DNA of 64,000 bases from [Mycobacterium] crassicus. GTDB taxonomy: Bacteria; Actinomycetota; Actinomycetes; Mycobacteriales; Mycobacteriaceae. The translations under genes and the position numbers were made by a program. The notes beneath the pieces were generated by a model. That model ran no database searches and was not told where the DNA came from. It saw only the letters and a program-made list of their open reading frames with translations. The DNA is taken from the NCBI RefSeq assembly GCF_020181615.1, contig NZ_CP084029.1, positions 3,299,963 through 3,363,962 on the forward strand, given 5' to 3'. Shown here in pieces: positions 1 through 64,000 of this stretch; within the stretch, counting starts at the first letter, position 1, and every line of letters begins with the position of its first letter.

Positions 1-708
1 CTGCTGGTCGGCGGGGTCGAACCGGCCGACCTGGCCGACCCGGCGGCGGCACTGACCGCCCTCGACCAGGTCGAGTTCCTGGTCAGCCTGGAGCTGAGGC
101 AAAGCCAGGTCACCGAGCGGGCCGACGTCGTGTTGCCGATCGCGGCCGCCGCCGAGAAATCCGGCACCTTCGTCAACTGGGAGGGCCGGCACCGTCGGTT
201 CGGCGTCGCGCTGGGCGATGGCGGCGCGCTGTCCGATGTGCGGGTGCTCGACGCTATCGCCGAGGAAATGGGTGTGGCACTGGGCCTTTCGGACGTCGAG
301 GCGGCCCGCGACGAGCTGGCCGCCCTCGGCACCTGGGCCGGCAGCCGGGCCGATGCCCCCCGGGCGGCCGCGGGCACCCCGCAGCAGGCCGCTGCCGGCC
401 AAGCCGTACTGGCCGGCTGGCGCATGCTGCTGGACAACGGCGTGATGCAGGCCGGCGAACCGAAGCTGGCCGGTACGGCCCGCAAGCCGGTGGCCCGACT
501 GTCGGCGGAGACCGCGGCCGAAGTCGGTGTGGCGCCGGGTGATCCGCTCACCGTCAGCACCGAGCGCGGCCGCATCACCCTGCCGCTGGTGGTCACCGAC
601 ATGCCGGATCGGGTGGTGTGGTTGCCGATGAACTCCGCGGATTCGGCGGTGCACCGAGATCTGGGGGTCACCCCGGGTGCGGTGGTACAGATTGGACGCA
701 GACCATGA
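1..708 (+). CDS. nuoG: NADH-quinone oxidoreductase subunit G, 3' end (partial)
   Basis: The reading frame is open from the first base and ends at a TGA at 706-708, so only the last 235 codons of the gene are present. NuoG is the large Fe-S subunit of the peripheral arm of complex I. The visible part is the molybdopterin-oxidoreductase-like C-terminal region: a stretch on redox-partner segregation ending in [19 protein letters not shown], then a C-terminal beta-barrel domain with the [11 protein letters not shown] segment typical of the molybdopterin dinucleotide-binding fold. The stop overlaps the nuoH start (ATGA). The N-terminal Fe-S cluster domains lie outside the window. Identity is secured by the following nuoH-N order. 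Confidence 0.93.
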
Positions 709-1937
709 TCGATCCCTGGTGGTTGATGCTGGCCAAGGTGCTGTGCGTCTTCGTTTTCCTGGTGCTGACGGTGCTCTTCGCCATCGTCATCGAGCGAAAA
801 GTACTGGGACGTATGCAGATGCGTCCCGGCCCCAACCGGGTCGGGCCCAAGGGATGGCTGCAGAGCCTCGCCGACGGCATCAAGCTGGCGCTCAAGGAGG
901 ACATCAGCCCCGTCGACGCGGATCGGGTGATCTACGTGTTGGCGCCGATCATCTCGACGGTCCCGGCGATCACGGCGTTCGCGGTGATCCCGTTCGGCCC
1001 CGAGGTGAGCGTCTTCGGCCATCACACCACCCTGCAGTTGGCCGATCTGCCGATCGCGGTGCTGTTCATCTTGGCGATGTCGTCGATCGGCGTGTACGGG
1101 ATCATCCTGGCCGGCTGGTCGTCGGGTTCGGTCTACCCCCTGATCGGCGGTATCCGCTCGACCGCACAGGTGATCTCCTACGAGGTCGCGATGGGCCTGG
1201 TATTCGCCTCGGTGTTCCTCTACGCCGGGACGATGTCGACATCGGGCATCGTGGCCGCCCAGGACCGCGTGTGGTTCGCGTTCCTGCTGATGCCGGCATT
1301 CATGGTCTACCTGGTCGCGATGGTCGGCGAGACCAACCGGGCACCGTTCGACCTGCCCGAAGCCGAAGGCGAACTGGTCGGCGGCTTCCACACGGAGTAT
1401 TCGTCGCTGAAGTTCGCCCTGTTCTTCTTGGCCGAATACATCAACATCACCACGGTCTCGGCGCTGGCCGTCACCTTGTTCTTCGGCGGCTGGCACGCCC
1501 CGTTCCCGATCAACCTGTGGGCCGGCGCCAACGCGGGCTGGTGGCCGCTGCTGTGGTTCACCGCCAAGGTGTGGGGCTTCATCTTCATCTACATCTGGCT
1601 GCGGGCCACCCTGCCCCGGTTGCGCTACGACCAGTTCATGTCGCTGGGCTGGAAAGTCCTGATCCCGGTGGCGCTGACCTGGGTGCTGTTCGGCGCGGGG
1701 ATGCGCAGCCTGCGCAATGACGGCTACCCGCACTGGCAGTGGGTGTTGGGCGGCGTCAGCACACTGGCCACCCTGGTGGCACTGGTACTGCTGCATCGGC
1801 AGTTCAGCGCGGTGCGCGGCGACGACGGCGCCGAACCGGCGCCACCACCCCCCGTTGTCCCATCCGAGGGTTCATTCCCGACACCACCACTACCGCAGCG
1901 CAATTCGCCGCGGGTCAAGGAGGATGTCAATGGCTAG
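705..1937 (+). CDS. nuoH: NADH-quinone oxidoreductase subunit H
   Basis: This is the membrane subunit at the junction between the peripheral and membrane arms of complex I, contributing to the quinone-access channel. The 410-residue product begins [12 protein letters not shown] at an ATG overlapping the nuoG stop. The family signatures are visible: [20 protein letters not shown] near residue 30 and [19 protein letters not shown] near residue 210. About eight hydrophobic helices are present. The C-terminus carries a proline-rich tail (APPPPVV onward) of the kind seen in mycobacterial NuoH. The gene overlaps nuoI by 8 bp. A longer frame from 618 exists but would run inside nuoG. Confidence 0.97.
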
Positions 1938-2499
1938 CCTGCGCGACGCCCTGGCCGGGTTCGGCGTCACCTTGAAGACGATGTTCAAACGGCCGATCAA
2001 CGACGGCTATCCGGAGCACAAGAAACCGACGGCGCGGCGCTACCACGGCCGCCACCAGCTCAACCGGCACCCGGACGGGCTGGAGAAGTGCATCGGCTGC
2101 GAATTGTGCGCCTGGGCCTGCCCCGCCGACGCCATCTATGTGGAGGCCGCCGACAACACCGACGAACAGCGCTTCTCCCCCGGCGAACGTTACGGCCGCG
2201 TCTACCAGATCAACTACCTGCGTTGCATCGGTTGCGGACTGTGCATCGAGGCCTGCCCGACCCGCGCGCTGACCATGACCAACGAGTACGAGATGGCCGC
2301 CGACAACCGGGCCGACCTGATCTGGGAACGCGACCAACTGCTGGCGCCGCTGGAACCGGGCATGACCGCACCGCCGCACCCGATGCCGCCCGGAGCCACC
2401 GACAAGGACTACTACCTGGGCCGGGTCAGCCCCGACGGACTCGACGAGAACCCGGACCTGTTCGTGATGCTGGACCGGAAGAAACAGGGCAAAGCCTGA
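1930..2499 (+). CDS. nuoI: NADH-quinone oxidoreductase subunit I
   Basis: This 189-residue ferredoxin-like subunit passes electrons between Fe-S clusters towards quinone. Two classic 8-iron ferredoxin motifs are present, [12 protein letters not shown] and [12 protein letters not shown], each C-x2-C-x2-C-x3-C-P, and together they bind two [4Fe-4S] clusters. ATG 1930 is chosen because an AAGGAGG-like site lies about 7 bp upstream, inside the end of nuoH; an in-frame ATG at 1924 is an alternative two codons earlier. Its TGA overlaps the nuoJ ATG. All eight cluster cysteines are intact. Confidence 0.97.
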
Positions 2500-3323
2500 T
2501 GAACACCGTGCTGCTCGCCGCCGACGTCGTCGTCCGCACCTCCACCGGGGAGGCGGTGACGTTCTGGGTGCTGGGCGCACTGGCGCTCATCGGTGCGGTC
2601 GGGGTCGTCACCTCGGCCAAAGCGGTGTATTCGGCGATGTTCCTGGCGATGACGATGCTCATCCTGGCGGTGTTCTACTTCGCCCAGGACGCCATGTTCC
2701 TCGGCGTGGTGCAGATCGTCGTCTACACCGGCGCGGTGATGATGCTGTTCCTGTTCGTGATGATGCTGATCGGCGTCGACTCCGCCGAGTCACTGGTGGA
2801 GACCCTGCGCGGTCAGCGGATCGGGGCGACGCTGGCCGGCATCAGCTTCGGAATTCTGCTGATCGCCGGGATCGGCGGCGCCACGATGCACCTGCGCCGG
2901 GTCGGCACCCTCGCCGCGGCCACCGGTGGCGGGACGGATCTGGCGCAGAACAATGTCGAGGGCCTGGCAGTACTGATCTTCACCCGCTACCTGTGGGCGT
3001 TCGAGCTCACCAGCGCGTTGCTGATCACCGCGGTGGTCGCGGCCATGGTGCTGACCCACCGTGAGCGGCTGCAGCCGCGGATGACGCAGCGCGAACTGTC
3101 GATCCAGCGCTTCCAGGCCGGCCGGCACCCGACGCCGCTGCCCACTCCGGGTGTCTACGCCCGCCACAACGCCGTCGACATCGCCGCGCGACTGCCCGAC
3201 GGGTCGTACTCGGCGCTGTCGGTGTCGGACACCTTGACCCACCGCTGGGTCGGCGCCAGCGGGAACGCCGTGCACGCCGACAGCGATGCCGTGGTCTCCA
3301 ACGGGGAGGGATCGGACCAGTGA
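2499..3323 (+). CDS. nuoJ: NADH-quinone oxidoreductase subunit J
   Basis: This 274-residue integral membrane subunit of the proton-pumping arm starts at the ATG overlapping the nuoI stop (TGATG). Five hydrophobic helices occupy roughly the first 190 residues, including the [19 protein letters not shown] helix that carries the pi-bulge region in this family. A hydrophilic C-terminal extension of about 80 residues (from [15 protein letters not shown]) is longer than in enterobacterial NuoJ but usual for mycobacteria. It overlaps nuoK by 4 bp (GTGA). Confidence 0.97.
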
Positions 3324-3619
3324 ATCCGGAGAACTACCTGTACCTGTCGGTGATGCTGTTCACCATCGGGGCCACCGGAGTGATGTTGCGCCGCAACGCC
3401 TTGGTGATGTTCATGTGCGTCGAGCTGATGCTCAACGCCGCCAACCTGGCGTTTGTCACCTTCGCCCGGCTGCACTCCCAGCTCGACGGCCAGATGGTGG
3501 CGTTCTTCACGATGGTCGTCGCCGCCTGCGAGGTGGTGATCGGCCTGGCCATCATCATGACGATCTACCGGGCCCGGCGATCCGTCTCGGTCGACGACGC
3601 GAACCTACTGCGCGGCTAG
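3320..3619 (+). CDS. nuoK: NADH-quinone oxidoreductase subunit K
   Basis: This is a small 99-residue, three-helix subunit of the membrane arm (MrpC-like). It starts at a GTG overlapping the nuoJ TGA. The conserved buried glutamates on the second and third helices are visible in [12 protein letters not shown] and [11 protein letters not shown]; these take part in the proton path in characterised homologues. Length and helix count match the family exactly. Confidence 0.97.
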
Positions 3620-3635
3620 GGAGTTGGGGAGCTCT

Positions 3636-5576
3636 ATGACGAATCTGAGCCAGCTGAGCTGGCTTCTGGTGGCCCTGCCCGCGGTGGGCGCGTTGATCCT
3701 GCTGGTCGGCGGGCGGCGAACCGACCGGTGGGGTCACCTACTGGGCTGCGCCACCGTGCTCGGGTCGTTCGGGATCGGGCTGGCCCTGCTGATCGACATG
3801 CTGGGCCGGGCGGGCGACGACAGGACGATTCACACCCACCTGTTCAGCTGGGTTCCGGTCGGCGCCCTGCAAGTCGACTTCGGCTTGCTGATCGACCAGC
3901 TGTCGATCTGCTTCGTGCTGCTGATCAGCGGCGTCGGCGCGCTGATCCACATCTACTCGATCGGCTACATGGCCAACGACCCGGATCGTCGACGTTTCTT
4001 CGCCTACCTGAATCTGTTCGTCGCGGCCATGCTGCTGCTGGTCGTCGCCGACAACTATCTGGGCCTGTACGTGGGTTGGGAAGGCGTCGGTCTGGCGTCC
4101 TACCTGCTGATCGGCTTCTGGTACGCCCGGCCGGTTGCCGCAGCGGCCGGCAAGAAGGCATTCGTGTCGAACCGGGTCGGCGACTTCGGGCTGTCCCTGG
4201 CGATGTTCGTCATGTTCGCCGGCTTCGGCACGCTGTCCTTCGACGGGCTGTTCAGTGCGGTCCAGGCCGACGGCCCCAGCGGTCTGACCACCGCCATCGG
4301 GTTGTTGCTGCTGCTGGGCGCGTGCGCCAAATCCGCACAGGTGCCCCTGCAGGCCTGGTTGTTCGACGCCATGGAGGGCCCGACCCCGGTGTCGGCGCTG
4401 ATCCACGCGGCCACCATGGTGACCGCCGGGGTGTACCTGATCGTCCGGTCCGGACCGATCTATGACCTGTCCGCCGACGCCCGGCTTGCGGTGCTCGTCG
4501 TCGGCGCGGCCACCCTGCTGTTCGGCGCGATCATCGGCTGCGCCAAGGACGACATCAAGCGGGCACTGGCCGCCTCCACGGTCAGCCAGATCGGCTACAT
4601 GGTGCTGGCCGCCGGCCTCGGCCCGGCCGGCTACGCAGTCGCGATCCTGCATCTGCTCACCCACGGCTTCTTCAAGGCCGGCCTGTTCCTGGGCTCCGGC
4701 GCGGTGATGCACGGGATGAACGACGAACAGGACATGCGCCGCTACGGCGCGCTGCGCACCTTCATGCCGGTGACCTTCGTAACGTTCGGCATCTGTTACC
4801 TGGCGATCATCGGGGTGCCGCCGTTCGCCGGCTTCTATTCCAAGGACGCCATCATCGAAGCTGCCCTGGCCTCCGGCGGGACGCGCGGCTGGCTGCTGGG
4901 TGCGGTCACCATTCTGGGTGCCGCCATCACCGCGTTCTACATGACCCGGGTGATGCTGATGACGTTCGGCGGCGAGCGCCGCTGGGCAGCTGACGAGAGC
5001 GAAGTGACGCCGGAACGGGCGCTGCAGCATCCACACGAGGCGCCGCGGGTGATGACGTGGCCGATCATCGTGCTGGCCGTCGGGGCGGTGATCTCCGGCG
5101 GGGTGCTGGCGATCGGCGGCCGACTCGAGCACTGGCTGGGTCCGGTCGTGACCCCGGTAGCCGAATTGGTCGGCCACGAGGCGGCGCACGCCGTCCCGGC
5201 CTGGGTCACCGGCGCCGTCACCCTGGGTGTCGTGCTGCTCGGATGCGCGGTGGCCTACCGGATGTACGGCCGCAAGCCGATACCGATCACCGCGCCCACC
5301 GATGTTTCCGCCCTGACGGTGGCCGCCCGCGAGTATCTCTACGGTGATGCCTTCAACGAGGAGGTGTTCATGCGTCCGGGTAACCGAATGGCGCAAGCCC
5401 TGGTCGAAGTCGACGACCGCGCGGTGGACGGCTCGGTCAACGCACTGGCCGGGCTGGTCGCCTTCGGGTCGATCCTGGTGCGCCGCCTGCAGACCGGGTA
5501 CGTGCGCTCCTACGCGCTGACCATGCTCGCCGGCGCGGTCCTGGTGGCGGCGGTAGTGCTGGCGGTGCAGCTGTGA
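3636..5576 (+). CDS. nuoL: NADH-quinone oxidoreductase subunit L
   Basis: This is the distal antiporter-like proton-pumping subunit, 646 residues. ATG 3636 is preferred over an upstream in-frame TTG at 3624 because a GGGGAG site sits just before it. Family landmarks are [44 protein letters not shown] with the key glutamate, and [13 protein letters not shown] followed by [18 protein letters not shown]. The long C-terminal region contains the amphipathic lateral helix. The stop overlaps the nuoM GTG (GTGA). Confidence 0.97.
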
Positions 5577-7135
5577 ACAACAACGTGCCCTGGTTGAGCC
5601 TGCTGTGGTTGGTGCCGCTGGCCGGTGCCGGACTGGTCATCGCGCTGCCCGGCGGCCGGACGCAGCTGGCCAAATACACCGGACTGCTGGTGAGTCTGGC
5701 GACGCTGGCGGTGGCGGTCGTCGTCACCGCCGGCTTCGACACGACTCCGGTGGCCGCGCCGTACCAGTTCGTCGAATCCCATCCCTGGATACCGGCGTTC
5801 GGAGCCGGTTACACCCTGGGCGTGGACGGTATCGCGGTGGTGCTGGCCCTGCTGACCGCCGGACTGGTGCCGCTGCTGATGCTGGCCGGCTGGAACGACG
5901 GCGGCGAGCGCAGCCGCGGCCCGCACGCCTACGTCGCACTGACGCTGACCGTCGAATCGATGGTGCTGATCTCGCTGGTCTCGCTGGACGTGCTGCTGTT
6001 CTACGTGTTCTTCGAGGCGATGCTGATCCCGATGTACTTCATGATCGGCGGCTTCGGCACCGGCGCCAAACGTTCGCAAGCCGCACTGAAGTTCTTGCTG
6101 TACAACCTGTTCGGCGGCCTCATCATGTTGGCCGCGGTCATCGGGGTGTACGTGGTGAGCGCCCAGGAGGGCACTTCCGGGGGCACGTTCGACTTCCGCG
6201 AACTGGTCTCGGTGTTCTCGCCGGGAACCACCACCGTCGACCCGGGCGTGCTCAAGCTGTTGTTCGCCGGCTTCATGTTCGCGTTCGCGGTCAAAGCCCC
6301 GCTGTGGCCGGCACACCGCTGGCTGCCCGACGCCGCGGTGGAATCCACCCCGGCGACCGCCGTGCTGATGATGGCGGTCATGGACAAGGTCGGCACCTTC
6401 GGCATGCTGCGCTACTGCCTGCAGCTGTTCCCCGACGCCTCAACCTATTTCCGGCCCGCCATCATCACCCTTGCGGTGATCGGTGTGGTCTACGGCGCCA
6501 TGGTTGCGATCGGTCAGCGTGACATCATGCGGCTGATCGCCTACACGTCGATCTCGCACTTCGGTTTCATCATCCTGGGCATCTTCGTGATGACCAGCCA
6601 GGGCCAAAGCGGGTCGACGCTGTACATGCTCAACCACGGGATCTCCACCGCGGCGGTGTTCCTGATCGCCGGATTCCTGATCTCGCGCCGCGGCGGCGCC
6701 CGGGCGATCGCCGACTACGGCGGCGTGCAGAAGGTGGCCCCGGTGCTGGCCGGCACCTTCCTGGTAGCGGCGATGGCCACCCTGTCACTGCCCGGGCTGG
6801 CGCCGTTCATCAGCGAATTCCTGGTGCTCATAGGCACGTTCAACCGGTACTGGCTGGCTGCGACCATCGGCACCACCGCGTTGGTGCTGTCGTCGATCTA
6901 CATGCTGTGGCTCTACCAGCGGGTGATGACAGGTCCGGTCACCGCGGGCAACGAACGCATCCGCGACCTGGTGCCCCGCGAGCTCGTCGTCGTCGCACCG
7001 TTGATCGCGCTGCTGCTGTTCCTGGGCTTCTACCCGAAGCCGGTGCTGGACATCATCAATCCGGGCGTCGACCACACCTTGACCACCATCGGTCAGACCG
7101 ACCCGGCACCGCTGACCGCCGAGGGGGCGCATTGA
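5573..7135 (+). CDS. nuoM: NADH-quinone oxidoreductase subunit M
   Basis: This 520-residue antiporter-like subunit of complex I starts at a GTG overlapping the nuoL stop. The conserved glutamate is in [21 protein letters not shown] and the lysine helix reads [20 protein letters not shown], followed by the [15 protein letters not shown] helix. All match the proton-channel signature of NuoM. Spacing to nuoN is 2 bp, which indicates translational coupling through the operon. Confidence 0.97.
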
Positions 7136-7137
7136 CC

Positions 7138-8751
7138 ATGTCGAGCATGCCAGCCCCATCCATCGAATACGCCCTGGTACTGCCGCTGTTGATCGTGTTC
7201 GGCACCGCGGTGCTCGGCGTGCTCGTCGAGGCGTTCGTAGCGCGCCGGGCGCGCTACCTGACGCAGGTTCTGCTCGCCGTCGGCGGGTTGGCCGCCGCGT
7301 TCGCCGCCGTCGTCATGGTCGGCGGTGACACACCGGCTGCCGGTCGCATCACGGTGCTGGGAGCGGTGGCCGTCGACCGGCCGGCGCTGGTGCTGCAGGG
7401 CACCGTGCTGCTGGTCGGGATCATGGCCGTCATCTTCATCGCCGAACGCAATGTCGGCGCCACCCTCCCCGAGGGCCCCGGCGCCGCGACCGCACCGGCT
7501 GTGTCTTCTGCCGCCCCGGGGCGCGCTGGCCTGGACTCGTTCACGCCGCAGGCCTCAGCGGTCCCGGGCAGTGTGACCGAACTCGAAGCGGCCCGCACCG
7601 GGGTCACCCAGACCGAGGTGTTCCCGCTGACCGTGCTGGCGATCGGCGGCATGCTGGTGTTCCTGGCCGCCAACGATCTGGTGACCATGTTCGTGGCCCT
7701 GGAAGTGCTCTCGCTGCCGTTGTACCTGCTGTGCGGGCTGGCCCGGTACCGGCGCCTGCTGTCGCAGGAATCGGCGCTGAAGTACTTCCTGCTGGGCGCG
7801 TTCTCCTCGGCGCTGTTCCTGTTCGGGGCCGCCTTGATCTACGGCGCCACCGGGTCACTGACCCTGCCCGAGATCGGCGATCAGTTGGTCGCCCACAGTC
7901 GTGATCCGTTGGCGCTGATGGGTGCCGCACTACTGCTGGTCGGCCTGTTCTTCAAAGCCGGCGCGGTGCCGTTCCACTCCTGGATTCCCGACGTCTACGT
8001 CGGCGCGCCGACACCGGTCACCGGTTTCATGGCGGCCGCCACGAAGGTCGCCGCGTTCGGCGCGATGCTGCGGATCATCTACGTCGCTCTGCCGGCGCTG
8101 CACGATCAGTGGCGCCCGCTGCTGTGGCTGATCTCGGTGCTGACCATGGTGGTCGCCACCGTCGCCGCCATCACCCAGACCGACGTCAAGCGGATGCTGG
8201 CCTACTCCTCGGTCGCCCACGTGGGCTTCGTGCTGACCGGCGTGCTGTCGGCGATCCCGGCCGGTGTCTCCTCGACGCTGTTCTACCTGGTGGCCTACAG
8301 CTTCTCCACGGTCGGCGCGTTCGCCGTGGTGAACCTGATCCGCGGTTCCAGCGGCGCCGAGGAGCTCGACATGTCCCGGTGGGCGGGCCTGGGCCGTCGC
8401 TATCCAGTTGTGGGCCTGCTGTTTTCAATGTTCCTGCTGGCGTTCGCAGGTATCCCGCTGACCAGTGGATTCATCAGCAAGTTCGCCGTGTTCAAGGCCG
8501 CCGCCGAGGGCGGAGCCACCCCGCTGGTGGTGATCGGTGTGATCACCAGTGGTGTGGCCGCCTACTTCTACGTGCGGGTGATCGTGCTGATGTTCTTCAC
8601 CGATACCCCCGACGACCCGCCGCAGCTGGTATTGCCCAGCGTGTGGAGCAAGGCGGCGATCGCGCTGTGCGCGGCCATCACCGTGGTGTTGGGTGTGATG
8701 CCGCAGCCGCTGCTCGACCTGGTGAACGCCGCCACGCTGTTCGCCCACTGA
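7138..8751 (+). CDS. nuoN: NADH-quinone oxidoreductase subunit N
   Basis: This is the third antiporter-like subunit, 537 residues if it starts at ATG 7138 (an ATG at 7147 is possible). Signature segments are FVALEVLSLPLYLLCGL, FFKAGAVPFHSWIPDVYVGAPTPV and KRMLAYSSVAHVGFVLTG. A hydrophilic, Ala/Pro-rich loop of about 50 residues (around residues 110-160) separates the early helices; mycobacterial NuoN proteins characteristically carry such an insertion. It is the last nuo gene; the next gene starts 129 bp further on. Confidence 0.97.
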   Translation: MSSMPAPSIEYALVLPLLIVFGTAVLGVLVEAFVARRARYLTQVLLAVGGLAAAFAAVVMVGGDTPAAGRITVLGAVAVDRPALVLQGTVLLVGIMAVIFIAERNVGATLPEGPGAATAPAVSSAAPGRAGLDSFTPQASAVPGSVTELEAARTGVTQTEVFPLTVLAIGGMLVFLAANDLVTMFVALEVLSLPLYLLCGLARYRRLLSQESALKYFLLGAFSSALFLFGAALIYGATGSLTLPEIGDQLVAHSRDPLALMGAALLLVGLFFKAGAVPFHSWIPDVYVGAPTPVTGFMAAATKVAAFGAMLRIIYVALPALHDQWRPLLWLISVLTMVVATVAAITQTDVKRMLAYSSVAHVGFVLTGVLSAIPAGVSSTLFYLVAYSFSTVGAFAVVNLIRGSSGAEELDMSRWAGLGRRYPVVGLLFSMFLLAFAGIPLTSGFISKFAVFKAAAEGGATPLVVIGVITSGVAAYFYVRVIVLMFFTDTPDDPPQLVLPSVWSKAAIALCAAITVVLGVMPQPLLDLVNAATLFAH

Positions 8752-8790
8752 CCCTCGCCCGGCTTCCGCGGCAGGGTCCCGGTCTCGATT

Positions 8791-8818
8791 CGGCGTGTCT
8801 CCGATCACGCCGTATACT
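8791..8818 (+). promoter_or_regulatory. Candidate promoter/operator upstream of the desaturase operon
   Basis: In the 129-bp gap after nuoN, a 7-bp perfect inverted repeat CGGCGTG (8791-8797) / CACGCCG (8806-8812) with an 8-bp spacer is followed at once by TATACT (8813-8818), a good -10 hexamer. No convincing -35 lies 16-18 bp upstream, so the element may need an activator, or the repeat may be a repressor site. The hairpin could instead serve as a U-less terminator for nuoN. Confidence 0.4.
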
Positions 8819-8880
8819 GCCTCGGAATCAACCGCTGATCTCGCTTGACCAGCACATAGTCAAAGGCGACCAGACTCTCC

Positions 8881-9993
8881 ATGTTCAGACAGGCCCCAAA
8901 GCGCCGTGCGCTGGTTTCAAGCCTGGTCGAGGTGCTGACCTGGCCACAGAGCGTCGACCGGTACACCGAACTGGTCGCTCCGACCTGGTCCCGTGGAGAG
9001 GCCCGGGCAAAGGTTGTCGCGGTGCAGCGCAGGACGGCGCGCAGCGTCACCATGACGCTGCAACCCAACTCCGCGTTTCCCGGGTTCCGAGCCGGTCAGC
9101 ACCTCAACGTCACGGTCGACATCAACGGACGCCGCCACACCCGCTGCTACTCACCGGCTAATGCCGAGGGCCAGCGGCTGATCGAGTTGACCATAGGTCT
9201 GCACGACGGTGGTCTGGTCTCGACCTACCTGCGCGATTACGCCCACCCCGGCATGGTGGTCGGGTTGACCGGTGGCAGTGGTGACTTCGTGTTGCCGACC
9301 GCCCGGCCTCGGCGGATTCTGATGATCTCCGGCGGCAGTGGGATCACCCCGGTGATGTCGATGCTGCGCACGTTGCGGGCCGAGCGCTACGACGGCGAGG
9401 TCACCTTCGTGCACTACGCCCGCACCCGCTCGGAAGCCTGCTACCACGACGAGCTTGCCGCGATGCCCGACGTGCGGGTGCTGCACGGGTTCACCCGATC
9501 TGCTGAAGCCGGCGGTTCAGCGAGGCTCGACGGAGGAGAGCCGAAGCTGGGACCGCCGCATGAACACGGTGATCTGCGAGGACATTTCGGCGCCGATCAT
9601 CTGCAGACCGCGATGTCGGCGCCGGACGTGGTGTATGTCTGCGGCCCGCCCGGCCTGGTGGCAGCGGTGCGGGAACTTTGCCCCGACGCGATCTCCGAGG
9701 CCTTCGTGGCGCCGGTGTCCGCACCCACGCCCGATCCGTCCGGCGGTCGCGTGACCTTCCGAGGCAGCAACGTCAGCGTGGTCGACGACGGGCGTCCGCT
9801 GCTCGAGCAGGCCGAATCCGCCGGCCTGCAGCCGGCCAGTGGCTGCCGGATGGGCATCTGCAAGACCTGCACCTGCCGCAAAACCGTTGGCACGGTGCAG
9901 AACCTGATCACCGGGGCGCTTTCGGACGCCGAGAACGAGACCATCCAGATCTGCGTGTCGATCCCGGTCGGCGACGTCGAACTCAGCTTGTAA
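8881..9993 (+). CDS. Ferredoxin reductase-type electron donor for acyl-CoA desaturase
   Basis: This 370-residue flavin/2Fe-2S reductase resembles M. tuberculosis Rv3230c, the partner of DesA3. An FAD-binding domain is marked by RHTRCYS (about residues 85-91), an NAD(P)-binding domain by GGSGITPVMSM (about 154-164) and CGPPG, and a C-terminal plant-type [2Fe-2S] ferredoxin by CRMGICKTC plus a distal cysteine in QICVS. It would move electrons from NAD(P)H to the desaturase encoded 16 bp downstream, and the two are clearly co-transcribed. The start is the ATG at 8881; no strong ribosome site is visible just before it, so the exact start is less certain than the product. Confidence 0.9.
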   Translation: MFRQAPKRRALVSSLVEVLTWPQSVDRYTELVAPTWSRGEARAKVVAVQRRTARSVTMTLQPNSAFPGFRAGQHLNVTVDINGRRHTRCYSPANAEGQRLIELTIGLHDGGLVSTYLRDYAHPGMVVGLTGGSGDFVLPTARPRRILMISGGSGITPVMSMLRTLRAERYDGEVTFVHYARTRSEACYHDELAAMPDVRVLHGFTRSAEAGGSARLDGGEPKLGPPHEHGDLRGHFGADHLQTAMSAPDVVYVCGPPGLVAAVRELCPDAISEAFVAPVSAPTPDPSGGRVTFRGSNVSVVDDGRPLLEQAESAGLQPASGCRMGICKTCTCRKTVGTVQNLITGALSDAENETIQICVSIPVGDVELSL

Positions 9994-10009
9994 AGGACGC
10001 CGGGAAAAC

Positions 10010-11062
10010 ATGTCACAACCGGAGATGACGCTTACCTCTGCCCAGGCCGATGCGTTGGGCCGTGAGTTCGATGCCATCAGGACGCGAGTGCTGGCCGACC
10101 TCGGAAAAAGGGACGCCGACTACATCCGTCGGGTGGTCCGGGTACAGCGCACCCTCGAAGTCGGCGGTCGCGCACTGATGTTCGCCGGCATCCGGCGACC
10201 CGCCTGGCTGGCGGGCGTCGCGATGCTCGCAGCGTCGAAGATCCTGGACAACTGGGAGATCGGGCACAACGTCATGCACGGCCAGTACGACTGGATGGGC
10301 GACCCGGCGCTGCACGGCCCCACCTTCGAATGGGACAGTGCCTGCCCGTCCGACCACTGGCGTTACGCCCACAACTACGTCCACCACACCTACACCAACA
10401 TCCTCGGAGTGGATCGCGACATCGGCTACGCCGTCCTGCGGGTGAAGGATGAGCAGCCCTGGGATCGGTTGAAGCTGCTCAACCCGGTCAACGCCCTGAT
10501 CGGGTTTGTGGTGTTCCAATACAGTTTGGCGGGCTACGAGCTGGAGATCGAGCGGATGCCGCACGAGATCACCATGGCCGACAAGCGTGACGTCCTGCGG
10601 GTGATCGTGCGCAAGGTCTTCCGCCAGGTGTTGAAGGATTACATCGCGTTCCCGCTGCTGGGCGGCCGAAACAGGCGGTTCGTGCTGACCGGCAACCTGG
10701 CAGCGAACATGATCCGCAACATGTGGACCTTCGCGATCACCTTCTGCGGGCATTTCCCGGACGGCGCCCGGCTGTTCACGATCGAGGAGGCCCGCGACGA
10801 GTCCCGCGGCATGTGGTACTACCGCCAGATCCTTGGTACGGCAAACATGAACGGCGGCAAATTCTTTCACATCTTGTCCGGAAACTTGTCGCACCAGATC
10901 GAGCACCACCTGTTCCCGGACCTGCCGGCGCACCGCTACGCCGAACTCGCCCCCGAAGTACGCGAGATCTGCGGACGCTACGGCATCCCGTACAACACCG
11001 GATCCATGCCGCGCCAGCTCGGCACGGTGCTGCGCAACATCTTCCGGCTGGCGTTTCCCTAA
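10010..11062 (+). CDS. Membrane acyl-CoA desaturase (DesA3-like)
   Basis: This 350-residue integral-membrane di-iron fatty acid desaturase carries the three histidine clusters HNVMH, HNYVHH and HQIEHH, which together bind the di-iron centre. Resemblance to DesA3 (Rv3229c, stearoyl-CoA delta-9 desaturase) is strong through the catalytic core (GHFPDGA, SGNLSHQIEHHLFPDLP). DesA3 has 427 residues as remembered; this protein stops just after the core (RLAFP) and lacks the basic C-terminal tail and terminal LAA of DesA3. It is therefore a short paralogue or a subfamily without that turnover signal. It ends 21 bp before the convergent sigma-factor gene. Confidence 0.92.
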   Translation: MSQPEMTLTSAQADALGREFDAIRTRVLADLGKRDADYIRRVVRVQRTLEVGGRALMFAGIRRPAWLAGVAMLAASKILDNWEIGHNVMHGQYDWMGDPALHGPTFEWDSACPSDHWRYAHNYVHHTYTNILGVDRDIGYAVLRVKDEQPWDRLKLLNPVNALIGFVVFQYSLAGYELEIERMPHEITMADKRDVLRVIVRKVFRQVLKDYIAFPLLGGRNRRFVLTGNLAANMIRNMWTFAITFCGHFPDGARLFTIEEARDESRGMWYYRQILGTANMNGGKFFHILSGNLSHQIEHHLFPDLPAHRYAELAPEVREICGRYGIPYNTGSMPRQLGTVLRNIFRLAFP

Positions 11063-11083
11063 GCCGGTTTCTGGCGGCGCCTG

Positions 11084-12262
11084 TCAACGCCTTCGACCGA
11101 GGTGCGCGCGCTCGGCAGGATCGGTGGTCAGATCGATCGCCCGGCGAAGGGCTGCGTCGGCTCCCGCCGAGTCACCGATCCGGCGTAGCAGATGCGCCCG
11201 CAGCACCCACGCGGGCTGCAGGCGAGCGGTTGCGTCGACGGTGTCGAGGCAGGCCAGACCCGCCGCGGCACCGTCGGTCTCGGCGATGACGGCGGCGAGC
11301 GCGACGCGGCCCCCGGCGGTGGGGGCGAGCACCTGCAGCGATTCGTGCAGTCGGCGCAGCGTCGCCCAGTCCGGCGGCGCCCCGGCGACGCGGGCGCAGT
11401 GCACGGCGTTGATGGCTGCCTCTAGTTGGAACGGCCCCACCGCGGACAGCCCGTGGGCGGCCCGCAGATGCCGGTGGCCCAGGACGATGAGGTGCTCGTC
11501 CCAGCGCGCGGGATCCTGGTCGGCGAGCGGGACGAACCGGCCCGCGTCGTCGAGTCGGGCCGGCAGCCTGGCACTGGACAGGCAGAGCAGCGCGGCCAGG
11601 CCATGCGCCTCGGCGACCCGCGGCATCGCCTCGGTGACCACCTCGGCCAGGCCGAGGATCAGGGCGTGCCGGTCCCGCGGCACCGTCGGCCATTCGATGC
11701 CGTATGCGCCGTACACGGCCTCCAGCACCGCCGCTGCTCGTTCCGGAGCGGCGTCGTCGGGGGGCTCGAACGGGATGCGATCCCGGCGAATCCGCTGCTT
11801 GGCGCGGACCAGCCGGCCCGCCATCGTGGTGGGCGGGATCAGGAACGCGAGGCCGATCCGCTCGGCCGGGTATCCGAGCACGGTGTTGAGCATCAGCGGT
11901 ACCCGCGCCGCCGGCGCGATGTCGGGGTGAGCGCAGAGCAACAGCAGGTCCAGCCGCCGGTCCCTGGCCTCCGGCTGTGCATCGACGACCTCGTGCTGGT
12001 CCGGGTCCAGCAGCACCGACGTGCGGTGGGCGGCCGACCGCCACCGATCGCGCTGACGGTTCCGGGCCACCGTGAGCAGCCAGGCGTCGGGATCGTCCGG
12101 GACCCCATCGACCGGCCACCGGGTCAGGGCGCGCTCGAAGGCATCGGCCAGCGCGTCCTGAGCGCCGGCGAGGTCGTGGGTGCGGGCGGCGAGCAGGGCC
12201 AGCAGGCGGCCGTGGGAACTGCGGGCGGCCGACTCCGCCCGCTCCCCCGCCTCGCCGGTCAT
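11084..12262 (-). CDS. ECF RNA polymerase sigma factor, ECF42 type
   Basis: This 392-residue sigma-70 family protein is much longer than ordinary ECF factors. Region 2 is seen in DALADAFERALTRWPVDGVP followed by WLLTVARNRQRDRWR, and region 4 in VLGYPAERIGLAFLIPPTTMAGRLVRAK. The remaining 200 residues are a helical, TPR-like extension with recurrent A-x-L-R motifs (VLRAHLLRRIG, AALRRAIDL). That architecture and coupling to a DGPF/YCII protein define group ECF42, which has no anti-sigma factor; the extension is thought to control activity. ATG 12262 overlaps the upstream stop (ATGA), which decides the start over a longer frame running to 12364. Confidence 0.9.
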   Translation of the reverse strand: MTGEAGERAESAARSSHGRLLALLAARTHDLAGAQDALADAFERALTRWPVDGVPDDPDAWLLTVARNRQRDRWRSAAHRTSVLLDPDQHEVVDAQPEARDRRLDLLLLCAHPDIAPAARVPLMLNTVLGYPAERIGLAFLIPPTTMAGRLVRAKQRIRRDRIPFEPPDDAAPERAAAVLEAVYGAYGIEWPTVPRDRHALILGLAEVVTEAMPRVAEAHGLAALLCLSSARLPARLDDAGRFVPLADQDPARWDEHLIVLGHRHLRAAHGLSAVGPFQLEAAINAVHCARVAGAPPDWATLRRLHESLQVLAPTAGGRVALAAVIAETDGAAAGLACLDTVDATARLQPAWVLRAHLLRRIGDSAGADAALRRAIDLTTDPAERAHLGRRR

Positions 12263-12645
12263 TCCGCGTTGCAGCCCGCCGACCAGACACCGTCCCGGAC
12301 GGTCGTCGCGGCGGGCCGGACCTCGATCACCGCGTACTGGGTGGCCGGGCACTTCTCCGCCCACGCGACGGCGGCATCACCGTCGGGCACATCGAGGATG
12401 AACACCCCGGCCAGTGCCTCGCGGGTGTCAGCGAACGGGCCGTCCTGGATCCGCAGCTCACCGTCGCGTCGGGTGACCGTGACGGTGCCCGACCGCGGGG
12501 CCAGGATGTCCGCGCCGACCAGCACACCGGCTGCGTGCAGGGCGGCGGTGTAGTCGGCCATGGCCCGTTTCATCTGAGTGATCGCCTCGTCAGAGACCTG
12601 CCCCGGCTCGGGCTCGGCGTTGGTCAGTAGCAGTGCGTAGTGCAT
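12259..12645 (-). CDS. YCII-related (DGPF domain) protein
   Basis: This 128-residue protein of the YCII/DGPF family has the diagnostic IQDGPFADTREALAGVFIL segment around residues 66-84. ATG 12645 is preceded by GAGGAGG at good spacing. It overlaps the ECF42 sigma gene by 4 bp, so the two are translationally coupled. In ECF42 systems of other actinobacteria the DGPF genes are typical neighbours and targets; their biochemical function is unknown. A ferredoxin-like alpha/beta barrel fold is expected from the family. Confidence 0.88.
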   Translation of the reverse strand: MHYALLLTNAEPEPGQVSDEAITQMKRAMADYTAALHAAGVLVGADILAPRSGTVTVTRRDGELRIQDGPFADTREALAGVFILDVPDGDAAVAWAEKCPATQYAVIEVRPAATTVRDGVWSAGCNAE

Positions 12646-12758
12646 GGTTCCTCCTCGGCTACCAGGGTGCCCCGGTATGGGACATCGTGATGACGATCGG
12701 ACGATCCCGAGATCGACAGCAGGCGGGAGGAACGAGACGGCAGGGAGTCGGGCGGGCC

Positions 12759-13753
12759 TCAGCCCGGCTGGCGCAGCGGAAGGCCGGCGGCTCGGTAGAT
12801 CGCGTCGATCACGGTCATGTTCTCGATCGCATCCTCCGGCGTCGTGCGCACCGGCACGCCGCGCAGTACGGCGTCGGCGAACGCATCGAGTTGGTAGGCA
12901 TAGGAGGCCTTGTGGTCGAACCGCTCGACACGCCTGCCCCGCTGCGAGCGGACCCGGAGTCGATGAAAGTACTGCGGCATCAGCGGGTTGAGCGCCCGCA
13001 GCTCGCCGCGGTCGCCGATCACCCGGGCACTGACCTGCAGCAGGTTCGACGACCACAGCGAACAGCTGATGGCACCGGTGTGCCCGGCCGGGAACCGCAA
13101 CTGTGCCGTCATAGTCCGATCAATCGACGGGCCTCGCAGTTTCGCTTGGGCGGCAATGACTTCCGGGGTACCGCCGCCGAACGTGCGGAGCATGTGGATC
13201 GGATAGCAGCCGGCGTCCATCAGCGCGCCGCCGGCGAGCGAGTACTGGTAGCGGATGTCGGAGGACCGGGGCACCGGGAAGCTCAGGGCGGCCTCCACCC
13301 GCTGCAGTGTGCCCAGCTCCCCCGAGGCGATGATCTCCTCGATGCGCAGGGTCATCGGGTGATAGCGGTAGTGAAACGCCTCCATGACCACCCGGTCGCT
13401 CTGCGCCGTCGCCTCGGCGACCTCCCGAGCCTCGCCGGCGTTGGCGGTGAACGGCTTCTCGCAGAGCACATGCTTGCCGGCGGCCACCGCGGCCAGGGTC
13501 CATCGCCCGTGCAGGTTGTTGGGCAGCGGGATGTAGACGGCGTCGATGTCCGGATCGGCGATCAGCGCGTCGTAGCTGTCATGCACCCGGGCGATGCCGT
13601 GCTTGGCGGCGAAGGCACGCGCCCGGCCGGGGTCGCGGGCCGCGACCGCGCTCACTTCGACCTCGGAGTTGTCGGCGGTAGGTTTGATCAGCGAGTCCGG
13701 GGTGATCCGCGCGGCGCCGAGCACACCGATGCGCAGCCTGGACGTGGACTCGC

Positions 13754-13757
<4 letters not shown>
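12759..13757 (-). CDS. Gfo/Idh/MocA-family oxidoreductase
   Basis: This 332-residue NAD(P)-dependent dehydrogenase has an N-terminal Rossmann domain (RIGVLGAARITPDSLI at residues 8-23) and the catalytic-domain hallmark CEKPF near residue 100. The C-terminal half is the Gfo/Idh beta-sheet domain (GGALMDAGCYPIHMLR). These enzymes oxidise or reduce sugars, cyclitols or trans-dihydrodiols; the substrate cannot be deduced. Its ATG overlaps the stop of the PIG-L deacetylase gene (ATGA), so it is the third gene of the TetR, PIG-L, Gfo/Idh unit. Confidence 0.9.
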
Positions 13758-16236
<2,479 letters not shown>

Positions 16237-16237
<1 letters not shown>

Positions 16238-17379
16238 TGCTGGGGCCCCTTGACGAATTCCCGGTTCACCAACTCCCGCAACCGATCGCCTGGCCCGGCT
16301 CCTCGGACCGCAACTTCTACGACCGCTGCTATTTGAATGCCCATGACCGCACCGGGGACATCTTCTTGATCACGGGGTGCGGCTACTACCCCAACCTCGG
16401 CGTGAAAGACGCCTACGTGCTGGTTGCCCGCCGCGGGGGCGGCAAATACGGCTCCGGCAGCGACACCCAGACCGCGGTGCATCTGTCCGACGCCATCGAC
16501 CAGGACCGGCTCAACCAGCGCATCGGCGCCTACCGCATCGAGGTCACCGATCCGCTGCGCAGCCTGCGGGTGGTCATGGATGAGACCGACGGCATCGCGC
16601 TCGACCTGCGCTGGGAGGGCCTGTTCGACCCGGTGCAGGAGCAGCGGCACATTCTTCGTACCGGCACCCGGGTGACCCTGGACGCGCAGCGCTTCGCCCA
16701 ACTGGGCTCTTGGAGTGGGCAGATCGTGGTCGACGGCGAGGAGATCACCGTCGACCCGTCTGTCTGGATCGGATCACGCGACCGTTCCTGGGGAATCCGC
16801 CCGGTCGGCGAACGCGAACCGGCCGGCCGACCCGCCGACCCGCCGTTCGAAGGCATGTGGTGGCTGTACCTGCCGATGGCGTTCGAGGACTTCGCGGTGG
16901 TGATGATCATCCAGGAGGAACCCGACGGGTTCCGCTCGCTCAACGACTGCACCCGGATCTGGCGCGACGGCCGCGTCGAACAGCTGGGCTGGCCGCGGAT
17001 CTCCACCCGCTACCGCGCCGGCACCCGCATCGCCACCGGCGCCACCATCGAGACCACCCGCCCGGACGGCACCCCGGTCGTTCTCGAGGTGGAATCCAAA
17101 CTGCCGGTACCGATTCACGTCGGGGGCGGTTACGGCGGCGACGTCGACTGGCTGCACGGCGAGTGGAAGGGCGAGAAGTTCACCGAGCGCCTGACCTACG
17201 ACATGACCGATCCGGGCATCGTCGGGCGCACCAGCTTCGGAATGATCGACCACGTGGGGCGTGCGATGTGCCGCGACGGCGACGGCGCCCCGGTCGAGGG
17301 CTGGGGCCTCTACGAGCACGGTGTGCTGGGCCGGCACGACCCGACGGGCTTCCCCGACTGGGTCGCCATGGCGCCCTAG
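16237..17379 (+). CDS. Conserved mycobacterial protein (Rv3169-like)
   Basis: This 380-residue soluble protein, rich in aromatic residues and beta-strand-like segments, starts at the ATG that overlaps the previous stop. No catalytic motif is recognised with confidence. Notable segments are GYYPNLGVKDAYVLVARR, DRSWGIRPVGEREPAG and EGMWWLYLPMAFEDFA. The DRSWG motif and strand pattern resemble lipocalin-like two-domain proteins of the AttH/CrtC type, which suggests binding of a hydrophobic ligand; that is inference. The fixed pairing with the Rv3168-like gene in mycobacteria points to a shared job. Confidence 0.8.
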
Positions 17380-17399
17380 CGCGAAGCGGGTCGCCCCGG

Positions 17400-18398
17400 T
17401 CAGATCAGCTCGCGCACGATTGCCCCGACCAGCGCCGGGGCGATCGGCGCCGCCTGATAGACGCAGACGGTGTCGGAGATTCCCTCGACCCGATCACGGA
17501 TGTGGGCGGCCACCTGCGCCGGGGTGCCGCACGCGGCGATGGTGTGCAACACCTCGTCGTCGATCATCTCGCCCATCTGCGCCCAGCGGCCCTGCTTGGA
17601 CAGCGCGTTGAGTTCGGGCTGCAGGTCCTGCCAACCGTGCGCGGCCAGCACCGGGGCGTACGCGGGCGTGGATGCGTAGAAACCCAGCAGCATTCGGGTG
17701 GCGGCTTCGGCGGTCTGCCGCTCGGCGTCGGTGGCGCCGGTGGCCACGATGATTTCCGGCACCACGGCGAACTCTTCAGCGGCACGCCCCGCCCGCGTAA
17801 GCCCGTCCTGCACCGCGGACATGGTGTTCTGGTGCAGATATCGCTTGGTGGAGAACGGCATCACCAACAGCCCGTCGGCGTGCTCGGCGGCGGCCCGGGT
17901 CAGCCGCGGGCCCAGCGCGCCGACGTAGATCGGTGGGGCGCCGTACGGGTTGGGACCAGGACTGAAGGTCGGGGTCATTAGCGTGTGCCGGTAGTAGTCG
18001 CCGCGAAAATCCAAGCGCGCACCGGTGTTCCAGGAGTCGAAGATCGCCCGCAGCGCCGCGACCAGTTCGATCATCCGGTCCACCGGGTGGTCGAAGTCGG
18101 CACCGAACCGCTTCTCGATCTGGGCGCGGATCTGGGTGCCCAAGCCCAAGACGAATCGTCCGCCGCTGAGCAGCTGATGGTCGTTGGCCTGGTGAGCCAG
18201 ATGAATCGGGTTGCGTGGGAATGCGATCGCGACGTTGGTCATCAGGTCCAGGCCGCCCACCCCGGCCGCCAACGTCAGCGGCGCGAACACGTCGTGCGGG
18301 CCCTCGAAGGTGAAGACGCCGCTGACGCCGGCGTCGCGCAACTCACGGGCCTGGTCGACGACACCGGTCAGCCCGCTCAGGGCGGTAAGGACCCGCAC
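17400..18398 (-). CDS. LLM-class F420-dependent oxidoreductase
   Basis: This 332-residue luciferase-like TIM-barrel enzyme, probably coenzyme F420-dependent as is usual for mycobacterial members, shows GGLDLMTNVAIAFPRNPIHLAHQA, LLSGGRFVLGLGTQI and PPIYVGALGPRLTRAAAEHADGLLV, all typical of the family. Start is GTG 18398. It follows the alpha/beta hydrolase gene by 5 bp on the same strand, so they form an operon. It converges with the Rv3169-like gene with 20 bp between stops. Substrate unknown. Confidence 0.88.
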   Translation of the reverse strand: MRVLTALSGLTGVVDQARELRDAGVSGVFTFEGPHDVFAPLTLAAGVGGLDLMTNVAIAFPRNPIHLAHQANDHQLLSGGRFVLGLGTQIRAQIEKRFGADFDHPVDRMIELVAALRAIFDSWNTGARLDFRGDYYRHTLMTPTFSPGPNPYGAPPIYVGALGPRLTRAAAEHADGLLVMPFSTKRYLHQNTMSAVQDGLTRAGRAAEEFAVVPEIIVATGATDAERQTAEAATRMLLGFYASTPAYAPVLAAHGWQDLQPELNALSKQGRWAQMGEMIDDEVLHTIAACGTPAQVAAHIRDRVEGISDTVCVYQAAPIAPALVGAIVRELI

Positions 18399-18403
18399 CG
18401 CTG

Positions 18404-19384
18404 CTACGAACCGACTTCGAGCTCGGCCACGCCGCCGGCCGAGCCGGTGACCAGTGCTACCAGGTCGCGCAGTTCGCGGTTAACCGCGGCGGGGTGCTCG
18501 AGGATCGAGCAGTGGCCCCCGCTCATCTCGACGAACTTGGCGATATTGGGTGCGACCGAGGCGATCCGCTGTGACGCGACGATCGGCAGCAGCCGGTCGC
18601 GGGTACTGCCGATGACCAGGGTGGGCACCGTCAGCCCCTCCAGGTTGATGTGCGACGGACCAAGCGAGTCGACCAGGACCCGTACCCAGTGGCCACGGCT
18701 GGCCGACGGAGTCTTGGCAAACAAGTCGCAGATCAGCGATGACACAGCAGGATCGGCCTCACCGCCAACCGCAAGCATGTGGACGAACTGCCGGACCGCC
18801 AGGTTCGCCGGCCCGACGATCGGGACGCTGCCGAACGTCAGCAGCGCCCGGCGCGCAGCCTGAACCCGGACCTGCTGTATCGGCGGCGGCACCTGGAACA
18901 GCTTGACGTGCTGCAGCAGGTCACCGGTGGTGGTGTTGATCAGGGCGACCGCGTCGGCGCGCTGCTCGACCCGGTGCCGGTACCGATCCGACCATGCGCT
19001 GATGGCGATGCCACCCATCGAGTGCCCGGCGATGACGGCCCGCTCCCCCGGCTGCAGGGTGGCTTCGAGCACCGAGTCGAGATCGGACGCCAGATGGGTC
19101 AGGCTGTAGCCGCCGCGCTTGGGCACGCCACTGCGGCCGTGGCCGCGATGGTCGTAGGCGATCACCCGGAAATCAGAAGTCAGATCGGCGATCTGGTGTC
19201 CCCAGACCCGGATGGCACAGGTGATTCCGTGTGCCAGCACGATCGGATAGCCATCTTTTGGCCCGAAGACCTGGGTGTGTAGTCGGGTTCCGTCAGCGGC
19301 CTGAACCGCGATGGTGCGCCCTGGCGGCAACGCCGCCGGGTTCTTGTCGGCACGAACCTGCCGACTGGACCTTGGAGAACTCAT
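18404..19384 (-). CDS. Alpha/beta-fold hydrolase
   Basis: This 326-residue serine hydrolase has a nucleophile elbow GHSMGG in VIAGHSMGGIAIS, an oxyanion-region HGITCAIRVWGHQ, and a late histidine in SGGHCSILEHP. An acid is likely in VIGSTRDRLLP. ATG 19384 is chosen because GAGGTG lies 5 bp upstream; a GTG at 19390 lacks a suitable site. A short polar N-terminus with no signal peptide suggests a cytosolic enzyme, possibly an esterase, epoxide hydrolase-like or C-C hydrolase. It is first in a two-gene operon with the LLM oxidoreductase and divergent from the quinone oxidoreductase. Confidence 0.88.
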   Translation of the reverse strand: MSSPRSSRQVRADKNPAALPPGRTIAVQAADGTRLHTQVFGPKDGYPIVLAHGITCAIRVWGHQIADLTSDFRVIAYDHRGHGRSGVPKRGGYSLTHLASDLDSVLEATLQPGERAVIAGHSMGGIAISAWSDRYRHRVEQRADAVALINTTTGDLLQHVKLFQVPPPIQQVRVQAARRALLTFGSVPIVGPANLAVRQFVHMLAVGGEADPAVSSLICDLFAKTPSASRGHWVRVLVDSLGPSHINLEGLTVPTLVIGSTRDRLLPIVASQRIASVAPNIAKFVEMSGGHCSILEHPAAVNRELRDLVALVTGSAGGVAELEVGS

Positions 19385-19489
19385 TGCCACCTCATAGGAG
19401 ATGCGGCCACGCTGCCGCCTCGTGAGTGTACGCCCGGTGGGCTAGGTTTTTCGGTAGCCACTGATCTCCAGCTGACGAAGGGGCCACCC

Positions 19490-20464
19490 ATGCGCGCGGT
19501 ACAGATATCCCAGCTCGACGGACCGGCAGCTGCCCGGGTGGTCGACCTCGACGAGCCCGCCGGCGACGGTGCCGTGGTCATCGAGGTGCATGCCGCCGGC
19601 GTCGCGTTTCCCGACGTGCTGCAGTCCCGCGGGCTCTACCAGTACAAGCCCGAGATGCCTTTCGTCCCAGGCGGGGAGGCCGCCGGTGTGGTGCGCAGCG
19701 CCCCGCCCGGCGCCCATGTCCGCGCCGGTGACCGGGTAGCGGCGCTGACCATGCTCAACGGGGCGATGGCGCAGGTGATCGCGCTGCCCGCCGAGCAGGT
19801 GTTCAAGCTGCCCGACACGGTGTCGTTCGAGGCCGGGGCGGGGCTGCTGTTCAACGACCTCACCGTGCTGTTCGCGCTGACCACTCGCGCCGGGCTGTCG
19901 CAGGGCCAGACGGTGCTGGTGCACGGCGCTGCCGGAGGCATCGGCACCTCAACGCTGCGGCTGGCCGGTCCGCTGGGCGCGTCACGGGTGATCGCGGTGG
20001 TCTCCACCCCTGCCAAAGCCGAGATCGCCAGGGCCGCCGGCGCCACCGACACGGTGCTGGCCGACGGGTTCCGCGAGGCGGTGTCCGAGCTGACCGGCAA
20101 ACGCGGCGTGGACCTGGTGCTCGACCCGGTGGGCGGTGACCGGTTCACCGACTCACTGCGGTCGCTGGCGCCCGGCGGGAAGCTGTTGGTGGTGGGTTTC
20201 ACCGGCGGTGAGATTCCCACGGTGAAGGTGAATCGGCTGCTGCTCAACAACGTCGACGTCGTCGGCGTGGGCTGGGGTGCCTGGGTGATGTCGCATCCGG
20301 GTGAACTGGAGCGGCAGTGGGCGACGCTGGAGCCGTTGCTGGCATCCGGTGCGGTGGCCGCTCCCCAACCGGACGTGTTCGGCCTGGAACAGGCGGCCGA
20401 TGCGTTGGCGGCGCTGGAGAACCGCACCGCGGCAGGCAAGGTCGTGCTGCGAATGCGCGACTAG
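19490..20464 (+). CDS. NADPH:quinone oxidoreductase (zinc-less MDR family)
   Basis: This 324-residue medium-chain reductase of the quinone oxidoreductase type has a GroES-like N-domain (GVAFPDVLQSRGLYQYKP, PGGEAAGVV) and a Rossmann domain with VHGAAGGIGTSTLRLA around residues 144-159. No structural-zinc cysteine set is present, as expected for QOR. AAGGGG precedes ATG 19490 by 8 bp. The next gene starts 9 bp after the stop, so they are co-transcribed. Substrates may be quinones or enones. Confidence 0.9.
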   Translation: MRAVQISQLDGPAAARVVDLDEPAGDGAVVIEVHAAGVAFPDVLQSRGLYQYKPEMPFVPGGEAAGVVRSAPPGAHVRAGDRVAALTMLNGAMAQVIALPAEQVFKLPDTVSFEAGAGLLFNDLTVLFALTTRAGLSQGQTVLVHGAAGGIGTSTLRLAGPLGASRVIAVVSTPAKAEIARAAGATDTVLADGFREAVSELTGKRGVDLVLDPVGGDRFTDSLRSLAPGGKLLVVGFTGGEIPTVKVNRLLLNNVDVVGVGWGAWVMSHPGELERQWATLEPLLASGAVAAPQPDVFGLEQAADALAALENRTAAGKVVLRMRD

Positions 20465-20473
20465 GGGCATCAG

Positions 20474-21292
20474 ATGCAGAATCGTTCTCCGCACGATGCC
20501 GCCGCACTACTTGACGCCGTAGAGCAGTCACCGAAAGCCGTCGCGGTACACGACAAGTCGGCTTGGGTCGGGCTCTTCGCGCCCGACGGGCAGGTGAACG
20601 ACCCGGTGGGGTCGACGCCCCATGTCGGCGCGGCTGCCATCGGGCGCTTCTTCGACACCTTCATCGCACCGAACTCCATCGAGTTCGACGTGCAGCACGA
20701 TGTGGTCGCGGGCATGTCCGTGCTGCGAGACCTCACGGTGTACACCACGATGTCGACGGGTGTCACCATGCGCATCCCGATGCATCTGCGATATGACCTC
20801 ATCGCGGAAGGACCGGACAGCTCGCCGAGAATCCAGCGATTGTTCGCTCACTGGGAGCTACAGACGATGATCGGCCAGCTGCTGCGTTCCGGTGGCCGTG
20901 GTCTGCTGGCCTCGGTGATTCTGGGCCCGCAGCTGATTCGTCACCAAGGGCTTTCTGGCTGCGCCGGATTCCTGCGCGGCCTGGCCGGGGTACGCAAGCG
21001 CGGAAAGGCTCGGGTCGTCGAACTTGTCGGGGCACTGGCGCAGGCTGAAACGGCCACGGTTTCGTCACTTCTGGCTCCGAACGCCACGCTGAGCGCCGAC
21101 GGCGTGTCGGAGACTTCGGTTGCCGAATTCGTCTCAACGGCACAGCATCTGGAGGTTGAAAAGCTCCTTTCCGCAGGACGGACGGTCTCTGCGACCGTGC
21201 ATCTGGACGGCAGGCGCGGGGTGGGATTGTTCGAGTTCTCTCGCAACGCCGCTGACCGGGGCGCGATTTCCGCTGTCCGCCTCTACATCTGA
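20474..21292 (+). CDS. NTF2-like (SnoaL / ketosteroid isomerase fold) protein
   Basis: This 272-residue protein appears to hold two NTF2-like halves. The first (about residues 10-130) has the family look with KSAWVGLFAPDGQVNDPVGS and a ring of hydrophobic strands. The second (about residues 165-272) includes LAQAETATVSSLLAPNATLSADG. Such folds host isomerases, dehydratases and hydroxylases or act as binding proteins; catalytic residues cannot be assigned. It follows the quinone oxidoreductase by 9 bp and is likely in the same transcript. Confidence 0.72.
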   Translation: MQNRSPHDAAALLDAVEQSPKAVAVHDKSAWVGLFAPDGQVNDPVGSTPHVGAAAIGRFFDTFIAPNSIEFDVQHDVVAGMSVLRDLTVYTTMSTGVTMRIPMHLRYDLIAEGPDSSPRIQRLFAHWELQTMIGQLLRSGGRGLLASVILGPQLIRHQGLSGCAGFLRGLAGVRKRGKARVVELVGALAQAETATVSSLLAPNATLSADGVSETSVAEFVSTAQHLEVEKLLSAGRTVSATVHLDGRRGVGLFEFSRNAADRGAISAVRLYI

Positions 21293-21455
21293 GTTCAGTG
21301 GCTACAAGATTCCGGGGATGATCGCCGTGCGGTTGGGCGGGTGGCGAAACCATCTGCGACGGTGCTCCGGCGGGCGGCCGAACATCGCGCACATCGGGTA
21401 TCCGACCAACGGAATTGTCATCCAGGCAAGCGTATTTCGCCGTTCAGCGGATCTA

Positions 21456-21475
21456 GCGTTCGGCAGGCCGAACGC
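21456..21475. terminator. Candidate bidirectional terminator between convergent genes
   Basis: A perfect 8-bp stem GCGTTCGG / CCGAACGC with a CAGG loop lies in the 222-bp gap between the convergent NTF2-like and MPT51-like genes. It lacks a T-tract, as many mycobacterial hairpin terminators do. The rest of the gap (21293-21514) shows no convincing gene. Confidence 0.5.
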
Positions 21476-21514
21476 ACCTCGCCCCGACCGGACCCGTCCC
21501 GGATTGTTCAGAGG

Positions 21515-22420
21515 TTAGCGGATCGTGCGAACCATGTCGGCGGACATCGCACCCAGCTGCGAACTCCACGAACCCCAGCCATGATCGCCGCCGAGCGGGA
21601 AGTCGAAGTGGCCGTTTCGCCCGCCGACGGCGACGTACTGCTCGTGAAACATCCGGTTGCTGCCCTGCGCCTCCTCTGCGGCGCCGAGCATCGCGGCGGG
21701 ATCACTAGCGGTCGGGCTTTGCGGGCTGAACACCCAAATCCGGCTGTTGTTCTGTGCCAGCAGTGCGGCATGCACGTGCGGGTCATGCCATTTCCACCGG
21801 CCGAATTGCGCTGCTCCCCACATATCTTGACTGTTCACCCCACCGAACTGCGCCATGCCGGCGGTGATCGCGCCGTTCACATTGGTCCGTGATGGGTAAA
21901 GAAAGCCCGACATTGAACCGGCGTAACGGAATCGGTCGGGATGGAAGCAGGTCAACGCCATCGCCGCGTATCCGCCCTGCGAGGCGCCGACAACGGCGTG
22001 ACCGCCGGGGGCAAGGCCCCTATTGGCGGCCAACCAGTCCGGCAGTTCGCTAGACAGAAAAGTCTCCCACTGCCTACTGCCGTCGCGCTCCCAGTCGGTG
22101 TACATGCTGTAGGCACCGCCCGCAGGTGCAACCACCGAAACGCCCCTGCCGGAAAGCGTGTTCATCGCATTGCCGGCGGTGACCCAGTTGCTGACGTCGG
22201 GGCCGGCATCGAACGGGTCCAGCAGGTATACCGCGTGTGATCCGCCGGCCATGAAGGTCACCGGGATGTCGCGGCCCATCGCGGCCGACGGCACCATCAG
22301 ATTCTCTGCGCCGGCCGCATGGGCCGAGCCGACGGACCCAGGGGTCGCCGTGACGCACCCCAACCCGACCGTCAACACGGCCCCGAACAACAGCCGCAAC
22401 AACGCCGAAAGACCCTGCAT
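21515..22420 (-). CDS. Secreted MPT51/FbpC1-like antigen 85-family protein
   Basis: This 301-residue exported alpha/beta-hydrolase-fold protein is closely related to MPT51 (Rv3803c): NLMVPSAAMGRDIPV, DVSNWVTAGNAMNTL, GSMSGFLYPS and the C-terminal GHFDFP are shared. An N-terminal signal peptide spans about residues 1-36 and ends AHA. At the nucleophile elbow it reads GASQGG (Ser147), whereas MPT51 as remembered has GAAQGG and is non-catalytic. ATG 22420 has a GAGGGAG site. It is the last gene of the leftward Mce-led unit, 38 bp after the CAP-domain gene. It may bind fibronectin or sugars like MPT51, or be an active acyltransferase/esterase. Confidence 0.88.
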   Translation of the reverse strand: MQGLSALLRLLFGAVLTVGLGCVTATPGSVGSAHAAGAENLMVPSAAMGRDIPVTFMAGGSHAVYLLDPFDAGPDVSNWVTAGNAMNTLSGRGVSVVAPAGGAYSMYTDWERDGSRQWETFLSSELPDWLAANRGLAPGGHAVVGASQGGYAAMALTCFHPDRFRYAGSMSGFLYPSRTNVNGAITAGMAQFGGVNSQDMWGAAQFGRWKWHDPHVHAALLAQNNSRIWVFSPQSPTASDPAAMLGAAEEAQGSNRMFHEQYVAVGGRNGHFDFPLGGDHGWGSWSSQLGAMSADMVRTIR

Positions 22421-22458
22421 TGCTCCCTCACTCACCTTTCGCACGATCAACTCGCGCT

Positions 22459-23109
22459 CTACTTCGGCAACAACGAAGACGGCGGGTAGACGCCCCGCAG
22501 AATCCAGGCCCACCAGCTGTTCCCGAACTCGAGTTCGTCGCTGGCGTCGTAGTCGGGGCTGGGATCGAGCGGAATATTCTGTCCAGCGGTGTCGACAGGG
22601 TCCTGTGGCTGCCCGTACACCGCCACCACAACGGTGCGATCCATCCGGTTTTCCGACCACACCCCGATTTGACTGTTGGCACAGTCGGACATGACGGCGA
22701 ACGACGCCGGGTCGTAATACCACCGGTTGATCAGGTCAACGCCGCTGATCGCTATCGCGGGGTGGATCGCCACCGTCTCGGCCACCTGACCGCGGTAACC
22801 GGCGGCGTTGGCGCGGTCTTGAGCGGTCGACCCATCTGATCCGATGTCGCCGTCGAGACTGCGGTTGTCGCGCAAATCGTTGGCGTGCCACTGGGCGGCT
22901 CGTTGCAGTTGCGGACTGATCCTGACGTCGTTGGTGCAGCCAGCCTGATGCTGGATGGTGAAGACGTTGGCGACCACCCCGTCGTTGAGGCGTTTGTTGT
23001 TCGGTATGAGCGTGTTGTTGTCGTTGTCGGCGTGTAGGACGGGCGTGCCCAGAAATGCCCCAGCGGCAACAACCGCCAGAGCCGGCAGGGCCAGAGGCTG
23101 ATACAGCAT
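22459..23109 (-). CDS. Secreted CAP-domain (SCP/PR1-like) protein
   Basis: This 216-residue exported protein has a signal peptide over about residues 1-25 (LALPALAVVAAGAFLGTP) and a bacterial CAP domain: NDVRISPQLQRAAQWHANDLRDN, then AETVAIH and DPASFAVMSDCANSQIGVW. ATG 23109 is chosen because GAGGAG lies about 8 bp upstream; an ATG at 23124 would add five residues without a ribosome site. Bacterial CAP proteins bind lipids or sterol-like ligands or act at the envelope. Its place directly after the Mce-associated genes suggests an extracytoplasmic role in substrate capture. Confidence 0.83.
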   Translation of the reverse strand: MLYQPLALPALAVVAAGAFLGTPVLHADNDNNTLIPNNKRLNDGVVANVFTIQHQAGCTNDVRISPQLQRAAQWHANDLRDNRSLDGDIGSDGSTAQDRANAAGYRGQVAETVAIHPAIAISGVDLINRWYYDPASFAVMSDCANSQIGVWSENRMDRTVVVAVYGQPQDPVDTAGQNIPLDPSPDYDASDELEFGNSWWAWILRGVYPPSSLLPK

Positions 23110-23126
23110 TTTCGATCTCCTCATCG

Positions 23127-23540
23127 TCAGGGGGCGGGAACGGGCGGCGGACGATAATGTGCTGCCGAGTTGCGCAGCTGCCAGATTTGCTCGGGGCACA
23201 GTTCGTTGACTGCGCGGTCAATCAGATACGACGCCTGGAAGACGTCGGAGGTGTTGATATCGCCCTGCACGTCGACTATCAGCTGGGCGTAACCGCGGCC
23301 TTGAGATACCTTGTCGCAGATGCCGTATCCGTAATTCAGGGCTGCGTCGGCGCTAGCGAAGCCATAACCGGGCCGCGCCGCGATCTGGATCAGATAGGCC
23401 AGTTTCTTGTCCCCCTCAACATCGGCCCGTGCATCCGGCGTGATCGCCGCGAAGGCGAATAGCGCCGCCCACCCGAAAGCCGCACCCGCCAGCGACTTTC
23501 CCAGCGTGCGAAGGATTACCGATAGGCGCTGCATCATCAT
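23127..23540 (-). CDS. Secreted DUF732-family protein
   Basis: This 137-residue exported protein has a signal sequence over about residues 1-39 (ending DARA), then a DUF732-like domain with two cysteines (YGICDKV and NELCPEQ) that probably form a disulfide. The GYGFASADAALNYGYGICDKV segment is characteristic of this mycobacterial family. Function unknown. It starts 7 bp after the second Mce-associated gene and is followed 17 bp later by the CAP gene, so it is part of the same transcript. MMMQ at the N-terminus leaves the exact start open by up to two codons. Confidence 0.82.
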   Translation of the reverse strand: MMMQRLSVILRTLGKSLAGAAFGWAALFAFAAITPDARADVEGDKKLAYLIQIAARPGYGFASADAALNYGYGICDKVSQGRGYAQLIVDVQGDINTSDVFQASYLIDRAVNELCPEQIWQLRNSAAHYRPPPVPAP

Positions 23541-23547
23541 GGCCGGA

Positions 23548-24171
23548 TCACACCGGGTCGAATTGAGAGATCAGCCAGCGGCCGTCGACCTTGTCGAGTG
23601 TGACCCGAACGCTGGAGGCGGTGTTGGTCGGCGCATCCTGGCCGATGGTCACCAGCTGGTTGACGAACAGGAGGGCGACTGCGTGGCGGTCGGTCGACGA
23701 CACCGACGCGGCCGCGGGAACGGTGGCCACCGCTGAGATTTTTTTCTGCTTCGCCCCGGGGATCACCACGTCGTGCGTCAACAACGTGTAGGCGTCCAAA
23801 AACGGGCCGGTGAGTCGACCTCGGGCGGCCGCAAGGTCCGTTTCCACCGTGTCGGGCTTATACGACAGCAGCGCGATGGTGCCGTCGGTGGCGGCCCGCA
23901 CGGATTCCGTGGCGGGCGCCTGCGCGTTGCGAACCGAGCCGTCCTGCCATTTCAGCAAACCCGCCGCCGCCAGCAGCAGCAGCAGTGCGGGCAGCACCCC
24001 GTAGGTGAGCACGTACGCCGGAAGGGGGCGGCGCCTCGACTCCGGCAGTCGGTCCTGCTGGGCTGACTCGTCGACGCCGGCGCACGCTTCGATGACCGGG
24101 GTCTCGTCCCGCACATTGACCGCGGCGGTATCGGTGGAGCCATTGCGGCGGCCGGACCTCAGTAACCTCAT
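23548..24171 (-). CDS. Mce-associated membrane protein (Mam), second
   Basis: This 207-residue protein has a cytosolic N-terminal stretch of about 50 residues, one transmembrane helix (VLTYGVLPALLLLLAAAGLL, about 53-72) and an outside domain with an NTF2-like fold pattern ending VDGRWLISQFDPV, as in Mam proteins encoded after mceF. These stabilise or bridge the Mce complex in characterised systems. Its ATG overlaps the stop of the first Mam gene by 4 bp. Confidence 0.87.
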   Translation of the reverse strand: MRLLRSGRRNGSTDTAAVNVRDETPVIEACAGVDESAQQDRLPESRRRPLPAYVLTYGVLPALLLLLAAAGLLKWQDGSVRNAQAPATESVRAATDGTIALLSYKPDTVETDLAAARGRLTGPFLDAYTLLTHDVVIPGAKQKKISAVATVPAAASVSSTDRHAVALLFVNQLVTIGQDAPTNTASSVRVTLDKVDGRWLISQFDPV

Positions 24172-24818
24172 GGCACAAACCCCACATTCGAGATCTTCAG
24201 TTGATCGTCGACTTTCTGCACCGACATCCGCATCCGCCAGGCTCGCGGAATCTCGTCGGGCACCCCTGCGTACGACACCTGCACGGTCACGGCCACCAGG
24301 ACTTGGGCCGTGTCGCCGGTCTCCGATTCCAGCCCGGCCTCGGTGACCTCGCCCACCGAGGTCGACTTGAATTTGTTGACGAGGTCGATGAACGGCTGTG
24401 ACCTTTGGGCGAAGTCGTCGTAGAACTTGCCGGTCGCGCCGTCCATAATGCGATGCACATCAGCGTCCGCGTGCTGCCAGTCAATCGTCGTCAAATTCAG
24501 CGCGCCCTGTCGGGCAACCTGCAGGTATTGACTTCGCTGGACCTGCACCTCATGCGACTGGTAAGCCCGAAAACCCAGCCATCCCACCAGTACCGCCAGC
24601 GCGACGACGGCGGTCAGACCGCACAGCATCGCGTGCCGGGGCCCGACCAGCTGCGTTCTGGACTGCGCGGCCGCCGCGTCAGTTGCGTCGGCTAACTCGG
24701 ATTCACCAACGCCCTCTTCGGCGGCTTCGAGAGACGCCGCATCCTCGGCAGCTTCGGTGGACTCGGCATCCTGGATGTCCTCGACGTCGTGGTCCAGCAT
24801 CAGTTCAGCCATTCGCAT
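24168..24818 (-). CDS. Mce-associated membrane protein (Mam), first
   Basis: This 216-residue protein has a very acidic cytosolic N-terminus (DVEDIQDAESTEAAEDA and similar, about residues 10-60), one transmembrane helix (AMLCGLTAVVALAVLVGWLGF) and an external domain ending RMRMSVQKVDDQLKISNVGFVP. This is the standard mce-distal Mam architecture. ATG 24818 is favoured because AGGA lies 5 bp upstream; ATG 24812 is an alternative. It lies 46 bp after mceF. Confidence 0.87.
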   Translation of the reverse strand: MRMAELMLDHDVEDIQDAESTEAAEDAASLEAAEEGVGESELADATDAAAAQSRTQLVGPRHAMLCGLTAVVALAVLVGWLGFRAYQSHEVQVQRSQYLQVARQGALNLTTIDWQHADADVHRIMDGATGKFYDDFAQRSQPFIDLVNKFKSTSVGEVTEAGLESETGDTAQVLVAVTVQVSYAGVPDEIPRAWRMRMSVQKVDDQLKISNVGFVP

Positions 24819-24864
24819 ACCGTCCTGTGTTCGTGGTGGTCGATAAGGAATTCCGCCATCGCGA

Positions 24865-26322
24865 TCAGCCTCCCGGCGGCAGCAGCATCGTTTGCCATGT
24901 TTTGTCCTTCTGCACCGTTTGGGCCAAGTCGGATTGGGTGTACTGGCGCCCGTCGGGCCCGACATAGGTCTCGGTAGCCGGGTTGTATTCGGCGGCGGCA
25001 ACCGGTGGTGGCGCCGGCTTGGGTGAACCCGTTGCCCCCAGCACACCTGGCGGTAGCTCGGGTATGTCCTGGCCGGAGAAGGTGGCGTTCGGATCGCCTT
25101 TCCAGTTGAAACCGTCGTTGATCGGCACATACTCCGCATCGCCTTCGCACACCTCTACCAAAGCGGCGCGTTTGCCGGGCTTTCCCGCGCACGGGGTGTT
25201 GCGCGCGCCGCGCACACCGGTAAGGGCCGAGTCCTGCGGGATTCGGCAGTACAGCTCGCCGGGTGCACGTTCCGGGTAGTCCTCAAGCGAGGCATCCCGT
25301 CGCTGCTGGGCCGGCAGGAACCCGGTAGTGCACGGTGGCGGCACGTTGAAATTGAGGTTGAAGCTCAGGTAACCGCCCCGGTAGGCCTGTTTGGTGTTGA
25401 CGTTGGCGACGATCCCAGCTGATTCGTCGGCGACGACCTGGGGCAAAAAGACCAGCATTTGTTCGATGTTGCTGTGATAGGTGAGGGCGACCTGGCTGGG
25501 GCTGACCAAATTGGCCAGCATGACGGGCAGGGTGGGTTGTAGGCGCTCGACCAGTCGGCGGGCCTCGCCGAGCGGCGGGCCGCCGGCTTCGATGACGCCG
25601 GCGACGGCATCGTCGTGGGTCTGCAACTCGCGGGTCACCGTAGCCAGCCGTGTCGCCCACGTCCGAATCGCATCCGACGTTTCGGTCTGCGAATCGAGCA
25701 CGGGCTTCGAATTGTCGATCAGGGCTAGTAGCGGATCTAGATTTTCGCGGGCGTCGATCGACAGATCGGTGACGCCTTTGACGAGCCTGGAAAGCTCCGG
25801 GCCGAGCCCGCCCACCGCGGTGTACGACTCATCGACAACGGTCTTGAGGTTGTCCCGGGGCACCGCCCGCAGGCCGACGTTGGCGGCGTCGAGTAACGAG
25901 TTGACGTCGGGCGGCACCGACGTGTCTTTCAGCGCGACCACGTCACCGTTCTTCAATGGCGGCGAGGTGTCGTTGCGCGGCAGTAACTCGAGGTACTGCT
26001 CCCCGATCGCCGACTGGCTGTGTACCTCGGCCTTGAGTTCCGACGGGATGTCGATGCCGGACTTCAGCGACAGTACGGCCACCACCCCGGTGTCGGTCAG
26101 CTTCACGGACTGCACCGCGCCCACCTCGAAGCCGCGGTAGGTGACATTGCTGGTGTTGTACAGGCCGCCGGTCCGGGGCAATTGCACCGTTACGGTGTAG
26201 CGGCCCACACCGAACCACTTGGCCGGCAATTTCATGAAATGCAGGGACATCAGCGTGAGCACGGCCAGCGTGATCACTGCGAAGGCGGCGAGCCGGATTA
26301 CCGTCGTTCGGTTCAGATGCAT
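24865..26322 (-). CDS. mceF: Mce family protein MceF
   Basis: This 485-residue member is the last of the six Mce subunits. An N-terminal membrane anchor (VIRLAAFAVITLAVLTLMSLHF) is followed by the MlaD/MCE domain (YTVTVQLPRTGGLYNTSNVTYRGFEVGAVQSVKL), a long helical region and a Pro-rich C-terminus ending in LPPGG. The six proteins form a heterohexameric needle that shuttles lipids across the periplasm. The ATG begins 1 bp after the mceE stop. Two cysteine pairs lie in the C-terminal third, typical for MceF. Confidence 0.94.
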   Translation of the reverse strand: MHLNRTTVIRLAAFAVITLAVLTLMSLHFMKLPAKWFGVGRYTVTVQLPRTGGLYNTSNVTYRGFEVGAVQSVKLTDTGVVAVLSLKSGIDIPSELKAEVHSQSAIGEQYLELLPRNDTSPPLKNGDVVALKDTSVPPDVNSLLDAANVGLRAVPRDNLKTVVDESYTAVGGLGPELSRLVKGVTDLSIDARENLDPLLALIDNSKPVLDSQTETSDAIRTWATRLATVTRELQTHDDAVAGVIEAGGPPLGEARRLVERLQPTLPVMLANLVSPSQVALTYHSNIEQMLVFLPQVVADESAGIVANVNTKQAYRGGYLSFNLNFNVPPPCTTGFLPAQQRRDASLEDYPERAPGELYCRIPQDSALTGVRGARNTPCAGKPGKRAALVEVCEGDAEYVPINDGFNWKGDPNATFSGQDIPELPPGVLGATGSPKPAPPPVAAAEYNPATETYVGPDGRQYTQSDLAQTVQKDKTWQTMLLPPGG

Positions 26323-26323
26323 G

Positions 26324-27481
26324 CTAGGGCCCTTGGTCCCAGTGGTACGGAATCGTAAGTGGATTGCCCAGATTGAAGTGGCCACCCGCCATGCACGGGC
26401 TGGGGTACTGCCCGATGGTGCGGCCCCACTGCAACTCCAGTTCGGTCAGGTCGCACTCCCACTTGGTGCCGGTAAAAAAGCCCTGATCCATCCGACTGAG
26501 CGTGAGGTCGAAGATCGAGGTCAGGTTGGCGTAGTCACCGCGTTGCCATTTTTCGAGGGTTTCGTTCGGGAACGGGAAGGTGGGAAGCAGCCCAAGCGCG
26601 CGGGTCAGGGCGGGGCCGGCGTTGGCCAGCGACTCCAGCACCGGCCCGACCTGCTTGAATTCCTTGACCAGGTTGTCTTTGCTTTCGTTGACGGTGACAG
26701 TGGTCAGGGCGCTGAACTTACCGAGCTGGTCGGCCGCATCGACGAGGGTGCCCCGCTCGTTGTTCAACACCGCGAGCGCGTCCGGGATGGCCTTGACCGC
26801 CCGATCCAGGACCGGTTGCTGGTCGGCAATCTTTCCGACTATGCGGTTCAGGCCCTCGGTGGCGGCGATGATGTCACCGGACTGGTCGTTAAGGTTTGCG
26901 GCAAAGACGTCCAGCTGTTGGACCAGGCTGCGCAGATCCTGCTCTCGACCGCGAAACGCCGTGCTCAATGCCGCGTTGATGTCGCCCAATTGGCCCAGCC
27001 CGCCACCATTGAGCACCAGCGACAGCATCGCCAGCGTCTGCTCGACAGTCGGGTAGGCCCCCGCACGGGACAGTGGAATGAGCGATCCGTTGCGCAGTCT
27101 GCCTTGCGGCGGTTCGCTTGTCGGCGGCGCCAGTTCGATGTGCAACGAACCGAATATGGTGGTCATGCCGATCTTGACGGCGGCGTTGGCGGGCAGGTCG
27201 ACATCGCCATCGAGGCGCATGGTCAACAACGCATGTTTGCCCTGAAGTTCGATTTTCGACACATGACCGACCGTCACGTCGCCGACCCGCACCCGCGAAT
27301 TCTCTTGGATGTTACTGACATCAGGCATCTGCGCCTGGATCGTGAACGCGCCGGGGCCATTTCCCTGGGTGCCCGGCAGCGGCAGCGAATTCAACCCCCG
27401 CCAGCCGCAACCAGATGTCCCGACTGCGATCACGATCATCGTCAGGCCCGCCATCGCGCGGTGCCGCCAACCGAATCTCAT
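26324..27481 (-). CDS. mceE: Mce family lipoprotein MceE
   Basis: This 385-residue lipoprotein of the LprK/LprN type has signal peptide MIVIAVGTSGC with the lipidated cysteine at about residue 25, followed by the family hallmark GWRGLNSLPLPGT. The MCE domain reads MPDVSNIQENSRVRVGDVTVGHV, then comes a helical segment rich in heptads. It anchors the complex to the membrane outer face. Start ATG overlaps the mceD stop by 4 bp. Confidence 0.95.
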   Translation of the reverse strand: MRFGWRHRAMAGLTMIVIAVGTSGCGWRGLNSLPLPGTQGNGPGAFTIQAQMPDVSNIQENSRVRVGDVTVGHVSKIELQGKHALLTMRLDGDVDLPANAAVKIGMTTIFGSLHIELAPPTSEPPQGRLRNGSLIPLSRAGAYPTVEQTLAMLSLVLNGGGLGQLGDINAALSTAFRGREQDLRSLVQQLDVFAANLNDQSGDIIAATEGLNRIVGKIADQQPVLDRAVKAIPDALAVLNNERGTLVDAADQLGKFSALTTVTVNESKDNLVKEFKQVGPVLESLANAGPALTRALGLLPTFPFPNETLEKWQRGDYANLTSIFDLTLSRMDQGFFTGTKWECDLTELELQWGRTIGQYPSPCMAGGHFNLGNPLTIPYHWDQGP

Positions 27482-28800
27482 CGGATACCTCCAGCGGGCA
27501 GCATCATGCCGGGCAGACCGGCCGCAGGATCGGTGGCAACCGTCTCGGTGGTCGGCGCCTCAGCCGCCAACGGCGGCTGCAGGGCCGGTACGGCGGCGGG
27601 CGGCGGCGAATCTTGCACCGGCGGAACGAAATCAGGTCGCATCCGGTTCTCGCTGTAGGTGACTTCATTGGGCCTGGCCTGCGGTCCGACATAGAAGTTC
27701 TCCCCCAGCGGGAGGAAGTTGTACTGGCGGTTCTTCACAATCGGCGCCAGATACTGCACACAGAGCTTCGAGGCTTGGTCGAAATTCAACCGGGATGCGG
27801 CCTGTACTGCACCGCAGAAGAATTCGATCGGATTATTGAAGTTACTGGCCGCCATCACCCCGGTCAGCGAACCGTTGGCCGGCTCGTAGATGGCATTGAA
27901 GTTGGATATCGTCGTCGGGGCGAGGTGCAAGACCCGTTTGATGTCGCCGAGGCTTTCGACAACCGCGCTGCTGACCGACGCCAACTTGTCTGACGTGGTG
28001 CCCAGCGCCTCGCGGTTTTCGGCGACGAAGCTCTGCACGTCACCGACAACGGCATTGAGGTTCTCGACTGCCCGACCGACCTTGTTCGGGTCATCGGCCA
28101 GCAGCGTCGAAACCTCGGCCAGGTTGCGGTTCAGCTGACTGAGCAGGCTGCTGCTGTCGCGCAGCGCCGACACCAGCGTCGACAGGCTCTTAATAGTGCC
28201 GAAGACATCTTTGCTGTGATCCCCGAGCGCCGAAACCGCCTGCGAGAGTTTGACGATGCTGTCGCGGATATCGCCGCCTTGCCCGCGCAGGTTGTCGGCG
28301 GTGGTGTTGATGAGTTCACCCAGTGTGCTCACACCGCCCGGCTCGGTCGGCTGGAGTAATTCGGTCAGCCGCACAAGTTGGGCGCGGATGTCATCCCACT
28401 CCACCGGCACCGCGGTGCGATTTTCTGGGATGACCGCCCCGTTGCGCATCGTTGGGCCGCCGGTGTAGGGCGGGGTCAGCTGGATGGCCCGGCCGGTTAC
28501 CAGCTGCGGCGACAGGATCGCAGCTTTGGCCTCGGCGGGGACTTTGTACTTGCGGTCGAACCAGAACGTGATCCTCGACCGCAACGGCTGCGGTTCGATC
28601 TTGCTGACCTTGCCGACCGGCACCCCCCGGATGCGCACGTCGTCGCCGACAAACAACCCGCTGCTGTTGTCGAAGTAGCCGACCACCGTCGTTCGGGTGA
28701 TCCGATCGAGGCCTCGCACCGCGGCGGATCCCCCGATGACGACCACCAGCGCCAAGGCAGCGAGTGAGACAACCCGATGCTTTCGCGGCCATCCGATCAC
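27478..28800 (-). CDS. mceD: Mce family protein MceD
   Basis: This 440-residue Mce subunit starts at a GTG that overlaps the mceC stop (GTGA). An N-terminal anchor (VVSLAALALVVVIGGSAAV) precedes the MCE domain (VVGYFDNSSGLFVGDDVRIRGVPVGKVSKIEP), then long alpha-helical repeats and a Pro/Ala-rich C-terminal tail (PPPAAVPALQPPLAAEAP). Tail and length fit MceD proteins. Confidence 0.94.
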   Translation of the reverse strand: MIGWPRKHRVVSLAALALVVVIGGSAAVRGLDRITRTTVVGYFDNSSGLFVGDDVRIRGVPVGKVSKIEPQPLRSRITFWFDRKYKVPAEAKAAILSPQLVTGRAIQLTPPYTGGPTMRNGAVIPENRTAVPVEWDDIRAQLVRLTELLQPTEPGGVSTLGELINTTADNLRGQGGDIRDSIVKLSQAVSALGDHSKDVFGTIKSLSTLVSALRDSSSLLSQLNRNLAEVSTLLADDPNKVGRAVENLNAVVGDVQSFVAENREALGTTSDKLASVSSAVVESLGDIKRVLHLAPTTISNFNAIYEPANGSLTGVMAASNFNNPIEFFCGAVQAASRLNFDQASKLCVQYLAPIVKNRQYNFLPLGENFYVGPQARPNEVTYSENRMRPDFVPPVQDSPPPAAVPALQPPLAAEAPTTETVATDPAAGLPGMMLPAGGIR

Positions 28801-30137
28801 GGTCGGCCTCCCGTCTGCTCCGACGGCGCCGGCTCACCCGGGGCGGGCACGTACACCGGCGACGGCCCCGGCAGCGGCGAACCCAGTCCCGGTGGCGCCG
28901 GCGCGGGCGGGCCCGGTGGTGGGCCTCCGGGCGGCGCCGCCGGCGGCTCTGCGCGGTACGGGTAGCAACCCGTGCCCCAACCACATGGACTGTCCTCCGG
29001 GTTGCCGGTGATCGCGTCCGGCAGATACACCCGCGGGTTGCCGCCCTGGCCGGTCCGCGGATACGGCACCGGCAGCGGCGGGGTTCCCGGCTGGCCGATC
29101 TGCGGGTCGACCAGCTGCGACGGCATCAACGTGGCCGGGTCCAAACCCAGATCGGAGAATGCCGACTCGACGTATGGTTGGACGAACTGCCCCGGGAAGA
29201 GGTTGACCACGTAGGCATTGAAGAACGGGCCCGACGAAAGCGCCTCACCAAGCGACAAAATGTAGGTGCCGAGCCCCCGGATGGCTTGTTGGACACGCTC
29301 TTTGCGCTGGTCGATGATCGCCAGGACGCCGTTGAGCCTGTCCAGCGCCGGGCGTAACTGCTGCCGATTCTCGGCGATGAATCCCTTCAGTTGCAGCGAC
29401 GCCGCCGAGATGTTGTTGGTGATCTGATCCAACGCCGCACTTTGCGTCCGCAGCTGTGCCAGCAACGCATTGGTGTCGCGCACCAGACTCACCACCTGAT
29501 CTGCGCGCTTGGCCAGCACCCCGGTGGCCTTGGCCGCGTTGTCCAGCAGGTTGCGCAATTGGCTGTCGCGGGTGTCCAGAGTTTGGGCAAATCGCGCCAC
29601 ACCCTGCACCGCTTTTTTGACGTCGGGCGGGGTATCGGAGAAGGTCTCCGCGACGGTCGCCAACGAGTCGGACAACTGGTCGGTATTCAGCCCGCTCACG
29701 GTGCTGGCCAAGTCGCCCAGGGCCTCCGGCAGCTGGTAGGGCGACACCGTACGGTCGATTGGGATCGCGCCGACCAGCCGTCCGTCGCCACGCGGTGTGA
29801 CGTCGACCATCTTGGTGCCCAACAGCCCCTTGGTTTTTATCGCCGCTTCGGTGCGGTCCCCCAGATGGATGTTCTTGGCGACGGTGAACTTGACCAGCAC
29901 ACCGGGTCCGTCGAGTGCGATGCTGGAGACCTTGCCCACCGAGTAGCCCGAGACCTCCACTCCGGCGCCGGTGAACAGCCCACCGGCGTCGGCGAAATAG
30001 CCGGAGACGGTTCTCGTCTGATTGACCAGCGGCAGGCTGCCGAACTGCAGCGCTCCGACGATAGCCACGGCGATTACCGCGATGCCGACGGCACCGACGG
30101 CCAGCGGGCTGCGTTCAGAGAACGATTTCCCTTTCAT
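28797..30137 (-). CDS. mceC: Mce family protein MceC
   Basis: This 446-residue Mce subunit has an anchor helix at about residues 14-32 (AVGAVGIAVIAVAIVGAL), an MCE domain with TVSGYFADAGGLFTGAGVEVSGYSVGKV, then the helical tunnel-forming region. The last 70 residues are almost all Pro, Gly and Ala (PPGGPPPGPPAPAPPG), a trait of MceC. ATG 30137 overlaps the mceB stop; an upstream in-frame GTG at 30149 would lie within mceB and is less likely. Confidence 0.94.
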   Translation of the reverse strand: MKGKSFSERSPLAVGAVGIAVIAVAIVGALQFGSLPLVNQTRTVSGYFADAGGLFTGAGVEVSGYSVGKVSSIALDGPGVLVKFTVAKNIHLGDRTEAAIKTKGLLGTKMVDVTPRGDGRLVGAIPIDRTVSPYQLPEALGDLASTVSGLNTDQLSDSLATVAETFSDTPPDVKKAVQGVARFAQTLDTRDSQLRNLLDNAAKATGVLAKRADQVVSLVRDTNALLAQLRTQSAALDQITNNISAASLQLKGFIAENRQQLRPALDRLNGVLAIIDQRKERVQQAIRGLGTYILSLGEALSSGPFFNAYVVNLFPGQFVQPYVESAFSDLGLDPATLMPSQLVDPQIGQPGTPPLPVPYPRTGQGGNPRVYLPDAITGNPEDSPCGWGTGCYPYRAEPPAAPPGGPPPGPPAPAPPGLGSPLPGPSPVYVPAPGEPAPSEQTGGRP

Positions 30138-31162
30138 TTCGGCGCGCACCGTCCCGTGCTCTGGCTGACCACCTTGACGTACATCGGCTGCCCCCCTTTG
30201 CCGTTCACCTTGAGCACGACATCGCAGAAGTAAAAGGAGAAGTAGTTGCCGTACATCGCCTGGCGGTTAAGCGTCCGGTATTTATCGGGCAATACATCGA
30301 GCATATTTTCGAAGAATTCATGATCATCCAGCACGGTTGCCGCGGTCCGGTCAGTCTCGTGAACCACCTTCTGAAACGGCTCCCGAGCATGGGTCAGCAG
30401 ATCGGCGATGGATCCGGTAGCGGCGCTGGTGTAGGCCACCGCGTTGGCGATATCGGTTTTGCGGGCGGCCAACCCGTGGATCAGCTCCGACAGCGAGGTG
30501 ACCGCTTTGTTGAGCTGGTCGCTGTTGCCGCCCAGTGACCCCAACACCACATTGAGGTTGCCGATGACCTGCCCGATCAGCAGATCGCTGTCGGCGAGCG
30601 TGTTGGTCACCGCCGCGGCCTGGTCCAGAAACGATCCGATCGTGCCACCCTGACCCTGAAGTGCCGAGATCAATTGGCCGCTCAGCGCATTGACCTGGTC
30701 CGGGCTCAGCGCGCGGAACAACGGCCGGAAGCCTCCGGTCACCGAATCCAGGTCCAGTGCCGGCGTGGTGCGGGCCAGAGGAATGGTCTGATTGGGCTGG
30801 AGCAGTTTGAAGCCGCCGGCTTCTTCCTCGAGCGCCAGGTAGCGGCCACCGATCAAATCGTCATAGCGGATCAGCGCCCGGGTGCCTTCGGTCAGGGTGA
30901 TCGAAGAGGCGGCGGTGAACTGAACGTGTACCGTCGCATTCGGGTTGACGACGATGTCCTGAACCTTCCCTACCTCCACGCCGGCAATCCGGACCATGTT
31001 GCCTTTTCTCAAGCCGGATACGTTGCTGAACTCCGCGTTGTAGCTCGTGCCGCCGCCGAACCGAAACTGCCCGAAAATCACCACGGTCCCGAACAGGGTG
31101 AGCCCGCAGACGGCCAGAAAGATGGCCAGGCGCCAGATGACACCTTTCAGGTTGTCCCGCAA
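30134..31162 (-). CDS. mceB: Mce family protein MceB
   Basis: This 342-residue Mce subunit, the usual MceB length, has an anchor helix (IWRLAIFLAVCGLTLFGTVVIF) and an MCE domain (YNAEFSNVSGLRKGNMVRIAGVEVGKVQDI). The start is a TTG at 31162: no in-frame ATG exists between the mceA stop and the anchor, and AGGAG sits 7 bp before this TTG. The nearby ATG at 31169-31167 is in another frame that closes after six codons. TTG use here may lower MceB translation relative to its neighbours. Confidence 0.9.
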   Translation of the reverse strand: MRDNLKGVIWRLAIFLAVCGLTLFGTVVIFGQFRFGGGTSYNAEFSNVSGLRKGNMVRIAGVEVGKVQDIVVNPNATVHVQFTAASSITLTEGTRALIRYDDLIGGRYLALEEEAGGFKLLQPNQTIPLARTTPALDLDSVTGGFRPLFRALSPDQVNALSGQLISALQGQGGTIGSFLDQAAAVTNTLADSDLLIGQVIGNLNVVLGSLGGNSDQLNKAVTSLSELIHGLAARKTDIANAVAYTSAATGSIADLLTHAREPFQKVVHETDRTAATVLDDHEFFENMLDVLPDKYRTLNRQAMYGNYFSFYFCDVVLKVNGKGGQPMYVKVVSQSTGRCAPK

Positions 31163-31196
31163 GGCATTTCTCCTGCCTGTCGTAGATCGCTCATGG

Positions 31197-32570
31197 TCAC
31201 GGTGCCGGCGGTGGGCCGGGCTCAGCCGGCGGTGGGCCGGGCTCAGCCGGCGGCACCCCCGGGAACAGTGGCGCCCCGCCCGGCCCGTACAGGTGCGCGC
31301 CGTATGGCGGCGTCGCAGGGCCCAGGTAGGGCTGCGGCCCAACCGCCGGTCCGGGTAGGCACTGCCGCATGGTTGGCGGCAGCGGCACCGCCCGGGTAGC
31401 CCGGAAATAGTCGGAGAAGCACCACTGCCCGAGACCCGGGTTGGGCCGGATATCAAGCCCGGTTCCCCAGCCCGTGTCGGTGACCAGCTGGCGCACTGGG
31501 AAGTTTTTCGTCACGTCCGGCAATGACCCGCATCCCGGTTGTCCACCGGGCCCGCCTTTGGCGGCAACGACCGGCAGATTGTCGGGATAGGCGTAGGGCT
31601 CGTTACCAAGCAGCAGTCCCACGTCGATGATGAGCGACTTACCGTCGCCACCCCAGAGGTTCCGAGAATTGTCGATATACCACTTGGCGCCCTCCAGGAG
31701 GCAGGTGTATTCCGGGTTGTACTCATGCAGCAGATTGGTCGTCGGCTCGAGGTTGTTGACCGTTGCGACGAAACTGTCCTTGCTCGCGCCGAGCAGATCG
31801 GTTCCGGCCTTGGTGAATCCGATCGTGCTGAGCAGCAGGCTGTTCAACTCATTCCGGTGTTTAACGATGGTGGTGCCGGTGGTGGTGGCGGCGTCCAGGA
31901 TCGCCACAATGTCTTGGGTCGCCGCATCGTAGGTATCGTTGAATTTCGCAAACGAACGCCAATTCTCGCGGACGGTGTCGCTGCGCGCGTTGACGGCCAG
32001 CAGCACCTCGTTGAGATCTGTGGTGGCCTCGCCAATCCGTTCACCCCGTCCCCGCACGGCGTCGGACGCCGCGGTCAGCACGGCATTCAGCTTTTCCGGG
32101 TCAACCATTTTGAGCAGGTCGACGACATTTTCGAAAACGGTATTGACCTCTGTGGTGACGTTGCTGGAATGCAGTACGGCGCCGGCTGCCAAACGCTGAG
32201 GACTCGGATCCTCCGGGTACATCAGCTCGACGAACTTATTACCGAAGACGGTGGTGACATCGATCCTGGCGCCCACATTGGCCGGGATGTACCGGATCTG
32301 ATCCGGGTTGATCTCCAGTTTGAGGCCGACCTGCCCCGTACTGCTGTTGATCTGAGCGACGCGGCCCACTTCCACCCCGCGCATCTTGACCTTGGCGCCG
32401 GTCTCCATCACCAGCCCGGAACGATCCGCCGTCAGCGTCACCGGCACGTAGGACCGAAACGTACCGTTGAACGCCGCCCCCGTCGCAAACACCAACACAC
32501 CGGTCACAGCCAGCAGGATCAGTGGCCACCATCCGTTGGGGATTCGGTGTTCCCGTGGCCGCGTTTTCAT
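31197..32570 (-). CDS. mceA: Mce family protein MceA
   Basis: This 457-residue protein is the first Mce subunit. It has an anchor (WPLILLAVTGVLVFATGAAF), an MCE domain (VPVTLTADRSGLVMETGAKVKMRGVEVGRVAQI), the helical region and the MceA-typical C-terminal domain (YNPEYTCLLEGAKWYIDN). The C-terminus ends in a repeated Pro-rich unit, AEPGPPP twice, encoded by a tandem DNA duplication at about 31206-31249. ATG 32570 lies 4 bp after the yrbEB stop. Confidence 0.94.
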   Translation of the reverse strand: MKTRPREHRIPNGWWPLILLAVTGVLVFATGAAFNGTFRSYVPVTLTADRSGLVMETGAKVKMRGVEVGRVAQINSSTGQVGLKLEINPDQIRYIPANVGARIDVTTVFGNKFVELMYPEDPSPQRLAAGAVLHSSNVTTEVNTVFENVVDLLKMVDPEKLNAVLTAASDAVRGRGERIGEATTDLNEVLLAVNARSDTVRENWRSFAKFNDTYDAATQDIVAILDAATTTGTTIVKHRNELNSLLLSTIGFTKAGTDLLGASKDSFVATVNNLEPTTNLLHEYNPEYTCLLEGAKWYIDNSRNLWGGDGKSLIIDVGLLLGNEPYAYPDNLPVVAAKGGPGGQPGCGSLPDVTKNFPVRQLVTDTGWGTGLDIRPNPGLGQWCFSDYFRATRAVPLPPTMRQCLPGPAVGPQPYLGPATPPYGAHLYGPGGAPLFPGVPPAEPGPPPAEPGPPPAP

Positions 32571-32574
32571 TCCG

Positions 32575-33441
32575 CTACCCGGCCAGGTGGAAGTTGCCGG
32601 ACTGGCCATAGACGGCTAACTCGACGGCCACCAACACGAACGCCCCAACCACCATGGACGCCCGCACCGCCCGCCCGACGGCCTCGCCAACCCCGGCCGG
32701 GCCACCGGCCGCGGTGTATCCGTAGTACGTGCAGATCAGCATGACCACGACGATCTCCGCGATCGTTTGGCCGAAGGACCAGAGCAGGTCGCTGGTATGC
32801 AGGAACGTGTTGAAATAGTGGTCATACACCCCGGACCCCTGGCCGTAAATGACGACGGTGCCGAACCGAGCGGCCCAGAAACCTGACATCAGCGCCATCG
32901 CATACAGCGGGAAGACCGCGATCGTTGCGGCCAGAACCCGGGTCGCCGCCAGGTAGGTGACGCTGCGGATACCGATCACCTCCAATGCGTCGATCTCCTC
33001 GTTGATCCGCATGGCCCCCATCTGAGCGGTGGCACCGGCACCGAGGGTGGCCGTCAGCGTGACTTGGGCGGCTCCCGGCGCACCGAGCCGCGGAATGAAA
33101 TACGCCGTGGTAAGTCCGGTGAAGGCCTCCACACCCACGGACTGGAATTCCGTGTAGCCCTGCGCCGCAATGAGTGCGCCGATGGTCAACAGGATGAACG
33201 AGACAATCACGACCGTTCCACCGATCAGCGCGAGAGCTCCGGTCCCCAACCCCATTTGGGCGATAAGCCGCAGCAGCTCCCCCCGGTAGTTGACGACGGC
33301 ATCGGGTATCGAAGCCAGCGTTGTGAAATAGAACCGGGTCTGCTCCCCGATTCGGTCCCAGCCGCCCTTCAGGTTGTCCATGGTGCGCGACAACAGCGCA
33401 AACTGTCGCGTGGGGACAGAAATAGTCAAGGGTTCACCCAT
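32575..33441 (-). CDS. yrbEB: MlaE-type permease YrbEB
   Basis: This 288-residue integral membrane permease of the Mce importer has five to six helices. The conserved cytosolic coupling loop INEEIDALEVIGI (about residues 144-156) contacts the ATPase. The MceG/Mkl ATPase itself is not in this window, as expected because one genomic copy serves several mce loci. ATG 33441 lies 1 bp after the yrbEA stop. Confidence 0.95.
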   Translation of the reverse strand: MGEPLTISVPTRQFALLSRTMDNLKGGWDRIGEQTRFYFTTLASIPDAVVNYRGELLRLIAQMGLGTGALALIGGTVVIVSFILLTIGALIAAQGYTEFQSVGVEAFTGLTTAYFIPRLGAPGAAQVTLTATLGAGATAQMGAMRINEEIDALEVIGIRSVTYLAATRVLAATIAVFPLYAMALMSGFWAARFGTVVIYGQGSGVYDHYFNTFLHTSDLLWSFGQTIAEIVVVMLICTYYGYTAAGGPAGVGEAVGRAVRASMVVGAFVLVAVELAVYGQSGNFHLAG

Positions 33442-33442
33442 T

Positions 33443-34249
33443 TCATTTCATCGTGAACTGGACGCCGACGGCGGTCACGATCATGTTGATGGTGAAGAGC
33501 ATCATGAACGCGAACACCACGGTTTCGTTCACCGCATTACCGACGCCGGCCGGACCGCCGCCAACCGAAATGCCCTTGTAGCAGCCAATCAGGCCGGCTC
33601 CCAAGCCGAACAGAAATGACTTGATCAACGAGACCACTACATCTCCGAGGCCGGTAATCACCGTCATACCCGAGACAAAGGCACCCGCCGAGACATGCAG
33701 GAGATTGATACAGAAAAAGAACGAAACAACCATGCTGGACAGGACTACTAGCCCGTTGAGGGCCACCGAGATCGTGGTGGCCGCGAGGACGCGCGGGATC
33801 ACCAGCGCGTTGATCGGGTCGATGCCCATAACCCGCAGCGCGTCTAGTTCTTCTCGGATGGTCCGTGCACCCAGGTCGGCGCACATCGCGGTGGCGGCGG
33901 CGCCGGCGGTGACCAACACGGTCACCAGCGGAGCTATCTGGTTGACGTTGAAAAACGCGGAACCGGAGCCGGAGAAATCCGCCGCGCCGAGTTCGTTCAG
34001 AACGATATTGAAGATGAACGTGCTGATCAGTGAATACGGGATGACCATCAGCACCGCCGGCAGGAAAGACACCCGGGCCACAAACCATGACTGGCTCAGG
34101 TATTCCCGCCATGCCAGCGGCGTCGTGAAGATGCCCACTATGACGTCAAGCGACATCCCGAAGAATCCGCCCATGACGCGGACCGGCCTGGTGGCCGGAT
34201 ACGCGGATGTCAGGATGCGTGCGCGCCAGGCTGGGCTCGTCAGATCCAT
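33443..34249 (-). CDS. yrbEA: MlaE-type permease YrbEA
   Basis: This is the first permease subunit, 268 residues from ATG 34249 (MDLTSPAWRARIL). An upstream in-frame ATG at 34306 would add 19 residues, but it has no ribosome site and exceeds the family length of about 265. The coupling loop REELDALRVMGIDP and the helix pair with GGGPAGVGNAVNETVV are diagnostic. It lies 93 bp after the SMP-30 gene on the same strand, with no obvious terminator between, so fadD-lactonase-yrbEA read as one transcript. Confidence 0.94.
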   Translation of the reverse strand: MDLTSPAWRARILTSAYPATRPVRVMGGFFGMSLDVIVGIFTTPLAWREYLSQSWFVARVSFLPAVLMVIPYSLISTFIFNIVLNELGAADFSGSGSAFFNVNQIAPLVTVLVTAGAAATAMCADLGARTIREELDALRVMGIDPINALVIPRVLAATTISVALNGLVVLSSMVVSFFFCINLLHVSAGAFVSGMTVITGLGDVVVSLIKSFLFGLGAGLIGCYKGISVGGGPAGVGNAVNETVVFAFMMLFTINMIVTAVGVQFTMK

Positions 34250-34342
34250 CGCACACCCATCCCGCCGGACCTCTCCGTTGTTAGGAACGGGCCCTGCTGA
34301 GTACATGCGACGCCGGCAACGCTTCGGTGTGCGCCCATGCCG

Positions 34343-35284
34343 CTAGCGCAGCCTTCCCGCGGTAGGCGACCGGAAGGTGGTGAGGAAATCGGTTGCCAGC
34401 GAGCCGACGTAGGCCGTTCGCCCGTCAGGGCCGCCGAAGGCAATGCTCGTGGGTAGCACCAGCGGACCCGTGGCCGCGCATCCACCCATCAGTTCGGCGT
34501 TGGCTTTGTCCTCGGCTATCGCTTCGAGAAGGGCGGCCAGGGCGGGCTTGTTGACATCCTCGTAGACGATGTGCAGCTCACCGTCCGCGGTGATGACGTA
34601 AAGCCCGTTGCGGCAGATGATCGTCACCCAGATGTTGCCGTCGACGTCAAACGAAAACCCGTCCGGGAAAGCGCCTTCGCCGAGATCACTCGGCCCGAAA
34701 ACCTCGCGCTCACCCAGCGAGCCATCGGCTTCGATTGGGAAGCGCAGAATTCTGCGTTGCAGAGATTCGGCCGCGTACAGGTAGTCGCCACGCGGCGAGA
34801 CCTTGACCTCGTTGGTGAGGTGCACACCGTCGGCCACCACCCGGGCGCCGCGGTGATCAAGCAGGATTATCTGGCCTTTCGCCGGCCCACGCAGCGCTTC
34901 GTCCCAGGGAGTCGACGTTGTCATGACCGATATCCAGACCCGATCGCCGTCAACACACGGGTAGTTCGCCGCGCCGATCGGAACGCCGTCGATGTTGTCA
35001 AGCAGGACGCTGACGGTCCCGTCGGGCCGGATTTCGTAGACTGCGCCGTCTGCGAGGCCCGCGACCAGGAAGGTTCCATCGGCACGCCGGCTGAACCCAT
35101 TCGGGGTCCCGACACCAGATCCCAGCAGGGTGCCTTCACCGGTGTTCGATAGGCAGGTGACGCCGCCGCGGGCATCCGAAGCCCAGATCCCGTCGTCGGC
35201 GATCCACACGCATTCTGGGCGCGCAAGGCCGGTGCCGAATCGTCCAAAATCCCCTGGAGCCAGGGTGAAATCACGGACAGTCAT
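34343..35284 (-). CDS. SMP-30/gluconolactonase-family hydrolase
   Basis: This 313-residue six-bladed beta-propeller of the SMP-30/lactonase family has ARPECVWIADDGIWASD, GTPNGFSRRADGTFLVAGL, HLTNEVKVSPRGDYLYAAES and FPDGFSFDVDGNIWVT. These contain the Glu, Asn and Asp expected to ligate the catalytic divalent metal. ATG 35284 has GGGAG 7 bp upstream. Known relatives open lactones. It sits between fadD and yrbEA in one transcription unit and opposite a Baeyer-Villiger monooxygenase, which makes a lactone or enol-ester substrate plausible. No signal peptide is seen, so it is cytosolic. Confidence 0.88.
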   Translation of the reverse strand: MTVRDFTLAPGDFGRFGTGLARPECVWIADDGIWASDARGGVTCLSNTGEGTLLGSGVGTPNGFSRRADGTFLVAGLADGAVYEIRPDGTVSVLLDNIDGVPIGAANYPCVDGDRVWISVMTTSTPWDEALRGPAKGQIILLDHRGARVVADGVHLTNEVKVSPRGDYLYAAESLQRRILRFPIEADGSLGEREVFGPSDLGEGAFPDGFSFDVDGNIWVTIICRNGLYVITADGELHIVYEDVNKPALAALLEAIAEDKANAELMGGCAATGPLVLPTSIAFGGPDGRTAYVGSLATDFLTTFRSPTAGRLR

Positions 35285-35311
35285 CAAGTTCTCCCGAATC
35301 CCCTCGGTACT

Positions 35312-37021
35312 TCAGCTGACCTGGTGTGCGGCGGTGGTTCTGGCGTAGAGCTCGTCGATCAGCCCGCCGTATTTCTCCGCAATCGGACGTCGCTTCAGCT
35401 TCATCGTTGGAGTGAGTTCCGTGCTGTTGGGCAACCAGTCGGCATCCATCACGCGCCAAGCTTTGATCTGTTCGACGCGCGACAGCCGGCTGTTGGCGGC
35501 CTCCACTTCAGCCGCGACGGCGGCCTGTACGTCGGGATTGCTGGCGAGACTGGTGTAGTCGGCGTCGGGCATTGCGTGGTTCCGTCCCCACGCACCGAGC
35601 ATGTCGGCGTCGAGAACCAGCAACGCCACGTTGTACGGGCGGCTATCGCCGATAACACAGGCCTGTCCGATCAGTGGACCGGCGGTGGTGAGTGCGGCCT
35701 CAATGGCCAACGGCGACATGTTTTTTCCCGCCGCGTTGATGATCAGTTCCTTCTTGCGGTCGATGATCGACAGGTAGCCGTCCTCGTCGATGCGTCCCAC
35801 ATCTCCGGTGTGCAACCAGCCCTCGATCAGTGTCGCCGCGGTCAGTTCGGGCCGATTACGGTATCCCCGCATCAACACCGGTCCACGGGCGAGAACTTCG
35901 CCGTCATCGGCAAGTTTGATCTCCACTCCGGGCAGCGGGATCCCCACGGTGCCGATCCGGCGCGCGTCTGGCGGGTTGAACGTCAGGATGCCGGTGCTTT
36001 CCGACATACCCCACAACTCACAGATCGGCAAACCCAGATCGTCGAAGTAGCACTGGGTTTCGACCGCAAGGGGCGCCGCGCCGACCAGGAGGACTTGCAC
36101 GGCATCAAGACCAAGCTTGGAGCGGATCGCGCTCTTGGCCTCTTCGGTCAGCTTGCCGGGTGCGGTGACACCCTGCGCTTCAAGCGCAGCACGCAACTTC
36201 TCCCACATCCGCGGCACCGAACCCCAGATGGTGGGATGCACTTGGGCCGTCGCCGCAATGAATTCGCTGATGTCACTGACGCACGTCATTTCCGCGCCGA
36301 GCGTGATCCACCAGCAGTATGCCGACCACCTGTCGCCGACGTGGGCGGGTGGAAGCGCGGACAACAATCGGCCCGCGGGCCGCAGGTTCGCCGTCGCCGT
36401 GATGGCATCGAGGGTGCTCAGCATCGAACCATGCGTCAGTTCAACTGGTTTGGGGGCACCCGTGGTACCAGACGTCCAGATAATCGTCAGCGGATGCTCT
36501 CGGCCTACCCCCCGCCACTGCGCCGCGAAATCGAAACCGGCCGGAGCCGGCGGCAGCTGGTCGAAATCCGCGATATCTATGACATGTTCAACGGCGGTGC
36601 CGTCCAGCGCCTCCCGCACCCGGGGCAGCAGGTCTGTCTCACTGATCACCACCCTGCTTTCGGCGCCAGCAAGCAGAACACGCATCTGCTCGGGCGACGA
36701 CGTGAGATACATCGACCAGGGCACCGCTCTCAGGTGCAACGCCGCGGCGTCGAGCAGGTTGAGCTCTGGCCGATTGCGGAGCAGAAACGCCACGGTGTCG
36801 CCTTCGGCGATACTCAGCGCCGCCAGGCTGCCCGCGAGCCGCTCGACCTGTTGCCCGGCTTCTCGCCAGCTCAGCGTCGGCCCTTTACCGTACGCCGCCA
36901 GCGCCGGTGAATCGCCCCGCGCGGCAACCGACGCCTGGAACGCCTCACAGAGGCTGCGGTAACTGCCGCAGCGCTCCTGGAATGCCGGCGTACCACCGCT
37001 GATCACTGCCGGTTCAGCCAT
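35312..37021 (-). CDS. Long-chain fatty-acid/aromatic-acid CoA ligase (FadD-like)
   Basis: This 569-residue adenylate-forming enzyme has P-loop WTSGTTGAPKPVELTHGSM (TSGTTG at 183-188), LWGMSESTG, and the C-domain hinge GWLHTGDVGRIDEDGYLSIIDRKKELI with the catalytic lysine region INAAGKNMSP. It makes acyl-CoA from a carboxylic acid, CoA and ATP. It is the first gene of the leftward unit, paralleling fadD5 ahead of yrbE1A in the mce1 locus. A strong promoter with a palindromic operator lies about 60-110 bp upstream (37082-37129). Confidence 0.92.
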   Translation of the reverse strand: MAEPAVISGGTPAFQERCGSYRSLCEAFQASVAARGDSPALAAYGKGPTLSWREAGQQVERLAGSLAALSIAEGDTVAFLLRNRPELNLLDAAALHLRAVPWSMYLTSSPEQMRVLLAGAESRVVISETDLLPRVREALDGTAVEHVIDIADFDQLPPAPAGFDFAAQWRGVGREHPLTIIWTSGTTGAPKPVELTHGSMLSTLDAITATANLRPAGRLLSALPPAHVGDRWSAYCWWITLGAEMTCVSDISEFIAATAQVHPTIWGSVPRMWEKLRAALEAQGVTAPGKLTEEAKSAIRSKLGLDAVQVLLVGAAPLAVETQCYFDDLGLPICELWGMSESTGILTFNPPDARRIGTVGIPLPGVEIKLADDGEVLARGPVLMRGYRNRPELTAATLIEGWLHTGDVGRIDEDGYLSIIDRKKELIINAAGKNMSPLAIEAALTTAGPLIGQACVIGDSRPYNVALLVLDADMLGAWGRNHAMPDADYTSLASNPDVQAAVAAEVEAANSRLSRVEQIKAWRVMDADWLPNSTELTPTMKLKRRPIAEKYGGLIDELYARTTAAHQVS

Positions 37022-37081
37022 TCCCCATCTCCCCTGCTGAATCGATCATTTCGTTAGACATTCTCATCAGTATGATTTCAG

Positions 37082-37129
37082 TCTCAGACGAATTGGTCTG
37101 AGATTAGACTCACACGAACAAGCTGTCAA
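37082..37129 (-). promoter_or_regulatory. Promoter with palindromic operator for the fadD-lactonase-mce unit
   Basis: On the - strand, TTGACA (37129-37124) and TAATCT (37106-37101) are spaced by exactly 17 bp, a near-consensus housekeeping promoter with a predicted start near 37094. A 22-bp palindrome (37082-37103), arms TCTCAGAC / GTCTGAGA around GAATTG, matches its own reverse complement at 20 of 22 positions and covers the -10 and start site. A repressor bound there would block initiation. The leader to the fadD ATG is about 73 nt and ends in GGGGAGATGGGGA. Confidence 0.72.
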
Positions 37130-37503
37130 CACCCGAAATCCGCAGGCACGCATCGGCACATGCCGACCCCGCCGAAGCAGAACCGCTCGCGTGCCACAAC
37201 GAACACTTCGGGCCCATCCGCCGAGGCCACTGTCGCCGCCCCGCCGGCCCGACCAGCGCATTTCCCTGCCAACTCGGCGCATTTCCCGTAACGGCGGGTC
37301 GCCGTGATCGCGGTACGCCAGTGTTGCGTCCGGGCGAAGTTCGCCACACCTTCCACCGGGAGGGGGCTACCCCCGTGCTCCAGCGAGTTGAGCACCGGCG
37401 TCTGGCCGGAATCCGTATCGCGAGCTATTGTGCGTAACAGACTTTTTATATACTCTGCCGTATGCGAACGTATGGCCAACGACGCACGAAGAGGAGATCT
37501 CGC
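37130..37503. other. Intergenic region between the divergent fadD and SDR genes
   Basis: No gene is convincing here; the open frames have no ribosome sites and no recognisable protein. Towards the right end, TTGTGC (37428-37433) and TATACT (37449-37454) form a possible rightward promoter, but the 15-bp spacing is short. A GAGGAG ribosome site for the SDR gene is at 37491-37496. Confidence 0.5.
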
Positions 37504-38202
37504 ATGACGACACGCGTTGCCCTGGTCACCGGGGCCAGTGGTGGCATCGGGACGGCGATCGTTGACCGCCTGCGCCGAGACGGATTGAAGGTCGTCACCC
37601 TCGACATCACCGGCGACGTCGACGTCACCCTGGACATCGTCAATGACCCGTTCCCCGCGGACGTTTTCGATCACGTCGACATCTGTATAAGCAATGCCGG
37701 GATCGTTGACACGATCGCTCCGGCGCACAGCATGTCAGCCGAGAAGTGGCATCGCGACATCGACGTCAACCTGACCGGAGCGTTCCGCGTCATCCAAGCG
37801 TGCCTGCCAGGTATGCGGGAGCGCCGTTATGGTCGGGTCATCGCGGTCTCGAGTCTGGCTGGTAAGACGGGAGTCGCCGGCAAGGTGGCCTACGCCGCAT
37901 CCAAGGCTGGCCTTCAGGGTGCAGTGAAGACGATCGCGATCGAGAACGTCGGTTACGGGATCACCGCCAACTGCGTCCAACCAGGATTCGTGGAAACGCC
38001 TGGCCTGCAAGCACTCCCGGTCGAGACGCAGAACCGGCTGCTCGCCGCAATACCCGTGCGCCGGTTCTGCAGGCCCGCCGAGGTCGCCGACCTGATCGCG
38101 TTCCTCGGTGCCGAATCCAGCGGGTACATCACCGGACAGGAGATCGCCATTGACGGCGGCACCGGACTGCAGACCGTAACCATCGGCCGCGACCACCCCT
38201 GA
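37504..38202 (+). CDS. Short-chain dehydrogenase/reductase
   Basis: This 232-residue classical SDR has the cofactor motif TGASGGIG (residues 9-16), NAG in ISNAGIVD, catalytic Ser in VIAVSSLAG and YAASK active-site motif. The C-terminal ITGQEIAIDGGTG is typical. The acidic residue after the second strand (LDIT) suggests NAD rather than NADP, which fits alcohol oxidation to a ketone. ATG 37504 has GAGGAG 7 bp upstream. The Baeyer-Villiger monooxygenase begins 11 bp after the stop. Confidence 0.92.
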   Translation: MTTRVALVTGASGGIGTAIVDRLRRDGLKVVTLDITGDVDVTLDIVNDPFPADVFDHVDICISNAGIVDTIAPAHSMSAEKWHRDIDVNLTGAFRVIQACLPGMRERRYGRVIAVSSLAGKTGVAGKVAYAASKAGLQGAVKTIAIENVGYGITANCVQPGFVETPGLQALPVETQNRLLAAIPVRRFCRPAEVADLIAFLGAESSGYITGQEIAIDGGTGLQTVTIGRDHP

Positions 38203-38213
38203 GGGAAGGCAGC

Positions 38214-40169
38214 ATGACACGCCGCAACACCGAGTGCGTGCAAACCTCTCACACCACGTTCGACCCCGCGACCGCCGAACGCGCGGTCGCGGTGGCCGAC
38301 CTGCGAGCCCTGTTGATGATGGTCTTTCACTACACGGGCGATCGGTACTGGCTTTCGGAGCGATTCCGACCGGTGCGCGACGTCCGCCTGATCGCTCCCG
38401 AGGATGCCGGCTTGCCGGTCGACGTACAGCAGGAGTTGCGCGACGCCGCGGTCGCCACATTGTGCAGCCCGACCCCCCCGATCCTGACCAACCCCGACGA
38501 CACCTTGTTCCTGAAGATGATGCGGATCGCATTGGGCGAGCAGGTACCCGCCGAGTACGTGCCGATGATGCGTGAGCAGATGGGCTTGGCGCCCTCACTG
38601 GAGCTCAGCGATCACCCGCCGGCAGTTGTTGACCCGGCAGTGCTTCCAGTCCTCATCGTCGGTGCCGGTGAGAGCGGCATCGCGCTCGGGGCTATCCTCA
38701 ACGACCTCGGCATCGCCTATCAGGTCATCGAGCGTGGCGACACGGTCGGTGGAACGTGGCGCGACAATATCTATCCTGGCTGCGCAGTCGACACCCCGAA
38801 CCATTCCTACTCATACTCGTTCGGCAAGCGCTATCCCTGGACGCACTTCTTCTCCGATCAGCCGGAGATCCAGGACTACCTCGAACGCAGCGCCGACGAC
38901 TTCGATGTCCGGCAGCACATCCGGTTCAACACCACCTGTGTCGGCGCCGAATGGGACGAGGGCCAGCACGACTGGAAAGTCCTGCTCGAGCACGGGTCCG
39001 ACCAGCAGTGGGTCCGAACTCGCTTCCTGGTCAGTGCGATCGGGCCCTTCGGCGAGCCGCAGATAGCGAACATCCCCGGAATAGACGATTTCGCCGGTCC
39101 CGTGGTGCATTCGGCACGCTGGACTGAACACCTGGATCTGGCGGGCAGATCCGTCGCGATCATCGGAACCGGTGCGTCGTGCATGCAGATTGCACCGACT
39201 GTCGCCAACGCGGTTGCGCAGCTGAGCATCCTGCAACGCACCGCGCAGTGGGTGCGGCCCATCGACCGGTTCCACGAACGTATCGACGACGATGTCCAGG
39301 CACTCCTGCAACGTGAGCGGTACTACTCGTGCTGGTTCAGGTTCGTCATGCTGTGGCGCTACGGCGATGGGTTGCTCGCCACCCTGCGTAAAGATCCCAC
39401 CTGGCCGCACCCGCAACGGTCGGTCAACAAGACCAATGACCGCCATCGGGAGCAGATGACAGCGCACATCCGGGATGTTCTCGCCGACAGGCCCAGCCTT
39501 CTCGCCAAGTGCATCCCGGACTATCCGCCGTACGGGAAACGTATCCTGCTCGACAACGGCTGGTATGAAACACTTCTCAAGCCCAACGTGGATCTGGTGA
39601 CGACCACGATCGATCACGTCGAAGCGGGCGGTGTGCGGATGTCCGACGGCAGTCTGGTCGAGGCGGACCTGCTGGTGATGGCCACCGGTTTCGACGTGTC
39701 CCGCAGTGCCGCACGCTTGGACATCCGGGGAAGCGAGGGACGCTCGCTGGCCGATGAGTGGGCCGGCGGAATCGGAGCCTACCTGGGCATCACCGTTCCA
39801 GGCTTCCCCAATTTCTTCATCCTGCAGGGACCCACGACCGGGCTCGGCCACGGCGGGAGCGCCATCTTCACCTCCGAAGTCCAGGCTCGCTACGTGGCGC
39901 TGACCATCGTGGAGATGATCAGGTCGGGGATCGAGACGATCGATGTCAAACCAGAGGTCTACGCCGAGTACCTCGCTCGGGTCGACGCCGCGCATGACCA
40001 GCTCGTTTGGAGCCATCCCGGGATGAAGCCCTACTACCGTGACGAGTTCGGCAAGATCCGCACCGTCCTGCCCTGGCGTTTGGTCGACTACTTCGACATG
40101 ACCCGAAGCCCGGACTTCACCGACTTCAATGTCACGGTGGGCCTTACCGAGTCGGACGTCGTTCGGTGA
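38214..40169 (+). CDS. Baeyer-Villiger monooxygenase, HAPMO-like
   Basis: This 651-residue flavoprotein monooxygenase has an N-terminal extension of about 140 residues, an FAD Rossmann motif GAGESG (150-155), and an NADPH motif GTGASC (318-323). The Baeyer-Villiger fingerprint F-x-G-x3-H-x3-W is intact at F293, G295, H299 and W303, but the next residue is Thr304 where Pro or Asp is usual. Size and N-extension match 4-hydroxyacetophenone monooxygenase-type enzymes. It inserts oxygen next to a ketone to give an ester or lactone. A GGGAAGG site precedes ATG 38214. It is co-transcribed with the SDR. Confidence 0.9.
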   Translation: MTRRNTECVQTSHTTFDPATAERAVAVADLRALLMMVFHYTGDRYWLSERFRPVRDVRLIAPEDAGLPVDVQQELRDAAVATLCSPTPPILTNPDDTLFLKMMRIALGEQVPAEYVPMMREQMGLAPSLELSDHPPAVVDPAVLPVLIVGAGESGIALGAILNDLGIAYQVIERGDTVGGTWRDNIYPGCAVDTPNHSYSYSFGKRYPWTHFFSDQPEIQDYLERSADDFDVRQHIRFNTTCVGAEWDEGQHDWKVLLEHGSDQQWVRTRFLVSAIGPFGEPQIANIPGIDDFAGPVVHSARWTEHLDLAGRSVAIIGTGASCMQIAPTVANAVAQLSILQRTAQWVRPIDRFHERIDDDVQALLQRERYYSCWFRFVMLWRYGDGLLATLRKDPTWPHPQRSVNKTNDRHREQMTAHIRDVLADRPSLLAKCIPDYPPYGKRILLDNGWYETLLKPNVDLVTTTIDHVEAGGVRMSDGSLVEADLLVMATGFDVSRSAARLDIRGSEGRSLADEWAGGIGAYLGITVPGFPNFFILQGPTTGLGHGGSAIFTSEVQARYVALTIVEMIRSGIETIDVKPEVYAEYLARVDAAHDQLVWSHPGMKPYYRDEFGKIRTVLPWRLVDYFDMTRSPDFTDFNVTVGLTESDVVR

Positions 40170-40274
40170 GCTCCCGAATCCCATTCCGCACGTCACGGTC
40201 CGCCCTGTGCCCAGCTACCGCCAGATCAGGGCCAAAATTGACTGCGTGACCGGTTATCTGGACGCTCGGCAGAG

Positions 40275-40934
40275 CTACGGCTGGTTAACTCCCAGCGCTC
40301 TCAGCGCAACGCTGGTCATCTGATCGACAAGGGTCGCGCGTTGGGTTGGGTCAGCCGGATGGGCCCATGTCCACATGAACGAGATCATCCCGGTCACCGC
40401 ATGTGCTGCCGTCAACGGGTCCTCGGCGACGAACTCCCCGGAGCCAACCCCTTTGGCGATCAGTCGGCTGACGCGGTCATCTACCTCGCCGCGTACAGCC
40501 ATAATCCGCTTGCGGTCCTCTTCGCGCAGCGCACCAATGTCACTGGCGTAGGTGGCGAGATACTTTCCGTGGCCGATGACGATCTCAGTCAGCCGACGGC
40601 AAAACGCGCGCATTTGTTCGACCGCTGACTCCGTGGAACTATCGCTGTCAGCAATCGCGGACAAAGTCAGCTCGGCGCCGGCGGTACAAACGCCGTTGAG
40701 GATCGCTGCCTTGTCTTTGAACTGATAGTAGACAAACTGCTTCGACATGCCGAGGGCACTGGCGATGGCGTCCACGGATGTGCCGTGGTACCCGTTGCGC
40801 TGGAACAACTCCACTGCAGCGTCGAGGATCTGCTTGCGCTTGAATTGGGTGATCTCGTCTCTGGCGGAAACCTTCGGGGGCAGTTCCGGTTCCACCTCCA
40901 CAGCCTTCTCGCCTCCTGATACATGACGACGCAT
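40275..40934 (-). CDS. TetR-family regulator of the monooxygenase/Mce region
   Basis: This 219-residue regulator has a helix-turn-helix in DAIASALGMSKQFVYYQFKDKAAIL, about residues 55-79, and an all-helical ligand domain. ATG 40934 is annotated; a GTG 11 codons later, preceded by AGGAGG at 10 bp, is an alternative start. A large inverted repeat lies just upstream (40950-40987). It is convergent with the Baeyer-Villiger gene and divergent from the fatty acid transporter, so it is the only local candidate regulator for the accessory region. Confidence 0.9.
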   Translation of the reverse strand: MRRHVSGGEKAVEVEPELPPKVSARDEITQFKRKQILDAAVELFQRNGYHGTSVDAIASALGMSKQFVYYQFKDKAAILNGVCTAGAELTLSAIADSDSSTESAVEQMRAFCRRLTEIVIGHGKYLATYASDIGALREEDRKRIMAVRGEVDDRVSRLIAKGVGSGEFVAEDPLTAAHAVTGMISFMWTWAHPADPTQRATLVDQMTSVALRALGVNQP

Positions 40935-40949
40935 ACTGAATCGACCGAT

Positions 40950-40987
40950 CCTGTACTCACGTGGATGTTAGCATCCGTGAGAACAGG
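40950..40987. promoter_or_regulatory. Inverted repeat, probable TetR operator
   Basis: Arms CCTGTACTCACG (40950-40961) and CGTGAGAACAGG (40976-40987) pair at 11 of 12 positions around a 14-bp spacer that itself contains GGATG / CATCC. It starts 15 bp before the TetR ATG, a position suited to autoregulation. The remaining intergenic DNA up to the transporter at 41249 shows a GAGGAG ribosome site (41235-41240) and no convincing gene. Confidence 0.6.
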
Positions 40988-41248
40988 CGGCCCCAGCAGA
41001 GCCCATCAGCACCACTGTCACCGTCGAACCAACAGTGGCACGAACGACGGTCTCGATCTGCTTGTTGAATGTCTTAATTCCGCCGTCGAACGCCTTCCAC
41101 CAACGAGTCAGGTAGCGGAGGGCGGTCTTGACCTTGGCCATCAGGAGGCGCTCGGGACGCGCGCACAGTTCAGCGACATGACCTCCCAGCATTGACGGGA
41201 TCGACTTTAGTATCGACCGCGGCACGATTCTGACGAGGAGTTGGCGTG

Positions 41249-42646
41249 ATGACCGAGCTACGGACACAACGTCGGGGCATGATGCAGTCGCTCACCGGGC
41301 TCAGCGTCCGCTACGTCGAGCGACTGATGCCCGACCCGTATCTGTTCGCGGTGATCCTCACGCTCATCGTGGCCGGTCTGGTCGCCACGCTGGTGCGCGG
41401 GGCCTCGGCCGGCGGCATGCTGCAGGCGTGGTACGCCGGCGTGTGGGGCCCGCAGAACATCTTCACGTTCGCGTTCCAGATGGTGCTGATCCTGGTGACG
41501 GGCTACACGCTGGCCGAGGCGCCGGTGCTGAAGCGGGCCATCGTCCGCGTCGCGGCAACGCCCCGCAACCAGGTGCAGGGGGCGCTGCTGTGCTTCACCG
41601 TGAGTGCCGCTGCGTCCCTGCTGAACTGGGGCCTCGGGCTGGTGACCGGCGCACTGGTCGCCCGCCAGGTCGCGCGTCGTTTTCCCGACTCGCATTTCGG
41701 TTACCTGATCGCCGCGTCGTTCATGGGTTTCATCGTCTGGACGCAGGGGCTCTCGTCGTCGATTGCGCTGGCCAACACCGACGCCGACAGCCCCATCAAC
41801 GTGATCCACAAGATCGCCGGATTCAACGTGCCGTTGAGCCAGACCATCTTCCAGCCGTACAGCTGGCTGTCGGTGTTGATCGTGCTGGCGGTGCTCGCGC
41901 TGGCGGTGCGGCGGATGGAGCCTTCCGAGAGCCTGGCACCCGATGCCGCGGTATTCGACGACGACGCAGCAGCGGTCGAGCCGCCGAGCAGCAAGACGTT
42001 CGCCGAATGGCTGGAGAATCAGTGGATCCTCAACGTGCTCCTGTTCGCCTCGGGCATAACGTACTTCGCGGTAAGCGGCTTCGTGCTGAACATCTCCTCG
42101 ATGATCATGCTGTTCACCATCACCAGCGCCCTGTTGCACCGCACGCCGATCCGGTTCATCCGGGCGTTCACCGGTGCCGCCAAGGTATCCGGCCCCCTGC
42201 TGCTGCAATATCCGCTGTACGGCGGCCTAATCGGCCTGCTCGCGTATCAGGGCGCCGAAGGTTCCACGCCGCTGCAGACACTGCTGGCCCAGACCCTGGT
42301 GAACGGCGCGAGCCAGTACACGCTGCCGTTCCTGACGTTCATCAGCTCGGTGATCATCAGCCTGTTCGTACCCTCCGGTGGCGGGCACTGGGCGGTGCAG
42401 GGTCCGATCGCGGTCGACTGGGCGCTGGCGATCGGCCAACACTCACCCGCCTACCTCGGGTTGATCTCCATGGCCGTCGCCGTCGGCGAGGGGGTGGCGA
42501 ACATGATCCAGCCGTTCTGGCTGCTGCCGCTGCTGGCGATCGCCAAGCTCAATGTCCGTCAGGTGATGGGTTTTACCCTCGTGGCGTACGTCATCGGGTT
42601 GGCGGTGTTGGGGACGATGACGTTGATTGCGCCACTGGTGATCTGA
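41249..42646 (+). CDS. Short-chain fatty acid transporter (AtoE family)
   Basis: This 465-residue polytopic membrane protein has about 11-12 helices. Family features include RYVERLMPDPYLFAVILTL near the N-terminus, LNWGLGLVTGALVARQVARR and the re-entrant LFVPSGGGHWAVQGPI. AtoE proteins take up butyrate, acetoacetate and similar short acids. ATG 41249 (8 bp from GAGGAG) is preferred to the GTG at 41246. It may move short acids released by ester hydrolysis in the neighbouring pathway. The next gene starts 145 bp on. Confidence 0.9.
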   Translation: MTELRTQRRGMMQSLTGLSVRYVERLMPDPYLFAVILTLIVAGLVATLVRGASAGGMLQAWYAGVWGPQNIFTFAFQMVLILVTGYTLAEAPVLKRAIVRVAATPRNQVQGALLCFTVSAAASLLNWGLGLVTGALVARQVARRFPDSHFGYLIAASFMGFIVWTQGLSSSIALANTDADSPINVIHKIAGFNVPLSQTIFQPYSWLSVLIVLAVLALAVRRMEPSESLAPDAAVFDDDAAAVEPPSSKTFAEWLENQWILNVLLFASGITYFAVSGFVLNISSMIMLFTITSALLHRTPIRFIRAFTGAAKVSGPLLLQYPLYGGLIGLLAYQGAEGSTPLQTLLAQTLVNGASQYTLPFLTFISSVIISLFVPSGGGHWAVQGPIAVDWALAIGQHSPAYLGLISMAVAVGEGVANMIQPFWLLPLLAIAKLNVRQVMGFTLVAYVIGLAVLGTMTLIAPLVI

Positions 42647-42791
42647 TGGCATACACCGCCCACGCTTGCAACGGCTTTCCCCACGTGGCGTTCGCTATTG
42701 CTTGATATCTGCTCATGCGTGCCGGATGCTCGTGGTGGAAGCACACTCACCGATTCCTCCCCTAGTGCCCTGGTCGCGAAGGAGAACGGCG

Positions 42792-43592
42792 TTGAAGACA
42801 CCGGAAGCCGACAGCCTGGGCAGAGTCTCCGCCGCCCTGCGAGACTGCTACGCCGCGATGGAAGCCCTCTGCACCGATCTCAGCGATGCCGAGTGGGGGG
42901 CTGCGTCACTGTGTCCGGACTGGACGATCCGCGACGTGATCAACCACGTCACCAGCATCGAAGCGGTAATGGCAGGGTGGCTGCCCGACGACGATCGCAC
43001 CCCGCCGCCGTTCGAGAAGGCCGCGGACTTCCTGCACGGCGCCGACACCGACGGCGCCAGGTACAGCGAACTGGTGCGCGCGATCTATGACCGTCGCCGA
43101 CGCGACCTGGCCGCGTTGTCCGACGCGGATCTGATGCGACCGTCATGGACTCCGGTCGGCCCCGCCACCTACGGGAGGTTCCTTCAGATCCGGGTCTTCG
43201 ACTTCTGGGTGCACGAACGAGACATCACCACCCCGCTCGGCCGCACAACCGATGACGCCGGCCTCGGGGCCCAGATCGCGCTGGCTGAGGTGGCCGGCTC
43301 CTTGGGCTACATCGTCGGCAAGAAGGTGGGCCTTCCCGACGGAAAGAGCATCACCTTCGACCTCACCGGACCCCTCCCGCGCCAGTTGCATGTCGCCGTG
43401 GACGGACGAGCCAAAGCTGTTGACCACCTGGAGAATCCGGATGTAACGGTGGTCACCGATTCCACGACCTTCATCCAACTGGCGTGCGGGCGCATCGACC
43501 CGCAGGCCCAGATCGACTCCGGTGCCATAACCTGGAAGGGCGATGCCGAACTCGGCGATCGCGCCGCCCGCAACCTGAGGTTCACGATGTGA
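42792..43592 (+). CDS. Maleylpyruvate isomerase-family mycothiol-dependent enzyme
   Basis: This 266-residue protein has an N-terminal DinB-like metal/mycothiol domain ([24 protein letters not shown], then [12 protein letters not shown], giving the expected metal-binding histidines) and a C-terminal SCP2-like domain ([25 protein letters not shown]). The start is a TTG at 42792 with AAGGAG 7 bp upstream; a longer frame to 42666 lacks a ribosome site. The downstream GTG overlaps its stop, so it is coupled to the DsbA-like gene. Mycothiol-dependent isomerisation or conjugation is likely; substrate unknown. Confidence 0.85.
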
Positions 43593-44302
43593 CGAGTCGC
43601 CCGGATTTCGTCGACTTCCACTTCGACGTCATGTGCCCGTATGCGTACCAGACGTCGCGGTGGATCCGGGAAGTCCGCGACCTGACCGGCCTCACGGTGA
43701 ACTGGCGCTTCTTCAGCCTGGAGGAGATCAATCGCCAAGAGGGCAAGAAGCATCCCTGGGAACGCGAGTGGTCCTATGGCTGGTCGATGATGCGCATCGG
43801 AGCACTGCTGCGTCGCCGATCGATGACCGATGTCGATGCCTGGTATGAACGCGCCGGCCGCGCTCTACACGTCGAGGGCCGCAAGCCGCACGAGAAGGCG
43901 GTCGCCCGCTACCTGCTCGAAGAACTCGGATTCGATCCCGGACTGGTCGACCAGGCGATTGCTGACCCTACGACCAGCGACGAGGTGCTGGCTGACCATC
44001 ACCGGGTGGTCGCCGCCAGCGGTTATGGGGTACCCACACTGTTCTTTCCCGACGGGCAGTGCCTCTTCGGACCCGTGCTCATCGATCCGCCCAGTGGCGA
44101 AGCTGCGGTTCGCCTGTGGGAGACCGTAGTCGGCTGGACCGAGTTTCCGCACCTGTACGAACTGCAGCGGCCGAAGACTCCCGCCGACGAACAGCGCATT
44201 GCCGAGACCTTCCGACCATATCTGGAGGCCCGCGACTGGGTGTCGATCAACCGCGGAGAGGTGGTTACCTTCACCGACCGGGAACACGGGAAACCCGCGT
44301 GA
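43589..44302 (+). CDS. DsbA-fold protein of the Rv2466c mycothiol-reductase family
   Basis: This 237-residue thioredoxin-fold protein starts at a GTG overlapping the previous stop. [20 protein letters not shown] matches the active-site start of Rv2466c-type enzymes, and [27 protein letters not shown] matches their cis-Pro and FGPVL region. Rv2466c as remembered has CPWC; here the motif is CPYA, so the second cysteine is missing. A monothiol mechanism with mycothiol, or a glutathione-transferase/isomerase-like role as in HCCA isomerases, is then more likely than disulfide exchange. It is coupled to the mycothiol-dependent isomerase gene. Confidence 0.85.
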
Positions 44303-44370
44303 AATGAACCCTAGGCCAATGATCACCATTGCGCCGGAACAGGATCCAGCGGCGGCCTATGCTGCCCGAT

Positions 44371-47300
44371 ATGGCCGACTTCACCGCGTCGCTGCCCCCG
44401 GAACTGGACAGCGTTCCATCCGCCGAGGGACCGCTGCCACCACCGTCTGACCTCGTCGGTCGGCCCTATGCACTGCCCATCGACATCCTCGGAGAGCTCC
44501 ATGGGCCGCTGTTCTACGCCGACTTCACCGGTGCGCGAAAGCTGTACGCGTGCTCGCGGGAGGTGGTCGAAGAACTGTGCGACGAGAACCGGTTCGCCAA
44601 GAACCTGATGCAACCGTTGGAGCGGGTCCGCCACCTCGCCGGTGATGGGCTGTTCAGCGCCTACCACGGTGAGCCGAATTGGCAGAAGGCCCACGACGTC
44701 CTGATGCCCGGTTTCAGCTATGCCGGGTTGCGCAACTACCACAGCGCCATGCTCGACATCGGCACCCAACTGATCGACCGTTGGGATGCCTGTGTCGGGG
44801 ATCGACCGGCGGATGCGTCCACCGACCTGCAGAAGCTGGCAATGGACACCGTCGGCCTTGCCGGTTTCGGAGCACGATTCGACTCTTTCAGCCACCAGGG
44901 CCTTGCCCCCATCCCGCAGAGTTTCACCGCGGCCCTGGGTGAGCTCCGAAAGAACGAGATAACGCCCCAATTCGACCAGGACCTGGCCTATCTGCATCGC
45001 AGCCTCGACGAATTGGTCGAGCAGCACCGAACAACTTCCGCACCCGAATCCGACGACCTGCTCTACGTCATGCTCGGGAGCGACGCCGACGGCGAACCAC
45101 TGCTGAGCTCGGACAACGTCCGCAATCAGATCATGACTTTCCTCATCGCCGGCCAGCTGACCACGTCGGAGCTGATGCCGATCACGCTCTACAACCTGAT
45201 GCACAACCCGGTAGTGCTGTCTCGTGTCGCGGCCGAAGTCGATGCCGTGTTCGGCGTGGACGACGACTACCTGCCCACCTACGACGACATCGGAAAGCTC
45301 GGGTATCTGCGGCAGGCGATCAACGAAACGCTGAGACTGTCCCCACCGGTGGTCGGCTTCGACCGAATGGCATTGGCGGACACCGTCATCGGCGACAAGT
45401 ATCCGATCAGAAAAGGCGAGGCCGTCTCCGTGCTCACCGGTGCGCTTCATCGTCAGCCCGAATGGGGTGACAACGTCGAGCTCTTCGATCCGGACAGGTT
45501 CGACACCGCCCGATCCGCCGGCAGGCCCGGAGCGGTGTTCAAACCCTTCGGCACCGGGGCACGATCCTGCATCGGACGTCAGTTCGCTCTGCACGAGGCC
45601 ACCATGATCATCGCGCGGCTGATCCACCGATATCGCCTGATCGACTCGCAACACTATGTGCTGCGATTCGAAAGCGATCGCAGTCGGCGCCCGGTCGGCT
45701 TTGAGCTCGACCTGATCCGGCGCACACCGCAGGAGCGCCGCGACGCCGCAGCCTCGGCCGCCCCGACGCCGGAGCGGAGCGCGTCGGAGGCCGGCTCCGC
45801 GGTCAAAGCCGGCACCACGCTGGCCGTGCTGCATGGCTCGAACCTCGGAACCTGCCGCGCCCTGGCCAAGCAGCTTGCCGAAGAGGCCACCGACCTTGGT
45901 TGTACCGCCAGCGTCGCGCCCCTGGACGATTTCGCCGACGCCCTGCCGAAGACCGATGCCATCGTCATCGTCGCCTCGTCCTACAACGGTCAGCCGACCG
46001 ACGACGCACGCGCCTTCCTCGCCTGGCTGCTCGGTGCGGACGCCACACTCGAGGACGCTCCGTATTTCGCGGTACTCGGTGTCGGGGACCGCAACTGGGC
46101 CGACACCTACCAGGCGGTGCCCAAGCACATCGACGAACGCCTGACCGAACTGGGCGCCCAGCCTCTGATCCCGATGACCTCAGCCGATGTCTCAGGGGAT
46201 CTCAATGGCACGGTCGAGGAATTCTCCGCGGCGTTGCGCGACGCGCTCTACCGGCACTTCGGCGATCCGGACGCGACGCCGGTCACCGACGCCGACGAGC
46301 CCCTCTACGACATGCATCCGATCTTCGGCCCCGTCACTGCGGCGATCGACGCCCGGTTCGCCGTGACACCGATGACGGTCCTGGACAACACCGCACTGGT
46401 GGGTGACGACGTGACCCTCGGAGGAGCCAAACGCTTTGTCCGCGTTGCCCTTCCCGAGGGAGTCGAGTACCAGACGGGTGATCACCTGACTGTCCTGGCG
46501 GACAATCCCCCGGATCTGGTCACCACGGTGCTCGAGCTTCTCGGTATCGAAGGCGAACGGCGGCTGTCGATCAATCCCCGGCGCACCTCGCGGCGGCTGA
46601 TCGCACTCGACCGGGAGGTGAGCGCGCGCGAACTGCTCACCCACTTCGTCGAGCTGCGAAAGCCGGCTACCCGTAGCCAATTGCGCCGTCTGGCAGCGTC
46701 CAACCCGTGTCCACCCGAGCGCGAGCGCCTCGAGCAACTCGCCGCATCGGCGGATCCGTGCGCTCTCAGTCCGCTGGAATGCCTGCGGGAGTTCCCAGCC
46801 TGCGAGCTGACGGGAGCAGAGCTGCTCGAGCTGCTGGACCCGATGACGCCGCGCCACTACTCCATCGCGTCGTCCTCGCGCCTGACACCGGGCCGGGTCG
46901 CGCTGGTGGTCAGCGTGCTCGACGCGCCGGCCCGGTCGGGTCATGGACTGTTTCAGGGTGTGGCCTCCAACCATCTGGCCGCCATGGCCCCTGGAGCACA
47001 GATCCGGGCGCGGGTCGATCCGGCCCGCCAGGCGTTCCGTGCGGGTGCCGACCCCGCCAGGAATGTGATCCTGGTCAGCGCCGGTACCGGTGTCGCCCCG
47101 TTCCGCGGCTTCCTCGGCGACCGCTTGGCAGCAAGACATCACGGAACCCCCTACGCGCCGGCGTTGTGTTTCTTCGGCGTCCGGGATCCGGACGTGGACT
47201 ACATCTTCCGCGAACAGTTCGAGGCCGCCGAAGCGGTGGGAATAGTCCGAATGCGTCCCGCCTTCTCCCGCGCACCGCAAAACGGTGTGCGCTACGTGCA

Positions 47301-47529
47301 GGACCGGATCGCCGCCGACGGCGACGAGGTGTGGGAGCTGCTCGGCGACCCCGCCAAGCAGACCCACGTCTACGTGTGTGGTGACGGCGCCCAGATGGCG
47401 CCGGCGGTGCGGCAGGCCTTCATCGACATCTACCGCGCGCGCACCGGTGGCGACGAGAGCCAGGCCCGCGACTGGCTTATCGGCCTGGTGGAGTCCGACC
47501 GCTACGTCGAGGATGTGTGGGCCGGATGA
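44371..47529 (+). CDS. Self-sufficient cytochrome P450 / CPR fusion (CYP102-like)
   Basis: This 1052-residue fusion resembles P450 BM3. The P450 domain (1-455) has ExxR as ETLR at 319-322 and the haem loop FGTGARSCIG with Cys400. A linker leads to the FMN domain (LHGSNLGTCRALAKQL from 488, SYNGQPTDD), an FAD domain (RHYSIASSS) and an NADPH site (SAGTGVAPFRGFLGDR), ending VEDVWAG exactly as BM3 does. The I-helix reads AGQLTTS (260-266) where BM3 has AGHETTS: the conserved Glu is Leu263. Start is uncertain: ATG 44371 or ATG 44359, neither with a clear ribosome site. The family hydroxylates fatty acids and alkanes. Confidence 0.93.
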   Translation: MADFTASLPPELDSVPSAEGPLPPPSDLVGRPYALPIDILGELHGPLFYADFTGARKLYACSREVVEELCDENRFAKNLMQPLERVRHLAGDGLFSAYHGEPNWQKAHDVLMPGFSYAGLRNYHSAMLDIGTQLIDRWDACVGDRPADASTDLQKLAMDTVGLAGFGARFDSFSHQGLAPIPQSFTAALGELRKNEITPQFDQDLAYLHRSLDELVEQHRTTSAPESDDLLYVMLGSDADGEPLLSSDNVRNQIMTFLIAGQLTTSELMPITLYNLMHNPVVLSRVAAEVDAVFGVDDDYLPTYDDIGKLGYLRQAINETLRLSPPVVGFDRMALADTVIGDKYPIRKGEAVSVLTGALHRQPEWGDNVELFDPDRFDTARSAGRPGAVFKPFGTGARSCIGRQFALHEATMIIARLIHRYRLIDSQHYVLRFESDRSRRPVGFELDLIRRTPQERRDAAASAAPTPERSASEAGSAVKAGTTLAVLHGSNLGTCRALAKQLAEEATDLGCTASVAPLDDFADALPKTDAIVIVASSYNGQPTDDARAFLAWLLGADATLEDAPYFAVLGVGDRNWADTYQAVPKHIDERLTELGAQPLIPMTSADVSGDLNGTVEEFSAALRDALYRHFGDPDATPVTDADEPLYDMHPIFGPVTAAIDARFAVTPMTVLDNTALVGDDVTLGGAKRFVRVALPEGVEYQTGDHLTVLADNPPDLVTTVLELLGIEGERRLSINPRRTSRRLIALDREVSARELLTHFVELRKPATRSQLRRLAASNPCPPERERLEQLAASADPCALSPLECLREFPACELTGAELLELLDPMTPRHYSIASSSRLTPGRVALVVSVLDAPARSGHGLFQGVASNHLAAMAPGAQIRARVDPARQAFRAGADPARNVILVSAGTGVAPFRGFLGDRLAARHHGTPYAPALCFFGVRDPDVDYIFREQFEAAEAVGIVRMRPAFSRAPQNGVRYVQDRIAADGDEVWELLGDPAKQTHVYVCGDGAQMAPAVRQAFIDIYRARTGGDESQARDWLIGLVESDRYVEDVWAG

Positions 47530-47561
47530 GCGTGTGATCGGGCGAGCGGACCCACGGCACG

Positions 47562-47597
47562 AAAGTGGCCCCCAGGCTTGCGCCTGAGGGCCACTTT
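47562..47597. terminator. Bidirectional intrinsic terminator
   Basis: A 16-bp stem, 47562-47577 with 47582-47597, one mismatch, loop TTGC (47578-47581). It is followed on the + strand by a T-rich CTTTCTTTAG. It lies 32 bp after the P450 stop and 6 bp beyond the 3' end of the oppositely oriented tRNA, so it can end both transcripts. Confidence 0.8.
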
Positions 47598-47603
47598 CTT
47601 TAG

Positions 47604-47677
47604 TAGCGGGGACAGGATTCGAACCTGCGACCTCTGGGTTATGAGCCCAGCGAGCTACCGAGCTGCTCCACCCCGCG
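47604..47677 (-). tRNA. Initiator tRNA-Met (CAU)
   Basis: The full cloverleaf can be folded: acceptor CGCGGGG with CCCCGCU, D-arm with AGCUCGGUAGCU, anticodon arm CUGGG-CUCAUAA-CCCAG, and T-arm with GGUUCGAAUCC. The three G-C pairs in the anticodon stem and the unpaired first position (C1 opposite U72) identify the initiator type; enterobacterial initiators have C1-A72. CCA is not encoded. The gene is transcribed leftwards towards the shared terminator. Confidence 0.95.
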
Positions 47678-47772
47678 TCGGTAGATCCCAGGTTACCCAA
47701 TGGCGGCGGCCACGCCAAATCCGCTGCTACAGGCACCCATTGCCCGCCGCGAGCGCGCGGGAAGGGACTCTC

Positions 47773-50739
47773 CTACTTGGTGTTGTTGAACTTCTCCACG
47801 GCGTCGTCGAGGCGCTGCAACGCCGCCCCGTAGGCGGCGAAGTCGCCCTTGTGCTGGGTGTCGCGCAGCGCGGCGATCGCCGCGTCGATCTCACGCAGCG
47901 CGGCGGCCTTCGCCGGCGACAGCGCGGCGGCACTACCGGCCGGCGGTGCCGGGGCCGGGACCGCCGCAGCGGCCGGCGTAGGCGCCTCCGGCTTGGCCGC
48001 AGCCGCGCCGCCGTCGGTGGGCGCGATGTCAGTGGCCGCAGCACTGGCACCGGGCCCGAACAGACCCGTCAGCGCGTCGGAGACCGTCGGCCCGTAGCCG
48101 ATCTTGTCGTTGTACATCATCGCCACCCGGATGAGCCTCGGGTAGGACGACGCCGCGTCGCTGGCACCCGGGGAGGCATAGACCGGCTCGACGTAGAGCA
48201 GCCCGCCCTGGGCCACCGGCAGCGTGAGCAGGTTGCCCCAGCGAATGCGGTTCTGGTTGTCGCGCCCGATCACGCCCAGGTCCTGGCTGACCGCGGTGTC
48301 GGTGGTGATCGCGTTGTTGGCAAGCTTGGGCCCATTGACCTGACCCGGAATGGTCAGCACCGTGATCTTGCCGTAGGTGTCCGGGTCGGAACTGGCGGAG
48401 ATGTAGGCGGCCAGGTAGTCGCGCTTGAACCGGTTCATCGCACTGGTCAACTGATAGGACGCCGAACCGTCCTCTTTGACAAGGTTTTTCGCGACGATGT
48501 AGAACGGCGGCTGGAAGCTGCTGGCGGTCGGGTTGGGGTCCAGCGGCACGTCCCAGAAGTCCGACGTGGAGAAGAACGTCACCGGGTCGTTGACGTGGTA
48601 CTTGGCCAACAGCATCCGCTGCACCTTGAACAGGTCTTCGGGGTAGCGCAGGTGCTCGGCGAGCTCCGGCGAGATGTCCGCCTTGGGCTTCACCGTTCCG
48701 GGGAACACCTGCATCCACGCCCGCAGCACCGGGTCCTGCTCATCCTGTGCGTACAGGTTCACCGTTCCGTCGTAGGCGTCCACCGTGGCTTTCACCGAGT
48801 TGCGGATGTAAGACACCCGCCGGTCGGGCAGCAGCCGATTGAACTCCACCTCTTTGGAGTCCATGGTCGCCGACGACAGTGAGGTCAGCTCCGAGTACGG
48901 GTAGTTGTCCAGCGTGGTGTAGCCGTCGATGATCCATACCAGCCGCTTGTTGACGATCGCCGGATACACCGTGGAGTCGGTGGTCAGCCACGGCGCCACG
49001 GCCTGCACCCGGCCGGCCGGGTCACGGTTGAACAGGATCTTGCTGTCCGAGCCGATCACGTTGGAGAACAGGAAGTTGCGTTCGGCGAACTTCGCGGCGA
49101 ACACGCTGCGGGCCAACCAGTTTCCGACGCCGACGCCGCCGGTACCGGTGTAGGTGTAGTTCTTGGTCTCGGTGTTGGTCTCGTAGTCGTACTCGCGGTC
49201 GGCGCCATTTCTCCCGACGATCGCGTAGTCCGCGAGGGTGTCGGCGATCACCGGGCCGTAGTAGACGCGCGGTTGGTCGAGCGCAGCCGGACCCTGGGAG
49301 ACCACGCTGCCGTTGGCACCGACGACGTTGGCCAGGAACTCCGGGTAACCGCCGTTCTGGTTGGGGTCGTTGGCGATTCCGCGCACGGTGTTGGCCGGCG
49401 AGGCGATGAACCCGTTGCCGTGCGTGTAGACGGTATGCCGGTTGATCCAGTCGCGCTGGTTGTCGATCAGCCGATCCGGGTTGAGCTCGCGGGCGGCCAC
49501 GACGTAGTCGCGCAGCTGGCCGTCTTTGTCCCGGTAACGGTCGATGGTGAGCTGATCGGGGAAGAAGTAGAAGTTCTTGCCCTGCTGGAACTGGGTGAAC
49601 GCGGGACTGACGATGGTCGGGTCCAGCAGCCGGATGTTCGACGTGGTGGCCGCGTCGGCGCCCACCTGCGCGGCGGTCGCCCGCGCATCGCCGCTGTAGT
49701 CACGGTAGGTGACCACATCCTCGGTCAACCCGTAGGCATGCCTGGTTGCCGCGATCGAACGCGAGATGTACTCGCTCTCCTTCTGCGCCGCGTTGGGCTT
49801 GACGCTGAACTGCTCCACGATCAGCGGCCAGCCCGCGCCGACGATCACCGACGACAGCAGCAACAGCACCAGGCCGATCGCCGGAATCTGCAGGTCGCGC
49901 AGCACAATCGCCGAGAACACCGCTACCGCACAGATCAACGCGATCGCCAGCAGGATCATCTTGGCGGGCAGCACCGCGTTGATGTCGGTGTAGCCGGCGC
50001 CGGTGAAGGGCTTGCCGGTACGGGTGTGGCTGAGCAATTCGTAACGGTTCAGCCAGTAGGCCCCGGCCTTGAGCAGCACCAGGGTGCCGATCAGGCTGAC
50101 CACCTGGATCCGCGCCGGGCGACTCAGGGCACCGGCCCGGCCGGACAGCCGGATACCGCCGAAGATGTAGTGCGTCGTCAGATTCGCCAGGGTGGCCAAG
50201 AACAGCGTCACCAGCAACAGCCCGATCACCAGCCGGTAGAACGGCAGGTCGAAGGCGTAGAAACCGAGATCCTTGCCGAACTGCGGATCGGCGATACCGA
50301 AGTCACCGCCGTGCAGGAACAGCTGGATGCGTACCCAGTAGCTCTGCGCGACGATGCCGGCGAGCAGGCCGACAGCCACCGGTATCCCGAATCCGACCAG
50401 CCGCAGCCGCGACAGCACGGCGGTGCGATAGCGCGCCACCGGATCGTTGTCGCCGTTCGTGGGTACGAACACCGGCCGCACCCGGAACGCCATCGCCATC
50501 CCGGCGAACACGATCCCGCCGACGACCAGCCCCACCACCACGAACGCGATCAGACGGGTCAGCAATGTCGTGACGAACACCGACCGGTACCCCAGCTCCC
50601 CGAACCACAGCCAGTCGACGTAACCGTCGATCAGCCGGGGCGCCACCAGCAGCAGCACGATCACCGTGACCGCGCTTGCGACCATGATCCGGCTACGCGG
50701 GGTCAATTTCGGCATCCTCGCGGTGGGTCGCATACCCAC
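47773..50739 (-). CDS. UPF0182 family membrane protein (Rv3193c-like)
   Basis: This 988-residue protein has seven hydrophobic helices in the first 310 residues (for example [17 protein letters not shown] region and [20 protein letters not shown]), then a very large external domain and a C-terminal Ala/Pro-rich tail. GTG 50739 is the start: AGGGAG lies 8 bp upstream, and the N-terminus [12 protein letters not shown] agrees with the remembered Rv3193c start. UPF0182 proteins are broadly conserved in actinobacteria; function is unknown. It follows the Lon/PDZ protease gene by 56 bp. Confidence 0.92.
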
Positions 50740-50795
50740 GGGCCACGCTCCCTAAGGTCGGTTGTCCTGACGGGCCCACTGTAGCCAACCGGATC

Positions 50796-51815
50796 TCAGC
50801 AGGAAGGTGGCTGACCTCCGTCAGCGATGGTCTTCAACGCATCCACCGCTCGGGCCAGGCTGTCCACCTTCACCAGTTGCAGCCCGGCGTTGTCAGATCG
50901 AGCCTCGTAGCAGTTGTCGGCGGGCACCAGGAACACCGTCGCACCGGCCTCACGGGCCGCGATCATCTTGTGGGTGATCCCGCCGATCGGCTCGACCTGG
51001 CCGTTGGCCTTGATCACGCCGGTGCCGGCGACGAAGTTCGGCCCGGCCAGCTCACCGGTGGTGAGCTTGTCGATGACGGCCAGCGAGAACATCAGCCCGG
51101 CCGAGGGCCCGCCGATATTGGCGAGGTTGAACTCAATGGTGAACGGCGCCCACGGCGCATCGAGTACCGAGACACCCATGAATCCGTGGGCGCGGTCCTT
51201 GTTTTCTCCCAGCGTAATCCGCGCCGTTCCCGGTGCGGCGTTCTTGCGCCGGTAGTCGATGACCACCGTGTCGCCGGGCTTGGTGTCGGACAGCCGCGCG
51301 GTGAACTGCTCCACGGTGTAGACGGGTTGACCGTTGACCGCGTCCACGGCGTCACCACGCTGCAGCGCACCTGCCGACGGGCCCGGATCGTGCACATCGG
51401 CGAGCGTCACCGCCGACGGGTAACGCAGGTAGCCCAGGGCGGCGTATTCGGCGCTCTGCTCGGACGCCCGGAAGTCGGCGTTGTTGTCCTCGTCGACCTC
51501 TTCGCGGGACTTGCCGGGCGGATACACCAGGTCACGGGGCATCAGTTGCTCGCGGCCGGACAGCCACAGGGCCAACGCCTCCCCCAGCGTGAGCCCGTCA
51601 CGCTGGGACACCGTGGTCATGTTCAGGTGCCCGGTCGTGGGGTGCGTCGGGGTGCCCTGGATGTCGACGACTTGCTTACCGTCGACCATGCCGAGGGTGT
51701 CGAAGGTGGGGCCCGGGCCCAGCGACACGAAGGGCACCGTCACCACCGCCAGCAGTGCGCCGAACACGACCATCGGCAACAGCGCCGCCAACAGCGTCAG
51801 GATCCGCCTGTTCAC
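50796..51815 (-). CDS. Membrane-anchored Lon-type/PDZ serine protease (Rv3194c-like)
   Basis: This 339-residue protein has an N-terminal membrane anchor (about residues 7-30), a PDZ-like domain (about 140-200, GDAVDAVNGQPVYTVEQF) and a C-terminal Lon-type proteolytic domain with Ser238 in GGPSAG and Lys283 in THKM, the expected Ser-Lys dyad. GTG 51815 is chosen to give MNRRILTLLAALLP, as in the Rv3194c family; the frame is open to 51890. The protease domain faces outside, suggesting envelope protein quality control or regulated proteolysis. Confidence 0.9.
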   Translation of the reverse strand: MNRRILTLLAALLPMVVFGALLAVVTVPFVSLGPGPTFDTLGMVDGKQVVDIQGTPTHPTTGHLNMTTVSQRDGLTLGEALALWLSGREQLMPRDLVYPPGKSREEVDEDNNADFRASEQSAEYAALGYLRYPSAVTLADVHDPGPSAGALQRGDAVDAVNGQPVYTVEQFTARLSDTKPGDTVVIDYRRKNAAPGTARITLGENKDRAHGFMGVSVLDAPWAPFTIEFNLANIGGPSAGLMFSLAVIDKLTTGELAGPNFVAGTGVIKANGQVEPIGGITHKMIAAREAGATVFLVPADNCYEARSDNAGLQLVKVDSLARAVDALKTIADGGQPPSC

Positions 51816-51913
51816 CCCGCGTATCGTAAACGGCCGCCGTCCGGGGGCGACGGCCCGGAGCTTTGGCGACGTGCGTGGCGCGTCGACCAATACCGGTCGG
51901 TACCGTTGGGTGT

Positions 51914-53293
51914 ATGGCTGATCTGCCCTTCGGTTTCTCTGCTGGGGACGACCCCGACCGCGAGCGGTCCGAGGGACGTGATCCCCGTTCGGGCTCGGGT
52001 CCGAGCGATCCGTTCGGCATGGGCTTCGGAACCGGGGGAGCTTTCAATATGGGCGACCTGGGCCAGATCTTCACCCAGCTCGGTCAGATGTTCAGCGGCG
52101 CCGGCCGCGTCGCCGCCGGCGGCCGGCCGGCCGGGCCGGTGAACTACGACCTGGCCCGCCAGGTCGCGGCCAAGTCGATCGGCTCGGTCGCGCCCGTCAC
52201 CGCCTCGACCAACACCGCGATCGGCGATGCGGTGCACCTGGCCGAGACCTGGCTCAACGGCGTGACGTCGTTGCCGGCGGGCACCACCGGCGCGGTCGCG
52301 TGGACGCCGGTGGACTGGGTGGAGCACACCATGGCCACCTGGCAGCGACTGTGCGACCCGATGGCCGAGCAGGTTTCGTCGGTGTGGGCCTCGGCGCTGC
52401 CCGAGGAGGCCAAGAGCATGGCCGGTCCGCTGATGTCGGTGATGTCGCAGATGGGCGGGATGGCGTTCGGATCGCAACTCGGCCAGGCGCTGGGCCGATT
52501 GTCCGGAGAGGTGCTCACCTCGACCGACATCGGACTCCCCTTGGGCCCCAAGGGAACCGCTGCCCTGCTGCCCGGCGCCATCGAAGAACTGGCCACCGGC
52601 CTGGAACAGCCGCGCAGCGAGATCGTCACCTTCCTGGCCGCGCGCGAGGCTGCGCATCACCGGTTGTTCTCGCACGTGCCGTGGCTGGCCAACCAGCTGC
52701 TCAACACCGTCGAGGCCTACGCCCGGGGCATGAAGATCGACATTCGCGGCATCGAGGAACTGGCCCAGGGTTTCGACCCGATGTCGATGGGCGACCCTTC
52801 GGCCATGGCCGAACTGCTCAATCAGGGGGTGTTCGAGCCCAAGTCGACGCCCGAACAGTTGGCCGCACTGGAGCGCCTGGAGACCCTGCTGGCCCTGATC
52901 GAGGGCTGGGTGCGCACGGTGGTGACCGCGGCACTGGGCGACCGGATACCGGGCACCGCCGCACTGTCGGAGATGCTGCGCCGCCGCCGGGCCACCGGCG
53001 GCCCGGCCGAGCAGACCTTCGCCACCCTGGTCGGTCTGGAACTGCGTCCCCGCAAGCTGGCCGAGGCCGCGGTGCTGTGGGAGCGGCTCACCGACGCCGT
53101 CGGCATCGACGCCCGCGACCAGGTCTGGCAGCACCCCGACCTGTTGCCCGAGGCCGCCGATATCGACGACCCGGCCGCGTTCATCGACCGGATCATCGGC
53201 GGCGACACCAGCGGCATCGACTCCGCCATCGACCAGGCGATCGCCGAATTCCAACGTGAGGCCGGCAACACGGACGACTCGACCGACGAGTAG
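51914..53293 (+). CDS. Zinc-dependent metalloprotease-like protein, DUF2342 (Rv3195-like)
   Basis: This 459-residue protein of the DUF2342 family has a Gly-rich N-terminus (GMGFGTGGAFNMGDLGQIF), then a mostly helical body. AAREAAHHRLFSHVPWL (around residue 250) supplies paired histidines and acids in the position of the family's metal-binding motif, and the later GFDPMSM region is conserved. Relatives are annotated as metalloprotease-like; a canonical HExxH is not seen, so protease activity is unproven. Divergent from the Lon/PDZ gene with 98 bp between, and followed by the cyclodehydratase-like gene. Confidence 0.85.
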   Translation: MADLPFGFSAGDDPDRERSEGRDPRSGSGPSDPFGMGFGTGGAFNMGDLGQIFTQLGQMFSGAGRVAAGGRPAGPVNYDLARQVAAKSIGSVAPVTASTNTAIGDAVHLAETWLNGVTSLPAGTTGAVAWTPVDWVEHTMATWQRLCDPMAEQVSSVWASALPEEAKSMAGPLMSVMSQMGGMAFGSQLGQALGRLSGEVLTSTDIGLPLGPKGTAALLPGAIEELATGLEQPRSEIVTFLAAREAAHHRLFSHVPWLANQLLNTVEAYARGMKIDIRGIEELAQGFDPMSMGDPSAMAELLNQGVFEPKSTPEQLAALERLETLLALIEGWVRTVVTAALGDRIPGTAALSEMLRRRRATGGPAEQTFATLVGLELRPRKLAEAAVLWERLTDAVGIDARDQVWQHPDLLPEAADIDDPAAFIDRIIGGDTSGIDSAIDQAIAEFQREAGNTDDSTDE

Positions 53294-53352
53294 CCGCCCG
53301 GCCTGTGGATTACTGATCGGGCCGACCGCTTCGGCGTGACAGTGTCGGGTGC

Positions 53353-54210
53353 GTGACCGCCCAAGCCGCCTACGCCCTGGACCCGGCGCTGCCGGTGTTG
53401 CTGCGCCCGGACGGCCCGGTACAGGTCGGCTGGGACCCACAGCGCGCGGTGCTGGTGCATCCGCCGCAGGGCCTGAGCCCGGCCGGGCTGGCCGCGCTGC
53501 TGCGAACGATGCAGACCCCGTCCACCGTCGCCGAGCTGCGCCACGAAGCCGCTCGGCACGGCACCGTGGACGCCGCCCAGCTCGACGACCTGCTCACCGC
53601 GCTGGTGCGGGCCCGCGTCGCGGTGCTCGACACCGGCACCCCCCGACCACGCCGGGCGGCGTCGCTGCGGGTGCACGGCCGCGGGCCGCTGTCGGATCTG
53701 CTGGTCGAATCGCTGCGCTGCTCGGGTTCGGTGGTCCGGCGCAGCAGCCACCCGCACGCCGTGGTGAGCACCGCCGGCACCGATCTGGTGGTGCTGTCGG
53801 ACTATCTGGTCACCGAGCCGAGGCTGGTGCGTGAACTACACGCCGAGCGGGTTCCGCACCTACCGGTGCGGGTGCGGGACGGCACCGGTGTGATCGGCCC
53901 CCTCGTACTGCCCGGGAGAACCAGCTGCCTCGGGTGCGCCGATCTGCATCGCCGCGACCGGGACGCCGCCTGGCCGGCACTGGCCGCCCAGCTGCGCGAC
54001 ACCGTCGCCCACACCGACCGAGCCACGGTACTGGCGACGGTCGCGCTGGCGCTGAGCCAGGTCGAGCTGGTGATCGCCGCGGTGCGCGGGATGGCCGCGG
54101 GCCGGCAACTGGCACCACCCCCGACGCTGAACGCCACCCTGGAAGTGGATCTGTCCACCGGGTCGATCCTGACGCGGCGCTGGAACCGGCACCCGCTTTG
54201 TGATTGCTGA
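53353..54210 (+). CDS. Cyclodehydratase-like/leader-peptide-binding protein (Rv3196-like), orphan
   Basis: This 285-residue protein starts at GTG 53353. The N-terminal third resembles a winged-helix peptide-binding module, and the rest a reduced E1/ThiF-like domain. Two cysteine pairs, CLGC near residue 195 and CDC at the C-terminus (HPLCDC), would form a zinc site as in the TOMM cyclodehydratase-domain family. Classic partners (YcaO, dehydrogenase, precursor peptide) are absent nearby. It lies 59 bp after the DUF2342 gene and 54 bp before the ABC1 gene, conserved as in M. tuberculosis. Confidence 0.72.
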   Translation: MTAQAAYALDPALPVLLRPDGPVQVGWDPQRAVLVHPPQGLSPAGLAALLRTMQTPSTVAELRHEAARHGTVDAAQLDDLLTALVRARVAVLDTGTPRPRRAASLRVHGRGPLSDLLVESLRCSGSVVRRSSHPHAVVSTAGTDLVVLSDYLVTEPRLVRELHAERVPHLPVRVRDGTGVIGPLVLPGRTSCLGCADLHRRDRDAAWPALAAQLRDTVAHTDRATVLATVALALSQVELVIAAVRGMAAGRQLAPPPTLNATLEVDLSTGSILTRRWNRHPLCDC

Positions 54211-54264
54211 TGTCGAGTCGGCCCCGGCGATTGGCTACGCGGTGACCGGCGACACAACACCGTC

Positions 54265-55626
54265 ATGGATGATGGACACGTGTCAGAAATAAAGCGTGGG
54301 AGCGTGGCGCGCAACGCGAAGCTGGCCACCCTGCCGGTCGGCTTTGCCGGTCGAGCAGCGCTGGGCCTGGGAAAACGGCTGACCGGCAAGTCGAAAGACG
54401 ACGTCACCGCCGAGCTCATGGAGAAGGCCGCTAACCAGCTGTTCACCGTCCTCGGTGAGCTCAAGGGCGGTGCCATGAAAGTCGGGCAGGCCCTGTCGGT
54501 GATGGAGGCGGCCATCCCCGAGCAGTTCGGCGAGCCCTACCGGGAGGCGCTGACCAAGCTGCAGAAGGACGCCCCGCCGCTGCCGGCGGACAAGGTGCAC
54601 CGGGTGCTCGACGCCCAGCTGGGCACCAAATGGCGTGAGCGATTCAGCTCCTTCGACGACGAGCCCGTCGCCTCGGCCAGCATCGGCCAGGTGCACCGCG
54701 GCGTCTGGGCCGACGGCCGGCCGGTGGCGGTCAAGATCCAGTACCCGGGCGCCGACGAGGCGCTGCGTGCCGACCTGAAGACCATCCGGCGGTTGACCGG
54801 CGTCTTCAAGCAGCTGGCACCCGGCGTCGACGTGCAGGGCGTGGTCGACGAGCTGATCGAACGCACCGAGATGGAGCTGGACTACCGGCTCGAGGCCGAC
54901 AACCAGCGCATCTTCGCCAAGGCCTACGCCGGCCACCCACACTTCGTCGTCCCCAACGTGGTGGCCAGCGCCCCCAAGACGGTGATCCAGGAGTGGATCG
55001 ACGGCGTCGGCATGGCCGAGATCATCCGCAACGGCACCGTCGAGCAGCGCGACCTGATGGGCACCCGGCTGGCCGAGTTCACCTGGGACGCCGCGCGCCG
55101 GCTGGAGCTGATCCACGGCGACGCCCACCCCGGCAACTTCATGCTCATCGACGGCAACAAGATGGGCATCATCGACTTCGGCGCGGTCGCCCCGATGCCG
55201 GGCGGGTTCCCGCCGGAGCTGGGCGCGGCGGTCCGCTACGCGCGCGACGACGACTACGACAACGTCATTGCGGCGATGCGCCAGGGCGGCTTCATTCAGA
55301 AGGGCCAGGAGGTCTCGATCCGCGAGATCGACGAGATGCTGCGCCAGTATGTCGAGCCGGTGGAAGTCGAGGTTTTCCACTACAGCCGCAAGTGGCTGAT
55401 GCGGATGGCCGGCAAGCAGCTGGAACGGCCCGTCGAGCAGCTCAAGACCGCACGGCAGCTGGACCTGCCGCCGAAGCTGGCCATGCCGATGCGGGTGCTC
55501 GCCTCGACAACGGCCATCATGTGTCAGCTCGACGCGCACGTCCCGGTCAAGCGGTTGTCCGAGGAACTGGTGCCGGGCTTTGTCGCCGATCCCGACAGCG
55601 GCGCAGCGGTCGGGCCCTCGGTCTGA
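54265..55626 (+). CDS. ABC1/UbiB-family atypical kinase (Rv3197-like)
   Basis: This 453-residue protein-kinase-like protein has the UbiB signature KVGQ (72-75), the Ala-rich nucleotide loop ASASIGQVH (136-144), VAVKIQYPG with Lys157, ExD in EMELDYRLEAD, the catalytic HGDAHPGNF and the metal-binding DFG in IIDFGAV. Such proteins support quinone or lipid homeostasis as ATPases. ATG 54265 is annotated; a GTG five codons later is possible. Tail-to-tail with whiB7, 3 bp between stops. In M. tuberculosis the homologue adjoins whiB7 in the same way. Confidence 0.92.
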   Translation: MDDGHVSEIKRGSVARNAKLATLPVGFAGRAALGLGKRLTGKSKDDVTAELMEKAANQLFTVLGELKGGAMKVGQALSVMEAAIPEQFGEPYREALTKLQKDAPPLPADKVHRVLDAQLGTKWRERFSSFDDEPVASASIGQVHRGVWADGRPVAVKIQYPGADEALRADLKTIRRLTGVFKQLAPGVDVQGVVDELIERTEMELDYRLEADNQRIFAKAYAGHPHFVVPNVVASAPKTVIQEWIDGVGMAEIIRNGTVEQRDLMGTRLAEFTWDAARRLELIHGDAHPGNFMLIDGNKMGIIDFGAVAPMPGGFPPELGAAVRYARDDDYDNVIAAMRQGGFIQKGQEVSIREIDEMLRQYVEPVEVEVFHYSRKWLMRMAGKQLERPVEQLKTARQLDLPPKLAMPMRVLASTTAIMCQLDAHVPVKRLSEELVPGFVADPDSGAAVGPSV

Positions 55627-55629
55627 CCC

Positions 55630-55884
55630 TCACGCCGCGACCGGCTGCTTGCGCGGCCGGCCGCGGGGCCGTTTACGGCCGATGACGGCGCCGCGGTCGA
55701 GGATCTCGCCGCCCCACACCCCCCACGGTTCGGCGCGCTGCAGCGCCACCGCCAGGCACTGCTGACGGATCGGGCAGGCGCCGCACGCCAGCTTGGCCCG
55801 CTCCAGGTCCGCGGGGTCCTCGGCGAACCACAGGTCGGGCTCGCGGTTGCACGGCAGCTCCGGCCGGTTCTTCATGGTGCTCAC
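55630..55884 (-). CDS. whiB7: Redox-sensitive transcription factor WhiB7
   Basis: This 84-residue WhiB protein has four Fe-S ligands Cys12, Cys34, Cys37 and Cys43, the WhiB turn GVWGGE (55-60) and a C-terminal AT-hook RGRPRK (74-79), which is diagnostic of WhiB7. It binds SigA and AT-rich DNA just upstream of the -35 element to activate intrinsic antibiotic-resistance genes and itself. GTG 55884 or ATG 55875 may start it; the latter has GGTGAG at 7 bp. The N-terminus is a little shorter than in M. smegmatis as remembered. Its leader carries an attenuator and an upstream ORF (55929-56174). Confidence 0.97.
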   Translation of the reverse strand: MSTMKNRPELPCNREPDLWFAEDPADLERAKLACGACPIRQQCLAVALQRAEPWGVWGGEILDRGAVIGRKRPRGRPRKQPVAA

Positions 55885-55928
55885 CTGCTCTCGGGTGTCT
55901 TCTGCGGGAATGGACGGGTACAGCGACG

Positions 55929-55967
55929 AAAAAAATGGCCACGGTCCCTACGCGGGTCCGTGGCCAT
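55929..55967 (-). terminator. Intrinsic terminator/attenuator in the whiB7 leader
   Basis: On the - strand, ATGGCCACGG pairs perfectly with CCGTGGCCAT (10 bp), extended by GGG/CCC after one mismatch, with a small loop at 55949-55953, and is followed by seven T residues (55935-55929). It lies between the upstream ORF stop (55990) and the whiB7 start (55884), so it would end transcription before whiB7 unless relieved. This fits the known attenuation control of whiB7. Confidence 0.88.
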
Positions 55968-55989
55968 CGGGTGGCTGAGCTACAAAGCG

Positions 55990-56127
55990 TTAGGCAAAAC
56001 CCCGATGCACGGACTCGTCGGCCGCGGCGGCATGCGCGCCGGCGGCACGCGCGGCAGCGGCGGCATGCGCGCCGGCGGCACGCGCGGCAGCGGCCGCGCG
56101 TACGACGATGGCAGTCGGGGTGGTCAT
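55990..56127 (-). CDS. whiB7 upstream ORF (regulatory leader peptide)
   Basis: A 45-codon ORF reads from ATG 56127 to TAA 55990: it begins MTTPTAIVVR and ends DESVHRGFA. The middle is almost pure alanine, with AAAAARAAGAH present twice. The predicted transcription start lies 1-3 nt before the ATG, so the ORF is probably translated as a leaderless or near-leaderless message. Its stop is 23 nt ahead of the attenuator hairpin. Translation stress on this ORF is the expected sensor that frees transcription into whiB7. The role is inferred from position and the known whiB7 mechanism. Confidence 0.8.
   Translation of the reverse strand: MTTPTAIVVRAAAAARAAGAHAAAAARAAGAHAAAADESVHRGFA
56032..56097 (-). 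repeat. 33-bp tandem duplication inside the whiB7 upstream ORF
   Basis: Two adjacent 33-bp units (56032-56064 and 56065-56097) match at 32 of 33 positions and encode codons 11-21 and 22-32 of the leader peptide in frame. The duplication keeps the frame while lengthening the alanine-rich tract. Confidence 0.92.
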
Positions 56128-56135
56128 GATGTTCG

Positions 56136-56174
56136 AGGTTAGCGGCTCGGCGTCGCGGCGCACAAACGATTTAT
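56136..56174 (-). promoter_or_regulatory. whiB7: whiB7 promoter with AT-rich WhiB7 site
   Basis: On the - strand: -35 TTGTGC (56165-56160), an 18-bp spacer, -10 TAACCT (56141-56136). ATAAAT (56174-56169) stands exactly 3 bp before the -35, the layout described for WhiB7 AT-hook binding at its own promoter. The start point is predicted near 56129. The promoter fits in the 60-bp gap between the uvrD2 stop and the leader ORF. Confidence 0.75.
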
Positions 56175-56187
56175 CGCCGGCGGCAGC

Positions 56188-58308
56188 TCAGCCGCGGTTG
56201 CGGACCAGCTCGAGCACATCGGAGCCGAACTGTTCCAGCTTGCGCGCGCCGATGCCCGGGATGGCGACCAGGGCGGCCTCGTCGACAGGCAGCATCTCGG
56301 CGATCGCGGTGAGAGTGTTGTCGGAAAAGACGATGTAGGCGGGTACTTTCAGCTCGCCGGCGGTGCGCAGCCGCCAGTCCTTGAGCGCCACCAGCAGCTC
56401 GGTGTCGACGTCGGCCGCACAGGTTTCGCAACGGCTCAACATGATGGCCGCCGGGGTGGCCAAAGCCTTACTGCACACCCGACAGTGTTTCGGGGCACCG
56501 CGCGCCCGGCGCCGGCTGGGCGAGGAGGTGGCGTCGGCCTGCGGCGCGATACCGCTGAGAAACCGGGACGGCTTGCGCGACGCACGCCCGCCCGGGGCGC
56601 GGGCCAGCGCCCAGCTCAACGCCAGGTGGATGCGCGCCCGGGTGACTCCGACGTAGAGCAGCCGGCGTTCCTCTTCGACGGCCTCACTGTCCTGGCCGTG
56701 CGCCAGGGCATGCGAGATCGGCAGCGTGCCGTCAGCGAGGCCCACCAGGAACACCGCGTCCCATTCCAGGCCCTTGGCGGCGTGCAGTGAGGCCAGCGTG
56801 ACGCCCTGCACGGTCGGTGGGTGCCGGGAGTCGGCGCGCATGCGCAGCTCGGCCAGCAGCGCAGGCAGGTCCAGGTCCGGGCGCTGGGCCACTTCGTCGT
56901 CGACGAGTTCGGCCAGCGCGCCGAGGGCCTCCCAGCGTTCGCGCGCCTGGGCGCCGGTGGGCGGCTCGGCGGTCAGGCCGAGCGGCTCCAGCACGGCACG
57001 CACCAGCGCTGGCAGCGGCGACCCGCCGTCAGGCAGGCTCTGGCCCTCGGTATCGCGTTGCGCGGCCCGCTGCAACGCCACCAGCGCCTGGCGGATCTCC
57101 TGGCGGGTGAAGAATCCCTCTCCCCCGCGCACCTGGTAGGCGACACCGGCCTCGGTGAGCGCCTCCTCGTAGACCTCCGACTGCGCGTTGATCCGGTACA
57201 GCACCGCGATCTCGGCCGCGGCGGTGCCGCCCTCGATCAGCCGGGCGATCGACTTGGCCACCGCGGTAGCCTCGGCGACCTCGTCGGGATGCTCCCGAAA
57301 GGTGGGCGTCGGGCCGGATTCGCGCTGACCGATCAGCTTCAGCTTGCTGCCCGCCACCCGCCCGCGGGCCGCGGCGATCACCCGGTTGGCCAGCGACACC
57401 ACCTCCGGGGTGGACCGGTAGTCGCGTTCCAGCCGCACCAGCGCGGCGTCGGGGAAGCGGCGGGTGAAGTCGAGCAGGTAGCGCGGGGAGGCGCCGGTGA
57501 ACGAGTAGATGGTCTGGTTGGCGTCACCGACGACGGTCAGGTCGTCGCGCTGGCCCAGCCAGGCCGACAGCACCCGCTGCTGCAGCGGGGTGACGTCCTG
57601 GTATTCGTCGACGACGAAGCAGCGGTAGCGGTCCCGGAATTCGGCGGCCACCGCCGCGTCGTTCTCGATGGCGGCGGCGGTGTGCAGCAGCAGGTCGTCG
57701 AAGTCGAGCATCGTGACTTCGCCGCGGACCTTCAGCGCCTCATACCCGGCGTAGACCTCGGCGAGCTGCGCGGCATCGACCGGGGTGTCGCGGCCGGCGG
57801 CCGCGACGGCCTCGGGATACTGCTCCGGCCCGATCAGGGACGCCTTGGCCCACTCGATCTCGCCGGCCACGTCGCGCACGTCGTCGTTGCTCAGGCGCAG
57901 CCCGGCATGGCCGGCGGCGCGGGCCACCACCCCGAACTTGCGGTCCAACAGCTCCCAGGAGGTGTCACCGACCACCCGCGGCCAGAAGTAGCGCAGCTGA
58001 CGGCGCGCGGCGGCGTGGAAGGTCAGCGCCTGCACACTGCCGACCCCCGCGGCCGCATTCGTGGTGGCGCCCAGCGCGCGCAGCCGGGAGCGCATCTCCC
58101 CGGCGGCGCGCTGGGTGAACGTCACCGCCAGCACCTGCCCGGGTGCCACGTGACCACCCGCCACCAGCTGGGCGATCCGGTGGGTGATGGTGCGGGTCTT
58201 GCCGGTCCCGGCGCCGGCCAGCACGCACACCGGTCCGCGCGGCGCCAGCACGGCAGCACGCTGCTCGTCGTCCAGGGCGGCGATCAGCGGGTCAGCCATG
58301 GTGTCCAT
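56188..58308 (-). CDS. uvrD2: ATP-dependent DNA helicase UvrD2
   Basis: This 706-residue superfamily 1A helicase has Walker A AGAGTGKT (31-38), motif [15 protein letters not shown], motif [19 protein letters not shown], motif [21 protein letters not shown] and [12 protein letters not shown]. The C-terminus has the UvrD2-specific four-cysteine motif CRVC-x14-CETC and an HRDC domain ([13 protein letters not shown]). ATG 58308 or 58299 may start it. UvrD2 is an essential DNA unwinding enzyme in mycobacteria. Divergent from the mycoredoxin gene with 67 bp between. Confidence 0.95.
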
Positions 58309-58375
58309 CTTGGCAGGAGCCCCTGACGCCCGGCCGCGAGCGGCCCGGCGTCGTCAGCGACTAGTTTGAACAGCT

Positions 58376-58636
58376 ATGACCGACAGCAATTCGCCGCTCG
58401 TGATGTACACCACCCAATGGTGCGGCTACTGCCGCCAGCTCAAGGCCGCGCTGAAGAACTTCGACATCGCCTACGACGAGGTCGACATCGAATCCGACCC
58501 GGCCGCCGCGGAGTTCGTCGCCTCCGCCAACCGCGGTAACCGGACGGTCCCGACGCTGCGCTTCGCCGACGGCTCGACCATGACGAACCCGACCGGGCGT
58601 GAGGTCAAGAAGAAATTGGAGCAGCTCGCCGGCTGA
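58376..58636 (+). CDS. mrx1: Mycoredoxin Mrx1 (glutaredoxin-like)
   Basis: This 86-residue thioredoxin-fold protein has active site CGYC (residues 16-19, WCGYCRQLK), TVPT cis-Pro loop and a C-terminal REVKKKLEQL helix. It reduces mycothiol mixed disulfides on proteins with electrons from mycothiol. Size, motif and location between uvrD2 and nudC match Rv3198A. It converges with nudC, with 21 bp between stops. Confidence 0.95.
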   Translation: MTDSNSPLVMYTTQWCGYCRQLKAALKNFDIAYDEVDIESDPAAAEFVASANRGNRTVPTLRFADGSTMTNPTGREVKKKLEQLAG

Positions 58637-58657
58637 GCCTGTCGCCCGCGCGGACGA

Positions 58658-59578
58658 TCAGGCCTGTTCTGCCCAAGACTCGATGATCGTCCGGGCGATC
58701 GAGATCGACCCGGGCAGCAGCAGTTTCGCGTCGGCGTTGCCGCCGTCCCAGGCCCCGGCTGCCAGCGCGGCCCGCACCTCCTCGCGGGTGAACCAGTTGG
58801 CCTCGGTGATCTCGCCGTCGCTGAAGACGAACTCCTCGCCCGGGTCGGCGACGGCATGGAAGCCGACCATCAGCGACCTCGGGAACGGCCAAGGTTGGCT
58901 ACCCAGGTAGCTGACGTCGCGCACGGACAAACCGACCTCTTCGTGGACCTCACGGACCACGCAGGCCTCGAACGACTCGCCGGCTTCGACGAATCCCGCC
59001 AACAGCGAGAACATCCGAACCGGCCAGTTGTGCTGGCGGGCCAGCACCACCCGGTCGGCGCCGTCGTGCACCAGACAGATCACCGCGGGATCGATCCGCG
59101 GGAACTCCTCGGCTCCGGTGAGCGGGTTGGTTCGCGCCCACCCGCTGCGCGCCGACTTGGTCGGGGTGCCATCGACTGGGGAAAACCGTGCGCTCTCATG
59201 CCAATTCAGCAGTGCGATCGCCGAGGACACCAGCTGGGCACTGGCGTCGTCGAAGATGTTGCCGGTCGCACGCAGGTCCAGCACGGTGACGTCGGAGTCC
59301 GGCGGGGCCTGCAGCGCGCTGCGGATCGCCCAGACATGCCGGCCGTCCCCGATGCGGCCGAGGAACACCGCATCCGGTGGCGGGGTGTCGCCGAGTCCGG
59401 CGGCGTCATGCAGCACCACCCGGCCATCGGCGACCAGCACCTGGTTTCGCGGATCCACCCGCACCAGCGCCGCGGCCGACCAGCCGGCGACCGCCGCCTC
59501 GGTGTCAGTGCGCAACTGGTCGGCCCGGTCGGCCCCGACCCGTGACAGCAGGGGCACCTCGCGCAGCCGGAAGCTCAC
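58658..59578 (-). CDS. nudC: NADH pyrophosphatase / NAD-decapping Nudix hydrolase
   Basis: This 306-residue Nudix enzyme hydrolyses NAD(H) or NAD-capped RNA. Nudix box: GFVEAGESFEACVVREVHEEVGL, residues 195-217, complete. The NADH-specificity motif SQPWPFPRS (227-235) is intact, including the proline that is Gln in M. tuberculosis H37Rv as remembered. The four zinc-ribbon cysteines of E. coli NudC are absent from the linker at 127-160. Its ATG overlaps the stop of the potassium channel gene. Confidence 0.93.
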   Translation of the reverse strand: MSFRLREVPLLSRVGADRADQLRTDTEAAVAGWSAAALVRVDPRNQVLVADGRVVLHDAAGLGDTPPPDAVFLGRIGDGRHVWAIRSALQAPPDSDVTVLDLRATGNIFDDASAQLVSSAIALLNWHESARFSPVDGTPTKSARSGWARTNPLTGAEEFPRIDPAVICLVHDGADRVVLARQHNWPVRMFSLLAGFVEAGESFEACVVREVHEEVGLSVRDVSYLGSQPWPFPRSLMVGFHAVADPGEEFVFSDGEITEANWFTREEVRAALAAGAWDGGNADAKLLLPGSISIARTIIESWAEQA

Positions 59579-60651
59579 TGGCTGCCCGTCGCTCGGACGT
59601 AGAGCAGTCGGTCGCCGTCCTCGATGGCGTCCACTTCCGGGGCGTCCAGCCGCAGCAGTCGGCCTTCCCGAACCACGCCGAGCACGATCTCGTTGAGGTG
59701 CTTGGCCGATGCGCCGACCTCGTTGCGCTCCACCTCCCGCTCGGCGATGGCGTAACCGGCGTCCGGGGTGAGCAGATCCTCGATGATCTCGACCACGTTG
59801 GGCGTGGTCGTGGCGATGCCGAGCAGCCGCCCGGCGGTCTCAGAGGACACCACCACCGAATTGGCGCCGGACTGCTCCAGCAGGTGCTGGTTCTCGGCTT
59901 CCCGGATGGCCGCCACGATGGTGGCCTGGGGAGCGATCTCGCGGGCGGTCAAGGTGACCAGTGCCGCCGTGGCATCCGAGCCGGTGGCCACCACGATCGC
60001 CGCCGCGCGCTGGGCGCTGGCCAGCCGCAGCACATCCGAGCGGGTCGCATCACCGTCGACCGTCACCAGCCCGGCGGCCTTGGCGCGGTCGAGGACGGCC
60101 TTGTCGTTGTCCACCACGACGATGTCACTCGGGGTGGTCTCGTCGTCGCCGAGCATCGCGGCGATCGCGGTCTTCCCCTTGGTGCCGTAGCCGATCACGA
60201 TGGTGTGGTCTTTCACTCTCTTCCTCCAACGCTGAATCCGGTACGCCTGCTGGGAGGTCTCGGTGAACGCCTCCACGGTCGTTCCGACCAGCAGGATCAG
60301 GAAGGCGATCCGCAGCGGAGTGATGACCAGGACGTTGATCATGCGGGCGAACTCGGTGACGGGCGTGATGTCGCCGTACCCGGTGGTCGACAGTGTCACC
60401 GCCGAGTAGTAGAGGCAGTCCAGGAAGGTCAGTCGGTCGCCCTGCACGTCCTGGTAGCCGTCGCGGTCCACGTAGACGAGCAGCGAGGAGACCACCAGTG
60501 CCGCCAGCGCGATGAGGCTTCGCTTGTAGACGATGCGACCGGGGCTGGACTGCCCTTGCGGGATGCGCAGCACGCCGACGAGTGCGTGGGAGGGTTGGGC
60601 GGTCAGCGACTCGTCGAGCCGACGCAACCGCCGCCAGCTAGCTCCTGCCAC
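59575..60651 (-). CDS. Two-TM potassium channel with RCK domain (Rv3200c-like)
   Basis: This 358-residue channel has helix 1 at about 45-62, the pore filter TTGYGD (89-94), helix 2 at about 105-126, then a cytosolic RCK N-domain with Rossmann motif VIGYGTKGKTA and conserved acidic VVVDNDK, and an RCK C-domain. It should form MthK-like tetramers gated by a nucleotide or ion. It lies between adnB (56 bp upstream) and nudC (overlapping), one leftward transcription unit. Confidence 0.93.
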   Translation of the reverse strand: MAGASWRRLRRLDESLTAQPSHALVGVLRIPQGQSSPGRIVYKRSLIALAALVVSSLLVYVDRDGYQDVQGDRLTFLDCLYYSAVTLSTTGYGDITPVTEFARMINVLVITPLRIAFLILLVGTTVEAFTETSQQAYRIQRWRKRVKDHTIVIGYGTKGKTAIAAMLGDDETTPSDIVVVDNDKAVLDRAKAAGLVTVDGDATRSDVLRLASAQRAAAIVVATGSDATAALVTLTAREIAPQATIVAAIREAENQHLLEQSGANSVVVSSETAGRLLGIATTTPNVVEIIEDLLTPDAGYAIAEREVERNEVGASAKHLNEIVLGVVREGRLLRLDAPEVDAIEDGDRLLYVRATGSQ

Positions 60652-60706
60652 GGTGGGCGGTCATCGGTCAGCCTGACGCACGGACCCACTGTAACCACAC
60701 CCGTGG

Positions 60707-63700
60707 TCAACGGCTGAGCAGTGCGGCGAGCACGGTCAGATCGGGCAGCTCATCGGGTACGACGGTGGTGCCGGCGCGCACGTAGTGGAAGGCGGCCCGC
60801 ACCTGCGACTGCGGGCAGCCGGTCAGCGCCGACCAGGCCAGCCGGTACACGCCGAGCTGGACGGTGGCGTGCTGTCGGGCCTCGGGTCCGTCCGGCACGG
60901 CGCCGGTCTTCCAATCGACCACGGTGACGCCGCCGTCCGGCTCGGCGAACACCGCGTCGATGCGGCCCCGAACCAGGGTCTGACCGACGGCCATCTCGAA
61001 GGGGACCTCGACAGCGGTCGGGGTGCGTGCCGCCCACGGCGAAGCCAGGAACGACTCCTGGAGCGCGGCCAGTTCCTGCGCGTCAGCCCGGGCCGTGTCG
61101 GCATCGGCCGCGCCAGGCAGGTCGTCGAGTTCGAACAGCCGCTCGGCGCCGTAGAGGCGCTGCACCCACTCGTGAAACGCGGTGCCCAACAACGCATGCG
61201 GGTCGGGTCGGTTCGGGAGACGGCGGGTCAACCGCTGCGCCGCACCGGCCGGGTCACGGCTCAACTCGACCAGGTTGCTCACCGACACCTGGGCGGGCAG
61301 CAGCCGGTCCGGCTGCGCGGCAGCCAGGGCTCGCTCGGCCAGCAGCGCATCGACTTCGACGGACCATGAGCCGGTCCCCAAGCCGGCAGGCTGCGGACCC
61401 TCCGTCGGCTCGCCGACGGCCAGTGCTGCCGCGACCAGTGCCGCACCGCGCTCGACGTCGCCGCGCCGTCCGGCCAGCGGGTCGGCGGGCCAGACGGCTT
61501 CGGCCGCGTTGTCGGACAGTGGGTTTGGATCACCACTTGCCGGTGCCGACGCCCAGTGCTCGATGGTCCCGCTGGGTGTCCCGGCGGCGGCCGAGTCGTC
61601 GATGACGGCCTTGAGTTCGAGCAGGAATTCCGACGGGCCGCGCGGTTTGGTCTCGCCGACGCCCCAGTGGTAGCCGGAGACCAGCAGGCTGTCCTCGGCG
61701 CGGGTGACCGCGACGTAGAGCAGGCGACGCTCTTCGTCGACTCGACGCTGGTCCAGCCGGCGCTGATGCTCAGAGATGATGTCGGACAGCTGCTTTCGGT
61801 GGGTGACCTGGTCGGTGTCAAGAATCGGAACGCCTCCAACAATGTCGCCACCGAGTTCGGCCCGGTCGCCGCGCAGCAGCGGCGGCAGTTCAGCGGCATC
61901 GGACAGCCAACTGCGTCGCGACGCTGTCGAGGGAAACACCCGGGCGACCAGGTGTGGTACCGCCACCACCTGCCACTCCAGGCCCTTGGCGGCGTGCACG
62001 GTGAGGATCTGGACCCGGTCGGCGGCGACCACGGGTGCGGCCGGCGCCAGCCCGTTCTCCACCTCGGCGGCCGCGTCCAGGTAACCCAGCAGGCCCGGCA
62101 GCGATGCCGATCCCCCGGCCCCCTCGACGTAACCGGCGACCACATCGGCGAACGCGTCGAGTTGCTCGATGCCGGCCGCGCCCACCGTCACCGGCTGCGC
62201 GGCGCGCACTTCGACGTCCAGACCGAGCACCCGGCGCACCTCGGCGACCAGGTCGGGCAGCGGATGCCACAGGTGGCCGCGCAGCAGGGTCAGCTCCTCG
62301 GCCAGTGCGACGATGCGCTGATGTCCGGCGGCCGAATAACGTTCGGCGGGTCCGGGATCGGCCAGTGCGTCGGCCAGGCACGCGGTGTCGGCATCGGGTC
62401 CGGCCTGCGCGGCGATCTCGGTGGCCGAGCCCGTCTGCGCCGGGTGCTCGGGCCGGGCCAACTCGACTGCCCGCCGCCACAATGCGGCCAGGTCGGCGGC
62501 GCCGAGCCGCCACCGCGCCCCGGTCAGCACCCGGATCGCGGCGGCGCCGGCGGTCGGTTCGGCGACCATCCGCAACATCGCCACCAGGTCGGCGACCTCC
62601 GGTATGGAGAGCAGTCCGGCCAACCCCACCACCTCTACCGGGACACCGCGAGCCCGGATCGCCTCGGCGAGCGGCGCGGCGTCGGCGTTGCGGCGCACCA
62701 GCACCGCGGCGGTCGGCGGGGCGACACCGTCTGCGGCGGCCTGCTGATAACGCTGCTGTATCGCCTCGGCGACCCACTCGCGTTCGGCGGTCACGTCGGG
62801 CAGCAGCGCGAGCCGCACATCGCCCGGCGGCGCGTCCGGGCGCGGCCGAAGCGATTGCACCGTGACGGAGCGCTGGCGTGCCTCCGCGGAGATCTCATTG
62901 GCCATGTGCAGCACTTCTGGCGGGTTGCGCCAGCTGGTCCGTAGCTCCAATGTGGGCGCGGGGGTGCCGTCGGAGAGCGGGAAGTCGGTGGCGAAGCGGG
63001 GCAGGTTGGTCGCCGAGGCGCCCCGCCAGCCGTAGATCGACTGGATCGGGTCACCCACCGCGGTCAGCGCCAGGCCGTCGTCGGCTCCATTCCCGAACAG
63101 CGCCGACAATGCGATGCGCTGCGCATGACCGGTGTCCTGGTATTCGTCGAGCAGCACCACCCGGTAGGTGGCGCGCAGCCGGGCGCCGACGGTGTCGCCG
63201 GCCAACGCGAGCCGGGCGGCGGTGGCCATCTGGGCGCCGAAGTCCATCACCCGTTCCGCCCGCATCCGCTGGTGCAGGGCGTCGATGAGCGGCACCAATT
63301 CGGCGCGTTCGGTCTGCGTGTCCAGCATTTTCAGCAGCGACTGGTTGGGTTCGGCGCGCTGGCGCGGGCCGGGTGGCAGCGTATGGACCAGCCGCTCCAA
63401 CTCCAGGTGGGTATGGCGCAGCGCGTCGGTGTCCACCAGATGCTCGGCGAGCTGTCCGGCCAGGCGCAGCACCGTCGAGGTGACCGCGGCGGGATCCCGG
63501 TCGGTGCGCAGTTCGCCGGGATAGCCGCTGACCACGTCGAAGGCCAGCTGCCACAGCCCGGTCTCGGTGAGCAGCCGGGTGTCGGGTTCGATCCCGAGCA
63601 GCAGCCCGTGTTCGCGCAGCAGCGCACCGGCGAATGCGTGGTAGGTGCTGACCGTGGGAGCCGCAGGTGCGGCATCAGGTCCGGCACCGCCGGGTCTGTG

Positions 63701-64000
63701 CGGTTCGGGGATGAGTAGACCGGCGCCGGCCAGCCGGGCCAGCCGGGAGCGGACCCGGCGCAGCAGCTGACCGGCGGCCTTGCGGGTGAACGTCAGCCCC
63801 AGCACCTGGCCGGGGTCGGCGTAGCCGTTGGCGACCAACCACACCACCCGGGCCGCCATCGTCTCGGTCTTCCCCGCGCCGGCGCCGGCGATCACCACCA
63901 TCGGGCCCGGTGGCGCGGCGATGACCGCGGTCTGCTCGTCGGTGGGCTGGTGCAGCCCGAGTGCGGCCGCCAACTCCGCGGGGTCGTAGCGGTTCGTCAT
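60707..64000 (-). CDS. adnB: AdnB subunit of the AdnAB helicase-nuclease
   Basis: This 1097-residue protein is complete; its ATG is the last triplet of the window. The N-terminal UvrD-like motor has Walker A AGAGAGKT (about 37-44), Walker B LLDEYQDTGHAQ, GDPIQSIYGWRGAS, and [16 protein letters not shown] with RRLLYVAVTRAED. The C-terminal RecB-type nuclease has RGRIDAVFAE followed by VVDWKTG with Asp1029 and Lys1031. AdnAB resects DNA breaks in mycobacteria. adnA should lie just beyond the window on the same strand. Confidence 0.95.
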   Translation of the reverse strand: MTNRYDPAELAAALGLHQPTDEQTAVIAAPPGPMVVIAGAGAGKTETMAARVVWLVANGYADPGQVLGLTFTRKAAGQLLRRVRSRLARLAGAGLLIPEPHRPGGAGPDAAPAAPTVSTYHAFAGALLREHGLLLGIEPDTRLLTETGLWQLAFDVVSGYPGELRTDRDPAAVTSTVLRLAGQLAEHLVDTDALRHTHLELERLVHTLPPGPRQRAEPNQSLLKMLDTQTERAELVPLIDALHQRMRAERVMDFGAQMATAARLALAGDTVGARLRATYRVVLLDEYQDTGHAQRIALSALFGNGADDGLALTAVGDPIQSIYGWRGASATNLPRFATDFPLSDGTPAPTLELRTSWRNPPEVLHMANEISAEARQRSVTVQSLRPRPDAPPGDVRLALLPDVTAEREWVAEAIQQRYQQAAADGVAPPTAAVLVRRNADAAPLAEAIRARGVPVEVVGLAGLLSIPEVADLVAMLRMVAEPTAGAAAIRVLTGARWRLGAADLAALWRRAVELARPEHPAQTGSATEIAAQAGPDADTACLADALADPGPAERYSAAGHQRIVALAEELTLLRGHLWHPLPDLVAEVRRVLGLDVEVRAAQPVTVGAAGIEQLDAFADVVAGYVEGAGGSASLPGLLGYLDAAAEVENGLAPAAPVVAADRVQILTVHAAKGLEWQVVAVPHLVARVFPSTASRRSWLSDAAELPPLLRGDRAELGGDIVGGVPILDTDQVTHRKQLSDIISEHQRRLDQRRVDEERRLLYVAVTRAEDSLLVSGYHWGVGETKPRGPSEFLLELKAVIDDSAAAGTPSGTIEHWASAPASGDPNPLSDNAAEAVWPADPLAGRRGDVERGAALVAAALAVGEPTEGPQPAGLGTGSWSVEVDALLAERALAAAQPDRLLPAQVSVSNLVELSRDPAGAAQRLTRRLPNRPDPHALLGTAFHEWVQRLYGAERLFELDDLPGAADADTARADAQELAALQESFLASPWAARTPTAVEVPFEMAVGQTLVRGRIDAVFAEPDGGVTVVDWKTGAVPDGPEARQHATVQLGVYRLAWSALTGCPQSQVRAAFHYVRAGTTVVPDELPDLTVLAALLSR

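Follow-up and report, generated by a model that had tools for sequence, protein, structure and literature searches.

An Mce importer operon beside a Baeyer-Villiger monooxygenase module on a putatively acquired island of [Mycobacterium] crassicus

The window, namely the whole 64,000-nucleotide stretch of [Mycobacterium] crassicus DNA that was analysed, carried an island of 19.9 kb (21343-41242), which was missing in the syntenic relative G069 as revealed by blastn of loci L235 and L236 against the window. An mce operon, an SMP-30 protein, a FadD ligase, an SDR dehydrogenase, a Baeyer-Villiger monooxygenase (BVMO) and a TetR regulator were its contents. All the genes named in the first-pass annotation (Mce, P450, SDR, BVMO, SMP-30, FadD and acid transporter) were recognised where it had placed them by Pfam or motif matches; its list lacked the TetR gene, the esterase and CAP-domain genes 3' of mce, and the MDMPI and mycothiol-nitroreductase-like genes that separate transporter and P450. 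The features were located as follows.

21343-41242, no strand: island, absent from G069 (5371 bp with different gene content at that site)
21515-22723, minus: esterase, end of the mce unit (PF00756, Pfam 154.1 bits)
22459-23199, minus: CAP-domain protein (PF00188), kept 3' of mce in loci L101-L104, L106-L108, L110 and L120
23548-24171, minus: Mce-associated protein 2, without Pfam match, 66-78% in orthologous mce loci
24168-24860 (part of ORF 24168-25139), minus: Mce-associated protein 1, without Pfam match, 53-65% in orthologous mce loci
24865-26385, minus: mceF (PF02470, 64.6 bits)
26324-27481, minus: mceE (PF02470, 52.6 bits)
27478-28800, minus: mceD (PF02470, 61.2 bits)
28797-30149, minus: mceC (PF02470, 58.1 bits)
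30134-31200 (within ORF 30134-31456), minus: mceB (PF02470, 62 bits)
31197-32609, minus: mceA (PF02470, 55.4 bits; PF11887, 257.8 bits)
32575-33441, minus: yrbEB permease (PF02405, 161.9 bits)
33443-34306, minus: yrbEA permease (PF02405, 180 bits)
34343-35287, minus: SMP-30/gluconolactonase-like protein, putative lactonase (PF08450, 80.1 bits, E 2.6e-22)
35312-37021, minus: FadD acyl-CoA ligase, FadD11-like (PF00501, 207.4 bits; WTSGTTGAPK)
37082-37103, no strand: 22-bp palindrome TCTCAGACGAATTGGTCTGAGA, candidate operator between the divergent fadD and SDR genes
37462-38202, plus: SDR dehydrogenase (PF13561, 155.8 bits; TGASGGIG, YAASK)
38214-40169, plus: Type I Baeyer-Villiger monooxygenase (FAGPVVHSARW, GGTWRDNIYPGCAVD, GAGESG)
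40275-40934, minus: TetR regulator (PF00440, PF17932), conserved beside BVMO
41246-47529, plus: short-chain fatty-acid transporter, MDMPI, mycothiol nitroreductase-like protein and CYP102-type P450, not part of the island and kept in G069

The genes yrbEA/B and mceA-F occupied 24865-34306 on the minus strand in the layout of an actinobacterial Mce importer, with two YrbE permeases followed by six MceA-F proteins. The nearest match to mceA elsewhere was found in genome G525 (73%). The esterase probably starts downstream of its ORF start. Relatives of it were encoded in L101 (57%), where one follows the orthologous mce operon, and in L243 (66%), where one precedes an mce operon. Across the genome, the 48 MlaD matches fell into eight six-member clusters, so the mere presence of an mce operon is nothing exceptional here. 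One MceG/Mkl-type ATPase was matched elsewhere in the genome at E 1e-40 or better (G000:C1:816377-817363), with 77% identity to a plasmid Mce ATPase.

The lactonase-like and FadD genes were indeed co-directional with mce, as had been claimed: FadD, SMP-30 and yrbEA ran head to tail on the minus strand with operon-like gaps of 24 and 36 bp, and FadD-SMP-30 and the mce operon are likely one transcription unit. The SGL domain of the SMP-30 protein was well above its cut-off of 26.3 bits. Metal-binding residues of the SMP-30/gluconolactonase family are Glu, Asn and Asp; T-N159 and P-D209-G of this protein aligned to the same letters of PDB 7PLB, with E25 lying outside the alignment. Its relatives were a protein in a Mycobacterium MAG (96%) and members of 8 further clusters (66-78%). 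For FadD the best NCBIfam model was NF038343 (FadD11), with 539 bits against the 950 needed, so it was rejected as a true FadD11 and is called FadD11-like.

On the other strand, the SDR gene (probable start at 37504) was followed by the BVMO gene. Type I BVMOs are marked by the fingerprint FxGxxxHxxxW(P/D) and an FAD-binding GxGxxG. The protein here, which had an N-terminal extension of about 140 residues, carried GAGESG at 150 and, at 293, FAGPVVHSARW, which fits FxGxxxHxxxW and is followed by T where P/D is expected. Its best solved relative was the cyclohexanone monooxygenase PDB 7V8O (228.8 bits), and ketone oxygenation is its putative activity. The TetR regulator had 69% identity in locus L060 and 72% in L053. 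The palindrome in the divergent region, found by testing four lengths across eight regions, was equalled or bettered in 12 of 3000 shuffled versions of its region; its arms occurred nowhere else in the genome (up to 2 mismatches), and no TetR operator motif shared by the window and the relatives was found.

The island limits rest on the comparison with one relative, G069, read on both flanks, where 18684-20463, 20483-21342, 41243-47721 and 47768-50740 were matched with 82-88% identity. The GC content was 63.5% in the island, 67.9% to the left of it, 65.5% in 41243-47721 and 69.9% beyond. From the absence in G069 together with the lower GC, we infer that the island may have been acquired horizontally. 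No convincing repeats or tRNA were found at the island ends in a scan of the window. The sole tRNA gene of the window is a tRNA-Met at 47603-47677, outside the island.

The first-pass annotation had drawn a single larger island, with a route from P450 hydroxylation through SDR, BVMO, lactonase and FadD to a short-chain acid carrier. The genes are adjacent and the chemistry would fit, since the P450 (44329-47529, plus strand) is a CYP102-type self-sufficient enzyme with its heme domain fused to flavodoxin/reductase, and the short-chain fatty-acid transporter (PF02667) lies at 41246-42646 on the same strand. However, both genes, with the MDMPI gene and the mycothiol-nitroreductase-like gene between them, were kept in G069 as one block (same order, 87-91% identical, 2.3 kb from UPF0182) without the island. 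Of 248 genomes of the genus, 67 had a P450 match (this genome counted; best other 88%), whereas among 396 genomes searched a BVMO orthologue (65-69%) was found in this one and three more. Because they lie in the flank kept by G069, the P450 and the carrier are not specially linked to the island and were rejected as pathway members; a real island is left, smaller than claimed. As an evolved unit the full P450-to-carrier route is thus largely refuted, and it would be very improbable as the pathway of this locus. The claimed chemical order stood for SDR, BVMO, SMP-30 and FadD, and fell for the hydroxylation and acid uptake steps.

The preferred reading, given a probability of about 0.5, is a horizontally acquired catabolic island with an Mce-fed, TetR-regulated route from ketone through lactone to acid. 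The Mce ABC importer (YrbEA/B and MceA-F with the remote MceG-type ATPase) would take up a hydrophobic alcohol or ketone, alicyclic or terpenoid in structure, the SDR would convert the alcohol into the ketone, oxygen insertion by the BVMO would yield a lactone or ester, the lactone ring would be opened by the SMP-30 protein, and FadD would form the CoA ester of the hydroxy acid, which could then enter beta-oxidation by general enzymes; no beta-oxidation genes were found inside the island. FadD, SMP-30 and mce would form one operon, and TetR may control both this operon and SDR-BVMO from an operator in the divergent region.

Known systems offer partial models for such a route. In the dihydrocarveol/menthol and limonene route of Rhodococcus erythropolis DCL14, a carveol dehydrogenase, a ketone BVMO, a lactone hydrolase and a CoA ligase act. 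The chemical steps predicted here have the same order, which does not imply orthology of the enzymes, while the lactone-opening enzyme here would belong to the SMP-30 family. Among Mce systems, substrates are established for Mce1 (fatty acids) and Mce4 (steroids) in the passages drawn on from PMC9947336, which describes Mce1, Mce4 and MceG, and from PMC6498646, where the Mce4 steroid importer with its cholesterol catabolon is cited from Mohn et al. 2008. As far as those passages go, Mce4 is likewise a yrbE/mce importer paired with its substrate's pathway, with the MceG ATPase encoded elsewhere, but here an accessory island carries the operon, and its partners are SDR, BVMO, SMP-30 and FadD. 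No steroid ring-degradation genes were found among the 30 ORFs scanned (17.4-53.3 kb).

Each half of the island was also found without the other. In M. moriokaense GAS496 (L060), SMP-30-FadD//SDR-BVMO-TetR was present in identical order with 69-77% identity and without mce; there the FadD ORF (4329-5978) and the SMP-30 ORF (3388-4332) overlap, and, unlike in the island, opposite-strand cupin, SDR and old-yellow-enzyme-type genes extend to the contig end 3.4 kb off. FadD and SDR-BVMO stayed adjacent in two of three relatives, in one case on a short contig. Three genomes have an orthologue of the BVMO, and in none of them did the contig encoding it show a YrbEA match. Relatives that keep the same mce operon with the enzymes elsewhere, which the first-pass annotation had named as speaking against its linkage, were found in part: no SMP-30 or BVMO match was upstream of the orthologous mce operon in the 10 loci with that side readable. 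An old, fixed mce-BVMO system is therefore rejected, and the exact pairing, for which no other case was found among the genomes read, looks recent, because the module occurs without mce and this mce type without the module. For the same reason the claim of a dedicated transporter is weakened.

These findings also suit two unrelated cargoes, with mce importing its own lipid, the module degrading something that enters otherwise, and the adjacency being an insertion accident at a gene-exchange site. At the island site G069 carried a different hydrolase-BVMO-TetR set, whose BVMO had closest relatives of at most 53% in the window's genome, so the site accepts other inserts; a different mce operon lay about 5 kb left of UPF0182 in two further relatives. 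Against such an accident, the 36-bp gap between SMP-30 and yrbEA on the same strand is tighter than expected of random joining, and mce was repeatedly seen close to catabolic genes; two cargoes are a rather unlikely account.

The recurrence was seen in the co-occurrence survey that the first-pass annotation had proposed. Among 60 BVMO neighbourhoods, which were drawn by rank and are related by descent, mce was present in 16, compared with 4 of 40 control windows (one-sided Fisher p 0.034); L111-L119 were left out, being selected for a BVMO or mce match already known nearby. The enrichment is modest. On Rhodococcus plasmid pLW1 (NZ_CP079226.1), FadD, TetR, BVMO, SDR, an alpha/beta hydrolase and mce were in one stretch. 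Its ligase is FadD11-like (43%), its BVMO has the fingerprint (33%) and its YrbEA is related (35%), whereas an alpha/beta hydrolase takes the place of SMP-30, and pLW1, unlike the island, has its own ATPase and beta-oxidation genes. An mce operon was beside limC/limonene-epoxide hydrolase on a plasmid of R. qingshengii CX-1, and, likewise on plasmids, some 10 kb separated mce from AtuA (acyclic terpene utilisation), whose gene sets include an acyl-CoA carboxylase. Related mce operons were also close to aromatic dioxygenases. A 612-residue flavoprotein near mce on an M. madagascariense plasmid was rejected as BVMO, the fingerprint being absent. Rhodococcus plasmids often carry catabolic genes, so nearness to mce there may be unspecific; still, judged from gene neighbourhoods, pairing of mce with catabolic modules seems to recur in other soil actinobacteria.

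Mycobacterial mymA-type operons also combine BVMO, SDR and FadD, giving a hint that the module could alter envelope lipids or detoxify ketones, as proposed for mymA, while mce moves envelope lipids. Older work tied Mce systems to the envelope (PMC1810536). However, the module is seldom found and comes with a TetR of its own, and related mce operons lie near the aromatic dioxygenase, limonene and acyclic terpene utilisation genes, which makes an envelope or detoxification role distinctly unlikely beside the Mce-fed catabolic route. In the literature, mostly outside subscription journals, 'mce operon' or 'mammalian cell entry' was not found together with 'Baeyer-Villiger', and the passages obtained on limonene and terpenes contained no link to mce.

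More broadly, and only tentatively, exchangeable actinobacterial mce operons might be general importers of small hydrophobic compounds such as monoterpenoids and alicyclic ketones, moving with matching pathways on plasmids and islands, with this window holding one such cassette. An mce operon would then be plugged in beside the matching pathway, and its neighbours would therefore predict the imported substrate. To our knowledge, a substrate is known for only a minority of mce operons. Should these operons move together with their pathways, the linked enzymes would offer a direct, testable guess at what many orphan Mce systems carry, and terpenoids and alicyclic ketones would join sterols and fatty acids as cargoes of Mce transport.

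Every gene named in the first-pass annotation was present by Pfam, NCBIfam and PDB comparisons, and the proposed uptake-and-degradation island was a real block, with its extent corrected from 21515-47529 to 21343-41242 of the window by DNA alignment with a syntenic relative lacking it (G069). The left flank (18684-21342, with a small insertion on the G069 side) and the right flank (41243-47721 and 47768-50740) aligned to G069 at 82-88% DNA identity, and the UPF0182 protein of G069 was 91% identical to the window's; both flanks were read in this one relative. The island had a GC content of 63.5%; the value was 67.9% on its left side, 65.5% across 41243-47721 and 69.9% further right. Because the alignment resumes at 41243, the short-chain acid carrier, MDMPI, nitroreductase-like gene and P450-reductase fusion were assigned to the flank, and the carrier and the fusion lost their proposed place as island members. 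The P450 was matched at E 1e-200 in 67 of 248 genomes of Mycobacterium as broadly defined by GTDB (own included), with the best other match at 88% and one genome at just 41%. Window 41246-47529 was a conserved block of the carrier, MDMPI, a mycothiol nitroreductase-like protein and the CYP102-type fusion P450, a gene neighbourhood which gave a putative association of mycothiol with the P450.

Between the flanks, G069 contained 5371 bp of other genes:

Genes at the island site in G069 (L236:3539-8814)
Steroid-dehydrogenase-like gene
Another ORF
Set of alpha/beta hydrolase, a different Baeyer-Villiger monooxygenase (BVMO) and TetR

This BVMO (fingerprint FRGHTFHTSRWD) was 26% identical to the window's. 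Since G069 holds a different hydrolase-BVMO-TetR set there, the chromosomal site may exchange ketone-degradation modules. The region around UPF0182 varies, as two further genomes (G022 and G016) carried a different mce operon about 5 kb left of it. The two relatives whose UPF0182 was most similar among 95 searched (L233 and L234; 92% and 89%) had a distant mce operon (24-29%) about 5 kb left of it. Judged by sequence reading only, two small ORFs of G069 (L236:2005-2654), flanked by an alcohol dehydrogenase gene and a SnoaL gene and absent from the window, resemble a Phd/PIN toxin-antitoxin pair.

The mce operon was matched in 11 fetched loci at 66-73% MceA identity (ten drawn from the top 17 rows of the MceA match list plus one lower; 183 of 248 genomes, own included, matched at E 1e-90). 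No SMP-30 or BVMO match existed upstream of the operon in the 10 loci with readable upstream sequence. A different FadD (28%) was upstream in L101, and weak SDR matches in L104, L106, L109 and L110 (29-42%) and L120 (34%). A scan of eight upstream ORFs, taken from seven of the loci, gave the following:

Genes upstream of orthologous mce operons
L101: AMP-ligase and LigB-type dioxygenase
L102, 5965-7994: transposase gene (Pfam rve and Mu-transpos_C_2) and second ORF, directly adjoining mce
L106, L109: weak flavoprotein or reductase matches
L107: P450
L108: aldehyde dehydrogenase
L120: DUF222 protein

The L102 pair has an IS21-like look and is a possible vehicle of mce operon movement. On a Mycobacterium paragordonae plasmid, mce of the window's type adjoined ring-hydroxylating and extradiol dioxygenases.

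BVMO orthologues (65-69%) were identified in three other genomes of 396 in the genus (own included), with the next best listed at 44%; three candidates were scored per genome, and 353 genomes had some match at E 1e-100. A scan of named genomes gave eight BVMO loci, the same three mycobacterial ones and others of 38-54% from other phyla or classes. The complete SMP-30-FadD//SDR-BVMO-TetR order existed in M. moriokaense GAS496 (69-77% identity). Isolate RYN_164 had a partial FadD together with SDR, BVMO and TetR on a 6.8-kb contig that lacked any SMP-30 match, and strain 852013-50091 only SDR-BVMO of the module. None of the three had a YrbEA match at E 1e-30 on the BVMO contig. Among 158 relatives (own included), the best SMP-30 match elsewhere was 37%, near full length; in wider databases relatives reached 96% (a Mycobacterium MAG) and 66-78% (eight further clusters), as proteins without gene context. 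FadD was matched at 46% at best over full length and up to 57% over its last 270 residues (order-wide search of 397 genomes including its own, three candidates scored per genome). On these sequence comparisons, the island is composed of two parts, the mce operon and the enzyme module, each with its own history.

For mce near BVMO in general, ranks 5-64 of the genus BVMO match list were taken without selection, giving 60 BVMO places (11 stretches shortened by contig ends), and mce/yrbE matches within about 9 kb were counted. At least one was found in 18 places, and at least two in 16 of 60 versus 4 of 40 control windows (one-sided Fisher p 0.034, which is too kind because the places are related by descent). 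Each of 20 genomes from that set supplied two control windows, fixed at 1.0 and 2.5 Mb of its first contig (for G571, at 3.0 and 4.5 Mb). By reading of the genes, the places with mce were of several arrangements: L111 (L180 among the 60) had aldehyde dehydrogenase, MaoC and CoA-transferase-type genes, then BVMO, then yrbEA; L117, outside the 60, had a P450 and ferredoxin-reductase-type gene, then BVMO, with mce divergent.

A YrbEA relative (E 1e-20) was found in 29 of 72,556 plasmid records; 17 were examined, 15 of them annotated. Judged by gene names, catabolic genes lay within 12-14 kb of mce in 12 of the 15, a nearness that may be unspecific. They formed nine distinct arrangements (repeats H35/H40 and H45/H47/H53); H43, H58 and H59 had no clear catabolic neighbourhood.

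Genes near mce on plasmids
Oxygenases: P450s, aromatic dioxygenases, flavin monooxygenases, and BVMO alongside aldehyde dehydrogenase
Dehydrogenases: alcohol/aldehyde dehydrogenases alongside FadD
Terpene-related: limonene genes and acyclic-terpene utilisation genes

Plasmid pLW1, a biased case picked up via FadD/BVMO similarity, held FadD (43%), BVMO (33%, fingerprint FTGTAFHSLHWD), SDR, hydrolase, TetR and mce with ATPase together. For the first two plasmids examined from the BVMO match list, mce was about 8 kb from BVMO in pRB98, with transposases in between, and was not found within 12 kb of BVMO in pDK3. On a Rhodococcus qingshengii plasmid (L255, NZ_CP054208.1 156544-185266), annotated limC, LLM monooxygenase and limonene-1,2-epoxide hydrolase directly adjoined an mce operon that includes an ATPase of its own. 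AtuA and acyl-CoA carboxylase (acyclic-terpene-utilisation) sets were upstream of mce on plasmids of Rhodococcus strains WAY2 and DK180 (L245, L250).

In the window, the run from FadD through SMP-30 to the last of the eight transporter genes had gaps of 24, 36 and 1 bp and thereafter overlaps, an operon-like spacing suggesting one unit, with SDR-BVMO divergent. The stretch between the divergent units contained a palindrome of 22 bp in which a single pair was mismatched; one as good arose in 12 of 3000 composition shuffles of the region for that length, four lengths and eight regions having been tried. Its arms occurred nowhere else in the genome at up to 2 mismatches, and it was not found in relatives. 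The BVMO was extended at its N-terminus by some 140 residues and had the type I fingerprint FxGxxxHxxxW with T at the final position. Its top NCBIfam model, pentalenolactone D synthase PtlE, scored 145.6 of the 1100 bits required, therefore the family does not reveal the substrate. Because the enzyme families imply such chemistry, an alcohol would be oxidized to a ketone by the SDR, the ketone converted into a lactone by the BVMO, the lactone into a hydroxy acid and the latter into a CoA ester, with substrate and direction presumed.

The 48 MlaD matches of the 4.87-Mb single-contig genome formed eight clusters, each of six. One YrbEA match (G000:C1:852629-853408) had no MlaD match nearby, and one six-member MlaD cluster (G000:C1:3924004-3930220) had no YrbEA match at E 1e-30; these may represent an odd or split mce locus. 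One match to a Mce-linked ATPase was present, in keeping with the MceG common to Mce1 and Mce4 in the available part of PMC9947336.

No literature joining mce with Baeyer-Villiger was found, nor any link of mce with limonene or terpene in the available portions of the texts examined; the word monooxygenase was not found in the accessible part of a 2007 survey of actinomycete mce operons (PMC1810536). Mce4 in steroid uptake, as described in the portions available, is a precedent for an importer paired with a pathway (PMC6498646, PMC9947336). Because of this precedent and the lack of mce/Baeyer-Villiger literature, the pairing was rated as a variation on the importer-pathway theme: such pairing is itself known, and the pairing here is modular and looks recent.
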